Source: a virus. From it: a DNA stretch of 49,356 nucleotides. Of this stretch, positions 1 to 49,356 are shown piece after piece. Positions within the stretch are counted from its first letter, which is position 1. The number at the start of each line of letters is the position of its first letter. Below the pieces are notes generated by a model. That model saw only the letters and a list, made by a program, of their open reading frames with translations, made no database searches and had not been told where the DNA came from. The translations under genes were made by a program, and so were the position numbers. The stretch is taken from the IMG/VR virus record IMGVR_UViG_3300006736_003764, positions 1-49,356 of that record. One strand, written 5' to 3'.

Positions 1-171
1 GTCATTTTGGTGACTATGTATATCTCGGTAGCCAACACCTTAAGTTGGTAAATGGATTCCCTGGTTTGACCAAGGTGGCTGGTACTTCGGCGGTGAATGT
101 ACCAATTTCTTGTATATCGCGTTATTTTTGATTCTTTTCGGACTCGGGTTCGACTCCCGACGTCTCCACCA
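1..171 (+). ncRNA. ssrA: tmRNA (ssrA), 3' part, cut by the left window edge
   Basis: tmRNA rescues stalled ribosomes by acting first as tRNA-Ala and then as a short mRNA for a degradation tag. What is visible is the tRNA-like 3' end: a 5-bp T stem tcggg/cccga around the loop ttcgact (about 145-161), then cgtctcc and the discriminator plus encoded CCA (ctccacca) ending at 171. The 3' acceptor strand matches the usual tmRNA ending, whose 5' partner would be GGRGACG, left of the window. Upstream are pseudoknot-style hairpins, such as ccaac/gttgg near 32-49 and ggtac/gtacc at 81-85 and 99-103. No tRNA body (D arm, anticodon arm) fits in front of the T arm, so an ordinary tRNA is excluded. The tag-coding part is probably outside the window. 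Phage-encoded tmRNAs are known but uncommon. Confidence 0.85.
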
Positions 172-191
172 AAGACATAAAAGGAGAAATT

Positions 192-275
192 ATGAGTGGA
201 CTAGTAGGTTATTTAGTTACGCTTGCTGCCGGCGCCGTTTTGGGCGTTGTGTTGGCTAAGAAAGGCGTAGTATAA
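192..275 (+). CDS. Small single-pass membrane protein (27 aa)
   Basis: This short gene starts at ATG 192 behind a good ribosome binding site (aaggag at 180-185) and ends in TAA 273-275, whose last A starts the next gene (TAATG). The product is almost entirely one hydrophobic, glycine/alanine-rich segment (residues 4-22, LVGYLVTLAAGAVLGVVLA) followed by KKG and two valines. That looks like a single transmembrane helix with a positive C-terminal anchor. The function is unknown. Its size would fit a phage micro membrane protein, but it is too small to call a holin. Ribosome binding site, overlap and composition support it as real. Confidence 0.65.
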   Translation: MSGLVGYLVTLAAGAVLGVVLAKKGVV

Positions 276-580
276 TGGAAGAAACTCTAAAAACAAAAGA
301 TTGGAAAACTGTTGGTACTTTTTCTACCTACAAAGAAGCAGATAGGCTTCGAAATGAATTGGTAGAAAAACACACATTAGTTAAAGTTAAGATGGGGGCC
401 CCAGCGAGCAAACAGAATGTTTTTAGAGTTAAATGCTGGGACCCTCCTCCAATCAAAAAAGAAATAAAAAAAGAACGAAAACAGATTAAAAAAGGTAAAA
501 ACAACAAAAGGCAGCTAAAGAATGAAAGCAGGAAGATACGCGCTGGACGAGACGAATCGCAAGATTTTTATCGGAAGTAA
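275..580 (+). CDS. Hypothetical basic protein (101 aa)
   Basis: The ATG shares one base with the preceding stop, so translation is probably coupled. Residues 11-52 look like a compact alpha/beta unit (VGTFSTYKEADRLRNELVEK, then a VKVKMG strand). This resembles a small domain in which a helix follows a strand, as in proteins that read 'same-chain' inputs such as DUF2007-like folds, but I cannot assign a family. From residue 58 the chain is very lysine/arginine rich (KKEIKKERKQIKKGK), probably disordered and possibly nucleic-acid binding. The 3' end overlaps the next gene by 59 nt in another frame, which is long for this genome. Its function is unknown. Confidence 0.6.
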   Translation: MEETLKTKDWKTVGTFSTYKEADRLRNELVEKHTLVKVKMGAPASKQNVFRVKCWDPPPIKKEIKKERKQIKKGKNNKRQLKNESRKIRAGRDESQDFYRK

Positions 581-728
581 AGTAAAATACAAAAATCGTA
601 TTTTTCTCGTTGAAGACATTGAATATTTAGACTGGACCATTAAGCAATTTTTAACCCTTGTTGATAACAAAAACAAAAACAAAAAATTAAAGTTTATCTC
701 ACCTAAAGATGTAAAGGCAATACATTGA
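522..728 (+). CDS. Hypothetical small protein (68 aa)
   Basis: This ATG-start frame begins inside the 3' end of the preceding basic protein gene and overlaps it by 59 nt. The product has strand-rich character (RKIFIGSKVKYKNRIFLVEDI), suggesting a small SH3-like or KOW-like beta barrel, followed by a lysine/asparagine-rich linker and a FISPKDVKAIH tail. No family is recognised. The stop TGA overlaps the TTG start of the following gene. Coding support comes from the folded-looking composition and the tight junction at its 3' end; the upstream ribosome binding site (ctaaagaatg) is weak. Confidence 0.55.
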   Translation: MKAGRYALDETNRKIFIGSKVKYKNRIFLVEDIEYLDWTIKQFLTLVDNKNKNKKLKFISPKDVKAIH

Positions 729-1777
729 AGAAAAATATATTAATTGTTGGTACTGGCACAATTGGCGAGCCCCTGATTGGCCTCCTGGCAGACTTCAGAA
801 AAAAATTAAATATCGGGCAAGTAATTTTTCATAAAAGAACGCCCTTGATAGATGAAGTGGCGAAAGTCAACAGTCTAATAAAGAGAGGTGCCAAATTGGC
901 TGTGAATGAAGATCTAATCTCTTCCTTCAAGGAGCTACGTCATAAAGTTTCATACAATTTCCAGGAAGCTCTAGAGAAAGCAGATGTTGTAATCGATTGC
1001 ACCCCCGCTGGTAACGAGCATAAAAAGAAGCATTACGTAAAATACCCAGGCAAAACTTTTATAGCGCAAGGTAGCGAAAAGGGCTTTGGAGTACCATATG
1101 CATATGGTATCAATGACGAGGTACTCGATAAGAAGCCCTCTTTCATTCAAGTTGTTAGTTGCAACACGCATAATATTGCCTCCATTATAAACTCAATCGA
1201 CCCGAGCATTGGTAGCATAGAGCGTGGAGATTTTGTTTGTATTCGGAGAGCTAATGACATAAGCCAAGAAGGAGGCTTTATACCCTCCCCACAGGTTGGA
1301 GTCCACAATTCTGAAAAGTTTGGTACCCACCACGCTAAGGATGCATACGATCTGTTTCGTACAAAGAATAAGTTTGTCAATATTTTTTCAAGTGCCCTCA
1401 AAGTTAATTCTCAATATATGCACATTATTCGCTTTAATTTGGTAGCCTATGGGCACATATCAAAAGAAAATTTAATTAATCGCTTTAGAGAGAACAAGTT
1501 TGTAGCGCTCACTCACAAAGAAGCGACAAACAGAGTGTTTTCTTTTGGTAGAGATCATGGATATTATGGACGAATATTTAATCAAACAGTAGTATCGATT
1601 CCATCTTTAACAGCAACTAGTCTCCCTGGAAAAACACAAGTCAGCGGATTTTGTTTTACACCTCAAGATGGGAATTCGCTACTTAGCAGCGTTGCAGCTG
1701 CTTTATATGGAATTTATGGAGAAGATTATCTTTCAAAGATGGCGATATTTGATGATTTTCTTTTTTCGGAGATTTAA
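725..1777 (+). CDS. Type II (archaeal-like) glyceraldehyde-3-phosphate dehydrogenase homologue
   Basis: The 350-aa product has the layout of the archaeal-type NAD(P)-dependent GAPDH, which oxidises glyceraldehyde-3-phosphate to 1,3-bisphosphoglycerate. A Rossmann start is visible at residues 5-15 (ILIVGTGTIGE). Next come VVIDCTPAG (88-96), equivalent to the DATPEG region, and the catalytic-cysteine motif VVSCNTHNIAS with Cys146, matching archaeal SCNTTG. GTHHAKDA, near residue 204, could supply the histidine. Length is close to the family's roughly 340 aa. The start is TTG at 725, overlapping the upstream stop, with aaagg about 8 nt upstream; no better ATG exists before the Rossmann motif. 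Activity on GAP is unproven: the loop after Cys146 (HNIAS) departs from the archaeal consensus, so it may act on another phosphorylated aldehyde. It is an auxiliary metabolic gene in phage context. Confidence 0.75.
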   Translation: MKKNILIVGTGTIGEPLIGLLADFRKKLNIGQVIFHKRTPLIDEVAKVNSLIKRGAKLAVNEDLISSFKELRHKVSYNFQEALEKADVVIDCTPAGNEHKKKHYVKYPGKTFIAQGSEKGFGVPYAYGINDEVLDKKPSFIQVVSCNTHNIASIINSIDPSIGSIERGDFVCIRRANDISQEGGFIPSPQVGVHNSEKFGTHHAKDAYDLFRTKNKFVNIFSSALKVNSQYMHIIRFNLVAYGHISKENLINRFRENKFVALTHKEATNRVFSFGRDHGYYGRIFNQTVVSIPSLTATSLPGKTQVSGFCFTPQDGNSLLSSVAAALYGIYGEDYLSKMAIFDDFLFSEI

Positions 1778-2104
1778 ATGCAATTTAATTACGGCTATGT
1801 TTGCGAACCAAACAATATATCAATAACAGTAGAAAACACCCCCACTCATAGTAAAGGAATAAAGATTATTTTTTATCTTGGCAACAAAGAAGCATTTTCT
1901 ACAATTCAATCACTTCCAACTTTTACTCCTGATAAAGATGATATTGATGATGTTGTCAGATCATATTGCAATTTAATAAAAGGCTGTACTAAAAAATATA
2001 TACAAGGTCGCTTCCCAATAAATAAAGTTATGACGGTAATGTTAGTTAATCAATCTTTAAAAAAAGTGCGCACAAAAATTGGAAAAACAATTTGGACAAG
2101 CTAG
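1778..2104 (+). CDS. Hypothetical protein (108 aa)
   Basis: The ATG follows directly on the stop of the GAPDH-like gene with no spacer, so the two are probably cotranslated. The product begins with beta-strand-like stretches (QFNYGYVCEPNNISITVENT), has an acidic middle (DKDDIDDVVRSYCNLI) and a basic C-terminus (KKVRTKIGKTIW). No family is recognised. Its stop TAG (2102-2104) abuts the stop of the convergent minus-strand protease gene (TAGCTA, zero intergenic bases), leaving no room for a separate terminator. Confidence 0.6.
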   Translation: MQFNYGYVCEPNNISITVENTPTHSKGIKIIFYLGNKEAFSTIQSLPTFTPDKDDIDDVVRSYCNLIKGCTKKYIQGRFPINKVMTVMLVNQSLKKVRTKIGKTIWTS

Positions 2105-2848
2105 CTAGAGGTGGGAGTATCTACCATTATTATCTTCAATAAAATCCATTAATGATTCATAAGTTGGCCCTAAAGAAATTACGGGAAACCTTATAAGCAA
2201 AGAGTGAATCAACCCTACTAATTCAAATTTATCGTTTAAGACCATCGAACCAGAAGATCCCGGCGCAGCCGGTAACGTATACACAGAAACACGATTGAGA
2301 CCCCATTTATTTGTTGCTTCTCCGTTATGAAAGCCATCAATTATTGGTACCATCTGATAATCAAATATTCCAACCGGCGCGCCAATATTATATATACGAG
2401 ATCCGGGCAACGGCTTATAAGCTGCAATTTTAACTGGTGGCCTTCGAAGGTTTTTGGCAAACAACATGCATATGTCATTAGCATTATCTCTTTCTAACGC
2501 CACAGCCTTATACTTTTTACCATCAATGTCAACTAATTTAAAGGTGGTGTAAAGGGCGGTAGGTTCAGAAGCGCAAACATGAGCGGCAGTTATAACTAAA
2601 CTTCCATTATTGGTGTTTTTTATTACAAAGCCAGACCCGATATAACGAGCGGTTTCGCCAATTTTAATGCACCTTTTAAAGAGACATATTTTACTTTCTT
2701 CCTTCACTGTTACGAACATAAAAGAATCGCGAGGTAAATTGTGTGCCGTTTCTTCGGCTGTATAGTGATAGGTGTTTTTATTGTGGTGGTGGGTATAGGT
2801 GCATGTTACTAAAAAAAGAACTAATAGAGACATTAGAATTTTTTTCAT
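2105..2848 (-). CDS. Exported trypsin-like serine protease, possibly a lipoprotein
   Basis: The product is a chymotrypsin-fold (S1/Deg-like) protease of 247 aa. The catalytic triad is visible: His90 in VITAAHVC, Asp125 in NDICMLF and Ser199 in PGSSGS. The N-terminus MKKILMSLLVLFLVTC is a signal peptide whose Cys16 lies in a lipobox-like context (LVTC; Thr at -1 is atypical), so the enzyme is predicted to act in the periplasm or on a membrane surface. I chose ATG 2848, not the longer frame opening at 2872, because it puts the signal peptide at the N-terminus and forms an ATGA overlap with the stop of the upstream minus-strand gene. It lies against the direction of all other genes, with an exported partner, and looks like a host-modifying moron. 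There is no PDZ domain. Substrate unknown. Confidence 0.85.
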   Translation of the reverse strand: MKKILMSLLVLFLVTCTYTHHHNKNTYHYTAEETAHNLPRDSFMFVTVKEESKICLFKRCIKIGETARYIGSGFVIKNTNNGSLVITAAHVCASEPTALYTTFKLVDIDGKKYKAVALERDNANDICMLFAKNLRRPPVKIAAYKPLPGSRIYNIGAPVGIFDYQMVPIIDGFHNGEATNKWGLNRVSVYTLPAAPGSSGSMVLNDKFELVGLIHSLLIRFPVISLGPTYESLMDFIEDNNGRYSHL

Positions 2849-3315
2849 TTGGAAGCCAACTCCAGTTTCCATCGTATTTCAACCTTTTTTTTGCCATTCT
2901 TGTCTTTGGTTGTTTTTTCTTTGTATTCTGCTATTATATTTGATCCGTTGGTTGTCCATCTTGCAATTGTTTCTTGAGGGTTTATTTCTTTATAGCGCCC
3001 CATTGCTACGTCAATTATGAACTGGATGCTGGCCTTTACCAAAGAAGCATCTTCTGTTTTATATCGCGTAATAACATGTGTTTTCTTTTCTTTATGAATT
3101 TTGTCCAACCACACAAGACATCTTGCGAATTTTGGTAAAATTTGTTTTTTGACCGAGGCCTCTTGTGAACTTACAACTTCATATAGAAATCCCTTAATGG
3201 CATATATCTGATCGTTGTCCATGGGTGTACACCCCTTTTTGCATAGCACCACCTTAGCTTGCGCTAAAGCTGGAACGAGCAAAAGCATGAGTGTGGTCAT
3301 CAATGCTTTTTTCAT
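2845..3315 (-). CDS. Exported small protein upstream of the protease (156 aa)
   Basis: The first 20 residues are a classic Sec signal peptide (MKK, hydrophobic core LMTTLMLLLVPALA, cleavage after AQA). The mature part is about 136 aa with cysteines at 25, 29 and 66 that could form a disulphide in the periplasm, and a lysine-rich C-terminus (EKTTKDKNGKKKVEIRWKLE). A strong ribosome binding site, aggagg, lies on the minus strand about 9 nt before the ATG. The stop overlaps the protease start (ATGA), so the two are a coupled pair and may act together, for example as a substrate, inhibitor or scaffold of the protease. No family is recognised. Confidence 0.75.
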   Translation of the reverse strand: MKKALMTTLMLLLVPALAQAKVVLCKKGCTPMDNDQIYAIKGFLYEVVSSQEASVKKQILPKFARCLVWLDKIHKEKKTHVITRYKTEDASLVKASIQFIIDVAMGRYKEINPQETIARWTTNGSNIIAEYKEKTTKDKNGKKKVEIRWKLELASK

Positions 3316-3424
3316 TTTTAAAGAACCTCCTAATAATAACTATGAGCGAAATAAAACAACAGTTCTTTTTCTTAATAAAATAATCAAAACTATTTATAAT
3401 GTGCATTAAATACAAATCATTTAT
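3316..3424. promoter_or_regulatory. Divergent intergenic region, candidate promoters on both strands
   Basis: This 109-bp AT-rich gap separates the minus-strand exported pair from the plus-strand phoH train and is the only divergent junction in the window. On the plus strand TATAAT at 3395-3400 lies 25 nt before the phoH start, but the -35 position (ttaata) is poor and there is no clear ribosome binding site before phoH. On the minus strand the overlapping bases 3398-3391 read TATAAATA, identical to the T4 late-promoter core, about 75 nt before the exported-protein start. Because TATAAATA also occurs by chance inside genes here, this is only a candidate. Confidence 0.4.
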
Positions 3425-4735
3425 ATGGCGAAAAAAACTTATATTCTAGATACAAGCGTCTACCTAACAGACGCAAACGCGCTAACTGCTTACCAAAACA
3501 ATGATATAATCATTCCATTTAAAGTTTTAGAGGAAGTAGATAAGCACAAGAAGCGACAAGATAGTGTCGGCTCTAACGCTCGAAAAACAATTCGAACGCT
3601 TGATTCCATAAGAGAGCGCGGTTCGCTCTATAAGGGGGTCCGGATCGCCAAAGGAAAGGGTATTGTGACGGTTAAGGGCGCCGAAAGTAATCTTTTGGAC
3701 ACATCTATAGCAGATAATGAAATAATTACAGTTGCACTAGAAGAAAAACAAAGAAATGAACAAAGAAAGGTGATCCTGGTTTCGCGCGACATTAATATGC
3801 GCGTAAAATGCGATGCGCTGAATCTTTTAACCGAAGACTACATTATTAATCAAGTAGTCAAAGATACCGATCATTTGTATACAGGCTTTAAGATGCACCT
3901 TGTTGATGATCAAATTATTGACCAGTTTTATAATGGAGAAAAAATTTATTTAGACAAAGAGGACGTGGCACTGCAACCGAATCACTTTTTAATGCTAGTT
4001 TCCAACTCCAATGAAAAGAAAACTGCACTTGCAAGATTTTATAATTATTCAAAGCCCCTTAAAAGAATTAATGGGGAACATAAACATGGCGTATGGAACG
4101 TACGAGCCCGCAACAAAGAACAAAGTTTCGCTCTTGATTTATTGATGGATCCTGATGTCCAAGTCGTCACTTTGGTCGGAAAAGCTGGTAGCGGCAAAAC
4201 ACTTTTATCTATAGCCGCCGGCTTAGCTCAGGCGGTGGAAGAAATCAAAGATACTACGTATAAGAGATTGATCGTGTCTCGCCCAATTCAGCCGTTAGGA
4301 AAAGATATTGGATATCTACCCGGAACAATGGAAGAAAAAATGGCGCCTTGGCTTAGTCCCATCCAAGACAACTTGAGATATTTAATGGGGAATGATAAAG
4401 AAACCTTAAGAATGTATACGTCACAAGGTATAATAGAGATTGAAGCTTTGACTTATATAAGAGGGCGCTCAATTGCAGATGCTTTTATTATAATCGACGA
4501 AGCACAGAACTTGACAGCACATGAATTAAAGACTATAATTACAAGAGTGGGCGAGAACACAAAAGTTGTGCTAACTGGAGATATCGATCAAATTGATAAT
4601 GCGTATGTTGATGAAACATCAAATGGATTAGCATACGCAGTAGAAAAATTTAAGAGTCATGATCTATCGGGTCACATTACTTTAGTAAAGGGCGAAAGAT
4701 CTAAAGTTGCCACATTAGCAGCAAAAATTCTTTAA
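3425..4735 (+). CDS. phoH: PIN-PhoH (PhoH2-type) ribonuclease/ATPase
   Basis: This 436-aa protein combines an N-terminal PIN-type RNase domain with a C-terminal PhoH P-loop ATPase. The PIN part shows ILDTSV (Asp9), VLEEVDKHK (acidic residues 36-39), ADNEIITVA and LVSRDINMRVK, the usual order of acidic metal ligands. The PhoH part has Walker A GKAGSGKT at 252-259 and Walker B IIIDEAQN around Asp358-Gln361, followed by VVLTGDIDQIDN. PhoH2 proteins in bacteria are ATP-dependent RNases/helicases acting on RNA. Most phages carry only the short ATPase core, so the full fusion is less common. It opens the long plus-strand transcription unit. The start ATG lacks an obvious Shine-Dalgarno. The family call is firm; the RNA target in infection is unknown. 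Confidence 0.9.
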   Translation: MAKKTYILDTSVYLTDANALTAYQNNDIIIPFKVLEEVDKHKKRQDSVGSNARKTIRTLDSIRERGSLYKGVRIAKGKGIVTVKGAESNLLDTSIADNEIITVALEEKQRNEQRKVILVSRDINMRVKCDALNLLTEDYIINQVVKDTDHLYTGFKMHLVDDQIIDQFYNGEKIYLDKEDVALQPNHFLMLVSNSNEKKTALARFYNYSKPLKRINGEHKHGVWNVRARNKEQSFALDLLMDPDVQVVTLVGKAGSGKTLLSIAAGLAQAVEEIKDTTYKRLIVSRPIQPLGKDIGYLPGTMEEKMAPWLSPIQDNLRYLMGNDKETLRMYTSQGIIEIEALTYIRGRSIADAFIIIDEAQNLTAHELKTIITRVGENTKVVLTGDIDQIDNAYVDETSNGLAYAVEKFKSHDLSGHITLVKGERSKVATLAAKIL

Positions 4736-4740
4736 AAAGC

Positions 4741-4769
4741 TTGACAAAATAAAATATTATATATATAAT
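4741..4769 (+). promoter_or_regulatory. Perfect sigma70-type promoter (TTGACA-17-TATAAT)
   Basis: TTGACA at 4741-4746 and TATAAT at 4764-4769 are both full consensus and separated by exactly 17 bp (counted). The box starts 5 bp after the phoH stop. Transcription would start near 4776, only a few bases before the ATG at 4780, while the ribosome binding site GGAG (4770-4773) would lie upstream of the start point. The transcript would therefore be nearly leaderless, unless initiation is further upstream. This is the only full-consensus promoter I noticed in the window, and it suggests host-polymerase (early or middle) expression of the genes that follow. Confidence 0.7.
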
Positions 4770-4779
4770 GGAGATAAAT

Positions 4780-5046
4780 ATGAGTACTGAAAATGAAAAT
4801 CCGGAATTGCTGCAGTCAGTAGAAAAATCAAACGAGTTGAAAGAATGGCTTGTAAACTATGTAGGAAATAAATATAATCCAGATTCCGATGAAGTGACTG
4901 TAGAAATGATTATTAAAACAATGGCTGAAGAATTTCCTGAATTTCTTTTAGTTTTAGCTGAAGAAAATTTTATACGAGGATATCAACAAGCATTAGCTGA
5001 TATCGATGAAGGAGAAAATTTAATGCAAAAAGATGGAGTGGTTTAA
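4780..5046 (+). CDS. Hypothetical acidic helical phage protein (88 aa)
   Basis: The frame is open from an ATG at 4768, but that ATG lies inside the -10 box of the promoter. The ATG at 4780 has GGAG 6 nt upstream, so I start there (MSTENENPELL). The product is acidic and mostly helical, with recognisable blocks LKEWLVNYVGNKY, EVTVEMIIKTMAEEFPEF and ENFIRGYQQALAD. No enzymatic motif is seen. Small acidic helical proteins of this sort are common among T4-like marine phages, but I cannot give a function. It directly follows the consensus promoter and precedes the metallopeptidase gene by 2 nt. Confidence 0.65.
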   Translation: MSTENENPELLQSVEKSNELKEWLVNYVGNKYNPDSDEVTVEMIIKTMAEEFPEFLLVLAEENFIRGYQQALADIDEGENLMQKDGVV

Positions 5047-5048
5047 TA

Positions 5049-5741
5049 GTGAATTATATTTCTGAAAGTGCTGAGAGAGCAAAAAAGAATAGTAGAGAAA
5101 AACATATATATGGAGACAAATTGGTTTATATAAAGGACCAACTGCCATATGGTTTTGATTTAAATTATGTGCTAGAAACAATAGAGAAATTAATCCCTCG
5201 AACGTTTTTTAGTAACATTGATTCAATTTATGTAGGAAAGTTTAAAATTTTAGATAATGGCGACCTTCCTTTCAATGCAAAATATAAAGACAATGCTTTA
5301 TATATCACGAATGATCAAGATAACGAAAATGATATGATGGATGACATTGTGCACGAAATTGCGCATGCCGTTGAAGAACAATTTGAAGAACAGCTTTATT
5401 CTGATGTCTCAATTGAAAACGAGTTTAGAGGAAAAAGAGAAACTTTATATCACCTTTTAGACCAAGAAGGATATGAGCCCCCCGGGAAACAATTTAATAA
5501 TATCGAATACAACAAGTATTTTGACCATTATCTTTATAATATTGTAGGATATCCTACGCTAAACGCTTTAATCGCGGGCCTGTTTTATTCTCCATATGCT
5601 GTGACGTCTTATCGAGAATATTTTGCAAACGGTTTCGAGAACTATTTTTTAAGAGATCAAAACTATTTAAAGAAAGTAAGTCCGATATTATATAATAAGA
5701 TTGTCGACTTATTAGTTGACCAAACAGAAGAGGAATTATAG
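5049..5741 (+). CDS. Zinc metallopeptidase with lethal-factor-like (ATLF) signature
   Basis: The 230-aa protein has a zinc motif HEIAH at 102-106 (Glu103 catalytic) and, downstream, Tyr183 and Glu190 in SPYAVTSYREYFANGFE. The Tyr-to-Glu spacing of 7 equals Tyr728/Glu735 of anthrax lethal factor, in which Glu735 is the third zinc ligand. This is why I favour an ATLF-type gluzincin over a generic HExxH protein. It has no signal peptide or membrane segment, so it should act inside the infected cell. The start is GTG at 5049, 2 nt after the upstream stop. A host or phage protein substrate is likely but unknown. Other small gluzincin families with an E-Y-F-A helix are possible. Confidence 0.7.
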   Translation: MNYISESAERAKKNSREKHIYGDKLVYIKDQLPYGFDLNYVLETIEKLIPRTFFSNIDSIYVGKFKILDNGDLPFNAKYKDNALYITNDQDNENDMMDDIVHEIAHAVEEQFEEQLYSDVSIENEFRGKRETLYHLLDQEGYEPPGKQFNNIEYNKYFDHYLYNIVGYPTLNALIAGLFYSPYAVTSYREYFANGFENYFLRDQNYLKKVSPILYNKIVDLLVDQTEEEL

Positions 5742-5744
5742 AAA

Positions 5745-6068
5745 ATGAATATTAAGTTTATCGATAAGAACACTGTAGAAATTACAGCATCTTTAAAGTG
5801 GATCGCCACGCGCCCACCAGCGTCACAAAGGAAAATTATAAAAAAAGAAGAGTTTATTGCTAAGTTCAAAAAGAAACACCCTTCTTATACTGTAGAAAAA
5901 GTCGAAGGCCCCGATAAGATTTCCAACTTTAGAGAAGAAAGACAGTCTAAAGGGGCATGGGTGCTCACGGTATCGAAAATTGAAAAAAGCAAGCTTGCAC
6001 CAAAAAAAGTAAAAAAAGTGATCACTAAACCGCAACAGCCACAAAAAGAAAAGAAACAAGGTGTTTAA
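5745..6068 (+). CDS. Hypothetical basic protein (107 aa)
   Basis: ATG 5745 lies 3 nt after the peptidase stop, and the stop overlaps the next start (TAATG), placing it firmly in the operon. The N-terminal 80 residues look folded, with strands MNIKFIDKNTVEITA and GAWVLTVSKIE and a helix RKIIKKEEFIAKFKKKHP. The last 25 residues are lysine/proline/glutamine-rich (APKKVKKVITKPQQPQKEKK) and probably disordered. No family is recognised. The basic charge hints at nucleic-acid or polyanion binding. Confidence 0.6.
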   Translation: MNIKFIDKNTVEITASLKWIATRPPASQRKIIKKEEFIAKFKKKHPSYTVEKVEGPDKISNFREERQSKGAWVLTVSKIEKSKLAPKKVKKVITKPQQPQKEKKQGV

Positions 6069-6844
6069 TGCCCCACATATCTTTCTCAGAATTAAAATTA
6101 TGGAATGAGTGCCCCTGGAAACACAAGCTCGTTTATTTAGATGGCATCAAGGCCTTTGAGGGCAATGAGCACACAGCTTTTGGTACAGCAATTCATTCTG
6201 TTTGTGAACAACTGGTCGAGAATAATATTAAAAATGCAGCTGAATATTTTCAGGAACAATTTTTAAAAGAACTACAAGAATTACCAAAAGATTATGAATT
6301 GAAAAAAGATCTTGTTACTAGTATGCGTATGCAGGGATGTATGTTGATTGGCCATATATTGCCATCATTAAAAGATTATTTTGGAAGTTATGAGTTGGTT
6401 TCTGTTGAAGAAAAACTATATGTGCCCATTGAAGGATATGACGATTATAATTTTAAAGGGTATATTGATTTGGTTTTGAAAACTTCTGATGAAAAATATC
6501 ATATTATTGATTGGAAGACGTGTTCTTGGGGTTGGGATCCACGACGCAAAAGTGATAGAATGACAACATATCAATTAACACTATATAAGCACTTCTTTTG
6601 TATTGAACATGGTATAGACACGTCAATGGTAGACACACACTTCGCGCTGCTTAAAAGAACAGCCAAAAAAAATAATATAGAGTTATTTAAAGTTACTAGT
6701 GGTAATAAAAAAACTGAAAATGCCCTTAAATTATTGAATAAATCTCTTTATAATTTAACTAATAAAAATTATATTAAAAATCGCGCGGCGTGCCAAGGAA
6801 GATTTGGCCCCTGCGAATTTTTAAAATCACAACATTGCAATTAA
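6068..6844 (+). CDS. PD-(D/E)XK nuclease, RecB/Cas4-like, with Fe-S cysteines
   Basis: The 258-aa product is a single-domain exonuclease of the RecB-nuclease (PDDEXK_1) group. Visible motifs are SFSELKLWNECPWK (Cys15), His43 in FGTAIHSV, Asp134 in GYIDLVLK, the core Asp148-x-Lys150 in IIDWKT, and the QxxxY-type motif YQLTLYK. Cys15 with Cys242, Cys249 and Cys257 at the C-terminus reproduces the one-plus-three arrangement that holds a 4Fe-4S cluster in Cas4 and AddB nucleases. The expected role is Mg-dependent 5'-3' DNA degradation or end processing in phage recombination or host DNA breakdown. No CRISPR array or Cas1 is nearby, so a Cas4 role in adaptation is not supported. It is the last recognisable phage-type gene before the glycan island. 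Confidence 0.85.
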   Translation: MPHISFSELKLWNECPWKHKLVYLDGIKAFEGNEHTAFGTAIHSVCEQLVENNIKNAAEYFQEQFLKELQELPKDYELKKDLVTSMRMQGCMLIGHILPSLKDYFGSYELVSVEEKLYVPIEGYDDYNFKGYIDLVLKTSDEKYHIIDWKTCSWGWDPRRKSDRMTTYQLTLYKHFFCIEHGIDTSMVDTHFALLKRTAKKNNIELFKVTSGNKKTENALKLLNKSLYNLTNKNYIKNRAACQGRFGPCEFLKSQHCN

Positions 6845-6853
6845 GAGGCCCGC

Positions 6854-8122
6854 ATGAGCGAAAAAATTAAGATCATGACTATTAGTGATATGCCTTTTGC
6901 ACCTTCTGGTGTGGGCACACAAACAAGATATATTATTGAGAATATGTTAAAAACTGGCAAATACAAATTTGTTAGCTTAGGGGGCGCTATGAAACACGCC
7001 TCGCACAAACCGATTACAACTGAAGAATGGGGCGAAGACTGGATTACTTTTCCAGTAGATGGATACGGCACACAAGAAATTGTAAGATCAATTCTTCGAC
7101 AAGAAAAACCTGATATACTTTGGTTTATGACGGACCCAAGATTTTGGGGTTGGCTGTGGGAAATTGAAAACGAAATCCGCCCACTGGTTCCAATGGTCTA
7201 TTATCATGTTTGGGACAACTACCCCTACCCAGACTATAATAAAAAGTTTTATGAATCAAATGATTTGATCGCGACAATATCTAAAGTCACTGATGACGTT
7301 GTAAGAACTGTGGCGCCCTCAGTAAAATCAATTTACTTACCGCACGCTGTCAACACAGAAGCATTCAAAAAACACGATTCAGAAAAAGTTAAATCATTCG
7401 TTATGAACAGTTTTGGCGATAAATATGATCCGGATAAATTCATTTTCTTTTGGAACAATAGAAATGCACGCCGAAAACAAAGCGGCTCATTAATTTTTTG
7501 GTTTAAAAAGTTTTTAGATAAAGTGGGACACGACAAAGCTTCTTTAATAATGCATACCGATGTTAAAGATGCTCATGGGCAAAACCTTGAAGAGATTGTT
7601 AACCATTTAGGAATAAACAATGGAGAAGTGATGTTCTCGCAGAAAAAAATAAATCCAGAAGTATTAGCATTATTATATAATATGGCTGATTGTACAATTA
7701 ATATAGCAGATGCAGAAGGGTTTGGTTTATCTACTTTAGAATCATTGGCTTGCGAAACCCCCATTATTGTCAACATGACAGGAGGCCTACAGGAACAAGT
7801 AACAGATGGCGAAGAGTGGTTTGGAATTGGGGTAGAGCCTACATCCAAAGGAATAATCGGCTCACAGGAAATATCTTGGATTTATGAGGACCGGCTTTCT
7901 GAAAAGGTGGTTGTTGATGCGATGTTAGAAATGTATAACAAGTCTAAAGAGGAAAGATCTGAATTGGGCAGGAAAGGGCGCAATCACGTAATGACTAACT
8001 ATAATTTTGATAATTTTATTAAAAAATGGGATGAAGTGTTTACAATGGTCCACGAAGAATATGGTTCGTGGGGCACGCGAAAACCATATGATAATCGCTG
8101 GGTTTTAAAGGAGATCGCATGA
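6854..8122 (+). CDS. GT4-family glycosyltransferase
   Basis: This 422-aa GT-B transferase moves a sugar from a nucleotide donor to a growing glycan. The N-terminal domain opens with IMTISDMPFAPSGVGTQTR, the glycine-rich acceptor-side loop of GT4 enzymes. The C-terminal donor domain has FFWNNRNARRKQSG and the E-x7-E signature EGFGLSTLESLACETPII beginning near residue 288. A GAGG-type ribosome binding site (6845-6848) precedes ATG 6854. It is the first gene of the glycan island, and its stop overlaps the next start (ATGA). The tryptophan-rich N-terminal region (WFMTDPRFWGWLWEI) is distinctive. Donor and acceptor are unknown. Confidence 0.88.
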   Translation: MSEKIKIMTISDMPFAPSGVGTQTRYIIENMLKTGKYKFVSLGGAMKHASHKPITTEEWGEDWITFPVDGYGTQEIVRSILRQEKPDILWFMTDPRFWGWLWEIENEIRPLVPMVYYHVWDNYPYPDYNKKFYESNDLIATISKVTDDVVRTVAPSVKSIYLPHAVNTEAFKKHDSEKVKSFVMNSFGDKYDPDKFIFFWNNRNARRKQSGSLIFWFKKFLDKVGHDKASLIMHTDVKDAHGQNLEEIVNHLGINNGEVMFSQKKINPEVLALLYNMADCTINIADAEGFGLSTLESLACETPIIVNMTGGLQEQVTDGEEWFGIGVEPTSKGIIGSQEISWIYEDRLSEKVVVDAMLEMYNKSKEERSELGRKGRNHVMTNYNFDNFIKKWDEVFTMVHEEYGSWGTRKPYDNRWVLKEIA

Positions 8123-9408
8123 AAAAGAAAATATTGGTTAGAGCACCTGTTTTAACGCGGTCAGGCTATGGGGAACATTCTCGATTTGTCTTGCGTTCTC
8201 TTCGCACACAAGAAGACAAATTTGATATTTATGTGTTTCCTGTGAATTGGGGCAAGTGCGGCTGGATATACGACGATAATGAAGAGAGAAGGTGGCTGGA
8301 CAAGCTTATTACCAAGACCGCTCATTATAACCAGGATAAAAATGCATTTTATGATATTAGTATTCAAGTCTCTATCCCAAATGAGTGGGAGCGCATAGCG
8401 CCCATTAATATTGGTGTTACCGCCGGAATTGAAACGAATCGTGTCGCCCCAGTGTGGCTCGAAAGAGCAAACATGATGGACAAAATTATTACAATCTCTA
8501 GTCATTCAAAAAATGTATTTTTAAACACAGAATACGATGCAGTACACAAAGAAACAGGGCAAAAGCTTCAGCTACGCTGCAATAAGCCTGTAGAGGTTGT
8601 CCACTATCCCACAAAAGAATTTGAAGATCTTAATCTTAATTTAAAATTGGAAACTGATTTTAATTTCCTTGCAGTTGCCCAGTGGGGCCCCAGAAAAAAT
8701 TTAGAAAACACAGTAAGATGGTTTGTTGAAGAGTTCATTGACCAGCCGGTGGGCCTTGTTGTTAAAACTTTTATGAAAGGTAATTCCGTCATTGATCGCA
8801 CACACATCGATGCGAAACTTACAAATATATTAGAAAAATATAAAAATAGAAAATGCAAAGTTTATTTATTGCACGGAGACATGACAGATCAGGAGTTGCA
8901 CTCCTTGTATAAACACCCGAAAATTAAAGCATTTGTTTCGCTTGCCCACGGAGAAGGTTTTGGACTTCCTCATTTTGAAGCCGCATATTCAGGCCTCCCG
9001 GTGGTGGCGCCAGAATGGAGTGGGTATCTTGATTTTCTTTGTGCCCCGAGAAAGGATAAAAAAACTGGAAAAGAAAAAATTAAACCATATTTTGCATGCG
9101 TAGACTGTGATTTACAGCCTGTACAAAAAGAGGCGCAATGGGATGGGGTTATACAAGCGGATTCAATGTGGTGTTTTCCGCAGCAAGGCTCATATAAAAT
9201 GAAACTTCGCGAAGTACATAAAGATTATGGGCGATTTAAGAAACAGGCGGATTCGCTTAAAAAATGGATATTAGACAACTTTTCTGAAAAAAAACAATAT
9301 GAAACATTTGCTAGCCACTTAAAAGAATATGCCCCCGTTCCGGGCGAGTTCGTATCTAACAATGAAATAGATGATTTATTTAATAAATTAGCTAAACAGA
9401 GTGTATGA
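8119..9408 (+). CDS. GT4-like glycosyltransferase
   Basis: The 429-aa GT-B protein begins VRAPVLTRSGYGEHSR, an acceptor-side loop similar to the preceding enzyme. It carries FLAVAQWGPRKNLENT and the donor motif HGEGFGLPHFEAAYSGLPVV from about residue 277, with both glutamates of the GT4 signature present. Ribosome binding site aaaggag lies 6-7 nt before ATG 8119, which overlaps the previous stop (ATGA). Its resemblance in opening motif to the first transferase suggests an old duplication and sequential sugar addition, but the specificity cannot be read from sequence. Confidence 0.87.
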   Translation: MKKKILVRAPVLTRSGYGEHSRFVLRSLRTQEDKFDIYVFPVNWGKCGWIYDDNEERRWLDKLITKTAHYNQDKNAFYDISIQVSIPNEWERIAPINIGVTAGIETNRVAPVWLERANMMDKIITISSHSKNVFLNTEYDAVHKETGQKLQLRCNKPVEVVHYPTKEFEDLNLNLKLETDFNFLAVAQWGPRKNLENTVRWFVEEFIDQPVGLVVKTFMKGNSVIDRTHIDAKLTNILEKYKNRKCKVYLLHGDMTDQELHSLYKHPKIKAFVSLAHGEGFGLPHFEAAYSGLPVVAPEWSGYLDFLCAPRKDKKTGKEKIKPYFACVDCDLQPVQKEAQWDGVIQADSMWCFPQQGSYKMKLREVHKDYGRFKKQADSLKKWILDNFSEKKQYETFASHLKEYAPVPGEFVSNNEIDDLFNKLAKQSV

Positions 9409-11021
9409 TCTTTTTTGTTTGCGACATGTTTGCCGAACAGTATGAGGGCGGCGCTGAATTAACTACAGAAGCTATAATTAAAAAGGGATTATTTCCAGTA
9501 AATAAAGTTATTTGCAGCGAAGCCAATCCCGCCATTATGGAAAAGTATAAAGATGCATTTTGGATATTCGGAAATTATAGAGACCTATCAGAAGAGTGTC
9601 TTATGTATGCTGCGAAAAATCTTCACTATAGCGTTTTGGAATATGATTATAAATTTTGTTTCTATCGCTCTATTAAGAAACACGAATTTGCGGAAGGAGC
9701 TTGTACGTGTGTAACTTCAAGAAAAGGAAAGTTAGTATCCATTTTTTTGCACAATGCAAAAGCCACCTGGTGGATGTCTCAAAAACAGATGGAAAAATAT
9801 CAGAGTCTTTATCCATTTTTGAAAAAGAGCAATAATATAGTATTAAACTCTGTGTTCTCTGATGAAACTTTAGAGTACGTTGAAACACTAGATACAGAAA
9901 ATAAAAATGATACATGGTTGATATTGGATTCTCCTTCTTGGATAAAGGGGGCAAAGGAATCCATCAATTATGCTGAAAAAAATAATTTAAAGTATGAACT
10001 AATCTGGGATATCCCGCACTCGAAACTTTTAGATAAGCTAGCGCAATCTAAAGGGATTATTTTTTTCCCCCAAGACTCTGATACATGTCCGAGGATGACA
10101 GTAGAAGCCCGACTACTTGGTTGCGAAATTATATCAAATGACAATATGCAGCATAAAGACGAGCCGTGGTTTAAAAACAAAAATTCTACCATAAAACACT
10201 TAAGGCAGAGAACAAATATTTTTTGGAAAGAGATAGAAAATATCGCTGCCAAAAATCTAAATATTCCGCAAACAATTAGCGTTATTAGTGATCTTAAGTT
10301 TAAAATTGTAGTTCCGTTTTTCAACTGCGAAAGGTGGATCAAAAAATGTATCAACAGCATGCAAAGTCAAAAATATAAAAATTTTGAATGTTTTTTGATA
10401 GATGATGCGTCAACGGACAATTCAGCAGGCATCGTAAAAAAAGAGATTGCAAATGATTCTAGATTTAATTTAATACAGAATAGAGAGAAGAAATATGCCC
10501 TCTCCAACATTGCCGGCGCAATAGAAGAATTCAATTGCAATGATGATGATGTAATTATTTTACTTGACGGAGATGACTGGTTCGCTTCTTCGCTAACTTT
10601 GAATAAACTTTGTGAGAGCTACGGTGACAAATTAATGACTTATGGAAGTTACGTTTTTAATCCTAGCGGTATAAGAGGTCCTGAACCATCAGAATATTCA
10701 AATGAAGTGATTAAAACAAGTTCTTTTAGAAAAGATCAATGGAGAGCCTCTCATCTAAGAACTTTTAAATATGAACTATGGAAACGTATTGATCATAATG
10801 ATTTAAAAGATGAGAATGGTGATTATTATAAAATGACTTATGATCAAGCCATAATGTTTCCCTTGTTGGAAATGGCAGGAGATCGCTCCGCCTTTATACC
10901 AGAAATTTTACACGTCTACAACAAAGACAACCCATTAAGTGTCGACAAAAATAAAGCACAAGAACAATGCGCCCTGGCTCAAAAAATTCGTTCTAAAAAG
11001 ACCTATAGCAAATTAGTATGA
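9405..11021 (+). CDS. Bifunctional GT4-like / GT2 glycosyltransferase fusion
   Basis: The 538-aa chain joins two transferase modules. Residues 1 to about 290 are GT-B-like (TWLILDSPSWIKGAKESINY, then FFPQDSDTCPRMTVEARLLG as the donor site). From about residue 300 a GT-A/GT2 domain starts with FKIVVPFFNCERWIKKCI, followed by FLIDDASTDNS and the DxD-type metal motif LLDGDDWF near residue 387. Both halves keep recognisable donor-binding motifs, so one polypeptide could add two sugars in sequence. The N-terminal half is shorter than a normal GT4 and lacks a clear acceptor-side glycine loop, so it may be degenerate. The start overlaps the preceding stop (ATGA), as does its stop with the next gene. 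Confidence 0.85.
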   Translation: MIFFVCDMFAEQYEGGAELTTEAIIKKGLFPVNKVICSEANPAIMEKYKDAFWIFGNYRDLSEECLMYAAKNLHYSVLEYDYKFCFYRSIKKHEFAEGACTCVTSRKGKLVSIFLHNAKATWWMSQKQMEKYQSLYPFLKKSNNIVLNSVFSDETLEYVETLDTENKNDTWLILDSPSWIKGAKESINYAEKNNLKYELIWDIPHSKLLDKLAQSKGIIFFPQDSDTCPRMTVEARLLGCEIISNDNMQHKDEPWFKNKNSTIKHLRQRTNIFWKEIENIAAKNLNIPQTISVISDLKFKIVVPFFNCERWIKKCINSMQSQKYKNFECFLIDDASTDNSAGIVKKEIANDSRFNLIQNREKKYALSNIAGAIEEFNCNDDDVIILLDGDDWFASSLTLNKLCESYGDKLMTYGSYVFNPSGIRGPEPSEYSNEVIKTSSFRKDQWRASHLRTFKYELWKRIDHNDLKDENGDYYKMTYDQAIMFPLLEMAGDRSAFIPEILHVYNKDNPLSVDKNKAQEQCALAQKIRSKKTYSKLV

Positions 11022-11929
11022 ATATACATTTAGAAAATGTTAATTTACAAAGCACATCCGGTCCAAATCACTTTGCTTCAAAGTTGATTAAATATTTAGA
11101 CGCCACTTTTGATTACAATGAGAAACCAGGCGCGAGATTATGTTTTATAGAGTCTCATAGAAGCACGTTCGACGACATACCCTTATTTCAAAGGCTGGAT
11201 GGCATATATTTCAACACAGCACAAGATTACAAATCGCAGAATACAAACATAAAAAGAACTTATGACAATGCAGATGGTGTTATTTTCCAATCAAACTTCA
11301 ATAAAGAGCTTATAACAAAGCATTTCGGAGAACATAAAAACTCCACTGTTATACATAATGGTGCTGATGTTGAGTATATTGATAAAGTTCCACCACTGGA
11401 AAATTCAAAATTAGATCAACATGAAAATGTTTGGTGTTGCGCTTCTTCCTGGAGGCCACATAAAAGATTGTCTGAGAATATAAAATATTTTTTAGAACAC
11501 TCTTCTGAAAAGGATTGCTTAGTAATTGCAGGCCCTAAAGATCAAGATATAATTAAAAATGATAGAATTTTTTATGTTGGAAATGTAAGTATCCTTCCAC
11601 TTATTTCTTTATATAAAAGATCTAAATATTTCATACATTTAGCATGGCTCGATCATTGTCCAAACGTTGTTGTAGATGCTCGCGCAGCAGATTGTCAAAT
11701 TATTTGCACTTCTGCTGGAGGCACAAAAGAAATTGCTGGGCCGAATGCAATTGTGATTGAAGAAGATAAATGGGATTTTGAGCCAGTTGAATTATATAGC
11801 CCCCCCCCATTAGACTTTAGTAAAAAGATTAAAAATGATTGGGAAATAGATTATAATATGAGAGCAGTCGCAAAAAAATATAAGAATTTTCTAGAAGGTG
11901 TGATAAATGAGAAAAACAAGACATTATAA
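11018..11929 (+). CDS. GT4-like glycosyltransferase (303 aa)
   Basis: This is a compact GT-B transferase. NVNLQSTSGPNHFASKLIKY is the acceptor-side start, VIHNGADVEYIDK is the interdomain hinge commonly seen in GT4, and the donor domain has WRPHKRLSENIKYF and DHCPNVVVDARAADCQII (about residues 211-228), then SAGGTKEI. The usual first glutamate of the E-x7-E motif is replaced around DHCPNVVVDA, as in several divergent GT4 enzymes. A run of eight C near 11801 is in frame and intact. It overlaps both neighbours (ATGA at its start, 23 nt at its end). Confidence 0.82.
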   Translation: MNIHLENVNLQSTSGPNHFASKLIKYLDATFDYNEKPGARLCFIESHRSTFDDIPLFQRLDGIYFNTAQDYKSQNTNIKRTYDNADGVIFQSNFNKELITKHFGEHKNSTVIHNGADVEYIDKVPPLENSKLDQHENVWCCASSWRPHKRLSENIKYFLEHSSEKDCLVIAGPKDQDIIKNDRIFYVGNVSILPLISLYKRSKYFIHLAWLDHCPNVVVDARAADCQIICTSAGGTKEIAGPNAIVIEEDKWDFEPVELYSPPPLDFSKKIKNDWEIDYNMRAVAKKYKNFLEGVINEKNKTL

Positions 11930-13154
11930 CAATTATAAAGAATACCTAGATCATCAAAAAACCAAGACTCTTGACCCAGCGCGCCGAAAAAAATGGCTTA
12001 ATGAAGAGTGGGAATTAAAATTAGATGGTTTTGGGCGGATGTTTGATCGACATATGGGTACTGTTTTACGGCCGGAAATGAAAGTTTTATGTGTTGGCGC
12101 CCGTACAGGTCAAGAAGTAGTCGCCCTTAGAGATAGAAATATTGATGCAGTTGGAATTGATATTGTTCCACACCCACCACACGTAATCCAAGGAGACATG
12201 CACAATCTAGATTTTCCAGATAATAGTTTTGATTTTGTCTTTTCTAATATATTTGATCATTCGTTGTATCCCGACAAGAAGATTTCAGAGATAGAAAGAG
12301 TATTGAAAACCAATGGACATGTTTTATTACAATTCCAAATTGATATTAGCCAAGATGAATATACAGAAGTTATCGTTAATCGTGTTGATCATGATGTATT
12401 GCCCTTGTTTGAAAAGTCATTTTGTATTGTTAAAGAAAATATTCCAAGAAACTTTGCAGGGATGAATTATGAAGTATTAATGAAAAAAGATGCGCTTATG
12501 TCTTCCTTGTATGATAAGGTTGGCAATGTGACAGAAATCACGTTACCAGAAGAATATAAAAAAATTTGGAATGATATAAATTTGCCAATTCAAACCAACA
12601 AAGGGCATGTACATAATATACAAGGACCCGAGCTTGATGAGTGTTTGAATAAATTATCCAAAAGGGCATATTATCTTGTCTCTATAGCAGAACACTTCGG
12701 TGTTAAAAACATTGCTGAAGTCGGCACAGCACAAGGATGGCAATTTTACTCTTTCGCTCATTATGCACAAAAAGTTGGTGGCAAGGTTTATAGCTGCGAT
12801 ATTAAAGATGTTAGAAATGAACAATATAAAAATAAATATTTGAATTCATCTGTATTCTGTTTAGGGGATAGTAAACAACTAGCTAATAGATTAAAAGAAG
12901 ATAATACAAAAATTGATTTATTCTATATTGATGGCGATCACATAGCAAAAGCTGTCTTAACGGACGTGATTAACCTCAGAGATTATCAATCGGATCAATG
13001 CATATGGGTTTTTGATGATTATGATGCAAGATTTGGGTGCTTTAAAGAGATAGGAATGTTACAACAAATTAATAATAATTTTAAAGTTTATCGTGTTGGA
13101 GATGCAGCCAGCGGAAATCCAAACCATCAAGTTGTTATATTGGGGAAACTTTAA
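11907..13154 (+). CDS. Double SAM methyltransferase fusion
   Basis: The 415-aa protein holds two class I methyltransferase-like Rossmann domains. The first (about residues 50-190) has motif I VLCVGARTGQEV at 60-71, AVGIDIV with the acidic ribose-binding residue, and FDFVFSNIFDHSLYP. The second (about 260-415) has IAEVGTAQGWQFYSFA, VYSCDIKD, DLFYIDGDH near 338 and WVFDDYDARFG, typical of the methyltransf_24 type that often modifies sugars. Probable role: methylating two positions on the glycan or its nucleotide-sugar precursor. The 23-nt overlap with the upstream GT argues for coupled translation. Whether both domains are catalytic is not known. Confidence 0.8.
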   Translation: MRKTRHYNNYKEYLDHQKTKTLDPARRKKWLNEEWELKLDGFGRMFDRHMGTVLRPEMKVLCVGARTGQEVVALRDRNIDAVGIDIVPHPPHVIQGDMHNLDFPDNSFDFVFSNIFDHSLYPDKKISEIERVLKTNGHVLLQFQIDISQDEYTEVIVNRVDHDVLPLFEKSFCIVKENIPRNFAGMNYEVLMKKDALMSSLYDKVGNVTEITLPEEYKKIWNDINLPIQTNKGHVHNIQGPELDECLNKLSKRAYYLVSIAEHFGVKNIAEVGTAQGWQFYSFAHYAQKVGGKVYSCDIKDVRNEQYKNKYLNSSVFCLGDSKQLANRLKEDNTKIDLFYIDGDHIAKAVLTDVINLRDYQSDQCIWVFDDYDARFGCFKEIGMLQQINNNFKVYRVGDAASGNPNHQVVILGKL

Positions 13155-13162
13155 GGAAAAAA

Positions 13163-14404
13163 ATGTTAAAAAGTTTAGAATTTAAATCATTTGAGTTTAA
13201 CTCGCGCAAAGAAACATTAATCGGCATCGACGCAACTAGAAAGTACGTAATCAAGATACAGATTATAAAAAATAAAAACAAAGCCAACAGTATAGAACAA
13301 GAATACGAAGTGATGAAACATTTAAATAAGAATGGTTGCGTAACGTGCCCAGAAGCATATGAGTTGGGGACAGTACAAAAATCAGAAATTTATCCTAAAA
13401 CAAGAGAAAACAATATTTTAGATTCTATTGATAAAACAAAATTTGAATATATTATTCAAGAGTATATCCCAGACAGCGGAACACACAAATTAGCAGATAT
13501 AGTGTTAGCCCTTATTGAACAAAAAAAATTAGGAGTTTATCAAGGGGACGTAAAGCCAGATAATGTTAGATTTGATCCGAGTAAAAATATTTGTTATTTT
13601 ATTGACTACGATCAGTCTATTTTTCTCAGTGATGAACAATCTAATCTAGATAATATTAGTTTTTTAAATTTTTGTTCTGAGTATGATAAAGCCAAGTATG
13701 GCTTCGGCAATTGGCTTCGACATTTTTCTCGGTATACAGAGCGTAATGTAACATCTTTGTTTAGTAATAAGGCTTTCAATCTTGAAGCTACTACTGTTTT
13801 TAAAACTCAAAAGACTACTAATTCTGCAAGTGGCATATACCACTCTATTGATGAAAGAGACATTTTTATTAATGGCTCAAGGGCGCTGGATGTTCGTGCA
13901 AAACTATTGGATGAATGTACTTTTGATGCAAATGAAAGAGTTTTAGATATTGGTTGTAATGCGGGGCTGCTTAGCATGTATCTTCACGATAGGGGATGCC
14001 GAACAGTTGGAGTTGATAACGATCCTCATATTGTTGTTGCATCTAAAATTATTTCAAACATTCTTGGGAAAAACATTGAGTATTTTCATCTAGATTTAGA
14101 TCGCACAGAACAGGTAGAAGACTTTGATACAATAATGTTGTTTTCAGTAATTCACCACACCAGAGACCTTGTTAAGAATGCTAGAAAAATAGCAAATTCA
14201 TGTTCTAGGTTTTTTTTGGAAACCAGATTAATTGAGAGCGGTAAACAACCATATGGAGATATATGGGTAGACACGACAAGATGGTCTTTTGATACTGTTG
14301 ATGAATTGGTTTCTTTTTGTGAAAGTATTTTTGAAGGCTTTAAGTTGAAAACTAACTTAGGAATGGCAGATAAAGATCGTTATATATTAGAGTTTGTTAA
14401 GTGA
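13163..14404 (+). CDS. Kinase-methyltransferase fusion (WbdD-like pair of activities)
   Basis: The N-terminal domain (about 1-210) is protein-kinase-like: Lys31 in YVIKIQ, a helix with Glu45/47, the catalytic loop YQGDVKPDNVRF (Asp129, Lys131, Asn134) and the metal Asp148 in FIDYD. The core residues are intact. The C-terminal domain (about 220-413) is a class I methyltransferase with motif I RVLDIGCNAGLLS around 259-270 and TVGVDNDPH. In WbdD of E. coli O9a, a methyltransferase followed by a kinase puts a methyl-phosphate cap on the polymannan end and stops growth. Here the same two activities occur in reverse order within a glycan island. A capping or chain-length role is therefore my inference; phosphorylation of a small sugar is the alternative. 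Confidence 0.8.
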   Translation: MLKSLEFKSFEFNSRKETLIGIDATRKYVIKIQIIKNKNKANSIEQEYEVMKHLNKNGCVTCPEAYELGTVQKSEIYPKTRENNILDSIDKTKFEYIIQEYIPDSGTHKLADIVLALIEQKKLGVYQGDVKPDNVRFDPSKNICYFIDYDQSIFLSDEQSNLDNISFLNFCSEYDKAKYGFGNWLRHFSRYTERNVTSLFSNKAFNLEATTVFKTQKTTNSASGIYHSIDERDIFINGSRALDVRAKLLDECTFDANERVLDIGCNAGLLSMYLHDRGCRTVGVDNDPHIVVASKIISNILGKNIEYFHLDLDRTEQVEDFDTIMLFSVIHHTRDLVKNARKIANSCSRFFLETRLIESGKQPYGDIWVDTTRWSFDTVDELVSFCESIFEGFKLKTNLGMADKDRYILEFVK

Positions 14405-15024
14405 GAGATATAGCGATTAAGAAAATATGTAGTAAACTAATTGATAGATATCATATAAATTTAGATGATAAAACTGCACTAGATTTTTTTGCCAGAGAAG
14501 GAGATTGGCAGACGTCTTATTATGCCAATAAAATAAAGAAAATTTATGCATGGGAAATCAACCCTAGGCACGAACAAAATTTAAAACAAAATTTACCTGA
14601 AAATGCTGATGTAACCATAGGAGATTCATTTGTATTGGCAAAACAAAACAATATCTTTTTTGATATGGTTGTTTTAGATAACCCACAGGGATGTTATGGC
14701 AAAAATAAAATGTATTGCGAGCACTTTGAAGCATTAGAGCTTTCTCTTGATTTATTAAAAAACTCCGGCGCCCTACTGATTTTTAATGTTAAGGCACAAC
14801 CATTTAATTATGCGGATAACAAACAATGGCAAAAAAGACGTAATGATTTTTATTCATTAGGGGATTGTTCTTGTCTTTCTAAAGAATTTATATTTAGTTT
14901 TTATGAAAATTATTTTAACATACGAGGATATGTAACTAAGTTTGCTTTTATAGAAACCCGACCACAAGAGCCTGGATTATATGCTTTTGTAACACAAATA
15001 GTAAGGATTGCTGATGATAATTGA
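14401..15024 (+). CDS. SAM methyltransferase-like protein (207 aa)
   Basis: GTG at 14401 overlaps the previous stop (GTGA). The Rossmann start ALDFFAREGDWQTSYYANK (26-44) followed by YAWEINPRH fits motif I and the acidic SAM-ribose residue. DMVVLDNPQGCYG has a DNPQ tetrad in the place where N-methyltransferases carry (D/N)PP(Y/F). It could therefore act on an amino group, for instance one exposed by the deacetylase encoded downstream, but an O-methyltransferase or an inactive homologue is possible. The C-terminal third (FYENYFNIRGYVTKFAFIET) is unassigned. Confidence 0.68.
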   Translation: MRDIAIKKICSKLIDRYHINLDDKTALDFFAREGDWQTSYYANKIKKIYAWEINPRHEQNLKQNLPENADVTIGDSFVLAKQNNIFFDMVVLDNPQGCYGKNKMYCEHFEALELSLDLLKNSGALLIFNVKAQPFNYADNKQWQKRRNDFYSLGDCSCLSKEFIFSFYENYFNIRGYVTKFAFIETRPQEPGLYAFVTQIVRIADDN

Positions 15025-16141
15025 GAACATAACTAATGGTTTAAATACAACAAAAAAAGCTGCTTTATATTATAAGACAGAACCCTACTATACCAATGTG
15101 GATTCTTATGTACATACAAATAACTGGGAAATATTACAATCAATAAACATCTTAAACCGGCGAGGGTATTCCGTTGATTTGTTAGATCGGGGGATTCATA
15201 ATTGGGCTCCTAAATTATCTTATGATATATTTCTTGGCCTAGGCGTAGGAAATACAGGAAGAAATTTTGTAAGGTGGGCCACCGCTTCCAGGGCCAAGCA
15301 AAAAGTTTTGTTATCGATGGGCCCTCAACCAGATGTTTCTAACAAACTGGTGCATATGCGATATGAGATGTTCAATAAAAGAACTGGACAGCATGCCCCT
15401 CCGATGAGAACCGTTGAGGCAGTAACGGGCGATCAATTTATTGAAATTATAAACACCGCAGATTTTGTGTTTAACATTGGCGAAAAAAACACTCCAAGTT
15501 ATAATAGTTTTGCCAAGTATGGAAAGCCCGTTTTGAATTTTTATCCGTCTGTAAGCCCTGCTGTACAGTTCCGCCCGGATTGGATTGAAACAAGAGACCT
15601 TAATTCATTTTTGTGTTTTGCTGGAAATGGATTTATTTGTAAGGGCGTGGACCTTGTAGTGGAATCATTTTTGAACAATCCCACAAAACAATTACATATA
15701 TGTGGACCAAATACAGAAAAAGCCTTTTTTAATTATTATGGAGATCTTATCAACAAAGCACCCAACATTAAATATCATGGTTTTATTACGCCCGGAGGAA
15801 AAGTATTTAATGAATTAGCCGCCAAGTGCTCGTTTGTCATTTTTCACTCCGCGGCCGAAGGTTGTTGCACCTCTGTTGCCACCGCAATTAAAGCCGGCCT
15901 GGTGCCAATCATTAATCCATGGACCGGCATTTGTATTAATAATCAAGATGGCATTGTATTAAGTGAAGATGGGATCTTGATTGAAAATATATCTGATGGG
16001 GTAAAAAAAGCTTCATCGATGAGCGACGCGGCCTATGAACAGATGTTGAGCCATACTTTAAAAAAATCTGAATTGTTTTCACAACAATCCTTTATAAAAA
16101 GCTATGCAGCTGCGCTAGATACAGTGATAGGGGAGGAATAA
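15014..16141 (+). CDS. GT-B fold glycosyltransferase-like protein
   Basis: The frame is open from TTG 15008, but I start at ATG 15014, which has aagga 6 nt upstream and begins MIIENITNGL. The 375-aa product shows LSMGPQPDVSN in the N-terminal half. The C-terminal half has a donor region LHICGPNTEKAFFNYYGDL, IKYHGFITPGGKVFNELAAK and SAAEGCCTSVATAIKAGLVP, the GT4-type signature with a single clear glutamate. The gene overlaps the methyltransferase gene by 11 nt and ends TAATG with the next. Specific linkage unknown. Confidence 0.75.
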   Translation: MIIENITNGLNTTKKAALYYKTEPYYTNVDSYVHTNNWEILQSINILNRRGYSVDLLDRGIHNWAPKLSYDIFLGLGVGNTGRNFVRWATASRAKQKVLLSMGPQPDVSNKLVHMRYEMFNKRTGQHAPPMRTVEAVTGDQFIEIINTADFVFNIGEKNTPSYNSFAKYGKPVLNFYPSVSPAVQFRPDWIETRDLNSFLCFAGNGFICKGVDLVVESFLNNPTKQLHICGPNTEKAFFNYYGDLINKAPNIKYHGFITPGGKVFNELAAKCSFVIFHSAAEGCCTSVATAIKAGLVPIINPWTGICINNQDGIVLSEDGILIENISDGVKKASSMSDAAYEQMLSHTLKKSELFSQQSFIKSYAAALDTVIGEE

Positions 16142-17109
16142 TGAAAATTGTTTTTAACACACAACAGCCGTATGCGCCATGTTCCATGTTTTACACGGCA
16201 GCGTTTCAGGGAATAGACGATTTAGTTTTTTATGATAATGATTTTGCTTCATATGATGTGGCATTATTTATGACATATGATCATGAACAAATAAAACATG
16301 TTAAACGGAGGTTTCCTCAATTAAAAGTAGGCATAATTGATCCACGCAGCAGCAAAGTATATGATAGCACACAATATTGTGATTTTATTGTCATTGACAG
16401 CATTGAAATGGAAGATTTTTGGAGGATGTCTGGGAAGCCTATTTTTAGATACATTGAATACCCCAACATACCATATGTGAAGAAAGTGCATGAACAAAAA
16501 GATAAGATAATTATTGGCTACCATGGCAACCAAATTCATTTAGCATGCATGGCAGAAAATGTTACGCCCGCTTTATCGGCGCTCGGTAAAAAATACAACA
16601 TAGAGCTTTTAGTTATGCACAATGGCTCTCCACCGCGCGGCAACGAAAATTGGATTCCAGATAACGTGTCAGTTCGCCACATTCCATGGAGTATGGAAAA
16701 CTATATTCATGAATTAGGACATTCAGATATAGGCATTGTGCCCAACAATAAAATACATGATGTTTCAACAAAGTTATTAACTAAAACAAATAATAATTTT
16801 AACTATACTGATGATGATTATTCCTTAAGGTTTAAAATGCCGTCAAACCCGGGGAGGTACGTTATTTTTGGCAAATTAGGTATCCCCGTGGTTGCTGATT
16901 TCTACCCATCAGCGTTACAGTATTTAAAAAACGATGTCGGATTTGTAGCCCATAGTAAAGCCGGTTGGCACCATTGTTTGGAACAGCTAATCATTTCTTA
17001 TAATTTGCGACAAAAGATGGGCGACAAACTTCAAAGTTTAGTGCGAGAAGAGTTTGATTTTGAGTTGCAAAATAAGAAACTAATTTCTTTTTTAAAAGCT
17101 AATGTATGA
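16141..17109 (+). CDS. Putative glycosyltransferase (divergent GT-B, 322 aa)
   Basis: A strong ribosome binding site (ggggagga) precedes ATG 16141, which shares its first base with the upstream stop. The N-terminal half is a loose Rossmann domain (MKIVFNTQQPYAPCSMFYTA). The C-terminal half reads IIIGYHGNQIHLACMAENVT, VRHIPWSMENYIHELGHSDIGIVPN, then PSNPGRYVIFGKLGIPVVADFYPS. This is the usual GT-B pattern of donor-loop strand, 'DIGIVP' strand and 'K-G-PVVA' strand. The E-x7-E motif is absent, so the call is by fold pattern and context rather than by catalytic residues. Confidence 0.65.
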   Translation: MKIVFNTQQPYAPCSMFYTAAFQGIDDLVFYDNDFASYDVALFMTYDHEQIKHVKRRFPQLKVGIIDPRSSKVYDSTQYCDFIVIDSIEMEDFWRMSGKPIFRYIEYPNIPYVKKVHEQKDKIIIGYHGNQIHLACMAENVTPALSALGKKYNIELLVMHNGSPPRGNENWIPDNVSVRHIPWSMENYIHELGHSDIGIVPNNKIHDVSTKLLTKTNNNFNYTDDDYSLRFKMPSNPGRYVIFGKLGIPVVADFYPSALQYLKNDVGFVAHSKAGWHHCLEQLIISYNLRQKMGDKLQSLVREEFDFELQNKKLISFLKANV

Positions 17110-17744
17110 TGATGAAAGATTTATATTTTTTTATTGCCCATTTAGATGATTTTGAAATATCGTGTTTGGGATACCTTTTTAAAAATAAACACCAATACAA
17201 TAATATTAATATTATTATATCTACGAATTGGGCACCCAAAAAAGAGATATGGAAAGAAAATCTTGAGCTGATAAAATCTAAATTAGACATTAATGTTGAT
17301 TATATTAATTTGGATTACAATCAAAGAACACTGATGAGCAATTTTGACAATTTAAAAGACGACTTCTATAAACAAATAAATTTTAATAATAGATTTGATA
17401 TTGTCACGCACGATAGTGAAGATTGCCACACGGATCATATAGCCTGCAACATAATCGCCACGGGCCTTTTTAAATACACGAATAAGTTTGTAACTATATA
17501 TTCACCCAGCTCTAAAAATTTTAAGGCAAATTATTGGATTGGGTTGACTAAAAAAACATATCAATTCAAAAAAGAATGTATTGATAAATATAATATTAAT
17601 AATGAACAATCTTATACAAAATTGGGCTATTATATACAAAACGAAGATCATTATAATATTGGTAAATCCTATTATCTTGAAAATTTTGTACATCAAGACT
17701 GCGATTATTATGAAACCTATAGAATACTTAAGTCTTTAGAGTGA
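17106..17744 (+). CDS. PIG-L/LmbE-type N-acetyl sugar deacetylase
   Basis: The 212-aa product carries the family signature AHLDDFE at 11-17 (AHPDDxE in most members) and the second motif HTDH at 108-111. Together these supply His12, Asp15 and His111 as zinc ligands and Asp14 as base. PIG-L enzymes remove the acetyl group from N-acetylglucosamine-type sugars, giving a free amine. The ATG at 17106 overlaps the upstream stop (ATGA); two more ATGs follow immediately, and I use the first. Its position between glycosyltransferase genes and wbqC suggests deacetylation of a sugar in the same glycan. Leu replaces the usual Pro in AHPDD, which is not a catalytic residue. Confidence 0.85.
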   Translation: MMMKDLYFFIAHLDDFEISCLGYLFKNKHQYNNINIIISTNWAPKKEIWKENLELIKSKLDINVDYINLDYNQRTLMSNFDNLKDDFYKQINFNNRFDIVTHDSEDCHTDHIACNIIATGLFKYTNKFVTIYSPSSKNFKANYWIGLTKKTYQFKKECIDKYNINNEQSYTKLGYYIQNEDHYNIGKSYYLENFVHQDCDYYETYRILKSLE

Positions 17745-18445
17745 GAATAAGCATACATCAGCCGGAACATATGCCATGGCTTGGTTTTTTTAACAAAGCT
17801 ATTAATTGTGATATTTTTGTGCTTTTAGATACCGTTCAGTTTGAGAAGGATTATTTTCAAAATCGAAATCAAATTATATCAAATAATGCTAATGGTCGAG
17901 AGTGGCTCACCATCCCTGTAAAAAAAGGCAGACACACAGATTTAATTTGTGAAAAACAAACAGCATTTAATCGAAAGACCAAAAATAAATATTTACAACA
18001 AATATATAGAGCCTATAGTTCTTATCCTTTTTATCGCGATATAATGTGCGACATTACAAGCATTATTAATTATGATGATGTATATTTATCAAAGTTGAAC
18101 ATCAAGCTAATAAAATATTTTATTAATCTATTAAACATAAAATGTAAATTACAAGTATCATCTGATCTTCAGTTGAGGCCATGCGAACCAGGCGGCGTAA
18201 TAAATTATAATATTTGCAAGAAGCTGGGTGCAACAACGTATTTGTCGGGAAAATCAGGTAAAAATTATTTAGACGAAACCCCGTATTTAAAAGATAATAT
18301 TTCTGTTAAATACCAAAATTTTAAACATCCAGAATATCTTCAACCTAGAGACAGTTTTATTTCTAACTTGAGTATTCTAGACTTGGTTTTTTCTTTAAGT
18401 GTTGACCAGTGTTGTGATATAATAAACGAAGCATACCAGATATAA
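17741..18445 (+). CDS. WbqC-like protein
   Basis: GTG at 17741 overlaps the preceding stop. The 234-aa product begins RISIHQPEHMPWLGFFNKA, then DIFVLLDTVQFEKDYFQNRN. These are the hallmark blocks of the WbqC family (HQPxYxPWxGYF ... D.FV..D.VQF.K...NR). The later part has GATTYLSGKSGKNYLD. WbqC proteins lie in O-antigen and modified-sugar clusters, often beside acyl- or amino-transferases. They are thought to help install an N-acyl group on an amino sugar, though the reaction is not settled. Directly following the PIG-L deacetylase gene, it could add a new acyl group to the freed amine. Confidence 0.88.
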   Translation: MRISIHQPEHMPWLGFFNKAINCDIFVLLDTVQFEKDYFQNRNQIISNNANGREWLTIPVKKGRHTDLICEKQTAFNRKTKNKYLQQIYRAYSSYPFYRDIMCDITSIINYDDVYLSKLNIKLIKYFINLLNIKCKLQVSSDLQLRPCEPGGVINYNICKKLGATTYLSGKSGKNYLDETPYLKDNISVKYQNFKHPEYLQPRDSFISNLSILDLVFSLSVDQCCDIINEAYQI

Positions 18446-18461
18446 ATTAACAGGAGTAAAC

Positions 18462-19121
18462 GTGTTAGATAAGAAGAAAGTGAGAGGATTAATATGTGGC
18501 CGCGGCAAATCATTAAAACACTATAATAAGCTTTTATCGACAAAATTTGATTTTACTTACCTGGTTAATGAATTTAATCGATTTATTAGAGAAGATGAAA
18601 ATTTATTGTTGTTTTTAAAAAGCAAGTCAGAAGAAGGTCACTTAACCCAACAAGTCAATATCGAAGCTGGGGGAGTTGACTCTTTTTTGTTAGAAAACAT
18701 AGAAATAAAAGAAATAATAATGGCTAGGTTGGCATACAATGGTGAAAACTCAAAATGGCGCCCTCGTATAAATACAAACATTTTTAATCACTTTGGAAAA
18801 ACCCTACAATTACAGCCGGATACAGTCGCTCCTTATATGAAATATATTGAAAACTCTTTAGGTATTGCAATATTGAATTTAATAGTTGACAAGGGTTGCG
18901 ATGAAATATGTATTATAGGCTCGGACTTTTATGAGGCTGACTATTATCTTTCCCACCGCGGCCCTGATTGGTTTGAGGTTTCTAAGAAGAAAATACAGGA
19001 TAAATTAAAAAAAGGGATTGATCAGTTGGTGGAAATATTCCCAGAGGTGAAGTTTAATATTTACACCTGTTCAACTTATAAAAATAATTTTGCTAACTGT
19101 GATATCACAAAAATTGAGTAA
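18462..19121 (+). CDS. GT42/DUF115-like putative sialyltransferase
   Basis: GTG 18462 has a good ribosome binding site (aggag at 18452-18456). The 219-aa protein starts VRGLICGRGKSLKHYNKL, like the nucleotide-binding opening of CstII-type GT42 sialyltransferases (GNGPSL) and of DUF115/MptE-like proteins. It later has GIAILNLIVDKGCDEICIIG followed by SDFYEADYY, matching the family's 'G.DFY' strand. GT42 enzymes transfer sialic acid from CMP-sialic acid; a NeuB-like synthase and a CTP-transferase-like gene lie a few genes downstream. The match is partial and short, so a different CMP-nonulosonate transferase or a pterin-kinase-like fold remains possible. Confidence 0.55.
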   Translation: MLDKKKVRGLICGRGKSLKHYNKLLSTKFDFTYLVNEFNRFIREDENLLLFLKSKSEEGHLTQQVNIEAGGVDSFLLENIEIKEIIMARLAYNGENSKWRPRINTNIFNHFGKTLQLQPDTVAPYMKYIENSLGIAILNLIVDKGCDEICIIGSDFYEADYYLSHRGPDWFEVSKKKIQDKLKKGIDQLVEIFPEVKFNIYTCSTYKNNFANCDITKIE

Positions 19122-19129
19122 ATTTTAAT

Positions 19130-20749
19130 ATGAGCACCAAAACAGATATCGGTATGAAAATAACTTTTATTAACATGCCTCTTCGCGAATCAGCTTCGCC
19201 CAATACTCCACCCGAAGGTCCAGGTATATTAGCAGCAATTGCACGCCGGCACGGAGCAGAGTCGTATATACTTGATTTAAATGCTTATCGGATTAAAGAT
19301 ATCATAGCTGAAAAAAGAGGGCTCCCGAATGGAAGACACTTAACATATGATGAGGCTGAGAATTTAATAGTTCAACATATTAAAAACGTGGGCGATCAAG
19401 ACATAATTGCTTTTTCTGGCAAAATAACGACTTTAAGATGGCAAGAACAAATAGCAAAAATCATTAGAAACCATCAGCCAGATGCCTTTTTAGTAAGCGG
19501 GAATGGCCTAGCTACAGAAATCAAGACAGGCCTATTCAATTGGATTCCAGAATTAGATGCAATTGGAAGATCAGAAGGGGATGATATTATTCTTTTAATT
19601 TTGCAAGATGCAAAAACTATAAAAGAAATGGGGATTAATAAGGCTTTACGATCCGGTAGACTAAGCACATCTTACATAGGGGAACTTAATGGAAAACATA
19701 GGTTTTGCTATGAAGGTGATAGGCCTCGTAATCTAGATGTGATCCCATATGCAGCGTGGGATTTATTAGAGTCTGATCCATATGGTCATAATGTTTTAGA
19801 AGACTACATTAAAATACCGGTGTGGGGAATTGCTGCAAATAATAGCTCTGCCACCCCTTTTACTATGGAGAGAAGCTTAACTACAGTTAGTAGTCGTGGC
19901 TGTCCGTATGCATGCGCATTTTGCTACCGCGGCTCTCAAGGCGAGCGAAATTATGGGATGAGATCTCCAGAGCACATTGCAAAACAAATTAAAGAGTATG
20001 TTGATAATTACAATCTAGATTTTATAGGCTTTCCAGATGATAATTTTGCAGTAGATAAAAGAAGAATGGAAAGAATCCCAGAAGTTTTTAAGGAATACGG
20101 AATTAATCATATTAGGTGGGGCACACACACTCGTATGGATGAAGCAGATGAACGAATATTCGACATGGCACGAGGTGGGTGTGTATATATTGGCTTTGGA
20201 GCAGAATCTGCTTCTCCTCACACTTTGAAGCTCATGAAAAAGGGCGGTTTTATATTAAAAAATGGCCTAACGCCAACAAAAATTAATGGAAAAATTTATG
20301 AGTTTCCAACAACCATGGTTAACGCCGTTAAAAACAGTAAAAAAGCTGGTGTACACGCAAACTGTACTTGGATCATGGCATACCCAGGAGAAGAGCTAAA
20401 ACATTTAAAAACAAGCGTAGCATTTATTTTATGGCAACAGGAATTTTGGTCGAATAGAGAATCAGTGAATAGAAAAATGTTTACAGCAACTGCATATCCC
20501 GGGACAGAAATGTGGAAAGTGGTTCGCCCACAATTAGAAAAGCATTTTAATATCAATTTTAATGTTATGGGAGAGCCCATTTGTGATGAAAATTTTCATC
20601 AATATGTTTTAGAATTAGATGATGCTACGAAAGTTTTAAATAATAAACATGGAAATCCTGTAAATTTTGGCAGGATGCCAATGGAAACTTTCCTACAGGC
20701 TAGAGACTATGTTAATTCTGATCAAATAGAAAAGATCTTAGACATGTAG
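19130..20749 (+). CDS. B12-binding radical SAM enzyme
   Basis: The 539-aa protein has an N-terminal cobalamin-binding-like domain (about 10-150; ITFINMPLRESASPNTPPEG, then a Rossmann pattern ending FLVSGNGLATEI). A radical SAM barrel follows, with CPYACAFC (Cys258, Cys262, Cys265) binding the 4Fe-4S cluster, then FIGFPDDNFA and YIGFGAESASPHTLKLM. Such enzymes catalyse methylation at unreactive carbons, ring rearrangement or other radical steps. Within this island a C-methyl or otherwise altered sugar is a plausible product, but the substrate cannot be deduced. The domain does not show the conserved DxHxxG B12-ligand motif clearly, so cobalamin may bind base-off. The ATG at 19130 is used; a second start (19154) sits at the MKITFINM strand. 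Confidence 0.82.
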   Translation: MSTKTDIGMKITFINMPLRESASPNTPPEGPGILAAIARRHGAESYILDLNAYRIKDIIAEKRGLPNGRHLTYDEAENLIVQHIKNVGDQDIIAFSGKITTLRWQEQIAKIIRNHQPDAFLVSGNGLATEIKTGLFNWIPELDAIGRSEGDDIILLILQDAKTIKEMGINKALRSGRLSTSYIGELNGKHRFCYEGDRPRNLDVIPYAAWDLLESDPYGHNVLEDYIKIPVWGIAANNSSATPFTMERSLTTVSSRGCPYACAFCYRGSQGERNYGMRSPEHIAKQIKEYVDNYNLDFIGFPDDNFAVDKRRMERIPEVFKEYGINHIRWGTHTRMDEADERIFDMARGGCVYIGFGAESASPHTLKLMKKGGFILKNGLTPTKINGKIYEFPTTMVNAVKNSKKAGVHANCTWIMAYPGEELKHLKTSVAFILWQQEFWSNRESVNRKMFTATAYPGTEMWKVVRPQLEKHFNINFNVMGEPICDENFHQYVLELDDATKVLNNKHGNPVNFGRMPMETFLQARDYVNSDQIEKILDM

Positions 20750-20756
20750 GGAATAT

Positions 20757-21524
20757 ATGTCAAAAGCTATATTTATAACAGTTCGATCCGGATCATCCCG
20801 ATTACCAAAAAAAGCGTTATTAAAAATTAATGATGCTGCAACAATAGAACATTTAATAAATCATGTAAGAAAATCACAAAAAGCTGATAAAATTGTTGTT
20901 TGTACTACTGTCTCTAAAAATGACGACGAAATTTGTGCTTTGGCAGAGAAGAGCGGAGTTAATTTTTTTAGAGGGAGCATTAAAGATAAATTAGATAGAT
21001 GTTTAAAAGCTGCGTTGCATTATAATATAGAATATTTTGTTAATGTTGATGGAGATGATATCTTTTGCGAGCCGGAATTAATTGATTTGGCTTTTGATCA
21101 GTATGAAGCTGACAATCATGATTTCATAAAGTCAAATGAAAAAGACCTTGTTTGCGGAGCTTTCACTTTTGGTATTAAAACAGAGGCGCTAAAAGAAATC
21201 TGTCGTATTAAAGATACTGATGATACTGAAGCTGCGTGGCTTTTATTTTCTGAAATTTCTTCTATTAAGACGTCAATGCTGGACAATATACCCGAGATAT
21301 ATTGCCGTCCAGAAATAAGAGCAACCCTGGATTACTCAGAAGATCTAGAATTTTTTAAAGCTATAATTGATCATTTTCACGACCGAAACAAAAAACAATT
21401 TAGCTTGAGAGATATTATATCTTTTATAGATTCGAATCCTGACGTTCTGTTAATCAACAGACACAGGCATAAAGATTATTTAGAAAATCAAAAAAAATTA
21501 TTAAAAAATATAGGAGTCCAATAG
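20757..21524 (+). CDS. SpsF/NeuA-like sugar nucleotidyltransferase
   Basis: The 255-aa product begins AIFITVRSGSSRLPKKALLKI. The SGSSRLPxK loop binds CTP in the CMP-Kdo and CMP-sialate synthetase family and in SpsF. It continues with VVCTTVSKNDDEI and the metal-binding YFVNVDGDDIF. These enzymes join CMP (or another nucleotide) to an acidic sugar. With the NeuB-like gene 1.7 kb downstream, the natural reading is activation of a nonulosonic acid as a CMP-sugar for the GT42-like protein. It ends one base before the aminotransferase start, so translation is tightly linked. Residues 250-255 end shortly after a DYLENQKKLL helix, the usual family length. Confidence 0.83.
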   Translation: MSKAIFITVRSGSSRLPKKALLKINDAATIEHLINHVRKSQKADKIVVCTTVSKNDDEICALAEKSGVNFFRGSIKDKLDRCLKAALHYNIEYFVNVDGDDIFCEPELIDLAFDQYEADNHDFIKSNEKDLVCGAFTFGIKTEALKEICRIKDTDDTEAAWLLFSEISSIKTSMLDNIPEIYCRPEIRATLDYSEDLEFFKAIIDHFHDRNKKQFSLRDIISFIDSNPDVLLINRHRHKDYLENQKKLLKNIGVQ

Positions 21525-22541
21525 ATGTCCGAATTAAAAGAAAGAGTTACATATCATTCCGGTGAATGGGTACCGGAATCTAAAGCTGCGATTCATATAT
21601 ATGATTCTCAGTTTATGTATGGAGATGGTGTTTTTGAGATGGTTAGAACTTTTAAACATAAGTTCTTTTTGTTGGAAGAGCATATCGACAGGCTTTATAG
21701 AAGCATGAAGTACATGCATATACCATTTAATAAAACAAAACAAGAAGCAATTGATTTATGTTTAGAATCATTTGATAGAAACAAGGCCCACTTTCCGGAA
21801 GGAGAAGAGTGTCGTGTGATGATTAATGTTTCTAGGGGTCCACTAGGCATATATAAAGAAGTATTTGAGCTATCCAAAAGTCAAGCTTGGAATGAACCAA
21901 CTTGGATTGTGAATGTTTGGCCTCTTAGTAAAACTGCTGGAATATTAGGGCATTTTTATGAGACAGGCGCTAATGCGGTGATTCCATCACAAAGACAAAT
22001 CCCCTCGCGCCTGTTGGAAAACAAAGTTAAAAATAGGAGTAGATTTCATTACCAAATGGCAAATATACAGGTTTCTTCTTTTGGCAAGGATGCTATGCCG
22101 TTGTTATTAGATGAGGATGGCTTTATAACTGAGAGCACAGGCGCAAACTTTTTAATGATAAAAGATGGAAAGTTGATTGCTCCGGAGCTAAGAAACATGC
22201 TCAGAGGCTCTAGTATGATGTATATTTTGGAAGTTTTAGCTCCTCAAATTGGTTTAGAAGTGGTTCATAAAAACTTTGAACCTTATGATGTTATGAATTG
22301 TGATGAGGCTATGTTCACTGGAACTTTTGTTAATTTGCTCCCTTGTAATAGATTAAACGGAATATATCTTAATGCGGACATAAAAGAAAATCCAATTGGG
22401 CCGGTCACACAAAGAATTTGTGACGCATGGTCAAAAAATGTTGGGATTAATTTTATAGGACAAATAAAAGATTGGTCTAAAAATGTTTCTTCAGTGGGCA
22501 TATCAAGTGCAATGTTGGGGTCTGGAGGTGAAAATGAGTAA
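21525..22541 (+). CDS. Class IV PLP aminotransferase (branched-chain/D-amino-acid type)
   Basis: The 338-aa enzyme shows IHIYDSQFMYGDGVFEMVRT at the N-terminus, the probable PLP lysine Lys169 in ENKVKNRSRFHYQMA, ITESTGANFLMIKDG (the Glu that contacts the pyridine N) and FTGTFVNLLPC near the C-terminus, all in the order of fold-type IV transaminases. Known members act on branched-chain amino acids, D-amino acids or aminodeoxychorismate rather than on sugars. Its place inside a sugar pathway therefore points to an unusual amino donor step or an amino-acid substituent on the glycan. The ATG follows the upstream stop without a gap, and the stop overlaps the SDR gene start. Confidence 0.85.
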   Translation: MSELKERVTYHSGEWVPESKAAIHIYDSQFMYGDGVFEMVRTFKHKFFLLEEHIDRLYRSMKYMHIPFNKTKQEAIDLCLESFDRNKAHFPEGEECRVMINVSRGPLGIYKEVFELSKSQAWNEPTWIVNVWPLSKTAGILGHFYETGANAVIPSQRQIPSRLLENKVKNRSRFHYQMANIQVSSFGKDAMPLLLDEDGFITESTGANFLMIKDGKLIAPELRNMLRGSSMMYILEVLAPQIGLEVVHKNFEPYDVMNCDEAMFTGTFVNLLPCNRLNGIYLNADIKENPIGPVTQRICDAWSKNVGINFIGQIKDWSKNVSSVGISSAMLGSGGENE

Positions 22542-23229
22542 GAGGATAATTATAACCGGCTCAGAGGGGCTTTTAGGAAAAGAGATAAGTAGATATTTAG
22601 AATCTACTGGCCACTCTGTGATCGGGTGTGATTTACAGCTTGGTCACGATTTAACAGATGAAGAATTTGTAAAAGATTTTTTTAAGAAAAATAAAGCAGA
22701 TTGTTTAGCAAATTTGTATGCTATTAATCCACATGTGAATTCAGAGGATTACTCTACAAACATGTTTGATATAACTTTAGATTCTTTAAATTCGTATTTA
22801 CAGGTTAACCTTTTGAGTCTTTTTTCTGTTTGTAGAGAATATGCAAGAAATAATAAAAATGGCTCTATAATTAATTTTTCTTCGACATATGGAATTGTAT
22901 CGCCCAATCCTGCGCTTTATGAAGAGGGAAAAGAAAAACATATTGGCTATTGCGTTTCTAAATCTGGTGTGATACAATTAACTAGATATTTGGCTGTACA
23001 CTTAGCACCAAATATCAGGGTAAACTGCGTAGCACCAGGAGGCGTTACTTTTGAACCCACTAACGAACATAGTAAAAAGTTTATTGAACAATACAGAGAG
23101 AAAACACCTATGAAAAGAATGATGAATGTTGATGAATTAAATGGAATTATCGAATATTTATGTTCTGACAAATCCTCATATGCTACTGGGACTACCTTTC
23201 ATATTGACGGGGGCTGGACCATATGGTAG
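22534..23229 (+). CDS. Short-chain dehydrogenase/reductase
   Basis: The 231-aa NAD(P)-dependent oxidoreductase has the cofactor loop TGSEGLLG (8-15), which differs from the usual TGxxxGIG. It also has IINFSSTYG with the catalytic serine, YCVSK as Y-x3-K, and NCVAPGGV and TTFHIDGGW at the C-terminus. The frame is open further upstream, but I start at ATG 22534, which has the ribosome binding site ggaggtg and leaves the Rossmann strand at the N-terminus. It overlaps the aminotransferase stop by 8 nt and the NeuB-like start by 7 nt. Oxidation or reduction of a keto-sugar intermediate is the likely role. SDRs of this look are common in legionaminate-type clusters. Confidence 0.85.
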   Translation: MSKRIIITGSEGLLGKEISRYLESTGHSVIGCDLQLGHDLTDEEFVKDFFKKNKADCLANLYAINPHVNSEDYSTNMFDITLDSLNSYLQVNLLSLFSVCREYARNNKNGSIINFSSTYGIVSPNPALYEEGKEKHIGYCVSKSGVIQLTRYLAVHLAPNIRVNCVAPGGVTFEPTNEHSKKFIEQYREKTPMKRMMNVDELNGIIEYLCSDKSSYATGTTFHIDGGWTIW

Positions 23230-24074
23230 ATTTTAGAAATTTAAATAAACATTATTTTATTGGTGAGATCGGCATTAATCATAACGGCGATTTGCAAATA
23301 GCAAAAAAATTAATTGATGCGGTGCATGCATGTAACTGGGATTGCGCCAAATTCCAAAAAAGAAATCCCGATGTCTGCGTGCCAGAACATCAAAAAAACG
23401 TCTTAAGGGAAACACCATGGGGCACTTTAAAATATATTGACTATAAATACAGAGTTGAATTTGGTAAAGAAAAATATGATTATATAAATTCTTATTGTGG
23501 CGAAAAACCAGTCGATTGGTCAGCTTCTGTTTGGGATTTAAATAGTTTAGATTTTCTGTTACAATATAATCTGCCTTTTATTAAAATCCCTTCTGCCATG
23601 GTGGCTAATGAGGTTTTAGTGGCAGAAACTGCAAAGTCTGGTAAACCTATTATAATGTCAACTGGTATGTGCAACATAGAAGAAGTGGACAGTGCTGTAA
23701 ATAATGTATTGAAATATAACGATAATCTAGTTTTAATGCACACAAACTCTAGTTACCCGACACCCAAAGAGGAACTAAACTTAAGTTTAATACCTTTCTT
23801 AAAGGAACGTTACAATTGCACAGTAGGATACTCGGGGCATGAAGAGGATCTAGAACCAACAGTGATCGCTGCAGTACTGGGTGCTAAAGTTATTGAAAGG
23901 CATATAACATTGTCGCACGATATGTGGGGCACAGATCAAAAATCAAGTTTAGAAGTATTGGCAATGGATATATTACAAAAGAGAATAAAAGATATCGACA
24001 AGATTGTGGGAAAACCAATCAAGGAAGTTACAAATAGTGAAGTCAATATTAGAAAGAAGTTGAGGGGATATTAA
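23223..24074 (+). CDS. NeuB-like nonulosonic acid synthase lacking the SAF domain
   Basis: The 283-aa product is the TIM-barrel part of a sialic-acid-synthase-type enzyme, which condenses phosphoenolpyruvate with an aldose. Motifs: FIGEIGINHNGDLQIAKKLI, AKFQKRNPD, PFIKIPSAMVAN, KPIIMSTGMCNIEEV, VGYSGHE and AKVIERHITLSHDMWGTDQ. The PEP-binding and metal-ligand regions are present. Family members usually have about 340-350 aa with a C-terminal SAF (antifreeze-like) domain that reaches into the partner's active site; this one stops shortly after the barrel (NIRKKLRGY). The loss may change the sugar substrate. No NeuC-type epimerase gene is seen, so the aldose would come from another route or the host. 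Confidence 0.87.
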   Translation: MVDFRNLNKHYFIGEIGINHNGDLQIAKKLIDAVHACNWDCAKFQKRNPDVCVPEHQKNVLRETPWGTLKYIDYKYRVEFGKEKYDYINSYCGEKPVDWSASVWDLNSLDFLLQYNLPFIKIPSAMVANEVLVAETAKSGKPIIMSTGMCNIEEVDSAVNNVLKYNDNLVLMHTNSSYPTPKEELNLSLIPFLKERYNCTVGYSGHEEDLEPTVIAAVLGAKVIERHITLSHDMWGTDQKSSLEVLAMDILQKRIKDIDKIVGKPIKEVTNSEVNIRKKLRGY

Positions 24075-24106
24075 TGAAAAGTAGTTATGATGTGATTAAA
24101 TGGTAA
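24074..24106 (+). CDS. Possible translational-coupling micro-ORF (10 aa)
   Basis: The ATG at 24074 shares its A with the stop of the NeuB-like gene and has a strong ribosome binding site (gagggg) 6 nt upstream. The frame encodes only MKSSYDVIKW and stops at 24104-24106, seven bases into the HAD gene, whose ATG (24100) has no recognisable ribosome binding site. The arrangement suggests that ribosomes load at the micro-ORF and re-initiate on the HAD gene. The peptide itself need have no function. A decayed gene start is the alternative. Confidence 0.4.
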   Translation: MKSSYDVIKW

Positions 24107-24411
24107 TTTATGTAGATATTGATGAAACAATTTGTATAACACCAGGAGATGCGCATACGGCAAGAAATTATGAAAATGCAAAACCTCTATTAAAAAACAT
24201 TGAAAAATGTAATAAACTATATGAAGATGGTAATACAATTGTATATTGGACCGCCAGAGGGTGTACAACTGGTATAGATTGGTTTGACGTTACAGAAAAG
24301 CAATTAAATGAATGGGATGTTAAATATCACGATCTAAAATTGGGAAAGCCATTTTATGATTTATTTATTGATGATAAAGCAATAAATTCAAAAGATTTTT
24401 TTAAAAATTAG
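24100..24411 (+). CDS. Minimal HAD-family phosphatase
   Basis: The 103-aa protein is a cap-less HAD hydrolase: motif I YVDIDETIC (DxDxT, nucleophile Asp6, general acid Asp8), motif II TIVYWTARG, then LGKPFYDLFIDDKA, combining the motif III lysine with the motif IV acidic pair. Similar mini-HADs occur in capsule and LPS clusters. If the NeuB-like enzyme uses a phosphorylated aldose, as in Kdn-9-phosphate synthesis, this protein could remove the phosphate. Translation probably depends on the upstream micro-ORF. Confidence 0.78.
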   Translation: MVIYVDIDETICITPGDAHTARNYENAKPLLKNIEKCNKLYEDGNTIVYWTARGCTTGIDWFDVTEKQLNEWDVKYHDLKLGKPFYDLFIDDKAINSKDFFKN

Positions 24412-24422
24412 GAGGAAAATAG

Positions 24423-25307
24423 ATGGCTAAATGCTTAGTTACGGGTCATAAAGGATATATTGGCTCAAAAGTATATGCAAGATTAAAGGAATTAGGACAC
24501 GAGGTACAAGGAATAGATCTTTTTGATGGTTATGATATATTAAAAGATTTAAAAGAATATAATGAACCAATGCGTGGTCGTTTCCATCCACATTATCATG
24601 AGTTCAAGCCAGAATATATTTTTCATTTAGCCTGCATCCCGCGTGTTGCTTATAGTGTTGAAAACCCTGCGCGTACAATGAAAAACAATGTTCTAGCTAC
24701 GACATATATCCTTAATTTTGCTAGAAAAAGAAATGTAAAGCGCGTTATTTATTCTGGATCGTCTTCAGTCGTTGGTAATGGATCCGGCCCGAGCAGCCCA
24801 TATGGATTACAAAAATTAATTTCAGAGATGGAATGTAAATTGTATTCTGATTTATATGGATTAGATACTGTTTCTTTACGTTACTTTAACGTATATTCTC
24901 CAGATCAAGAGGCAAGCGGCCCGTATGCAACGGCAATCGCAAATTGGATGCAATATATTAGAGATGGCAAAACTCCATATATAACTGGTAACGGGGAACA
25001 AAAACGCGATATGGCACATTTAAATGATATAGTGTCGGCAAATATTTTTGCAATGGAACATAAAAAGGATTTCAATGGACAACATTTTGATGTTGGGACA
25101 GGTAGCAATATTTCTTTAAATGAAATTAAGAATATTGTTTTAGATTATTTTCCAAATATAAAATTTGATTACACTGAAGAAAGAAAGGGCGATGTACTAC
25201 ACACACAAGCAAATATATTGCCTTTAAAAGAGTTAGGATGGCACGCTAAAGTGAACATCGTTGATGGCATTAACGAATGCTTTAAAATATTAAAAGAAAG
25301 GAGTTAG
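24423..25307 (+). CDS. NAD-dependent nucleotide-sugar epimerase/dehydratase
   Basis: The 294-aa extended SDR has the cofactor loop VTGHKGYIG (6-14), FHLACIPRVAYSVENPART and YSGSSSVVGNG with the catalytic serine region. SPYGLQK gives Y-x3-K, then come LRYFNVYSPDQ and KRDMAHLNDIV, the standard GalE/WbpP-like sequence of blocks. It probably interconverts a UDP- or GDP-sugar and so supplies a donor for the transferases upstream. A ribosome binding site (aggag) lies 8-9 nt before ATG 24423. It is the last enzyme gene of the island; small phage genes start 2 nt later. Confidence 0.88.
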   Translation: MAKCLVTGHKGYIGSKVYARLKELGHEVQGIDLFDGYDILKDLKEYNEPMRGRFHPHYHEFKPEYIFHLACIPRVAYSVENPARTMKNNVLATTYILNFARKRNVKRVIYSGSSSVVGNGSGPSSPYGLQKLISEMECKLYSDLYGLDTVSLRYFNVYSPDQEASGPYATAIANWMQYIRDGKTPYITGNGEQKRDMAHLNDIVSANIFAMEHKKDFNGQHFDVGTGSNISLNEIKNIVLDYFPNIKFDYTEERKGDVLHTQANILPLKELGWHAKVNIVDGINECFKILKERS

Positions 25308-25309
25308 AA

Positions 25310-25558
25310 ATGACACAAGATAAAAATATGTCAATGTCAGACCAAGCAGTGGGGGCCGTTATGATGGCTCTCCAAAAAAGTTTAATGGAACAAAGCGATA
25401 TTGTTCCGGTGCTAAAAGGGTTTAAATTTAGATTATCCAAACAAGGTCTTGCCGTTTTGAACCCACCTATTGTTAAGTTCAATGAGGAAACCCAAAATAA
25501 TTTTCAAGAAAGTTTAGATTTTGGAGACCAAGACCATTCTGAAGATTCAACTTCATAA
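25310..25558 (+). CDS. Hypothetical phage protein (82 aa)
   Basis: An aaaggag site precedes the ATG. The product has a helical N-terminal half (SMSDQAVGAVMMALQKSLME), a short strand region (VPVLKGFKFRLSKQGLAVLN) and an acidic, disordered C-terminus (FGDQDHSEDSTS). No catalytic motif is visible. It marks the return from the glycan island to phage-type small genes, and its stop overlaps the next start (TAATG). Function unknown. Confidence 0.65.
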   Translation: MTQDKNMSMSDQAVGAVMMALQKSLMEQSDIVPVLKGFKFRLSKQGLAVLNPPIVKFNEETQNNFQESLDFGDQDHSEDSTS

Positions 25559-25812
25559 TGCCCATCTATATTTATGGTTGTGATAATTGTGGAAGTGAAA
25601 CAACAGTCAGCCATTCAATGACTGAAATAATAGAAGACTGCGAAGTATGCGAAATTTCTAGTTCTTTAACTAGAAGGCCTTCTATGTTTTCCAATATCAA
25701 AAAGAAACCAGAACAAAAACAAAAAGTTGGTGACTATGTTGAAGGCTTTATAAAAGAGGCTGAACAAGATTTAAAACAACAAAAAAACAATTTGAGGAAA
25801 AAGAATGATTGA
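25558..25812 (+). CDS. FmdB-type zinc-ribbon protein
   Basis: The 84-aa protein starts PIYIYGCDNCGSETTVSHSM and continues EDCEVCEISSSLTRRPSMFS, giving two Cys-x2-Cys pairs (Cys8/11 and Cys29/32) in the spacing of the FmdB/CxxC_CxxC_SSSS zinc ribbons. The C-terminal half is a charged helix (VEGFIKEAEQDLKQQKNNLR). Such proteins are thought to be small regulatory or chaperone-like factors. Three genes from the late sigma factor, a transcription-related or virion-assembly role is possible but not shown. It overlaps the next gene by 8 nt. Confidence 0.75.
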   Translation: MPIYIYGCDNCGSETTVSHSMTEIIEDCEVCEISSSLTRRPSMFSNIKKKPEQKQKVGDYVEGFIKEAEQDLKQQKNNLRKKND

Positions 25813-26107
25813 AATATTATTAGGAGTATCCATTTTAATTAATGGATTTTTGATATGGTATGTTGTTAAGTTAATAAAGAAATTTCTTAATATTTCTGAA
25901 GAGTTAGAAGGGCTTTTTATTCTCTTAGAAGAATATGCGGAGCATGTAGACTCTGTATACAATTTAGAAAGATTTTATGGCGACACGACATTGGAACATT
26001 TAATGAGACATTCTAAATCTATAGCTGAAATAGCCAAGAATTTTCGAGTTATTTATGATGTAAATTATGAGTTAGAAGAAGAGGAAGATGAGGAAGAGGA
26101 AGAATAA
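25805..26107 (+). CDS. Small membrane-anchored acidic protein (100 aa)
   Basis: Residues 3-25 (EILLGVSILINGFLIWYVVK) form one N-terminal transmembrane helix, followed by KLIKK and a long helical region with several ERFYGDTTLEHLMRHSKS-type blocks. The last dozen residues are almost all glutamate and aspartate. The soluble part should face the cytoplasm. The function is unknown. The fixed order FmdB-like, membrane protein, sigma factor suggests a conserved late-gene module, which I cannot check here. Confidence 0.65.
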   Translation: MIEILLGVSILINGFLIWYVVKLIKKFLNISEELEGLFILLEEYAEHVDSVYNLERFYGDTTLEHLMRHSKSIAEIAKNFRVIYDVNYELEEEEDEEEEE

Positions 26108-26110
26108 TGT

Positions 26111-26806
26111 ATGGCCGGCAAAAGAAAAAAAAACCACTACTTTACTAAAGTTCATGAGCAAGCGATTATAGACTATTGCTCGTCCCATGACCAGAAAGAA
26201 AGAAACGAATTATATAATGAATTTATCGGCCCTGCCTTTAGTGAATTAGTAGACAAAATTGTTTATACATATAAATTTACTAATCTCCCAAACTGTGATT
26301 ATTTGAGAGAAGATTGCAAAAATTGGCTAATAACTGTATTAAATAAATATGATCCAAATCGCGGCTCTAAAGCCTTTTCTTATTTTAGTGTCATAACAAA
26401 GAATTGGTTCATTCACAAAGTAAAGAAAAATGTACAAAGAGCTAAAAGAGAAGTATTAATCGAGAGTTATTGCGCGCCATTAAGCCAACAACAAGATGCA
26501 CGCCATCCACTAGTAGTTTATAATACATTTATTGAAGATAATATAAAAAATGAATTTTGGACTGCGTTTAAAGAACAAATACATGATTGGGAAAAATTAC
26601 CTGTTCGAAATAACGAAAAAAAAGTTATTCAAGCTGTTAAAATTCTTTTCGAAGAATCTGAAAATATAGAAATTTTTAATAAAAAAGCTATTTATTTATA
26701 CATAAGAGAAATCACGGGCTTGAATACTAAACAAGTTGTTAGTAGCTTAAATAGAATTAGAGTTCGATACAGGGAGTTTAAAACCAAATGGGACAAGGAA
26801 GATTAA
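26111..26806 (+). CDS. gp55-like late-transcription sigma factor
   Basis: The 231-aa protein resembles the T4 gp55 family, the reduced sigma factor that directs host RNA polymerase to late promoters. Visible are FTNLPNCDYLREDCKNWLIT and LNKYDPNRGSKAFSYFSVIT, the region-2-like helices that match the gp55 'NF...F.YITQ.C' pattern. KNWFIHKVKKNVQRAKRE follows, the polymerase-binding/-10 recognition section. The C-terminal 80 residues (IREITGLNTKQVVSSLNRIR) look like a helix-turn-helix, which T4 gp55 lacks in full form; T4 gp55 is 185 aa, so this one is longer. It sits just before the baseplate genes that it would be expected to control. Confidence is moderate because gp55 proteins diverge strongly. 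Confidence 0.72.
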   Translation: MAGKRKKNHYFTKVHEQAIIDYCSSHDQKERNELYNEFIGPAFSELVDKIVYTYKFTNLPNCDYLREDCKNWLITVLNKYDPNRGSKAFSYFSVITKNWFIHKVKKNVQRAKREVLIESYCAPLSQQQDARHPLVVYNTFIEDNIKNEFWTAFKEQIHDWEKLPVRNNEKKVIQAVKILFEESENIEIFNKKAIYLYIREITGLNTKQVVSSLNRIRVRYREFKTKWDKED

Positions 26807-27093
26807 AAAACATCGATGAATATATTAATGAATCGCTTTCTAATATAAGAGATGATAGAGCCGTTACCTCCACTCTTTTGACAGAGTTATTAATAGAAAT
26901 GAAGAAAGCCGGCGACCTTGAGACCCACAAACAGCTTGGTTTAATCGCGTCCAAATATGTTGAAACCCTCCAGCGATCCAACGAACAGTTAGTTAAAATC
27001 ACTGCCATATTAAACAAAAGACAGCAAGGTACACTTGAGCTAGATGAAGAAGACAAACAAGAACTTTTTGATTTGATTCAGGGAGAAAAATAA
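26788..27093 (+). CDS. Hypothetical helical phage protein (101 aa)
   Basis: The ATG lies 19 nt inside the end of the sigma-factor gene. The product is nearly all helix: AVTSTLLTELLIEMKKAGDL, then LGLIASKYVETLQRSNEQLV and an acidic tail EEDKQELFDLIQ. It looks like a coiled-coil adaptor. A partner role in late transcription, as T4 gp33 plays beside gp55, is tempting from position, but no sequence feature proves it. Four bases separate it from the hub gene. Confidence 0.6.
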   Translation: MGQGRLKNIDEYINESLSNIRDDRAVTSTLLTELLIEMKKAGDLETHKQLGLIASKYVETLQRSNEQLVKITAILNKRQQGTLELDEEDKQELFDLIQGEK

Positions 27094-27096
27094 TAT

Positions 27097-30000
27097 ATGG
27101 CAGAATGTGATTATCAAGGCGATGAGGGGTGCGAAGCGCCAGCTATATTTAAGTTGCCGGCCGGGACGCTTAATCCTCAAATTAATGAGGTCGACCTCAA
27201 TCAAAGAAGTATAAATTTTCAAGAAGAAGGTGTTTATTCTGTCCTAGGCCAAACAGTAGATGAAGCTTTTACCCCAAATAAATTTAAAGGTCTCGGCCCT
27301 TTAAATGCTATATTATTGCGGATAGAAAATCCATATGGCGAAGGCGCTTCATGCACAGCCGAAGAGGTTGCTGCGAATGCCACCCATACTGGTGAAAAAG
27401 ATCCATTAACAAAATATCGCGTACGCATACCGGAGATGTGTGTTGCTACTTTGCCGCCACCGAACAACTTAGAAGATCCTTGTGATCAAGACAACCTTCG
27501 CATCGATGCCCACATACTTTGCGAAGCAAAAGACAGAGAAGTGATGAGCATACCAGTTAAACTTGGCCAAGTAGTCAGAGTTCAGTTCGCTTCTGGCGCC
27601 GGATTAACTAATCTTAAATACTTGGGCCCCGTCGATTCGAAGGGCACAGCGTGGGAAAAACTTGATGGACCACACAGCCCCCCCGCCGATTATGGGAAAC
27701 GCTTAGAAGAATGTAAAAAAATATATCCCAACAGAGGGGCAACTGGTGACATAATTGGTATGGATACAAATTTGTGGAAAAAAAATAGTGGGCGTACACC
27801 GCTTGTTTCGGGCATTGGTATACCCGATGGTCCTGTCATCCCCGGAGAAATACACAAAGAATGGGTTGTAAACCTGTTTAAAGAACTAAAAAAAGAAGGT
27901 AAGTATAAAGGATTAATTTGGACTGGGGTATGCAAAAATAACGGACCAGAAGATAATCTAAATATGTTAACAAGCGCCGGAAAAAAATCTTCTATAGGCG
28001 ATCCCGGGCGCTCAACTGTTATTTATATGCCAATTGGCACCGACCCCACAATCCCTCTAGAAATAATATATTGGTTCCATGATGAAGCCGGCTTTAAAAA
28101 CGATAAAGAAGAATGGGATGTGCTTTGGCAATCATTGTCGGGGATGATTAAAAAAAAGAGATCTTTAAATAATGCGAGGCGCAATTTTATTTTAGTTATA
28201 CCAGAGATGTTATGGTCTAAACAAAACACTACAGTAGCCGGTATGCGAAGAAATGAAACCACGCCAGTTTCAATAAAGTTTGGCCAATTAGATGTCGCCT
28301 CTTCATCGGGCTTCGTTGGTGAAACTCGCCTGCGCCATGCGGGATACACAGACCGTCAATGGGCCGCCTGGGGCTTCTCCGCAGGCTCGCATGATACCAT
28401 CAACGCCTCGTCATTCGATCGGCCGTATCCGCCGCTAGCTTTCGTGTCATTAGAAGCCGGAGAAGCAAACCCTGCTTTGGCTGCTCCCACTGCCGGCAAT
28501 ATGAAACTTCTTCATGAGGAAGTATTGGGCCTATTACAAAAATATTTCAACGTCACCAAGGACAACGCCACACAAATAACATTGGTAGCCGATCACAAAG
28601 GAGGCATTGCTATATCTAATTTAGCACGTCTTAACCAATTAGAAGAGTTAAATCCATCAAAAATAGTTTTAATACACGCAGATTATAGCAGCATCGGGCA
28701 ATTACCAACCCAAGGGCTAGCGTTCGCGAAGAACTCCCAGATTCCAGACGGTATAGTTTTTAATTATTTTCATGACAATGATGCATTTGAGATTTTAAAA
28801 CACATTAATGCAAACACTCGATTAGAAATACATGTATCGCGCACCTCCGGGAAAAATCCCCTGCCGCGCCAAGCGGCCCGGGCCTTTATAGGGGCACTTT
28901 CCACAATGCTGCCCACTCCACCCGGGTGGTGGGCGCCCGACCCGCTCCCGGTCCACACCTTCGACGACCGCGTGCAAAAATTAAAAGAGCTTTATCATTA
29001 CGCTGGTTTGGACCATTGGAGAGGAAAAACCACTGACGGGAATTATAATCCAAACCCCGCCCTGTTTAATGCTTATAAAGCTGGCTATTCCTTAATAAAT
29101 CGCACCGGGCCCGCCGCCAATATAATTCGATTGGAGCCTCCCTTTAATAATATTGTATATAAAAGCTGGGGCGCATCTGCAAAGGGAGCTTTGGCGTGGC
29201 TCCCAGCAGATAACAACGTATCGCAACCTGAAGCACTGGTACAAGAATCCAAAAAACTTGCAGGCACTTTTGATATCGAGTCCGATGTACCCAACAGCGT
29301 AAAAGAGGCCTTTAGAAAGTTTAGCGGAAGAGCGATATTATACAGATCAGAACTGGTCGGCACTACAAAAAATGTTGCAATACTAGAACCCAGCGGTGCT
29401 AGCATTTATAATAATTACGAACTTATCTATTATTTACATGGGGATATAGGCCAGAATGGCGCCGCAAAAACATATACAGACGCATTAGGGAATCAATTTG
29501 CAACAATGGTTGGCGACGACCGAAATGTAATTATTGTGTTAATGGATCTTGATAATCCATCATCTAACACGGGCCTTTGGCAAAATGGCGGCTTTAATCG
29601 GTTTCATGAGGAAATTTTATCCAAAATTAAAGAAAAGTGGTCTGGCCAAAAAAAGGGAGTTAATGATGATGGAAGTATATCATATGACACTCCAGTCCAC
29701 CCCCAACCCGGATTCTTTACAATCAAAGCCAATCACGGCGGATCTCGGATTCTTAACAGTATTGTTAAAAGCTTGGATAGTTCTCTTAGAGCGCCATCAC
29801 CAGGCGCCCTCCGGAGGATAGATTTATTTGATGCAAATTACGGCCCAGAAATAGGAATAATCAAACAACTAAAAAGTTGGGGTGCTTCGACGCTAGGTAC
29901 TAATTTTGAAATTCAAATGGTAGTAACGCCCACTACGATTGGGAAGCCCGGCCAGCAAGGCCAGCCGGCCAACAAACAAGCTGAAAAATATCAATCAGAA

Positions 30001-31113
30001 CCAGGAGTATGGATTATTCCGGCTTCGGTTGATCACGGTGTGCTGCCCTATGTGTATTTTTCTGCCCCAAGTAAATTAGACACTGGTATACCAAAGATCC
30101 CTGTTCCAAACACACCAGATGCTTTACCTTTAACTCCTCCTGGTATGAAACCCAAGGCCCCCATACCACTTGTGTATAACAAAGATGGTCATGCATATGC
30201 TGAACAAGGCGCCCCGTATTATGGAAAAAGATTACCAGAATATGATATGCAATTAACAGCATTTTTTAAAGGCAGATTAGAATACCACACACCATCGACA
30301 GAAGAAGTTGGAAAAATAGAAGTGTGTTTAGCGGATTCGCGCCGAACGAACAACACTACAAAAACTTCTACATCATCTACTTCTGCTGATACTCAAGATT
30401 GTAAAACAAACCCGCTTGGATTAATAGATTATAAAACATCTGATTTTACTAGTATTGCTATAGAACCAACAAAAAGAAATTTTTCTTGGGGGGCCAAAGA
30501 ATTTGGTAAATATTTAAAAGATCTTGATGCTTCTATGTGGGCAAGAACTAGCCCCGCCACTAAGTGGATTATTAAAGACTTATCTCCTAAAAATGCTAAT
30601 GGCGTTGATAAAGTAGGGGGCCACGCTTCGCACAGAGAGGGAATAGACGCAGATTTTAATTTACCAAAAATAGATACTACTGGCGAAGCACCAATTCCAG
30701 TAGGACTAACAACATCAGAAATTTTAAAGGCACAAGAATTAGATGTAGATAAAATGTTGGCTTTTATAATGCTTTCAAAGATGCATGGCGCAAAAGTTTT
30801 TTTCTTAGATAAAAAGTTTTTTAAACCTTTAAGAGAAAGGGCAAATTTTATTGCAACGGATGGTATCACGGCAACAACTAAAGGTAAAACTTTAGTTATA
30901 GATAATGCACTCAGAAGCTTTTTTAGAGAACATCTATATGAAAAACCAAAAATGGTTAAAGAAATAATGAATTCACTTATACACAAGCCGGGGCATCAAA
31001 ACCGAGTACACGTAAGGATCCAGCGCAAATGGGGGTCTCACGAAACAAGAGATTATCCTGGCTGGGCAATTAGGCGCCTTAAAAAAATGGGCTGTAATTA
31101 TAAAGAATTATAA
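27097..31113 (+). CDS. Baseplate hub protein with duplicated esterase-like segments and MepA-like endopeptidase
   Basis: This 1338-aa protein is read in four parts. Residues about 20-200 resemble a gp5-type hub/OB region (KYRVRIPEMCVATLPPP and MSIPVKLGQVVRVQF). About 310-620 is esterase-like: IIYWFHDEAG (His328), FILVIPEML, GFSAGS (Ser428), HEEVLGLLQKYF, LVADHKGG (499-503) and KIVLIHADYSSIG. About 775-1010 repeats the order (YYLHGDIG, VIIVLMDLDN, HEEILSKIKEKW, KANHGGS, RIDLFDANYGPEIG) but lacks a G-x-S-x-G. After a Thr/Ser-rich linker, residues about 1105-1338 form an M74 (MepA-like) peptidase: H1179-x2-G-x3-D1186 and H1300...H1305, equivalent to zinc ligands His113, Asp120 and His211 of E. 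coli MepA; the MepA His209 position is Arg. It probably cuts peptidoglycan cross-links during injection, as T4 gp5 lysozyme does. Confidence 0.75.
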   Translation: MAECDYQGDEGCEAPAIFKLPAGTLNPQINEVDLNQRSINFQEEGVYSVLGQTVDEAFTPNKFKGLGPLNAILLRIENPYGEGASCTAEEVAANATHTGEKDPLTKYRVRIPEMCVATLPPPNNLEDPCDQDNLRIDAHILCEAKDREVMSIPVKLGQVVRVQFASGAGLTNLKYLGPVDSKGTAWEKLDGPHSPPADYGKRLEECKKIYPNRGATGDIIGMDTNLWKKNSGRTPLVSGIGIPDGPVIPGEIHKEWVVNLFKELKKEGKYKGLIWTGVCKNNGPEDNLNMLTSAGKKSSIGDPGRSTVIYMPIGTDPTIPLEIIYWFHDEAGFKNDKEEWDVLWQSLSGMIKKKRSLNNARRNFILVIPEMLWSKQNTTVAGMRRNETTPVSIKFGQLDVASSSGFVGETRLRHAGYTDRQWAAWGFSAGSHDTINASSFDRPYPPLAFVSLEAGEANPALAAPTAGNMKLLHEEVLGLLQKYFNVTKDNATQITLVADHKGGIAISNLARLNQLEELNPSKIVLIHADYSSIGQLPTQGLAFAKNSQIPDGIVFNYFHDNDAFEILKHINANTRLEIHVSRTSGKNPLPRQAARAFIGALSTMLPTPPGWWAPDPLPVHTFDDRVQKLKELYHYAGLDHWRGKTTDGNYNPNPALFNAYKAGYSLINRTGPAANIIRLEPPFNNIVYKSWGASAKGALAWLPADNNVSQPEALVQESKKLAGTFDIESDVPNSVKEAFRKFSGRAILYRSELVGTTKNVAILEPSGASIYNNYELIYYLHGDIGQNGAAKTYTDALGNQFATMVGDDRNVIIVLMDLDNPSSNTGLWQNGGFNRFHEEILSKIKEKWSGQKKGVNDDGSISYDTPVHPQPGFFTIKANHGGSRILNSIVKSLDSSLRAPSPGALRRIDLFDANYGPEIGIIKQLKSWGASTLGTNFEIQMVVTPTTIGKPGQQGQPANKQAEKYQSEPGVWIIPASVDHGVLPYVYFSAPSKLDTGIPKIPVPNTPDALPLTPPGMKPKAPIPLVYNKDGHAYAEQGAPYYGKRLPEYDMQLTAFFKGRLEYHTPSTEEVGKIEVCLADSRRTNNTTKTSTSSTSADTQDCKTNPLGLIDYKTSDFTSIAIEPTKRNFSWGAKEFGKYLKDLDASMWARTSPATKWIIKDLSPKNANGVDKVGGHASHREGIDADFNLPKIDTTGEAPIPVGLTTSEILKAQELDVDKMLAFIMLSKMHGAKVFFLDKKFFKPLRERANFIATDGITATTKGKTLVIDNALRSFFREHLYEKPKMVKEIMNSLIHKPGHQNRVHVRIQRKWGSHETRDYPGWAIRRLKKMGCNYKEL

Positions 31114-31141
31114 AGAATTAATAGTTATATAGAGGGAAATA

Positions 31142-32125
31142 ATGTCAGCAAATACTGTAAAACCGAGCGATCCAAAAAGAAAGGCTCCCGGGGGCAACTT
31201 ACCAAAAGAAAGGATGCTCCGACAATCTGGGATTGATGGAGATCCAAATCCACAAAAAGTACCTAAATTAAATGTGCCTCCCTCCGGAGAGGTAGTATAT
31301 TTTGGCCCTTATGGATCGCACATCGCGCTGGGCGGGGATCGTTTAAACCCGCGCAAAGGCTTCAAATATGGCGGAGGGAAAGCCATGGCCGGCGTTACTG
31401 CCTGTGCCCATGTTGATATTGTCGCCGGCCTTGATTCTTTTGACACGTATAAGAATAGAATACCCACAGTACCAGTTAACCCGGATGCATTTCGTGATGC
31501 TGCACGAGTTTATATTTCTCAAAATTGTGATGTAGACGATCAATTCACTTGCGCAGATGGCAGTATAGGAAATATAAAAAATAAATCGGCTGCAGTCATC
31601 AAAGCTGATGGAGTTAGGATAATTGGACGAGAAGGGATTAAAATTATAACTGGAACCGACTCAGCTAATTCACGCGGCAAAACTATAAATAGTGTTCCTC
31701 CTATCGATTTAATTGCTGGAAACGCCCCTCCTGAAATGATGCAACCCATTCCAAGGGGCATGAATTTAAGAGACGCGCTACAAACAATAGTTGATAGAAT
31801 CAATCAATTGAGTGGAATTGTTGATAATTTTTTCACCGAACAGCAAGCCTTTAATAGCGTGTTGGCATGGCACGACCACCCAGATTTCATATCAATGGCA
31901 ATTTCTGGGATTGCCACAAGCGGCACAAGTACAAAAGCTTTTTTTAATGGCAATACTTATTTTAATATGGATGTAGCGATCCAGGGATTGAAAAACCAGG
32001 CTGCCGGCATCAGAATTAAAAAAGATTTTCTACTTCACAAATGTGCGATGAGTGGTTTAGTTGTAGAATATTTAAGACCAAGCGGCCTCAAATGGATTAA
32101 TAGTCGCCAAGTTAATACCAGCTAA
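31142..32125 (+). CDS. Baseplate spike-associated structural protein (327 aa)
   Basis: A gaggg ribosome binding site precedes ATG 31142, 29 nt after the hub gene. Residues about 145-185 read KSAAVIKADGVRIIGREGIK, then IITGT. This short-strand pattern resembles the start of the beta-helical needle in gp5/VgrG-type spikes. The N-terminal 45 residues are proline- and lysine-rich and probably extended. The C-terminal part (LAWHDHPDFISMAISGIATSG) is unassigned. I infer a part of the central spike or hub, because the hub gene next to it has no visible needle. No enzyme motif is present. Confidence 0.6.
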   Translation: MSANTVKPSDPKRKAPGGNLPKERMLRQSGIDGDPNPQKVPKLNVPPSGEVVYFGPYGSHIALGGDRLNPRKGFKYGGGKAMAGVTACAHVDIVAGLDSFDTYKNRIPTVPVNPDAFRDAARVYISQNCDVDDQFTCADGSIGNIKNKSAAVIKADGVRIIGREGIKIITGTDSANSRGKTINSVPPIDLIAGNAPPEMMQPIPRGMNLRDALQTIVDRINQLSGIVDNFFTEQQAFNSVLAWHDHPDFISMAISGIATSGTSTKAFFNGNTYFNMDVAIQGLKNQAAGIRIKKDFLLHKCAMSGLVVEYLRPSGLKWINSRQVNTS

Positions 32126-32142
32126 ACAAATGAGAAACTAAT

Positions 32143-35100
32143 ATGCCTAATAATATACCTTTAACAGAAGAACAAAAAACACAACTGTACCGCTCACTTT
32201 ATACACTGTATCAAAACTTAAAAGATTCACCCGAGAAAGGTACGAATAATATTTCATTTGTTGCTTGGACCGCCCCTAAAGGAGTCCCCGGATCCGCCGG
32301 CTATATAGCCGGTTTCTATTCTCCCACACAAACTGAGTTTGTAGACACGCTAACCGCACAATACAAAGAATCCTCACAAACAATACAACAATTTATTGTT
32401 GATACATACAAATATTATGGCTACGGACCAAAAATCAAGATTAAAGAAGAAGGAGCCGACACAACTGCAGAAAAATGGCATTTACAAACAAAAACTTTTT
32501 TGTCAAAAGATAAAAAATATTATATTGTTCCAGTAGTATATAAGAAAATAGTTGACAACCCAGCGATAAAACAATTTTTTACAAACCCTTCTGATACTCT
32601 TTCTAAAGACAGTAAACTACAGATTTATGGCAATAAGGAAGAGCCCGGTCATGGAATTCTTGGTGATGCTCCTGCTTCTAAAATATTTCGAAATTCTGCA
32701 AAAGTATGGGCTCTGGAAAAGCTAGCCAGCGATTTAGCAAAAAGTATTAATCAAGACCATAGAAAAGAAGCGGAAACTATGGGCTTTCTACCTGTTGATT
32801 CTAAAAACGTTGATAATAATAATGCTGAAATGGCAGAAGCATGGTATATTGATGCGCGCCCACCTGAATACCAAAATCTATTTTTAAAAATAATGTTTGA
32901 TAAAGGCTGGGTCGATGCAATCCCTCCACAACTTAGTCCTTGTGTGGACTTGCCATCATCTCGCACTGTTATGATATTTATAAAATCATTTCAACAAGAT
33001 CTAAATAATTTAGAACAAATATTATGGAAATTTAATGATCGTATTATATCTTCTAAAGTTCAAATGCCTTTTGATGCGGCGTGTACCGCTGGAAAAGTAC
33101 CAAAGATTCCTGAACTTATAAACTATCTCCTAAGATTAAATGGAAAGCCTGAAATTGATGACAAGTCCAACGCCGCCCTTCAATTTGGTTTTACCGAGGA
33201 ATTAGAATTACAATATATTGCTTACAGCGAAGAACCTGAATGTTTGTGTGACGACACAAACATTAATGCATACATTTTACAAAAAGGCATCGAAGATCTT
33301 AAGAAAACTCCTCCTTTCGACTCTCCAACTAACAATGGTTTTTTATTTTATTTGCCTGAAATTATGAGAAAATATGTTCCATACCTGAACGGGCCAAAAA
33401 GTAAGTTTCTTTTTTCAGCTCAAGAGTCGTGGATACGTTTTGCTAATTCTTTTGTCTATCCAAAGCCTGAAATAGTACATGACACATCAGAATCTGCGGC
33501 GGATCATTTTGCAAAACAAATGGCAGCAATCGAAAAAGTAACAAAATCAGGCTTTAACGTCTTAAAAGACGCTGCGTATCTTCAAGACCCCACAATGATC
33601 ATGAATTCAGATATAAGAAATTTAATTCAAGGGGCAACGAGTTCTCAAGTTGTATTTGCTGGTGATGATGTAATGATGAAGGCCATTAAATCAGATATAC
33701 TTAATTTAACATCATTATATGGGCGCCTTCTTCACAAAGTACCAATAACAGAATTAGTTAAACTTGCTGTAGCAGCTATTGTTAAATGCACCAGCGATAG
33801 CGCGCTTAAGAAAAAATTATGTAGAACTCTTATAAAAACGATGCCAAGGATTGAGATTGAAACAAAAATATATCCATGTTTGCGCGATGGCGGCCATGAA
33901 GGTGCCATCGCTTCATTACAAAGTGCTATTGGAGGAAGAGAAAGTAAAGTTTATGAACAGGCAAGGGCACGCCATCCAGAAAAATTTCCCGCTTCTGAAG
34001 GAATGAAAACAGAAGCCGAGATGGCAGCCGTAAATGATTTTTATTGTAATGACCCGGCACTTCAAAATGCGCTCGGTCGTTCTCCCGATGACATGTCTGA
34101 AGAATTGCTTGCTTGGCTAGAGGGCGAATATGCATCGGCCGTTTGCGATTGTATATTAACAGTTTACGGACCCGTACAAAAAATAATTCAATTTGTAGAA
34201 GAAGCAAAAGACGAAGTTAGCGATGTTGTAGACATCCTTGGTAAAAATAAAGCTCAATCTGCAGAAGGCCAATCAACTTTTTCATTTGACAGATATATAG
34301 CTCCTTGCAAAAAAACCGAAGACAGGATCCAGTCCTTCGGGGACGAACTTCAAAAAGGTCTAGAAAAGATGGTTCTTGATATAATGTTAGCGGCCGTTTT
34401 AGTAGTATTAAACCAAGTTAAAAGTTCAATAATGGGAGGGCTCCTAAGAGATGTATGTAATGCAGCAAAAAGTCCCTGGAAATTATTAGATATCACCGAT
34501 GAAATAATGAATTCTCCTCTTCATGTAGATACGACTTTTCTTGATCTTAAGAAAAAGATTGGAAATATTGGAAAACTGGCCGGCCTTAGTGCCGATATAA
34601 ACGATTTAATAGACGGAATTAATGCTCTTTCTAGTGAGTTCAGCCCAAGCGAAATGAAACGTCTTTTTTTCACCGAGTGTGGTGATAACTCTTTTGATGC
34701 CGGGTTTCAATCAGTTGCCGATTCGATGGCCAAGAACCACAATGTTACCATTGAGGGACAGAACCCCGAGGTGGCCACCAATAATATATTTAACGACCAT
34801 ACTCCCACAGGCGCCGCGCTTACAGCACAAGAATCAATGACGTTAACAAACCTAGAAGACCCAGAAGCGGCACCATTAAATATTCCTCCGGCATGCCCGG
34901 CCGCCCCCGTAAATAGCCCGGGCCCCTATCACGATTTATTATCGGGCATAGGCGGACTAATGAGTCCTGATGTGTTTGATGAAGCAATAGATGCTTGGGA
35001 AAGAGCTAAATCAGAGTTTGTTGACTTATGTGATCCGGACACGCCAAATGTTCTGGGGGACAATGTTTCCGAAGGTGATATTAGAAAATTAGCAGAATAT

Positions 35101-38100
35101 GATCAAAACAAGATGCTTGATGAAATTACAACAATGTTGCCATTGTTGGATCCTAGTAAACTAGAAGATATGATGCCTCCATTATTTTGCGGCCCATGTG
35201 ATCCTGGAAAAGTTGGCCAAGAGCCTTTAATGCCAAGCCAAACACATCCATCACAATTATTCTTGCTTGATCGCATGAACAAAAATCTTTTTAAAATGGT
35301 TAATAAGATGTTTAATAACAATATAAGCGCTTATAAGCCAATTATAATGGACGTTAGAGAAGATGCTAAACAATACCCAGAAATATACAAAGAGTTGGCA
35401 GAAAAACATATGCCCACTAAAAAAGAACTAAAAAAAATGACAGATGTTGAAAAGTCAGAGGCTTTTTCAGATGCTCACAAACTTATACAAACAGAAATGA
35501 TGTCGCGCTTCGCCGCTGAAGATGGCGATGGGACGAGCCAAAAAGATAAATTTGTTGCAAAAGCACTTTTGGATGCTCTTGAATCGGCCGCGGCCCAGTC
35601 TGAGGTTAACCCAAACCAAAATATAATTATCAATCCTGAATCCCGCGTATTCTCATACGATATCCCTGATAGTGCGAATCAAATATTAATGATAATAAAT
35701 TTTTCAAACAGCGCATCGACATATGGTTCTATAACAACAGAATCACGACAAATAAAGATTGCTGTTCAAAATAAATTTAGTAAAACCATTGAATACGAAT
35801 GGCCTAATCCTAAAAGTACCGAACTCCACCAAATAAAAGATTTTAACGAATTAGATTTAACTATGGAATTTTTTAGGCACCTCGGTGAAAAAATACCCGC
35901 GATGAATTCTTTACTAGGATTGGAGGTTGTAACCCAGACAATAACGGGGGGAAAACAAGCATCGGTTCTTACACAACACTATCCTTTGATTGTAAATCTA
36001 ATATTTGAAACTGTTTTTACTCAAGCAGCACAACATGATTTGTTTAGAAGTAATATATTTTATCAAGTGCCATTGACGGATGAAGAAGTAAAAAAGAGAT
36101 GCAAAGAGGGCCCCGGCAAAAAGCCTCTTTTAGATACGGCAAAGCTTGCTGATGATGTTTCCAAAGCACGCGAAGCGCTAGAATGTGTTATAGGAATGTT
36201 TGAAACTCCAGACGCAACCCAGGTTGCACAAATGTTTGGTCTTTATAAGTTAATAATCAAAGTTTGTATAATAGAAGAATTCTTAAAAAATATATTTATC
36301 TTTGGTTTCGTTAGAATAGCTGATATTTTAGAATCAGACATATACATGCCAATATTATTAAAAAATATTGTTGGTGTTATACAATCATCAGTTAACGGAG
36401 ACAACTATGATAACTTATTAGATTACTCAGCAAAAATTATAAATGGGCGAGAAATTTTAGGAGAAGAATTTAAAAGCGTAGGCCCCGCCGACGAATGGGC
36501 AACAGGGCCTTTCGGTCCAATGAAAAAAATGAAAACACCAGAAGAGTGTTTAATGATAATAATTAGAGAAACCGCGCGAGAAGTTAACGACATTTTAGAT
36601 GATCGTATACAAGGCCTTTTAGATCCAGGCTGGACTAAAAAGTTTTTTGCATATGATAGTGTAGACGACCCCGAAACTCAATCTGTATTAGAAAGTAGAC
36701 TTTTAGAGTATGCAATTTTATCGCCAGATTATTGGTCTCCAAACGTATATCCCCGCCCCCATCACGGCCTCTCACCTACTTTAGGAAAGTTAGATGCAAT
36801 GAACCCTATATTGGAGACCGAACCCGACCGCGGGCTGACCGTGTACAGCGACGCCAACGGTGCCACAATCTTCAAAGGTGGGTGGCCCACCGCCCCCACA
36901 AACGTAACCCAGTTTGAAACGGACCGCGCATTCAACGCAGTATCTTATTGGCCGACTATTGGGAATCAACCATGGGGCGGCGGACTATTTCTGCAACCTT
37001 ATATGAAAATTACATCTAAACTATCTGGCCCGTCAGGACCCGGCTCCTTTTGGACAAAATTCAAAAAGGCCTATGAGTTAAAAAAAGAATTCGAAACAAA
37101 TCCAACCTCGGCCGCATTCGCCGCACAGTATACAAAATCTTCTGATCCAAACAATGTAGGAGAAAATGCAGTTGCGTTGTTGATAAGCAAAATGGATGAC
37201 AATAGTCTGACACAGGATGCGCGCGCTCTATTATTCAATTCGTTCTTTAAAACATTTTTCGACCCAACTTACCTCCCAGATGCGAAAGCTAAAATGCCGT
37301 TTACACGATTAGTTTCTTCGCAAGTAACCTCGGCTGAAACCGCCGACACTAGCTATGAACCATATTATTATTGGGACGACAACCTAGATAACGCCATTCA
37401 GGGCGCCCAAGAAAGATATCATTGGCTTAATAGAGGTATAATATCGACGGACTTTGCTCTTGACGTAGCTCAGCGAGCCGAGCAAAAAGCACAGAACCTC
37501 GCCCTCGCGGAAGAAATAGCACTTCAGGCAGCATATGCAAATATGATATCAGGAATCGTACTCGCCCCCGGGGAATCCTTGTCCTCCCGTAAAAAAGAGA
37601 TTCATAGTTACATCTATTCTAACAGGAAGCATTTTTATCCTCCCCACATTAACCCTTCCAACAGCTTTGGAAACTTAAACGCTGTTCCTGCAAAGGCGTT
37701 CCCAGAAGGCATGATGTTGTCTACCATTAATTTACTTGGGCTGGCCAAAGATATGTCCCCAATTACTAATCTAAAACCATCGACGACAACCAGTGCCTTC
37801 TTCGACAGTGTTCGCAATTTTTTAGGCACAAACGGCGCCGGCTCTTTACAAACAACTGATCAATATCCCATCGACAAGGACGGCGCCGGCGGGTTCGAGT
37901 CCCCTGTACATGATTATACTGAAGCTGTAGCGTTCTGGTCTAGAGTAAGAGATATAATTTTTGATAGTCCTTATGATCTCTGGTTTGATTTCACATTAGG
38001 GATGAGATTAAATTTGGTGTTTCCTATAGATAGCGAAGAGGCTCAACAAGGTATTTTTGAAGCGGCGCAATTTCAAATGGACAAGGAAGACTTTGCTAAA

Positions 38101-40113
38101 TACAAAAAAGAAAAAATGTTTATTTGGGAGAAAAGCGTGGACGAGAGGTTTCTTTGCCTTCCCTTGGAAAGTGTAGAGCATGACTTAACTTACATTGAAA
38201 ACGAAATATGGAATGGCTGGGGCCCCGTTTATACAGCTTTAAATGATATTAATACATGGACGTCTCCGCTCTTCGGCACACAAAGTACTCTGGGCATAGT
38301 CACCACTCCCGGCGATTCTGGCGCGCCGTCTTTGTGGTCTATCACAAGAGCCATGTCTGCTGGCCTATACCAAGACAAAGATAAAGTTTTAGGATTGTTA
38401 AAAAAAGAATTAATGCAAAAAATGTTAGCTCCCGGGCCCGAACAAGAGCCTAATAAATTTTTGAATGAAATTCTGCCGGTTAAAGAATTAGTAGTAACAA
38501 CTGCTTTGATGTTTCGATATTATATGGAAGGCGCCTACCCTTCTTTGAACCAATTATTTGATCCAACTAAAAAAACTCTTAATAGATATATAAAACAATT
38601 AGCAGCAACCATTGATGGAGACTATCAATACGTAGATGACCTTACCGAAGAATCCGACCCGAACGCAGATTTAGGCACATCCCCGACCGCAGAAGAGATA
38701 GTAAAGAAATTTTTCATGCTGGTGGTCCAGATGGCAGCTAATATGACAGATCCAACATGGAAAACGCCATGGTTTTTACCAGGCCCAATAACACCATGGG
38801 GAATTATCGCAAAATTATTAAATACTAAGTGGTCAGAGGACGAAACCGCTGGGGATTCAGACCTTCTTAAGCTTCTAGAAGAGTGCCCCGCCATACCGGT
38901 ATCGTACGGCGAATCAGAGGAAGAGGCTGTAGAAGAAATATTATTACCGACTGCGCCAATGATTGACCCAGTAATACAAGAGCAGCTTAACAAATGGGCT
39001 CAAGATAAAGCAGACGGCTTTCCACCTCCAACATACGATGGGTTTGTCTTCTCGCCGTTCCCTTATTCGGAAGGCATACAGTTCCGCTATCGCGACGGCG
39101 TAGTTAAAAATAATAAAACGCTCCTTAAACTCCCCTTCTGGGAAAATAAGTGGCGCCACCCAATATACGTACCATATGTTTATTTGACAGACGAAGCGAA
39201 AAAGCGCCAATGGGAATTTTTTCAAGCGCGCCATTTTGGATTCCCAGCGCCCCCACCGTTTTATAATAAATTCAATGTTTTGAGTTGGGCCGTGGCCACG
39301 GACGACATTACAATCGATCAAAGCAACAACGCTACATACCCAAACCTCGCATCGACGACCCACCCGCGCTATAAAAAAAGCTGGGACGGGATCCTCCGCG
39401 GCGTTAAAAACGCTGATTTTGCAGAGATGGCCGCCGGAACGATTCAACCAGCCTCTTGGGCACAAGTTTGTTCTTGGTATAATCCATGCGTTTCCGACAC
39501 CCCGCGGAGCGGGCTAGCATACACTGATGAATGCAGTTGGCCCAACGTACAACACCCTCCGCGAAGAAATTTCCCTGCATGGGGCGGCTCTGTGACCTCT
39601 CTCGGAGTCTCCAACCCCGAGCTTGTTCCATTTGTACATGGAAAGAACCTCACATGGAACCCAGCCCCCGGCGCCGTTGTGTGGGTGAGCCCCACGGATC
39701 CGGATAAGGTCATGTTCGCACCCCCGGCCCAGCCTTTAACAAACACCCAGACACACCCAGAGACAGGCGGAGTCGTGCCTTACACTGAAACCGGCTATAA
39801 TCAAGCCTGGTATTATTATTTGTATGGCTATGCCGGCGGTACATATGATACATTCGGACACAAAGGAGAAAACTATAAATACACGGACAACTGGTGGCAA
39901 TGGCCCAACTTGTTCGGGCCCCCAAATTGGTCGCCCACATGGAAAGGCCCCGACATTCATACACAGATATATGTTAGCTGGTATCAAAGTCAGATAGTTG
40001 AGTATCAAATAGTGAAAGAAGGCGCTGTTGAACATCTTAAAGGATTAGCACAAGAAGTGATCGATACAGGGTACATCACTGCGGGCATGGCGGCTACTTG
40101 GAAAAACTTCTAA
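32143..40113 (+). CDS. Giant virion structural protein (2656 aa), unassigned
   Basis: At 2656 aa this is the longest complete gene in the window. It lies between hub/spike genes and gp25, so it is almost surely a tail or baseplate component. The first 700 residues are mainly helical with cysteine pairs (ECLCDD, VCDCILTVYGPVQKIIQFVE). One hydrophobic helix, MVLDIMLAAVLVVLNQV, lies near 745. Residues about 1060-1075 contain PLFCGPCDPGKVG. The last 500 residues are rich in Trp, Pro and Tyr and look globular (NWSPTWKGPDIHTQIYVSWY). GC-rich patches occur at codons near 1560 and 2507. A tape measure is possible by length but does not fit the globular, Trp-rich C-terminus. No family recognised. Confidence 0.7.
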   Translation: MPNNIPLTEEQKTQLYRSLYTLYQNLKDSPEKGTNNISFVAWTAPKGVPGSAGYIAGFYSPTQTEFVDTLTAQYKESSQTIQQFIVDTYKYYGYGPKIKIKEEGADTTAEKWHLQTKTFLSKDKKYYIVPVVYKKIVDNPAIKQFFTNPSDTLSKDSKLQIYGNKEEPGHGILGDAPASKIFRNSAKVWALEKLASDLAKSINQDHRKEAETMGFLPVDSKNVDNNNAEMAEAWYIDARPPEYQNLFLKIMFDKGWVDAIPPQLSPCVDLPSSRTVMIFIKSFQQDLNNLEQILWKFNDRIISSKVQMPFDAACTAGKVPKIPELINYLLRLNGKPEIDDKSNAALQFGFTEELELQYIAYSEEPECLCDDTNINAYILQKGIEDLKKTPPFDSPTNNGFLFYLPEIMRKYVPYLNGPKSKFLFSAQESWIRFANSFVYPKPEIVHDTSESAADHFAKQMAAIEKVTKSGFNVLKDAAYLQDPTMIMNSDIRNLIQGATSSQVVFAGDDVMMKAIKSDILNLTSLYGRLLHKVPITELVKLAVAAIVKCTSDSALKKKLCRTLIKTMPRIEIETKIYPCLRDGGHEGAIASLQSAIGGRESKVYEQARARHPEKFPASEGMKTEAEMAAVNDFYCNDPALQNALGRSPDDMSEELLAWLEGEYASAVCDCILTVYGPVQKIIQFVEEAKDEVSDVVDILGKNKAQSAEGQSTFSFDRYIAPCKKTEDRIQSFGDELQKGLEKMVLDIMLAAVLVVLNQVKSSIMGGLLRDVCNAAKSPWKLLDITDEIMNSPLHVDTTFLDLKKKIGNIGKLAGLSADINDLIDGINALSSEFSPSEMKRLFFTECGDNSFDAGFQSVADSMAKNHNVTIEGQNPEVATNNIFNDHTPTGAALTAQESMTLTNLEDPEAAPLNIPPACPAAPVNSPGPYHDLLSGIGGLMSPDVFDEAIDAWERAKSEFVDLCDPDTPNVLGDNVSEGDIRKLAEYDQNKMLDEITTMLPLLDPSKLEDMMPPLFCGPCDPGKVGQEPLMPSQTHPSQLFLLDRMNKNLFKMVNKMFNNNISAYKPIIMDVREDAKQYPEIYKELAEKHMPTKKELKKMTDVEKSEAFSDAHKLIQTEMMSRFAAEDGDGTSQKDKFVAKALLDALESAAAQSEVNPNQNIIINPESRVFSYDIPDSANQILMIINFSNSASTYGSITTESRQIKIAVQNKFSKTIEYEWPNPKSTELHQIKDFNELDLTMEFFRHLGEKIPAMNSLLGLEVVTQTITGGKQASVLTQHYPLIVNLIFETVFTQAAQHDLFRSNIFYQVPLTDEEVKKRCKEGPGKKPLLDTAKLADDVSKAREALECVIGMFETPDATQVAQMFGLYKLIIKVCIIEEFLKNIFIFGFVRIADILESDIYMPILLKNIVGVIQSSVNGDNYDNLLDYSAKIINGREILGEEFKSVGPADEWATGPFGPMKKMKTPEECLMIIIRETAREVNDILDDRIQGLLDPGWTKKFFAYDSVDDPETQSVLESRLLEYAILSPDYWSPNVYPRPHHGLSPTLGKLDAMNPILETEPDRGLTVYSDANGATIFKGGWPTAPTNVTQFETDRAFNAVSYWPTIGNQPWGGGLFLQPYMKITSKLSGPSGPGSFWTKFKKAYELKKEFETNPTSAAFAAQYTKSSDPNNVGENAVALLISKMDDNSLTQDARALLFNSFFKTFFDPTYLPDAKAKMPFTRLVSSQVTSAETADTSYEPYYYWDDNLDNAIQGAQERYHWLNRGIISTDFALDVAQRAEQKAQNLALAEEIALQAAYANMISGIVLAPGESLSSRKKEIHSYIYSNRKHFYPPHINPSNSFGNLNAVPAKAFPEGMMLSTINLLGLAKDMSPITNLKPSTTTSAFFDSVRNFLGTNGAGSLQTTDQYPIDKDGAGGFESPVHDYTEAVAFWSRVRDIIFDSPYDLWFDFTLGMRLNLVFPIDSEEAQQGIFEAAQFQMDKEDFAKYKKEKMFIWEKSVDERFLCLPLESVEHDLTYIENEIWNGWGPVYTALNDINTWTSPLFGTQSTLGIVTTPGDSGAPSLWSITRAMSAGLYQDKDKVLGLLKKELMQKMLAPGPEQEPNKFLNEILPVKELVVTTALMFRYYMEGAYPSLNQLFDPTKKTLNRYIKQLAATIDGDYQYVDDLTEESDPNADLGTSPTAEEIVKKFFMLVVQMAANMTDPTWKTPWFLPGPITPWGIIAKLLNTKWSEDETAGDSDLLKLLEECPAIPVSYGESEEEAVEEILLPTAPMIDPVIQEQLNKWAQDKADGFPPPTYDGFVFSPFPYSEGIQFRYRDGVVKNNKTLLKLPFWENKWRHPIYVPYVYLTDEAKKRQWEFFQARHFGFPAPPPFYNKFNVLSWAVATDDITIDQSNNATYPNLASTTHPRYKKSWDGILRGVKNADFAEMAAGTIQPASWAQVCSWYNPCVSDTPRSGLAYTDECSWPNVQHPPRRNFPAWGGSVTSLGVSNPELVPFVHGKNLTWNPAPGAVVWVSPTDPDKVMFAPPAQPLTNTQTHPETGGVVPYTETGYNQAWYYYLYGYAGGTYDTFGHKGENYKYTDNWWQWPNLFGPPNWSPTWKGPDIHTQIYVSWYQSQIVEYQIVKEGAVEHLKGLAQEVIDTGYITAGMAATWKNF

Positions 40114-40181
40114 GCAGAATAAAAAGAAGAAGAGAAATAATTGATGTAATTGCTATTTATTATAAAAAGGGGTAAAAAAAA

Positions 40182-40592
40182 ATGGCAGTTGGATTTTCTC
40201 CAAAATTACCTTTGCAACCTGATTCTGTAGACGGGTTTTACAAATTAAATAAAACTTTAGGAGAAGTTGTTAAGCAAAATTTAAAAATGATTATATTGAC
40301 AACGCCTGGCGAACGCATGATGCACCCAGAGTTTGGCGTCGGTGCCAGAAATTTTTTATTTGAGACAACAGACTCAACCTTCCAGGGTCTTACTGCTAAA
40401 ATAAATGAACAAGTACGAAAATATTTACCCTTTATTGATATTGTAGATATTGGTTTAACAGACGAGAATCTAGAAAAAACAGATAATTTTAATTATAAAT
40501 CAACACACTATATGAGATTACAGCTAGTATATTATATTCCAAATTTAAACTTAAGTGATACTTTAAGAATCGTTGTTTCTACGAGCCCTTAA
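40182..40592 (+). CDS. gp25-like baseplate wedge protein
   Basis: The 136-aa protein has the gp25/GPW family signature TTPGERMMHPEFGVGARNFL (residues about 41-60), preceded by LGEVVKQNLKMIIL, and ends with YYIPNLNLSDTLRIVV strands. gp25 belongs to the sheath-initiator/wedge core of contractile tails, type VI secretion (TssE) and related machines. Length is close to T4 gp25 (132 aa). The ribosome binding site agggg lies about 9 nt before the ATG. It is followed by the gp6-like gene, the same neighbour order as in T4-like phages. Confidence 0.9.
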   Translation: MAVGFSPKLPLQPDSVDGFYKLNKTLGEVVKQNLKMIILTTPGERMMHPEFGVGARNFLFETTDSTFQGLTAKINEQVRKYLPFIDIVDIGLTDENLEKTDNFNYKSTHYMRLQLVYYIPNLNLSDTLRIVVSTSP

Positions 40593-40612
40593 ATAACAAG
40601 GAAAGATAAAAG

Positions 40613-42400
40613 ATGCCAAAAATAAAACCTTCTATAAATTATACAAGCCGTGATTTTGAATCAATTAGAACGGACTTAGAAACTTATGTAAAAAGATATT
40701 ATCCTGATAATTTTAAAGATTTTACCGAGGCGTCTTTCGGCGCCCTGATGCTAGATACAGTTTCATATGTTGGAGACATGCTATCTTTTTATGTAGATTA
40801 CCAAGCGAACGAATCATATTTAGCGACCGCTAATGAATTTCAAAATATATTAAAATTAGGTTCAGAACTTGGATATAAATATAAACCTTTCCCATCATCT
40901 TTTGGAGTGTGCAATTTTTATATAACAGTCCCCGCCGAAACGAATTCGCCCGCACCAGATGATAGTTACAAACCAATTTTGAAAAAAGGCTCAACCTTTT
41001 ATTCTAGTGCAAATGTTATTTATACCTTACTGGAAGATGTAAATTTTGCAAAGAGCGCTAATCCAATCGTAGTCGCGAGCCAATCAGAAACAGGGGCCCC
41101 CACTACATATGCCGTACGTTCGGCCGGCCAAGTAGTTTCTGGCGAACTAGCAGTCCAAGAGCAACCAATTGGTGAATTTCAAAGATTTTTGAGAATTGCA
41201 GTAAAAGGACAAAATATTAGCGAGATAGTTCAAGTTTTTGACGACAATGGAAATCAATATTATGAAGTTGACTATCTTACACAAAATGTAATATATGTCC
41301 CCGTTTTGAACAAAGGCGACGACTCAAGCACGGTGCCTTATATAATAAAACCAGTAGCAGTATCGCGTCGATTTATGGTTGACAGTACTCCAAATGGCGT
41401 CTACCTACAGTTTGGGTATGGAAGCGAAGAGGCGCCAGTTTCGCTTAAAGACCCTTCTGAGGTAATTTTGCAGCTTCATGGCAAAGATTATACCTCTGAT
41501 ACTTCGTTTGATCCATCCATTTTGAATGAGACAGACAAACTAGGCGTCGTCCCGGCGGATACTATTTTAACAATAATCTATAGGATCAACACTAATGAAA
41601 ATACTAATTCAGCAGCCAACACGATAAGAAGGGTCGGAACCGCCGATTTCCAATTCACCGCGCCAGAAACTTTAGATAGCAACAAAAGAAGCTCCGTAAT
41701 TAATAGTTTAGCAGTTTTAAATGAAGAACCAGTAATTGGCGATATAAGCGTAGTGACTGGCGAAGAGATTAAACAACGAGCAGTTGGAAATTTCGCAGCA
41801 CAATATAGGGCCGTAACAAAACAAGATTATATTAGTATGGCTTACAACATGCCTTCTAAATACGGAAAATTTAAAAGATGCGCTATAGAGCTAGATTCTG
41901 ATTCTTATAACCAACGAAATCTTAATTTGTATGTTATTTCTGAAGATACAGACGGCACTTTAATAACGAGCAATGGTGCTCTTAAAGGTAATTTGAAGAC
42001 CTGGGTCAACCAATATAAAATGATTAACGATACTGTTGATATATTAGATGCCAAAATCGCCAACATAGGCATTGAATTTAAGGCGCTTGCATTCTCTGGC
42101 GTAAATAAATATGACCTTTTGAACGAAGCAGCAACGGTCTTACGAAGCGCTTTTGATAAAGCGTTTTATATTGGTGAACCTCTTTTGATAACGGATGTAT
42201 ACCAGACTTTAAAATCAGTACCTGATTTAATGGATGTTATCGATGTCGATATTGTGATAAAAACAGGAGCCACATATGCAGATTCACCGATAAGTATCGA
42301 AAATGTAATATCTGCAGATGGAAGATATGTCGTGCCTCCATCGGATACAATTTTTGAGATTAAGTTTCCAAAATCAGACATATTAGGAACAATATTATAA
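40613..42400 (+). CDS. gp6/J-like baseplate wedge protein
   Basis: The 595-aa product begins INYTSRDFESIRTDLETYVK and continues FKDFTEASFGALMLDTVSYV, then GDMLSFYVDYQANESYL. This is the conserved N-terminal core of the gp6 / Baseplate_J family, which forms the iris-like dodecameric ring around the tail hub. The C-terminal half shows AQYRAVTKQDYISMAYNMPS and repeated alpha/beta segments. T4 gp6 is 660 aa. The gene follows gp25 by 20 nt and its stop TAA shares a base with the next ATG. Confidence 0.88.
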   Translation: MPKIKPSINYTSRDFESIRTDLETYVKRYYPDNFKDFTEASFGALMLDTVSYVGDMLSFYVDYQANESYLATANEFQNILKLGSELGYKYKPFPSSFGVCNFYITVPAETNSPAPDDSYKPILKKGSTFYSSANVIYTLLEDVNFAKSANPIVVASQSETGAPTTYAVRSAGQVVSGELAVQEQPIGEFQRFLRIAVKGQNISEIVQVFDDNGNQYYEVDYLTQNVIYVPVLNKGDDSSTVPYIIKPVAVSRRFMVDSTPNGVYLQFGYGSEEAPVSLKDPSEVILQLHGKDYTSDTSFDPSILNETDKLGVVPADTILTIIYRINTNENTNSAANTIRRVGTADFQFTAPETLDSNKRSSVINSLAVLNEEPVIGDISVVTGEEIKQRAVGNFAAQYRAVTKQDYISMAYNMPSKYGKFKRCAIELDSDSYNQRNLNLYVISEDTDGTLITSNGALKGNLKTWVNQYKMINDTVDILDAKIANIGIEFKALAFSGVNKYDLLNEAATVLRSAFDKAFYIGEPLLITDVYQTLKSVPDLMDVIDVDIVIKTGATYADSPISIENVISADGRYVVPPSDTIFEIKFPKSDILGTIL

Positions 42401-43929
42401 TGGCTATTAAAAGATATAAAGCAGATGCAGACACAACAATAACAAACGCTTTTAAAGCAAACTTAACAACTCGCGGCGTGAGCGGCAATATGGGGCAATC
42501 AGATATACTTGAAGTGTTTTCAATTTATGCCCAAGAATCTTCTGCATCATCGGAATTGGAAAGAATTTTAATTAAATTTCCTGCTACCGGCACTGCGGCT
42601 GGGTACATTTCTTATGATAGAACACAAGGAAATATACCAGCCTCCGGGAGTGTTTCATTCTATTTAAGAATGTTTAACGCAGAGCACTCACAAACCACCC
42701 CTAAAAATTTTAATTTAATTGTTTCTGCGATTTCTCGTTCCTGGGCGGAGGGGCTCGGGTTGGATATGGAAGAATATACTGATGAAGGCGCCGCCAATTG
42801 GATGTCAGGAAATATTTCAGCTAGTGTCGATGACGATGGATCTTGGACGACGCCAGGTGGTGATTATTTAACAGACGTTTCTTCTTCTTTTACTGCATCT
42901 TTTGACACAGGATTCGAAGATGTAGAATTAGATATTACTCCATTGGTTGAACAGTGGATTAATAGTGCAGGTAATGAAGCAGTCTTAGGTTCTAAATCAA
43001 ATTATGGCGTCGGAGTCAGACTGTCACCGACAGAAGATAGCGCGACTGATTCTTATTACACTAAAAAATTCTTTGCAAGAGGATCACAATTTTTCTTTAA
43101 GCGCCCCTATATCGAAGCGCGTTGGGATTCTTCCACCAAGGATAATCGAGGAAGTTTTTATTATAGTAGCTCATTAGCGCCAGCGGCCGATAATTTGAAT
43201 ACAATTTATCTCTATAATTATGTGCGTGGGCAATTAAAAAACATTCCAAGCATTGGATCCGGCTCCATTTATGTTAGTGTTTATTCTGGCTCCTCTGACA
43301 ATTCTACACCGTCTGGTTCGAAATTACAATTAAGCGTCGGAGGAGACGTCGCCTCAACGAACCTTTTTAACATTACCGGAGGGAATGTATCTACGGGCCT
43401 TTATTCAGCATCGTTTGCTTTTACGGGTTCGACCTCTTTGTCAGGCGTATTTGATGTTTGGCATAGCGGCAGTACAGAATATTTTACAGGAACAATTACT
43501 CCAGCAAGCTTAACGCAAAACTGGCCCGGGCAGTCTCACAACCCAAATCAACAGTATGTATCTAAAATTACAAATTTAAAATCTTTTTATTCGAGTCAAA
43601 ATACAACTGCCAGATTACGTTTATATACTAGAAAGAAAGATTGGAATCCAAATATTTATAGTGTGGCTTCTTCAGAAGCTCCTATTGACTTGGTAGAAGA
43701 TGCCTATTATCGAGTATATCGCGTAAATGATAATTTGAGCGCGATATCTTATGGAACTGGAAGCGACAACAGCACGCGGTTATCATACGATAATAATGGA
43801 AGCTACTTTGATATAAATATGTCTCTTTTAGAGCCAGACTATACGTATGCAGTCAAATTTGTTTACTATCTTAATAATCAATATGTAGAACAGCCAGAAG
43901 AATTTAAGTTTAGAGTAGAGAAGGTATGA
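42400..43929 (+). CDS. Baseplate/tail structural protein with DNRLRE-like carbohydrate-binding module
   Basis: The 509-aa protein starts IKRYKADADTTITNAFKANL, then TRGVSGNMGQSDILEVFSIY and LERILIKFP. This is the pattern of DNRLRE/CBM96-type beta-sandwich modules, in which a 'D.ti..a.' strand precedes a 'R.LlkFd' strand. NLIVSAISRSWAEGLGLDME and VELDITPLVEQWINS complete the module by about residue 200. The rest is beta-rich and Ser/Thr/Tyr-rich, ending NQYVEQPEEFKFRVEKV. The position after gp6 corresponds to wedge genes gp7/gp8 in T4. It may help contact a host surface glycan. Its stop overlaps the next start (ATGA). Confidence 0.65.
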   Translation: MAIKRYKADADTTITNAFKANLTTRGVSGNMGQSDILEVFSIYAQESSASSELERILIKFPATGTAAGYISYDRTQGNIPASGSVSFYLRMFNAEHSQTTPKNFNLIVSAISRSWAEGLGLDMEEYTDEGAANWMSGNISASVDDDGSWTTPGGDYLTDVSSSFTASFDTGFEDVELDITPLVEQWINSAGNEAVLGSKSNYGVGVRLSPTEDSATDSYYTKKFFARGSQFFFKRPYIEARWDSSTKDNRGSFYYSSSLAPAADNLNTIYLYNYVRGQLKNIPSIGSGSIYVSVYSGSSDNSTPSGSKLQLSVGGDVASTNLFNITGGNVSTGLYSASFAFTGSTSLSGVFDVWHSGSTEYFTGTITPASLTQNWPGQSHNPNQQYVSKITNLKSFYSSQNTTARLRLYTRKKDWNPNIYSVASSEAPIDLVEDAYYRVYRVNDNLSAISYGTGSDNSTRLSYDNNGSYFDINMSLLEPDYTYAVKFVYYLNNQYVEQPEEFKFRVEKV

Positions 43930-46900
43930 GCAAAGATTATAAAGAACTTTTTGGCCAAAAAGATGTTATTCTAACAAATGCGGACAGAGAAGTTTTAGGG
44001 TCAGAACTAGAATCTGTCGAGTACATGACAGAATATTTCAACAAGAAACAAAGATTTGTCCCTCCTGTCGACTTCACCAAGCCTAAAAATTTCGCCCGGT
44101 TTGGCTCAGCAGAAAAATACTATATTGATGCAATTGATAGAATTTATAAAACTTATCCGTATGATGGCTCACTAAAAGAACGAGTTCAGTGGGAGTTAAG
44201 TTCATCTTATTTTGACCTCCACGTTTTTGAAAACGGATACCCCCGTACAAATGGTTACGTACTTTTTTCTCCGGAAGGCTGGGGAACGAGAGTTGGCTCA
44301 CAAGTCAATAACTTTGGTCTCTCGGATGCAGTTGAATATGTTCAAATTAAAGGCGGCCCCAATACTTCTCAGCGGAGTCAAGGCAAAGATATTCAGGACA
44401 CAACAGGAGATTATAAAGATGGCTATGCTAATGTATGGGACCCCGTAAAAAATCGAACTTCTAACTTAGCTTTGGATCTTGACGAGGGCGTCACAGTTGA
44501 ATTTTGGTTAAAAAAAGCAGCTGCGCTCGGCATCGGAGAATCAGTACTAGAAACAATATTTGATGCATGGAACGACGACGATTCCGCCGCCGCCTACGGT
44601 AGGCTCCAAATTCTCCACATTACGGCCGCCCCCAGCCTCATCGGAGTTTATTTCAGTTCGGGGTCTGTATACAATACTATGACATCGCCTGCGTATTACT
44701 TGTCATTGGATGACCAGTGGCATCATTATGCAATTAGTTTGAAAAATGATGGTTCTAATTTAATCACTAAATTTTATAAAGATGGTGCATGCGTAAAGGA
44801 AGAAGCAGATACGACACTGAATGAAATTACTGGTTCTCTAATTGCGAATATTGGTGCTGCTCGACGCCCCTCGATAGTGCGCATGGAAACCGCAACCTTA
44901 TCACCCGCCCAAAAAATTGATGGGTACGGCAAACTTTCTGGTTCTATAGATGAATTTAGATTTTGGAAAACAGAAAGAACATCCCAACAGATCGGTCGCC
45001 AAATGATCGAACCGGTCGGTGGCGGCGCAAATACTGATGATGCGAATACTGATTTAGGTGTATATTATAAATTTAACGAAGGAATCACTTCAGTTGCCTC
45101 AACTGATAATATTGTCTTAGATTATTCTGGTAGAATTAGTAATGGTAGCTTTGTAGGATATAGCACCTCTAGTAGAAACACCAACTCAGCAATAGTTGAA
45201 TCAGGAAAAGCATCAGAAGAGTTTAAAGATCCAATTCTTTATGATTTTCACCCAGATGTTATATCTTTTCGAGACACAAAAAAATCTGAAGGACAAATTT
45301 ATGATTATTCAAATAATTCATCCATTTATCATACACTTCCAACGTGGATATTAGAAGAAGACGAGCTTAAAGAATACTCTCCATTAAGAAATTTAACTCA
45401 GATTATTGGCAGCTACTTTGATTCGTTAGCAAATCAAATTTGGACTCTTCCAAAATTAAAACATAAAAACTATTTAAGCTCAAGTTATAAAGCATATCCC
45501 TTTTCTGATAAGCTATTGGAATCAGTTGGGTTTTCATATTTTCCAGAATTATTTTCTGACGCGTCAGCCCTAGCTCAGTTCAGGAATAGAGACGATAACT
45601 TACTTTTTAAACAGAAATTATATGACGTAAAAAATCGCATATATCAAAATATCTACAATAATATTGTTTATATATATAAAACAAAGGGCACCGAAAAGTC
45701 TTTTAGAAACCTTATTCGTTGTTTTGGCTTCGATGATGAAATTTATAAAATAAATTTATATGGGAATAGAGTAACTTATCAATTAAAAGACAACTACTCA
45801 TCCGTGGCAGAGTTTAAAAAGTATATTAATTTTGCGCTAACAGGCACACAAGAAGCAACCGTTTTTCCAGTTTCATCGAGCAGGAATCCAAACTCTACTT
45901 CATATATTTCTGGTACAGATAACAATGAATGTAGTTTTACATCATTCACAATGGAAACAGAAGTCGCCTTTCCTAGACGACACAGCCTCGCAGCTGCTAA
46001 TACTGTAGTAGAATCCAGCAAAGGACCAAGCAAGTCTTTTAGAGCATATATACCTTTTAAAACCGCTTCTCTTTTTGGTACACATCAAGTTAATGGCACA
46101 ACAGAAAATGATTTAACATGGGCGTCAACTGATTATGCTAATTTTCAGGTGTCCGCTGTTAGAGATGAAGAATACTCGAAAAGATGCCAATTCAAATTAA
46201 CAGGCGTCGGCGCCTCTGTTATGCCAACCTTAACAAGCAGCTATTTCGATACAGTATTTGATGATACGCGCTGGACTTTTTCTGTAGCCTTAAGGCCGTC
46301 TTTGGAAGCAGATCTGCCATCCGGATCAATCCACTCTCCTTTTATAGTAGAATTTTATGGCGTAGAAAAAGTATTAGATATTACTAACAACGAATTTTTC
46401 TTGACCTCTTCAATTGATTCAACTAGCGCTCAGCGGTTTATGAATAATCCAAAGAGTGTTTATATCGGCGCACACCTAGAGAACTTTTCTGGAACACTGC
46501 AACAACGATCTGATGGAAATATTTCATCGACGCGAGTTTGGTTAACACATTTGCCAACCGGCACAATAAAACAGCACGCACAAGACGTAAAGAACTACGG
46601 AACGTCAAGCCCATATAAAAGTGCGTATTTATATCAAACTTCAATGACCGGCACCCGCGTACCGGAAATTCATACGCTAGTATTAAATTGGACTTTTGAC
46701 ACAGTAACTGGATCTGATTCTGGCGGAGCATTTATTGGAGAAGATTTTTCTTCCGGCTCAGTTAGTTTACAAAACCGATATAATTGGATTGGAAACATTG
46801 TAGGAAAACAATATTTACCAAAAGGTTACAATTTCCCAACTAATTTTTCTAGCTCTATTAATAAAAAGTATGTTTATTCTGCAAAAAAACAATTACCAGA

Positions 46901-49356
46901 GTTTGTAAACAGTTCAAACATGGTAAATATTTTGTCTGATGATGACATATTTTTTAATAAAGTTGATTTAGCGCGACCAACGAATTATTATATGTATATT
47001 GAAAAAAGTATGTATCAAACCATATCGGAAGAAATGGTAAGAATGTTTTCTTCAATAAAAGATTTTAATAACCTGATTGGAGAGCCGGCAAATAAATATC
47101 GAAGCAGTTATAAGCATATGGAAAAGCTTCGACAACTCTTCTTTGAAAGGGTCGGCAATACACCAGATCTAGATAAATATATTGATTTTTATAAATGGGT
47201 CGATCACACTTTAGATGTATTACTTGGCTATCTGGTACCGGCGTCAGCAGACATTAGCGATCAATATGGCAGCAATATTCGTACGCTAGTAGAAAGTCAC
47301 GTTTTAGAAAGAAACAAATATAAATGGCAATTCCCCACATTAGAAGATAAAGGATCAGACCCGGAAGGAAATATACTTGGCATTAATGAACTCCTTTATA
47401 ATTGGGAATATGGCCATACACCCCTCGATCCTTTCAATTCGAAAAGTATCGCCTTTAATGGGATGACCGGTCATTCACTATTGGCCGCCCCAGCACCCGC
47501 TTCTGATTTGCTCTTCGGCGCCGATGGGGATCCCGCCAATGAACCCAAGTTTTCTTTATGTGCGTGGGTTAAGCCAGCCACGTCTCTCAGCACGAACTTT
47601 GGGGTTATAGGCCACGGCGCCTATTCCGCAACCAACGCCGGCTATGCTTTAGATATATCCACAGCACATAAAGTTCGAATGTCTATCCGCGATGAAGACA
47701 CCAATGCGAGCAACCTGTTGACTGCAATAGAAAATGCCGTTAGTTTGACACCTGGCGAATGGAACCACATTTGTGCAACTTATGATGGTTCTTCCGCCGC
47801 CACTGGAATAACTATTTATGTTAATGGAGAGTCTAAGACAACGACAAAAACCACTGGCGGTTCCTATTCTGCGATGCACAATATCAACTCCGATGTTACT
47901 ATTGGGCGGAAATATTCAAATTTCACCTATGATAGCCAGGCCGAAGGTAATATTGATGAAGTTGCCGCCTTCGGCAAAGAGTTGTCAGCCACTGAAGTTA
48001 CCGAGCTTTACCATTCGCGACATGCGTACGATCTAAACACCTTTTCTGCCCGGACCAGTTTAGTTTCATGGTGGAGAATGGGGGATAAAGCCTCCGGAAC
48101 ATCCCCAAACTATACAATTCCTGATCTAGTTGGCTCTAACAACGCCACAATGACCAACTTTTCAGGCACCATAGACAGTGGGGTAGTCGACGATCATGCA
48201 CCCTCTGTTCGGGACCAAATTCAAAAGTGCCTATGGTGGCGCCAGAGGGCAGAAAGAGATACTCCAGCCATCTCTTCATCCGCTAACGGCGTTAATTCTG
48301 ATAAGCAGGCAATGCTTGATTCCATCAACAACGAGACAAACGCTAAGAACTATATGCTATATGATAGTGCAACTAGCACAACGTATTCTGGTTCTACATT
48401 TGCAATTCGCCGATTAGCCAAACCATACAAATTTACAGTTGATGAGTCTCGTACGACCAAGGGCGGTACAAATTATTATCCCAATAAAAAAGTTGATATT
48501 ATTAAGTCTGAAATATTATTTGGGCAGCCAGCCTCTGACAATCCAGTCGCGCGGCTATCATTGCCACTTTCCGAACTCGAAGCTCTTGAAAATTGCGATG
48601 ACGACGCAGGGCTAATATTAAAACGCAAACGACATGGCCTAGCTTACATTTCTCATGACGACGCCTCCGACGCGACACATATAGCTCAAAAAGAAGGCTA
48701 TCTTATAGGAAAAAGTGATTTATTTACACCGTTTAGTATGTATAGCGCGTCCAGCCCAGTTACTTATCATAACATAAGTGCGTGGCAGAATATTGACATT
48801 ACAAACTACCACGCTGACATATACGGCCCTTCTTACGAAGTGCCAATGCAGGGGCCGTTCACAGAAAAATATGTCGGTGGAAATCAGTACAGACATGTGG
48901 GTTTAAATGATGGCCTTGATGATCTCAACACCCGCCCAGAGGGCTGGCGGACTCTTTTAGCTCCCACCGTTTTGTATCTTTACAATGGCGGCGCAGGAGC
49001 CCAGGCACAGCCTAATGCCTCGCGCTATAGAGATGAAACAGCTAAACGCCCCGTAAACATTAGAAATATTCAACAAGCAACCGGGTCTAGTATAATTGGC
49101 AATTACAATAAAGATTATGAAATTTTAATGACTAGTGGCCGCACAATTAATAACCGCTTTTTTGTTAAAAACGAAGGCGTTTCTGCAAGCTCAACAGACT
49201 CTTTATCGGTAAGCGGAGTATTCGATTATGTTTTACCAGGCGCCGCTCAATCAGAAAGAGACCGACAAGAAGTTGTTATAAACGGTCTAACTTCGTCCGC
49301 GCGCAATGATTATATTATTGTCAACAGATTCTCTGCGCCTGGAGATCCATCAACAA
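43926..49356 (+). CDS. Very long LamG-domain baseplate protein, 3' end outside the window
   Basis: ATG 43926 overlaps the previous stop. I find no stop codon where I checked this frame, up to the right edge (about 1810 codons), so the gene is cut by the window. Residues about 180-350 form a LamG/concanavalin-like sandwich (DLDEGVTVEFWLKKAAALG, WHHYAISL, GSIDEFRFWKTERTSQQIG). A second copy lies at about 1190-1370 (FSLCAWVKPATS, WNHICATYDGSS, GNIDEVAAFGKELS). Between them are LPTWILEEDELKEYSPLRNL and GTEKSFRNLIRCFGFDDEI. Near the edge come MQGPFTEKYVGGNQYRHVGL, AKRPVNIRNI and IIVNRFSAPGDPS, blocks I associate with long T4-like marine-phage structural proteins. The lectin-like domains suggest sugar or receptor binding at the baseplate. 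Confidence 0.8.
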   Translation, partial: MSKDYKELFGQKDVILTNADREVLGSELESVEYMTEYFNKKQRFVPPVDFTKPKNFARFGSAEKYYIDAIDRIYKTYPYDGSLKERVQWELSSSYFDLHVFENGYPRTNGYVLFSPEGWGTRVGSQVNNFGLSDAVEYVQIKGGPNTSQRSQGKDIQDTTGDYKDGYANVWDPVKNRTSNLALDLDEGVTVEFWLKKAAALGIGESVLETIFDAWNDDDSAAAYGRLQILHITAAPSLIGVYFSSGSVYNTMTSPAYYLSLDDQWHHYAISLKNDGSNLITKFYKDGACVKEEADTTLNEITGSLIANIGAARRPSIVRMETATLSPAQKIDGYGKLSGSIDEFRFWKTERTSQQIGRQMIEPVGGGANTDDANTDLGVYYKFNEGITSVASTDNIVLDYSGRISNGSFVGYSTSSRNTNSAIVESGKASEEFKDPILYDFHPDVISFRDTKKSEGQIYDYSNNSSIYHTLPTWILEEDELKEYSPLRNLTQIIGSYFDSLANQIWTLPKLKHKNYLSSSYKAYPFSDKLLESVGFSYFPELFSDASALAQFRNRDDNLLFKQKLYDVKNRIYQNIYNNIVYIYKTKGTEKSFRNLIRCFGFDDEIYKINLYGNRVTYQLKDNYSSVAEFKKYINFALTGTQEATVFPVSSSRNPNSTSYISGTDNNECSFTSFTMETEVAFPRRHSLAAANTVVESSKGPSKSFRAYIPFKTASLFGTHQVNGTTENDLTWASTDYANFQVSAVRDEEYSKRCQFKLTGVGASVMPTLTSSYFDTVFDDTRWTFSVALRPSLEADLPSGSIHSPFIVEFYGVEKVLDITNNEFFLTSSIDSTSAQRFMNNPKSVYIGAHLENFSGTLQQRSDGNISSTRVWLTHLPTGTIKQHAQDVKNYGTSSPYKSAYLYQTSMTGTRVPEIHTLVLNWTFDTVTGSDSGGAFIGEDFSSGSVSLQNRYNWIGNIVGKQYLPKGYNFPTNFSSSINKKYVYSAKKQLPEFVNSSNMVNILSDDDIFFNKVDLARPTNYYMYIEKSMYQTISEEMVRMFSSIKDFNNLIGEPANKYRSSYKHMEKLRQLFFERVGNTPDLDKYIDFYKWVDHTLDVLLGYLVPASADISDQYGSNIRTLVESHVLERNKYKWQFPTLEDKGSDPEGNILGINELLYNWEYGHTPLDPFNSKSIAFNGMTGHSLLAAPAPASDLLFGADGDPANEPKFSLCAWVKPATSLSTNFGVIGHGAYSATNAGYALDISTAHKVRMSIRDEDTNASNLLTAIENAVSLTPGEWNHICATYDGSSAATGITIYVNGESKTTTKTTGGSYSAMHNINSDVTIGRKYSNFTYDSQAEGNIDEVAAFGKELSATEVTELYHSRHAYDLNTFSARTSLVSWWRMGDKASGTSPNYTIPDLVGSNNATMTNFSGTIDSGVVDDHAPSVRDQIQKCLWWRQRAERDTPAISSSANGVNSDKQAMLDSINNETNAKNYMLYDSATSTTYSGSTFAIRRLAKPYKFTVDESRTTKGGTNYYPNKKVDIIKSEILFGQPASDNPVARLSLPLSELEALENCDDDAGLILKRKRHGLAYISHDDASDATHIAQKEGYLIGKSDLFTPFSMYSASSPVTYHNISAWQNIDITNYHADIYGPSYEVPMQGPFTEKYVGGNQYRHVGLNDGLDDLNTRPEGWRTLLAPTVLYLYNGGAGAQAQPNASRYRDETAKRPVNIRNIQQATGSSIIGNYNKDYEILMTSGRTINNRFFVKNEGVSASSTDSLSVSGVFDYVLPGAAQSERDRQEVVINGLTSSARNDYIIVNRFSAPGDPST

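Follow-up and report, generated by a model that had tools for sequence, protein, structure and literature searches.

Large LPS-type gene clusters have been described in the T4-like cyanophages P-SSM2, S-SSM7 and S-SM2, near phoH in P-SSM2, and the available part of that account leaves open whether they have a working function or fill the head (PMC3037559). In the chloroviruses PBCV-1 and NY-2A, capsid glycosylation is virus-encoded and cytoplasmic, with a conserved core glycan and a virus-specific rest; in the accessible sections of the source, the biochemical function of the chlorovirus protein B736L itself is not established (PMC5408694). In mycobacteriophages, capsid and tail tube subunits bear glycans (Freeman 2023, cited in the accessible text of PMC12619734). 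The Far-T4 phages include RM378 (PMC4360716, in part), and the core gene groups of the moraphages contain four putative glycosyltransferases, with a Rhodothermus phage outside the main clade in trees (PMC12619734, in part). Sugar clusters in T4-like phages are already known. A serotype-like locus of the kind reported here was not found in the literature searched: it does not appear in the accessible parts of the Far-T4 (PMC4360716) and moraphage (PMC12619734) accounts, the former of which has no "glycos" words there, and no published description of the phages immuto or Mel-JY01 was found. Here, we show that a run of phage sugar genes is one allele of a hypervariable locus at a fixed genome site, which is the main point that the initial annotation of this DNA missed.

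In the window (the whole stretch of 49,356 bases that was analysed), positions 6854-25307 hold 19 plus-strand ORFs, tightly packed and mostly sugar genes, within a genuine phage genome (Table 1). The initial annotation had counted twenty overlapping genes; the consecutive one-strand run stands, the count is 19, and overlap is not universal (spacing between neighbours is -59 to +25 bases). Its claim of a large glycan pathway in a T4-type phage held; Pfam assigns glycosyltransferase (GT), deacetylase, methyltransferase and donor-sugar genes. Group-1 GT domains occur in four ORFs (those starting at 6854, 8119 and 11018 above the curated cut-off, that at 15008 below it), and the other Pfam domains are family-2 GT (9405), methyltransferase (11907, double; 13163), PIG-L deacetylase, WbqC, radical SAM, cytidylyltransferase, class IV aminotransferase, SDR, NeuB and epimerase. 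The HAD phosphatase (24100) was detected by NCBIfam and PHROGs only, and several other cassettes have it close to their 3′ end as well. For the radical SAM enzyme, NCBIfam B12 families match, all below cut-off. The NeuB-family synthase is shorter than the 329-position NCBIfam profile (TIGR03569), of which it covers positions 2-274, and its PDB match 6ncs has 290 aa. The true start of the SDR ORF is probably later, at MSKRIIITG. The 18462 protein has a CGRGxSL start, which we take to be reminiscent of sialyltransferase-like GT42/DUF115, and no search supports that: the PDB search found no match and an alignment of three rows gave no assignment. No close bacterial relatives of the 21525 aminotransferase were found in the genome scan. 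Genes were called as the longest ORF of at least 60 aa, so single minus-strand ORFs in some cassettes are probably spurious.

Table 1. Features of the locus and its flanks in the window.
Feature	Position	Strand	Basis
Perfect sigma-70 type promoter 1 of 2 (TTGACA-17-TATAAT)	4511..4539	+	12-of-12 match
Perfect sigma-70 type promoter 2 of 2	4741..4769	+	12-of-12 match
Exonuclease, fixed 5′ flank	6068..6844	+	phrog_69 1.9e-21
GT_a, conserved anchor glycosyltransferase (GT4 type)	6854..8122	+	Pfam PF00534 45.3 bits
GT_b, second conserved anchor glycosyltransferase (GT4 type)	8119..9408	+	PF00534 29.2 bits
Variable: C-terminal family-2 GT	9405..11021	+	PF00535 9.6e-20
Variable: group-1 GT	11018..11929	+	PF00534 28.6 bits
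Variable: double methyltransferase	11907..13154	+	PF08241, PF13578
Variable: kinase-like (weak APH, below cut-off) + methyltransferase	13163..14404	+	Pfam
Variable: possibly methyltransferase	14401..15024	+	no Pfam/PHROGs match
Variable: probable group-1 GT	15008..16141	+	PF00534 24.3 bits, below cut-off
Variable: probable glycosyltransferase	16141..17109	+	phrog_7162 1.8e-5 only (weak)
Variable: PIG-L de-N-acetylase	17106..17744	+	PF02585 32.5 bits
Variable: WbqC-like	17741..18445	+	PF08889 3.9e-59
Variable: no assigned family	18462..19121	+	no match: Pfam, NCBIfam, PHROGs, PDB
Variable: B12-binding-type radical SAM enzyme	19130..20749	+	PF04055 9.7e-19; PF02310 below cut-off
Variable: KdsB-like cytidylyltransferase	20757..21524	+	PF02348 8.7e-21; NCBIfam below cut-off
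Variable: class IV aminotransferase	21525..22541	+	PF01063 3.3e-36
Variable: SDR oxidoreductase	22483..23229	+	PF13561 1.9e-34
Variable: NeuB-family synthase, 283 aa	23223..24074	+	PF03102 3.4e-63
Small HAD phosphatase	24100..24411	+	TIGR01689 below cut-off; phrog_1238
NAD-dependent epimerase/dehydratase	24423..25307	+	PF01370 1.6e-44
Three small ORFs (25310, 25558, 25805), 3′ flank	25310..26107	+	present in many relatives
gp55-like late sigma factor, fixed 3′ flank	26111..26806	+	phrog_234 8.2e-8

The flanking genes, described earlier as clearly phage, are so: PhoH, the exonuclease, the gp55-like late sigma factor, gp25 and gp6 were found, the last three being T4-type markers inside the window. 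T4-type portal (PF07230) and capsid (PF07068) proteins were each present in 13 of 15 records, including all nine searched IMG/VR contigs longer than 130 kb; the two records without a match are G001, an 84.7 kb contig that is the near-twin of the window, and G011, both fragments. By these sequence markers (portal, capsid, gp55-like sigma, gp25 and gp6), the phages are T4-type phages of a putatively Far-T4-like lineage. A PHROGs search with ten G001 ORFs outside the window named none. The two perfect promoters, the second of which lies just upstream of the gene run leading into the exonuclease and sugar genes, are the sole 12-of-12 sigma-70 type sites in G001 (spacers 16-18, both strands), and the pair recurs 2.1-2.8 kb 5′ of GT_a in six relatives (G002, G003, G004, G005, G007 and G010), with one mismatch in the second site in G005 and G007. 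A late promoter motif, TATAAATA, occurs at 14 sites against 8.07 expected (14 was reached in 4 of 100 shuffles), and since 13 of the 14 lie inside genes, no use was made of late promoters.

The same locus recurs in related T4-like contigs at a fixed site with conserved anchors, in the gene order exonuclease-GT_a-GT_b-cassette-sigma, a recurrence that is one half of the support named in the initial annotation, the other half being glycosylated virion proteins. Among the best 80 of 523 GT_a relatives (not dereplicated), the exonuclease gene lies immediately 5′ of GT_a in 72/73 loci and GT_b directly 3′ of it in 68/69. When loci were selected by PhoH instead (best 80 of 214, not dereplicated), both GT_a and GT_b were present in 45/45 with at least 7 kb downstream. 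Both counts therefore refer to the closer relatives within the lineage; L172, in which no GT_a ORF was called, was omitted from the GT_a-locus counts. The sigma gene was found downstream of GT_a in 46 of the 53 sequences examined, and in all 46 sequences spanning GT_a to sigma (window and G001 counted) the exonuclease is at most two ORFs upstream of GT_a. An immuto relative of this exonuclease is annotated as a PD-(D/E)XK nuclease. The initial annotation had held that a chimeric assembly joining bacterial O-antigen genes to phage genes would overturn it. G001 differs from the window at 1 of 49,356 bases and, as a nearly identical genome, is perhaps not an independent sample. The GT_a-to-sigma junctions, however, are common to 46 sequences (37 non-redundant) from dozens of divergent contigs, and the complete immuto and Mel-JY01 genomes keep this 5′ order almost unchanged, the nuclease and GT_a being separated by one ORF. 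Because the junctions recur in divergent contigs, we reject a chimera, whose probability we consider negligible.

Between the anchors and the sigma gene, we compared 37 non-redundant cassettes of 11.5-26.4 kb. Nine near-duplicates (GT_a matching at 95% or above and 60% or more of the cassette genes shared at 80%) were dropped, and G037, G041, G068 and four named phages stayed outside the cassette count. The cassettes contain 689 further ORFs (9-29 each) in 428 families, of which 300 are confined to one cassette, and median gene sharing over 666 pairs is 0 at 50% identity. By comparison, the median pairwise identity is 65% for GT_a, 57% for GT_b, 57% for the exonuclease, 61% for sigma and 67% for PhoH. 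Among non-redundant pairs, the 25 whose flanks are most alike (86-90%) have 0-12% of cassette genes in common, a figure that the near-duplicate rule by itself lowers, and G038 and G049, with flanks 61% identical, have 86% in common. Contrary to this pattern, G066/G069 (flanks 83%) share 100% and G057/G052 (82%) share 49%. An exchangeable centre between conserved flanks is thus present, as in Wzx/Wzy-type loci. Median dN/dS in three pairs was 0.05, 0.03 and 0.14, and the coding fraction was 0.96-1.02. In these pairs, then, purifying selection acts on the cassette genes, which argues against stuffer DNA. That the cluster is stuffer or a passive genomic island that fills the head and has no role in infection is the alternative proposed for the cyanophage clusters in the accessible part of PMC3037559, where function is left open, and the variable cassette length would fit it; with the low dN/dS, the dense coding, and the fixed position and anchors in 45/45 loci (best 80 of 214 PhoH relatives), we regard it as very improbable.

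GT_a and GT_b have PF00534 above cut-off, a GT-B fold and an E-x7-E glutamate pair, which we take to be the GT4 motif; E288 and E296 are invariant in 39 GT_a sequences, and E279 and E287 in 34 GT_b sequences. The best PDB profile match for both is the chlorovirus GT4 B736L (3oy2), which is also the best fold match for GT_b (Z 31.3) and ties with 6kih for GT_a. GT4 folds resemble one another, and MshA, PimB′ and WaaG also score high (GT_a against WaaG, Z 29.5), a point against our preferred reading. T4 AGT and BGT are not among the fold matches listed for either protein, a listing that does not exclude likeness to them. The two genes lie side by side in both Flavobacterium phage immuto and Microcystis phage Mel-JY01. 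Rhodothermus phage RM378 has a clear GT_a (hhalign E 2e-38) and a weaker GT_b (E 1.3e-6), no cassette lies behind them, and the second glutamate of the motif is missing from the GT_b-like protein in the alignment, which suggests that the anchors may do something else. GT_a matched 9 of 50,697 phage records (E 1e-5), none a Synechococcus or Prochlorococcus phage. In the genome collection it has five matches, each in a MAG from a different, unrelated group, of which four lie on contigs below 10 kb and the fifth in a 2.8 Mb WOR-3 record; we read these as phage sequence binned with bacteria and drew no bacterial host from them.

The initial annotation had seen no flippase, ligase or polymerase. 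The first is confirmed by HMM search (PF01943, 0/41 records; controls positive 13/14) and the other two at the level of hydropathy only: none of the 689 variable ORFs has more than two predicted membrane segments or resembles a polytopic polymerase or ligase by this measure, which gives values of 5-9 for the flippases, polymerases and PGT of E. coli (polymerases 6 and 8). The initiating phosphoglycosyltransferase PF02397 was likewise absent (0/41; controls positive 9/14). The lack of detected export machinery in the cassettes is evidence against their making a surface polysaccharide unaided. Sugars of the lipid A-core, too, are attached by cytoplasmic GTs, so a host LPS target is compatible with the missing export genes.

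The LamG, DNRLRE and esterase-like domains reported earlier in tail genes were found in part: LamG is present (43926 ORF), and Pfam detected no DNRLRE or esterase domain in the four other tail-side ORFs (27097, 31142, 32143 and 42400). A variable stretch of the capsid protein is 34-35% identical against 81% elsewhere in relatives. We rejected it as a special acceptor signal, since seven cyanophages, none among the GT_a matches, vary there equally (36% against 76% elsewhere; the eighth, S-CAM9, was omitted for its internal annotated start) and only its length is unusual (209-249 aa in nine relatives vs 78-90 aa in cyanophages). Searched at the nucleotide level, the capsid gene of one relative had no match among phage records. 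Pairs that are 86-90% alike but carry different cassettes also show strong differences in the proteins immediately 3′ of sigma. We do not claim tail-cassette coupling, as in G038 and G049, which have the same cassette, the first tail protein has no match and the others are 28-29% identical. A cassette untied to a given tail protein fits a conserved acceptor and, equally, a target off the virion.

Taken together, we propose with even confidence that this is a serotype-like glycan locus of a T4-type phage lineage, predicted from its genes to direct cytoplasmic glycans onto particle proteins as a core and an exchangeable outer part. After infection, the run would be transcribed from strong host-type promoters ahead of the late genes. 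The cassette would make activated sugars, here probably including a CMP-activated nonulosonate-like acid. In the cytoplasm, GT_a and GT_b would place a conserved core on a conserved virion protein, and transferases and methyltransferases from the cassette itself would attach the variable outer part, so that each allele would give the particle a sugar coat of its own. Host surface lectins or receptors, competing phages, grazers or particle adsorption may exert frequency-dependent selection that maintains many alleles, which would account for unrelated cassettes in closely related phages and a shared cassette in distant ones. The conservation of the anchors across hosts with different surfaces suggests that the acceptor is encoded by the phage. 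A broader proposal, which we hold with slightly less than even confidence, is that marine T4-type phages may have true serotypes: one polymorphic locus with a core GT pair and an open cassette pool, a predicted allele-specific virion coat, and alleles that frequency-dependent selection would maintain and distant phages would exchange.

Of the three targets named in the initial annotation (virion, host surface and DNA), the data favour the virion short of proof, and the other two keep some weight. Soluble enzymes could instead act at the inner membrane on the host's LPS core or on lipid-linked precursors, with flippase and ligase supplied by the host, and so block superinfection or mask the cell. 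The enzyme kinds (top 25 of 135 families) equal those of LPS and O-antigen loci, GT_a resembles WaaG, and cyanophage LPS clusters have been interpreted as host-surface remodelling. However, neither a lipid-carrier initiator nor a flippase was found in 41/41 records, RM378 retains the anchors with no cassette at all, and GT_a and GT_b are conserved in phages of Flavobacterium, Rhodothermus and Microcystis, which differ in cell surface; we therefore consider host-surface remodelling unlikely, though the strongest competitor. Less likely again is a role in DNA modification, in which GT_a and GT_b would add sugar to a modified base and different cassettes would supply different sugars as a defence against restriction enzymes. 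The anchors adjoin an exonuclease gene, immuto carries DpdA/Que 7-deazaguanine genes and a member of PF00303 (thymidylate synthase/dCMP hydroxymethylase), as does LR756508 for the latter, and the title of a published paper reports virus-encoded GTs that place diverse glycans on DNA. Against this, PF00303 was found neither in the 45 IMG/VR records (fragments, G001 among them) nor in the complete RM378 and Mel-JY01, and its absence in 47/49 records speaks against T4-type DNA glucosylation there; moreover, 9-29 further ORFs per cassette would exceed the need of a base. A TET/JBP search was silent in records and controls alike and so counts neither for nor against this reading.

Should the predicted coat prove to sit on the virion, phages would differ along a new axis, their glycan serotype, with consequences for adsorption, host range and removal from seawater. 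The cassettes also represent a rich source of soluble sugar enzymes yet to be characterised. Whether such clusters function or serve as filler can be tested in this lineage, since the anchors occur in 45/45 loci, the tested pairs show purifying selection, and the anchors are also present in immuto, RM378 and Mel-JY01, named phages whose records give a cultured host. The cyanophage clusters are alike in being large LPS-type clusters of T4-like phages, and the available part of their account does not describe a fixed site with a conserved GT pair (PMC3037559). GT_a, the gene compared here, has no match in Synechococcus or Prochlorococcus phage records at E 1e-5. The mycobacteriophages, with their capsid and tail tube glycans, resemble the reading proposed here; we know of no sugar-synthesis cassette in that system. 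Bacterial Wzx/Wzy O-antigen and capsule loci share the conserved flanks, the exchangeable serotype-specific centre and the enzyme classes, and differ in that the present locus is carried by a phage and has no detected initiating PGT, flippase or polytopic protein. The gene pattern of the present locus, a conserved pair and a variable rest, would fit the core-plus-variable glycosylation of the chloroviruses, whose B736L is the best or tied-best match of the anchors; they differ in their eukaryotic host, and to our knowledge no single-site cassette is known in them. If our reading is true, the locus would be to viruses what O-antigen polymorphism is to bacteria, and would likewise parallel the core-plus-decoration glycans of chloroviruses.

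The initial annotation described a run of sugar genes enclosed by phage genes, and this was borne out: 19 ORFs lie between PhoH and exonuclease genes upstream and a gene for a gp55-like late sigma factor, followed by tail genes including gp25 and gp6, downstream. The 84.7 kb contig G001 differs from the window, an IMG/VR virus record, at 1 of 49,356 bases; the two may represent the same population, so the match speaks more for consistency than for independent confirmation. Divergent relatives supply the independent evidence. The run opens with two conserved GT4-type glycosyltransferases, GT_a and GT_b. In the best 80 of 523 GT_a loci, with one locus lacking a called GT_a ORF left out of the counts, the exonuclease gene directly precedes GT_a in 72 of 73 loci having more than 1.5 kb upstream, and GT_b directly follows GT_a in 68 of 69 loci having more than 2.5 kb downstream; a single ORF intervenes in each of the two exceptions. 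When 80 loci were picked by PhoH, independently of GT_a, exonuclease, GT_a and GT_b were all present in the 45 loci that extend 7 kb or more downstream, the remaining 35 being too short to count. These results show that the sugar locus within the phage genome is real.

Domain searches of the run found glycosyltransferases, methyltransferases, a PIG-L deacetylase, WbqC and a B12-type radical SAM enzyme, together with one module comprising a cytidylyltransferase, class IV aminotransferase, SDR, NeuB, HAD and epimerase. Going by what is established about NeuB and CMP-sugar synthetases, the probable product of this module is a CMP-activated nonulosonate-like acid, named by class only because the NCBIfam matches listed were all below cut-off. 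Synthases of the NeuB type were present in 20 of the 41 related contigs.

Positions of features in the window and in two related loci
Record	Position	Strand	Feature	Observation
Window	725-1777		ORF like archaeal-type (type II) glyceraldehyde-3-phosphate dehydrogenase	NF003251 1.3e-25, below cut-off; no Pfam match; conserved in relative G004 (87%); odd in a phage
Window	2105-2872	minus	Protease-like ORF (phrog_9683)	Strand opposite to the rest
Window	3391		TATAAATA site	Upstream of the neighbour of the protease-like ORF
Window	4511 and 4741		Perfect sigma-70 promoters	Both before the run
Window	6854-25307	plus	Sugar-gene run	Spacing -59 to +25 bases
Window	23223-24074		NeuB-family protein	283 aa, close in length to PDB 6ncs (290 aa) and to many frames of relatives (mostly 271-306 aa, few 345-487 aa)
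Window	27097-40113		Second hypervariable module, proteins just 3' of sigma gene	Between phages with flanks 86-90% alike, mostly 24-54% (aligned part) or unmatched; gp6 45-81% where matched
Window	27097-31113		Tail-side ORF	C-terminal part weakly resembles M74 murein endopeptidase (2.7e-4, below cut-off)
L203 locus	before 9968		Epimerase-like ORF (25% identity)	Separates exonuclease from GT_a; sole such case in 73
L272 locus	4619-11328		PhoH, exonuclease, shortened GT_a, then 801-aa ORF	Inside 2.8 Mb WOR-3 MAG record; binning error or inserted phage

A glutamate pair characteristic of GT4 enzymes is kept in GT_a (39 sequences) and GT_b (34 sequences). The best PDB profile match of both was 3oy2 (2.6e-11 for GT_a and 2.1e-6 for GT_b), which is B736L of chlorovirus NY-2A. 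The predicted GT_a fold (pLDDT 87.8) matched 6kih (Z 36.5, rmsd 2.8, 354 aligned) and 3oy2 (Z 35.7, rmsd 3.4, 368 aligned) in a tie, and the predicted GT_b fold (pLDDT 92.6) matched 3oy2 (Z 31.3, rmsd 2.8, 339 aligned) with the next match 3.1 lower. Likeness between predicted folds does not by itself prove the function of either protein, and PMC5408694 describes the biochemical function of B736L as undefined. Among 50,697 phage records, GT_a relatives were found in nine: four of Flavobacterium phage immuto, one each of Microcystis phage Mel-JY01, LR756508 and Rhodothermus phage RM378, and two of Tetrasphaera phage TJE1 (22%). The order in immuto, where GT_a is gp181, is nuclease, short ORF, GT_a, GT_b and eleven further genes, eight of which bear sugar-type names; in Mel-JY01, a nuclease and an IMP dehydrogenase-like gene precede GT_a (split into two ORFs) and GT_b, and more transferase and methyltransferase genes follow. 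LR756508 carries GT_a with NeuB, HAD and epimerase-like ORFs inside about 22 kb, and no GT_b was recognised there. In RM378, GT_a and a GT_b-like gene stand without the cassette, meaning the variable genes between GT_b and the sigma gene; the second glutamate is missing from its GT_b-like protein, which may mark a changed role.

We examined 53 sequences (the window, stretches of 48 IMG/VR contigs and regions of the four named phages, with pieces joined where needed), 46 of which span GT_a to sigma; 37 cassettes were left once nine near-duplicates were removed by rule. The GT_a-to-sigma distance has a median of 19.1 kb (range 11.5-26.4 kb). Once matches to GT_a, GT_b and the three small ORFs that precede sigma in the window are set aside, each cassette has 9-29 ORFs, 689 in all. 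At 50% identity these fall into 428 families, of which 300 are confined to one cassette, and the accumulation curve continues its steady rise. Across 666 cassette pairs, the median fraction of genes in common was 0 with an identity threshold of 50% and 0.07 with one of 30%. The 25 pairs most alike in their flanks (86-90% across exonuclease, GT_a and sigma), which come from about a dozen phages, had 0-12% of genes in common. G038 and G049, with flanks 61% alike, have 86% in common, and a seven-gene radical SAM-to-epimerase module links the window and G049 at 56-79% identity, five of the seven genes being more alike than exonuclease, GT_a, GT_b and sigma are (60-68%). As counterexamples, the close pairs G066/G069 (flanks 83%) and G057/G052 (82%) have all and half of their genes in common, respectively. 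We read unlike cassettes in close phages and like ones in distant phages as pointing to allele exchange together with long-lived alleles. Domain matches among 150 cassette genes drawn at random from 621 eligible ones outside the window (35 of the 37 cassettes represented) included Epimerase (21), DegT aminotransferases (8), family-2 GT (6), FkbM methyltransferases (6), UDP-sugar dehydrogenases (4) and NeuB (4).

Median dN/dS of cassette genes was 0.052 for G066/G069 (8 of 14 genes, dS close to saturation; no value could be computed for the remaining six), 0.034 for G038/G039 (16 genes, maximum 0.37) and 0.14 for G057/G052 (7 genes); the single cassette gene common to the window and G003 gave 0.21. 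The two sigma-70 promoters are the only perfect ones (spacers 16-18) in G001, and the closest relatives carry the pair at the corresponding position. In 25 of 37 cassettes, the 3 kb upstream of GT_a contain a site with no more than one mismatch, a count with no shuffle control and with short upstream sequence in some.

The absence of a flippase gene, noted initially, was borne out: PF01943 was not found in 41 records by HMM search (37 non-redundant contigs, with G001 in place of the window and G039 of G038, and the four named phages), as was PF02397, while the controls were detected. A hydropathy count of the 689 cassette ORFs gave no segment in 658, one in 27, two in four (three of these minus-strand and probably spurious) and more than two in none; by this count alone, polytopic proteins of polymerase or ligase type were likewise not found. 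In a control set of 28 E. coli K-12 genes from the surface-sugar region, the count was 6 segments for wbbH, 9 for rfbX, 9 for wzxC, 5 for wcaJ and 8 for wcaD, and at most one for the rest.

Virion proteins, the host surface and DNA were considered as targets of the glycan. The conservation of GT_a and GT_b is close to that of the nearby PhoH, exonuclease and sigma genes, and both turn up in phages that infect Flavobacterium, Rhodothermus and Microcystis, hosts with unlike surfaces; this suggests a phage-encoded acceptor. Given these conserved anchors, the lack of a detectable export step and the chlorovirus precedent, we favour virion proteins, at roughly even chances. Counting against them, the LPS core of the host surface is also assembled by cytoplasmic enzymes, and RM378 has the anchors without a cassette. 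Modification of DNA is less likely because 47 of 49 records gave no match to PF00303, IMG/VR records being partial, although immuto and LR756508 each have a member.

The major capsid protein of nine relatives (L274-L282) has a variable stretch of 209-249 aa, with 34-35% identity there vs 81% elsewhere. As an acceptor hint this stretch failed its control: seven cyanophages vary as much in it, but there it spans 78-90 aa.

Sugar clusters in T4-like phages and phage virion glycosylation are already known, according to PMC3037559 and PMC12619734 (citing Freeman 2023), respectively. No description of a conserved GT pair combined with serotype-like alleles at a single site turned up in the literature searched, which covered few subscription papers or preprints and is no proof of novelty. 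Chloroviruses illustrate how glycans made by a virus can combine a conserved core with a variable remainder (PMC5408694). In their allele exchange and long-lived alleles, the cassettes would resemble bacterial serotype loci.
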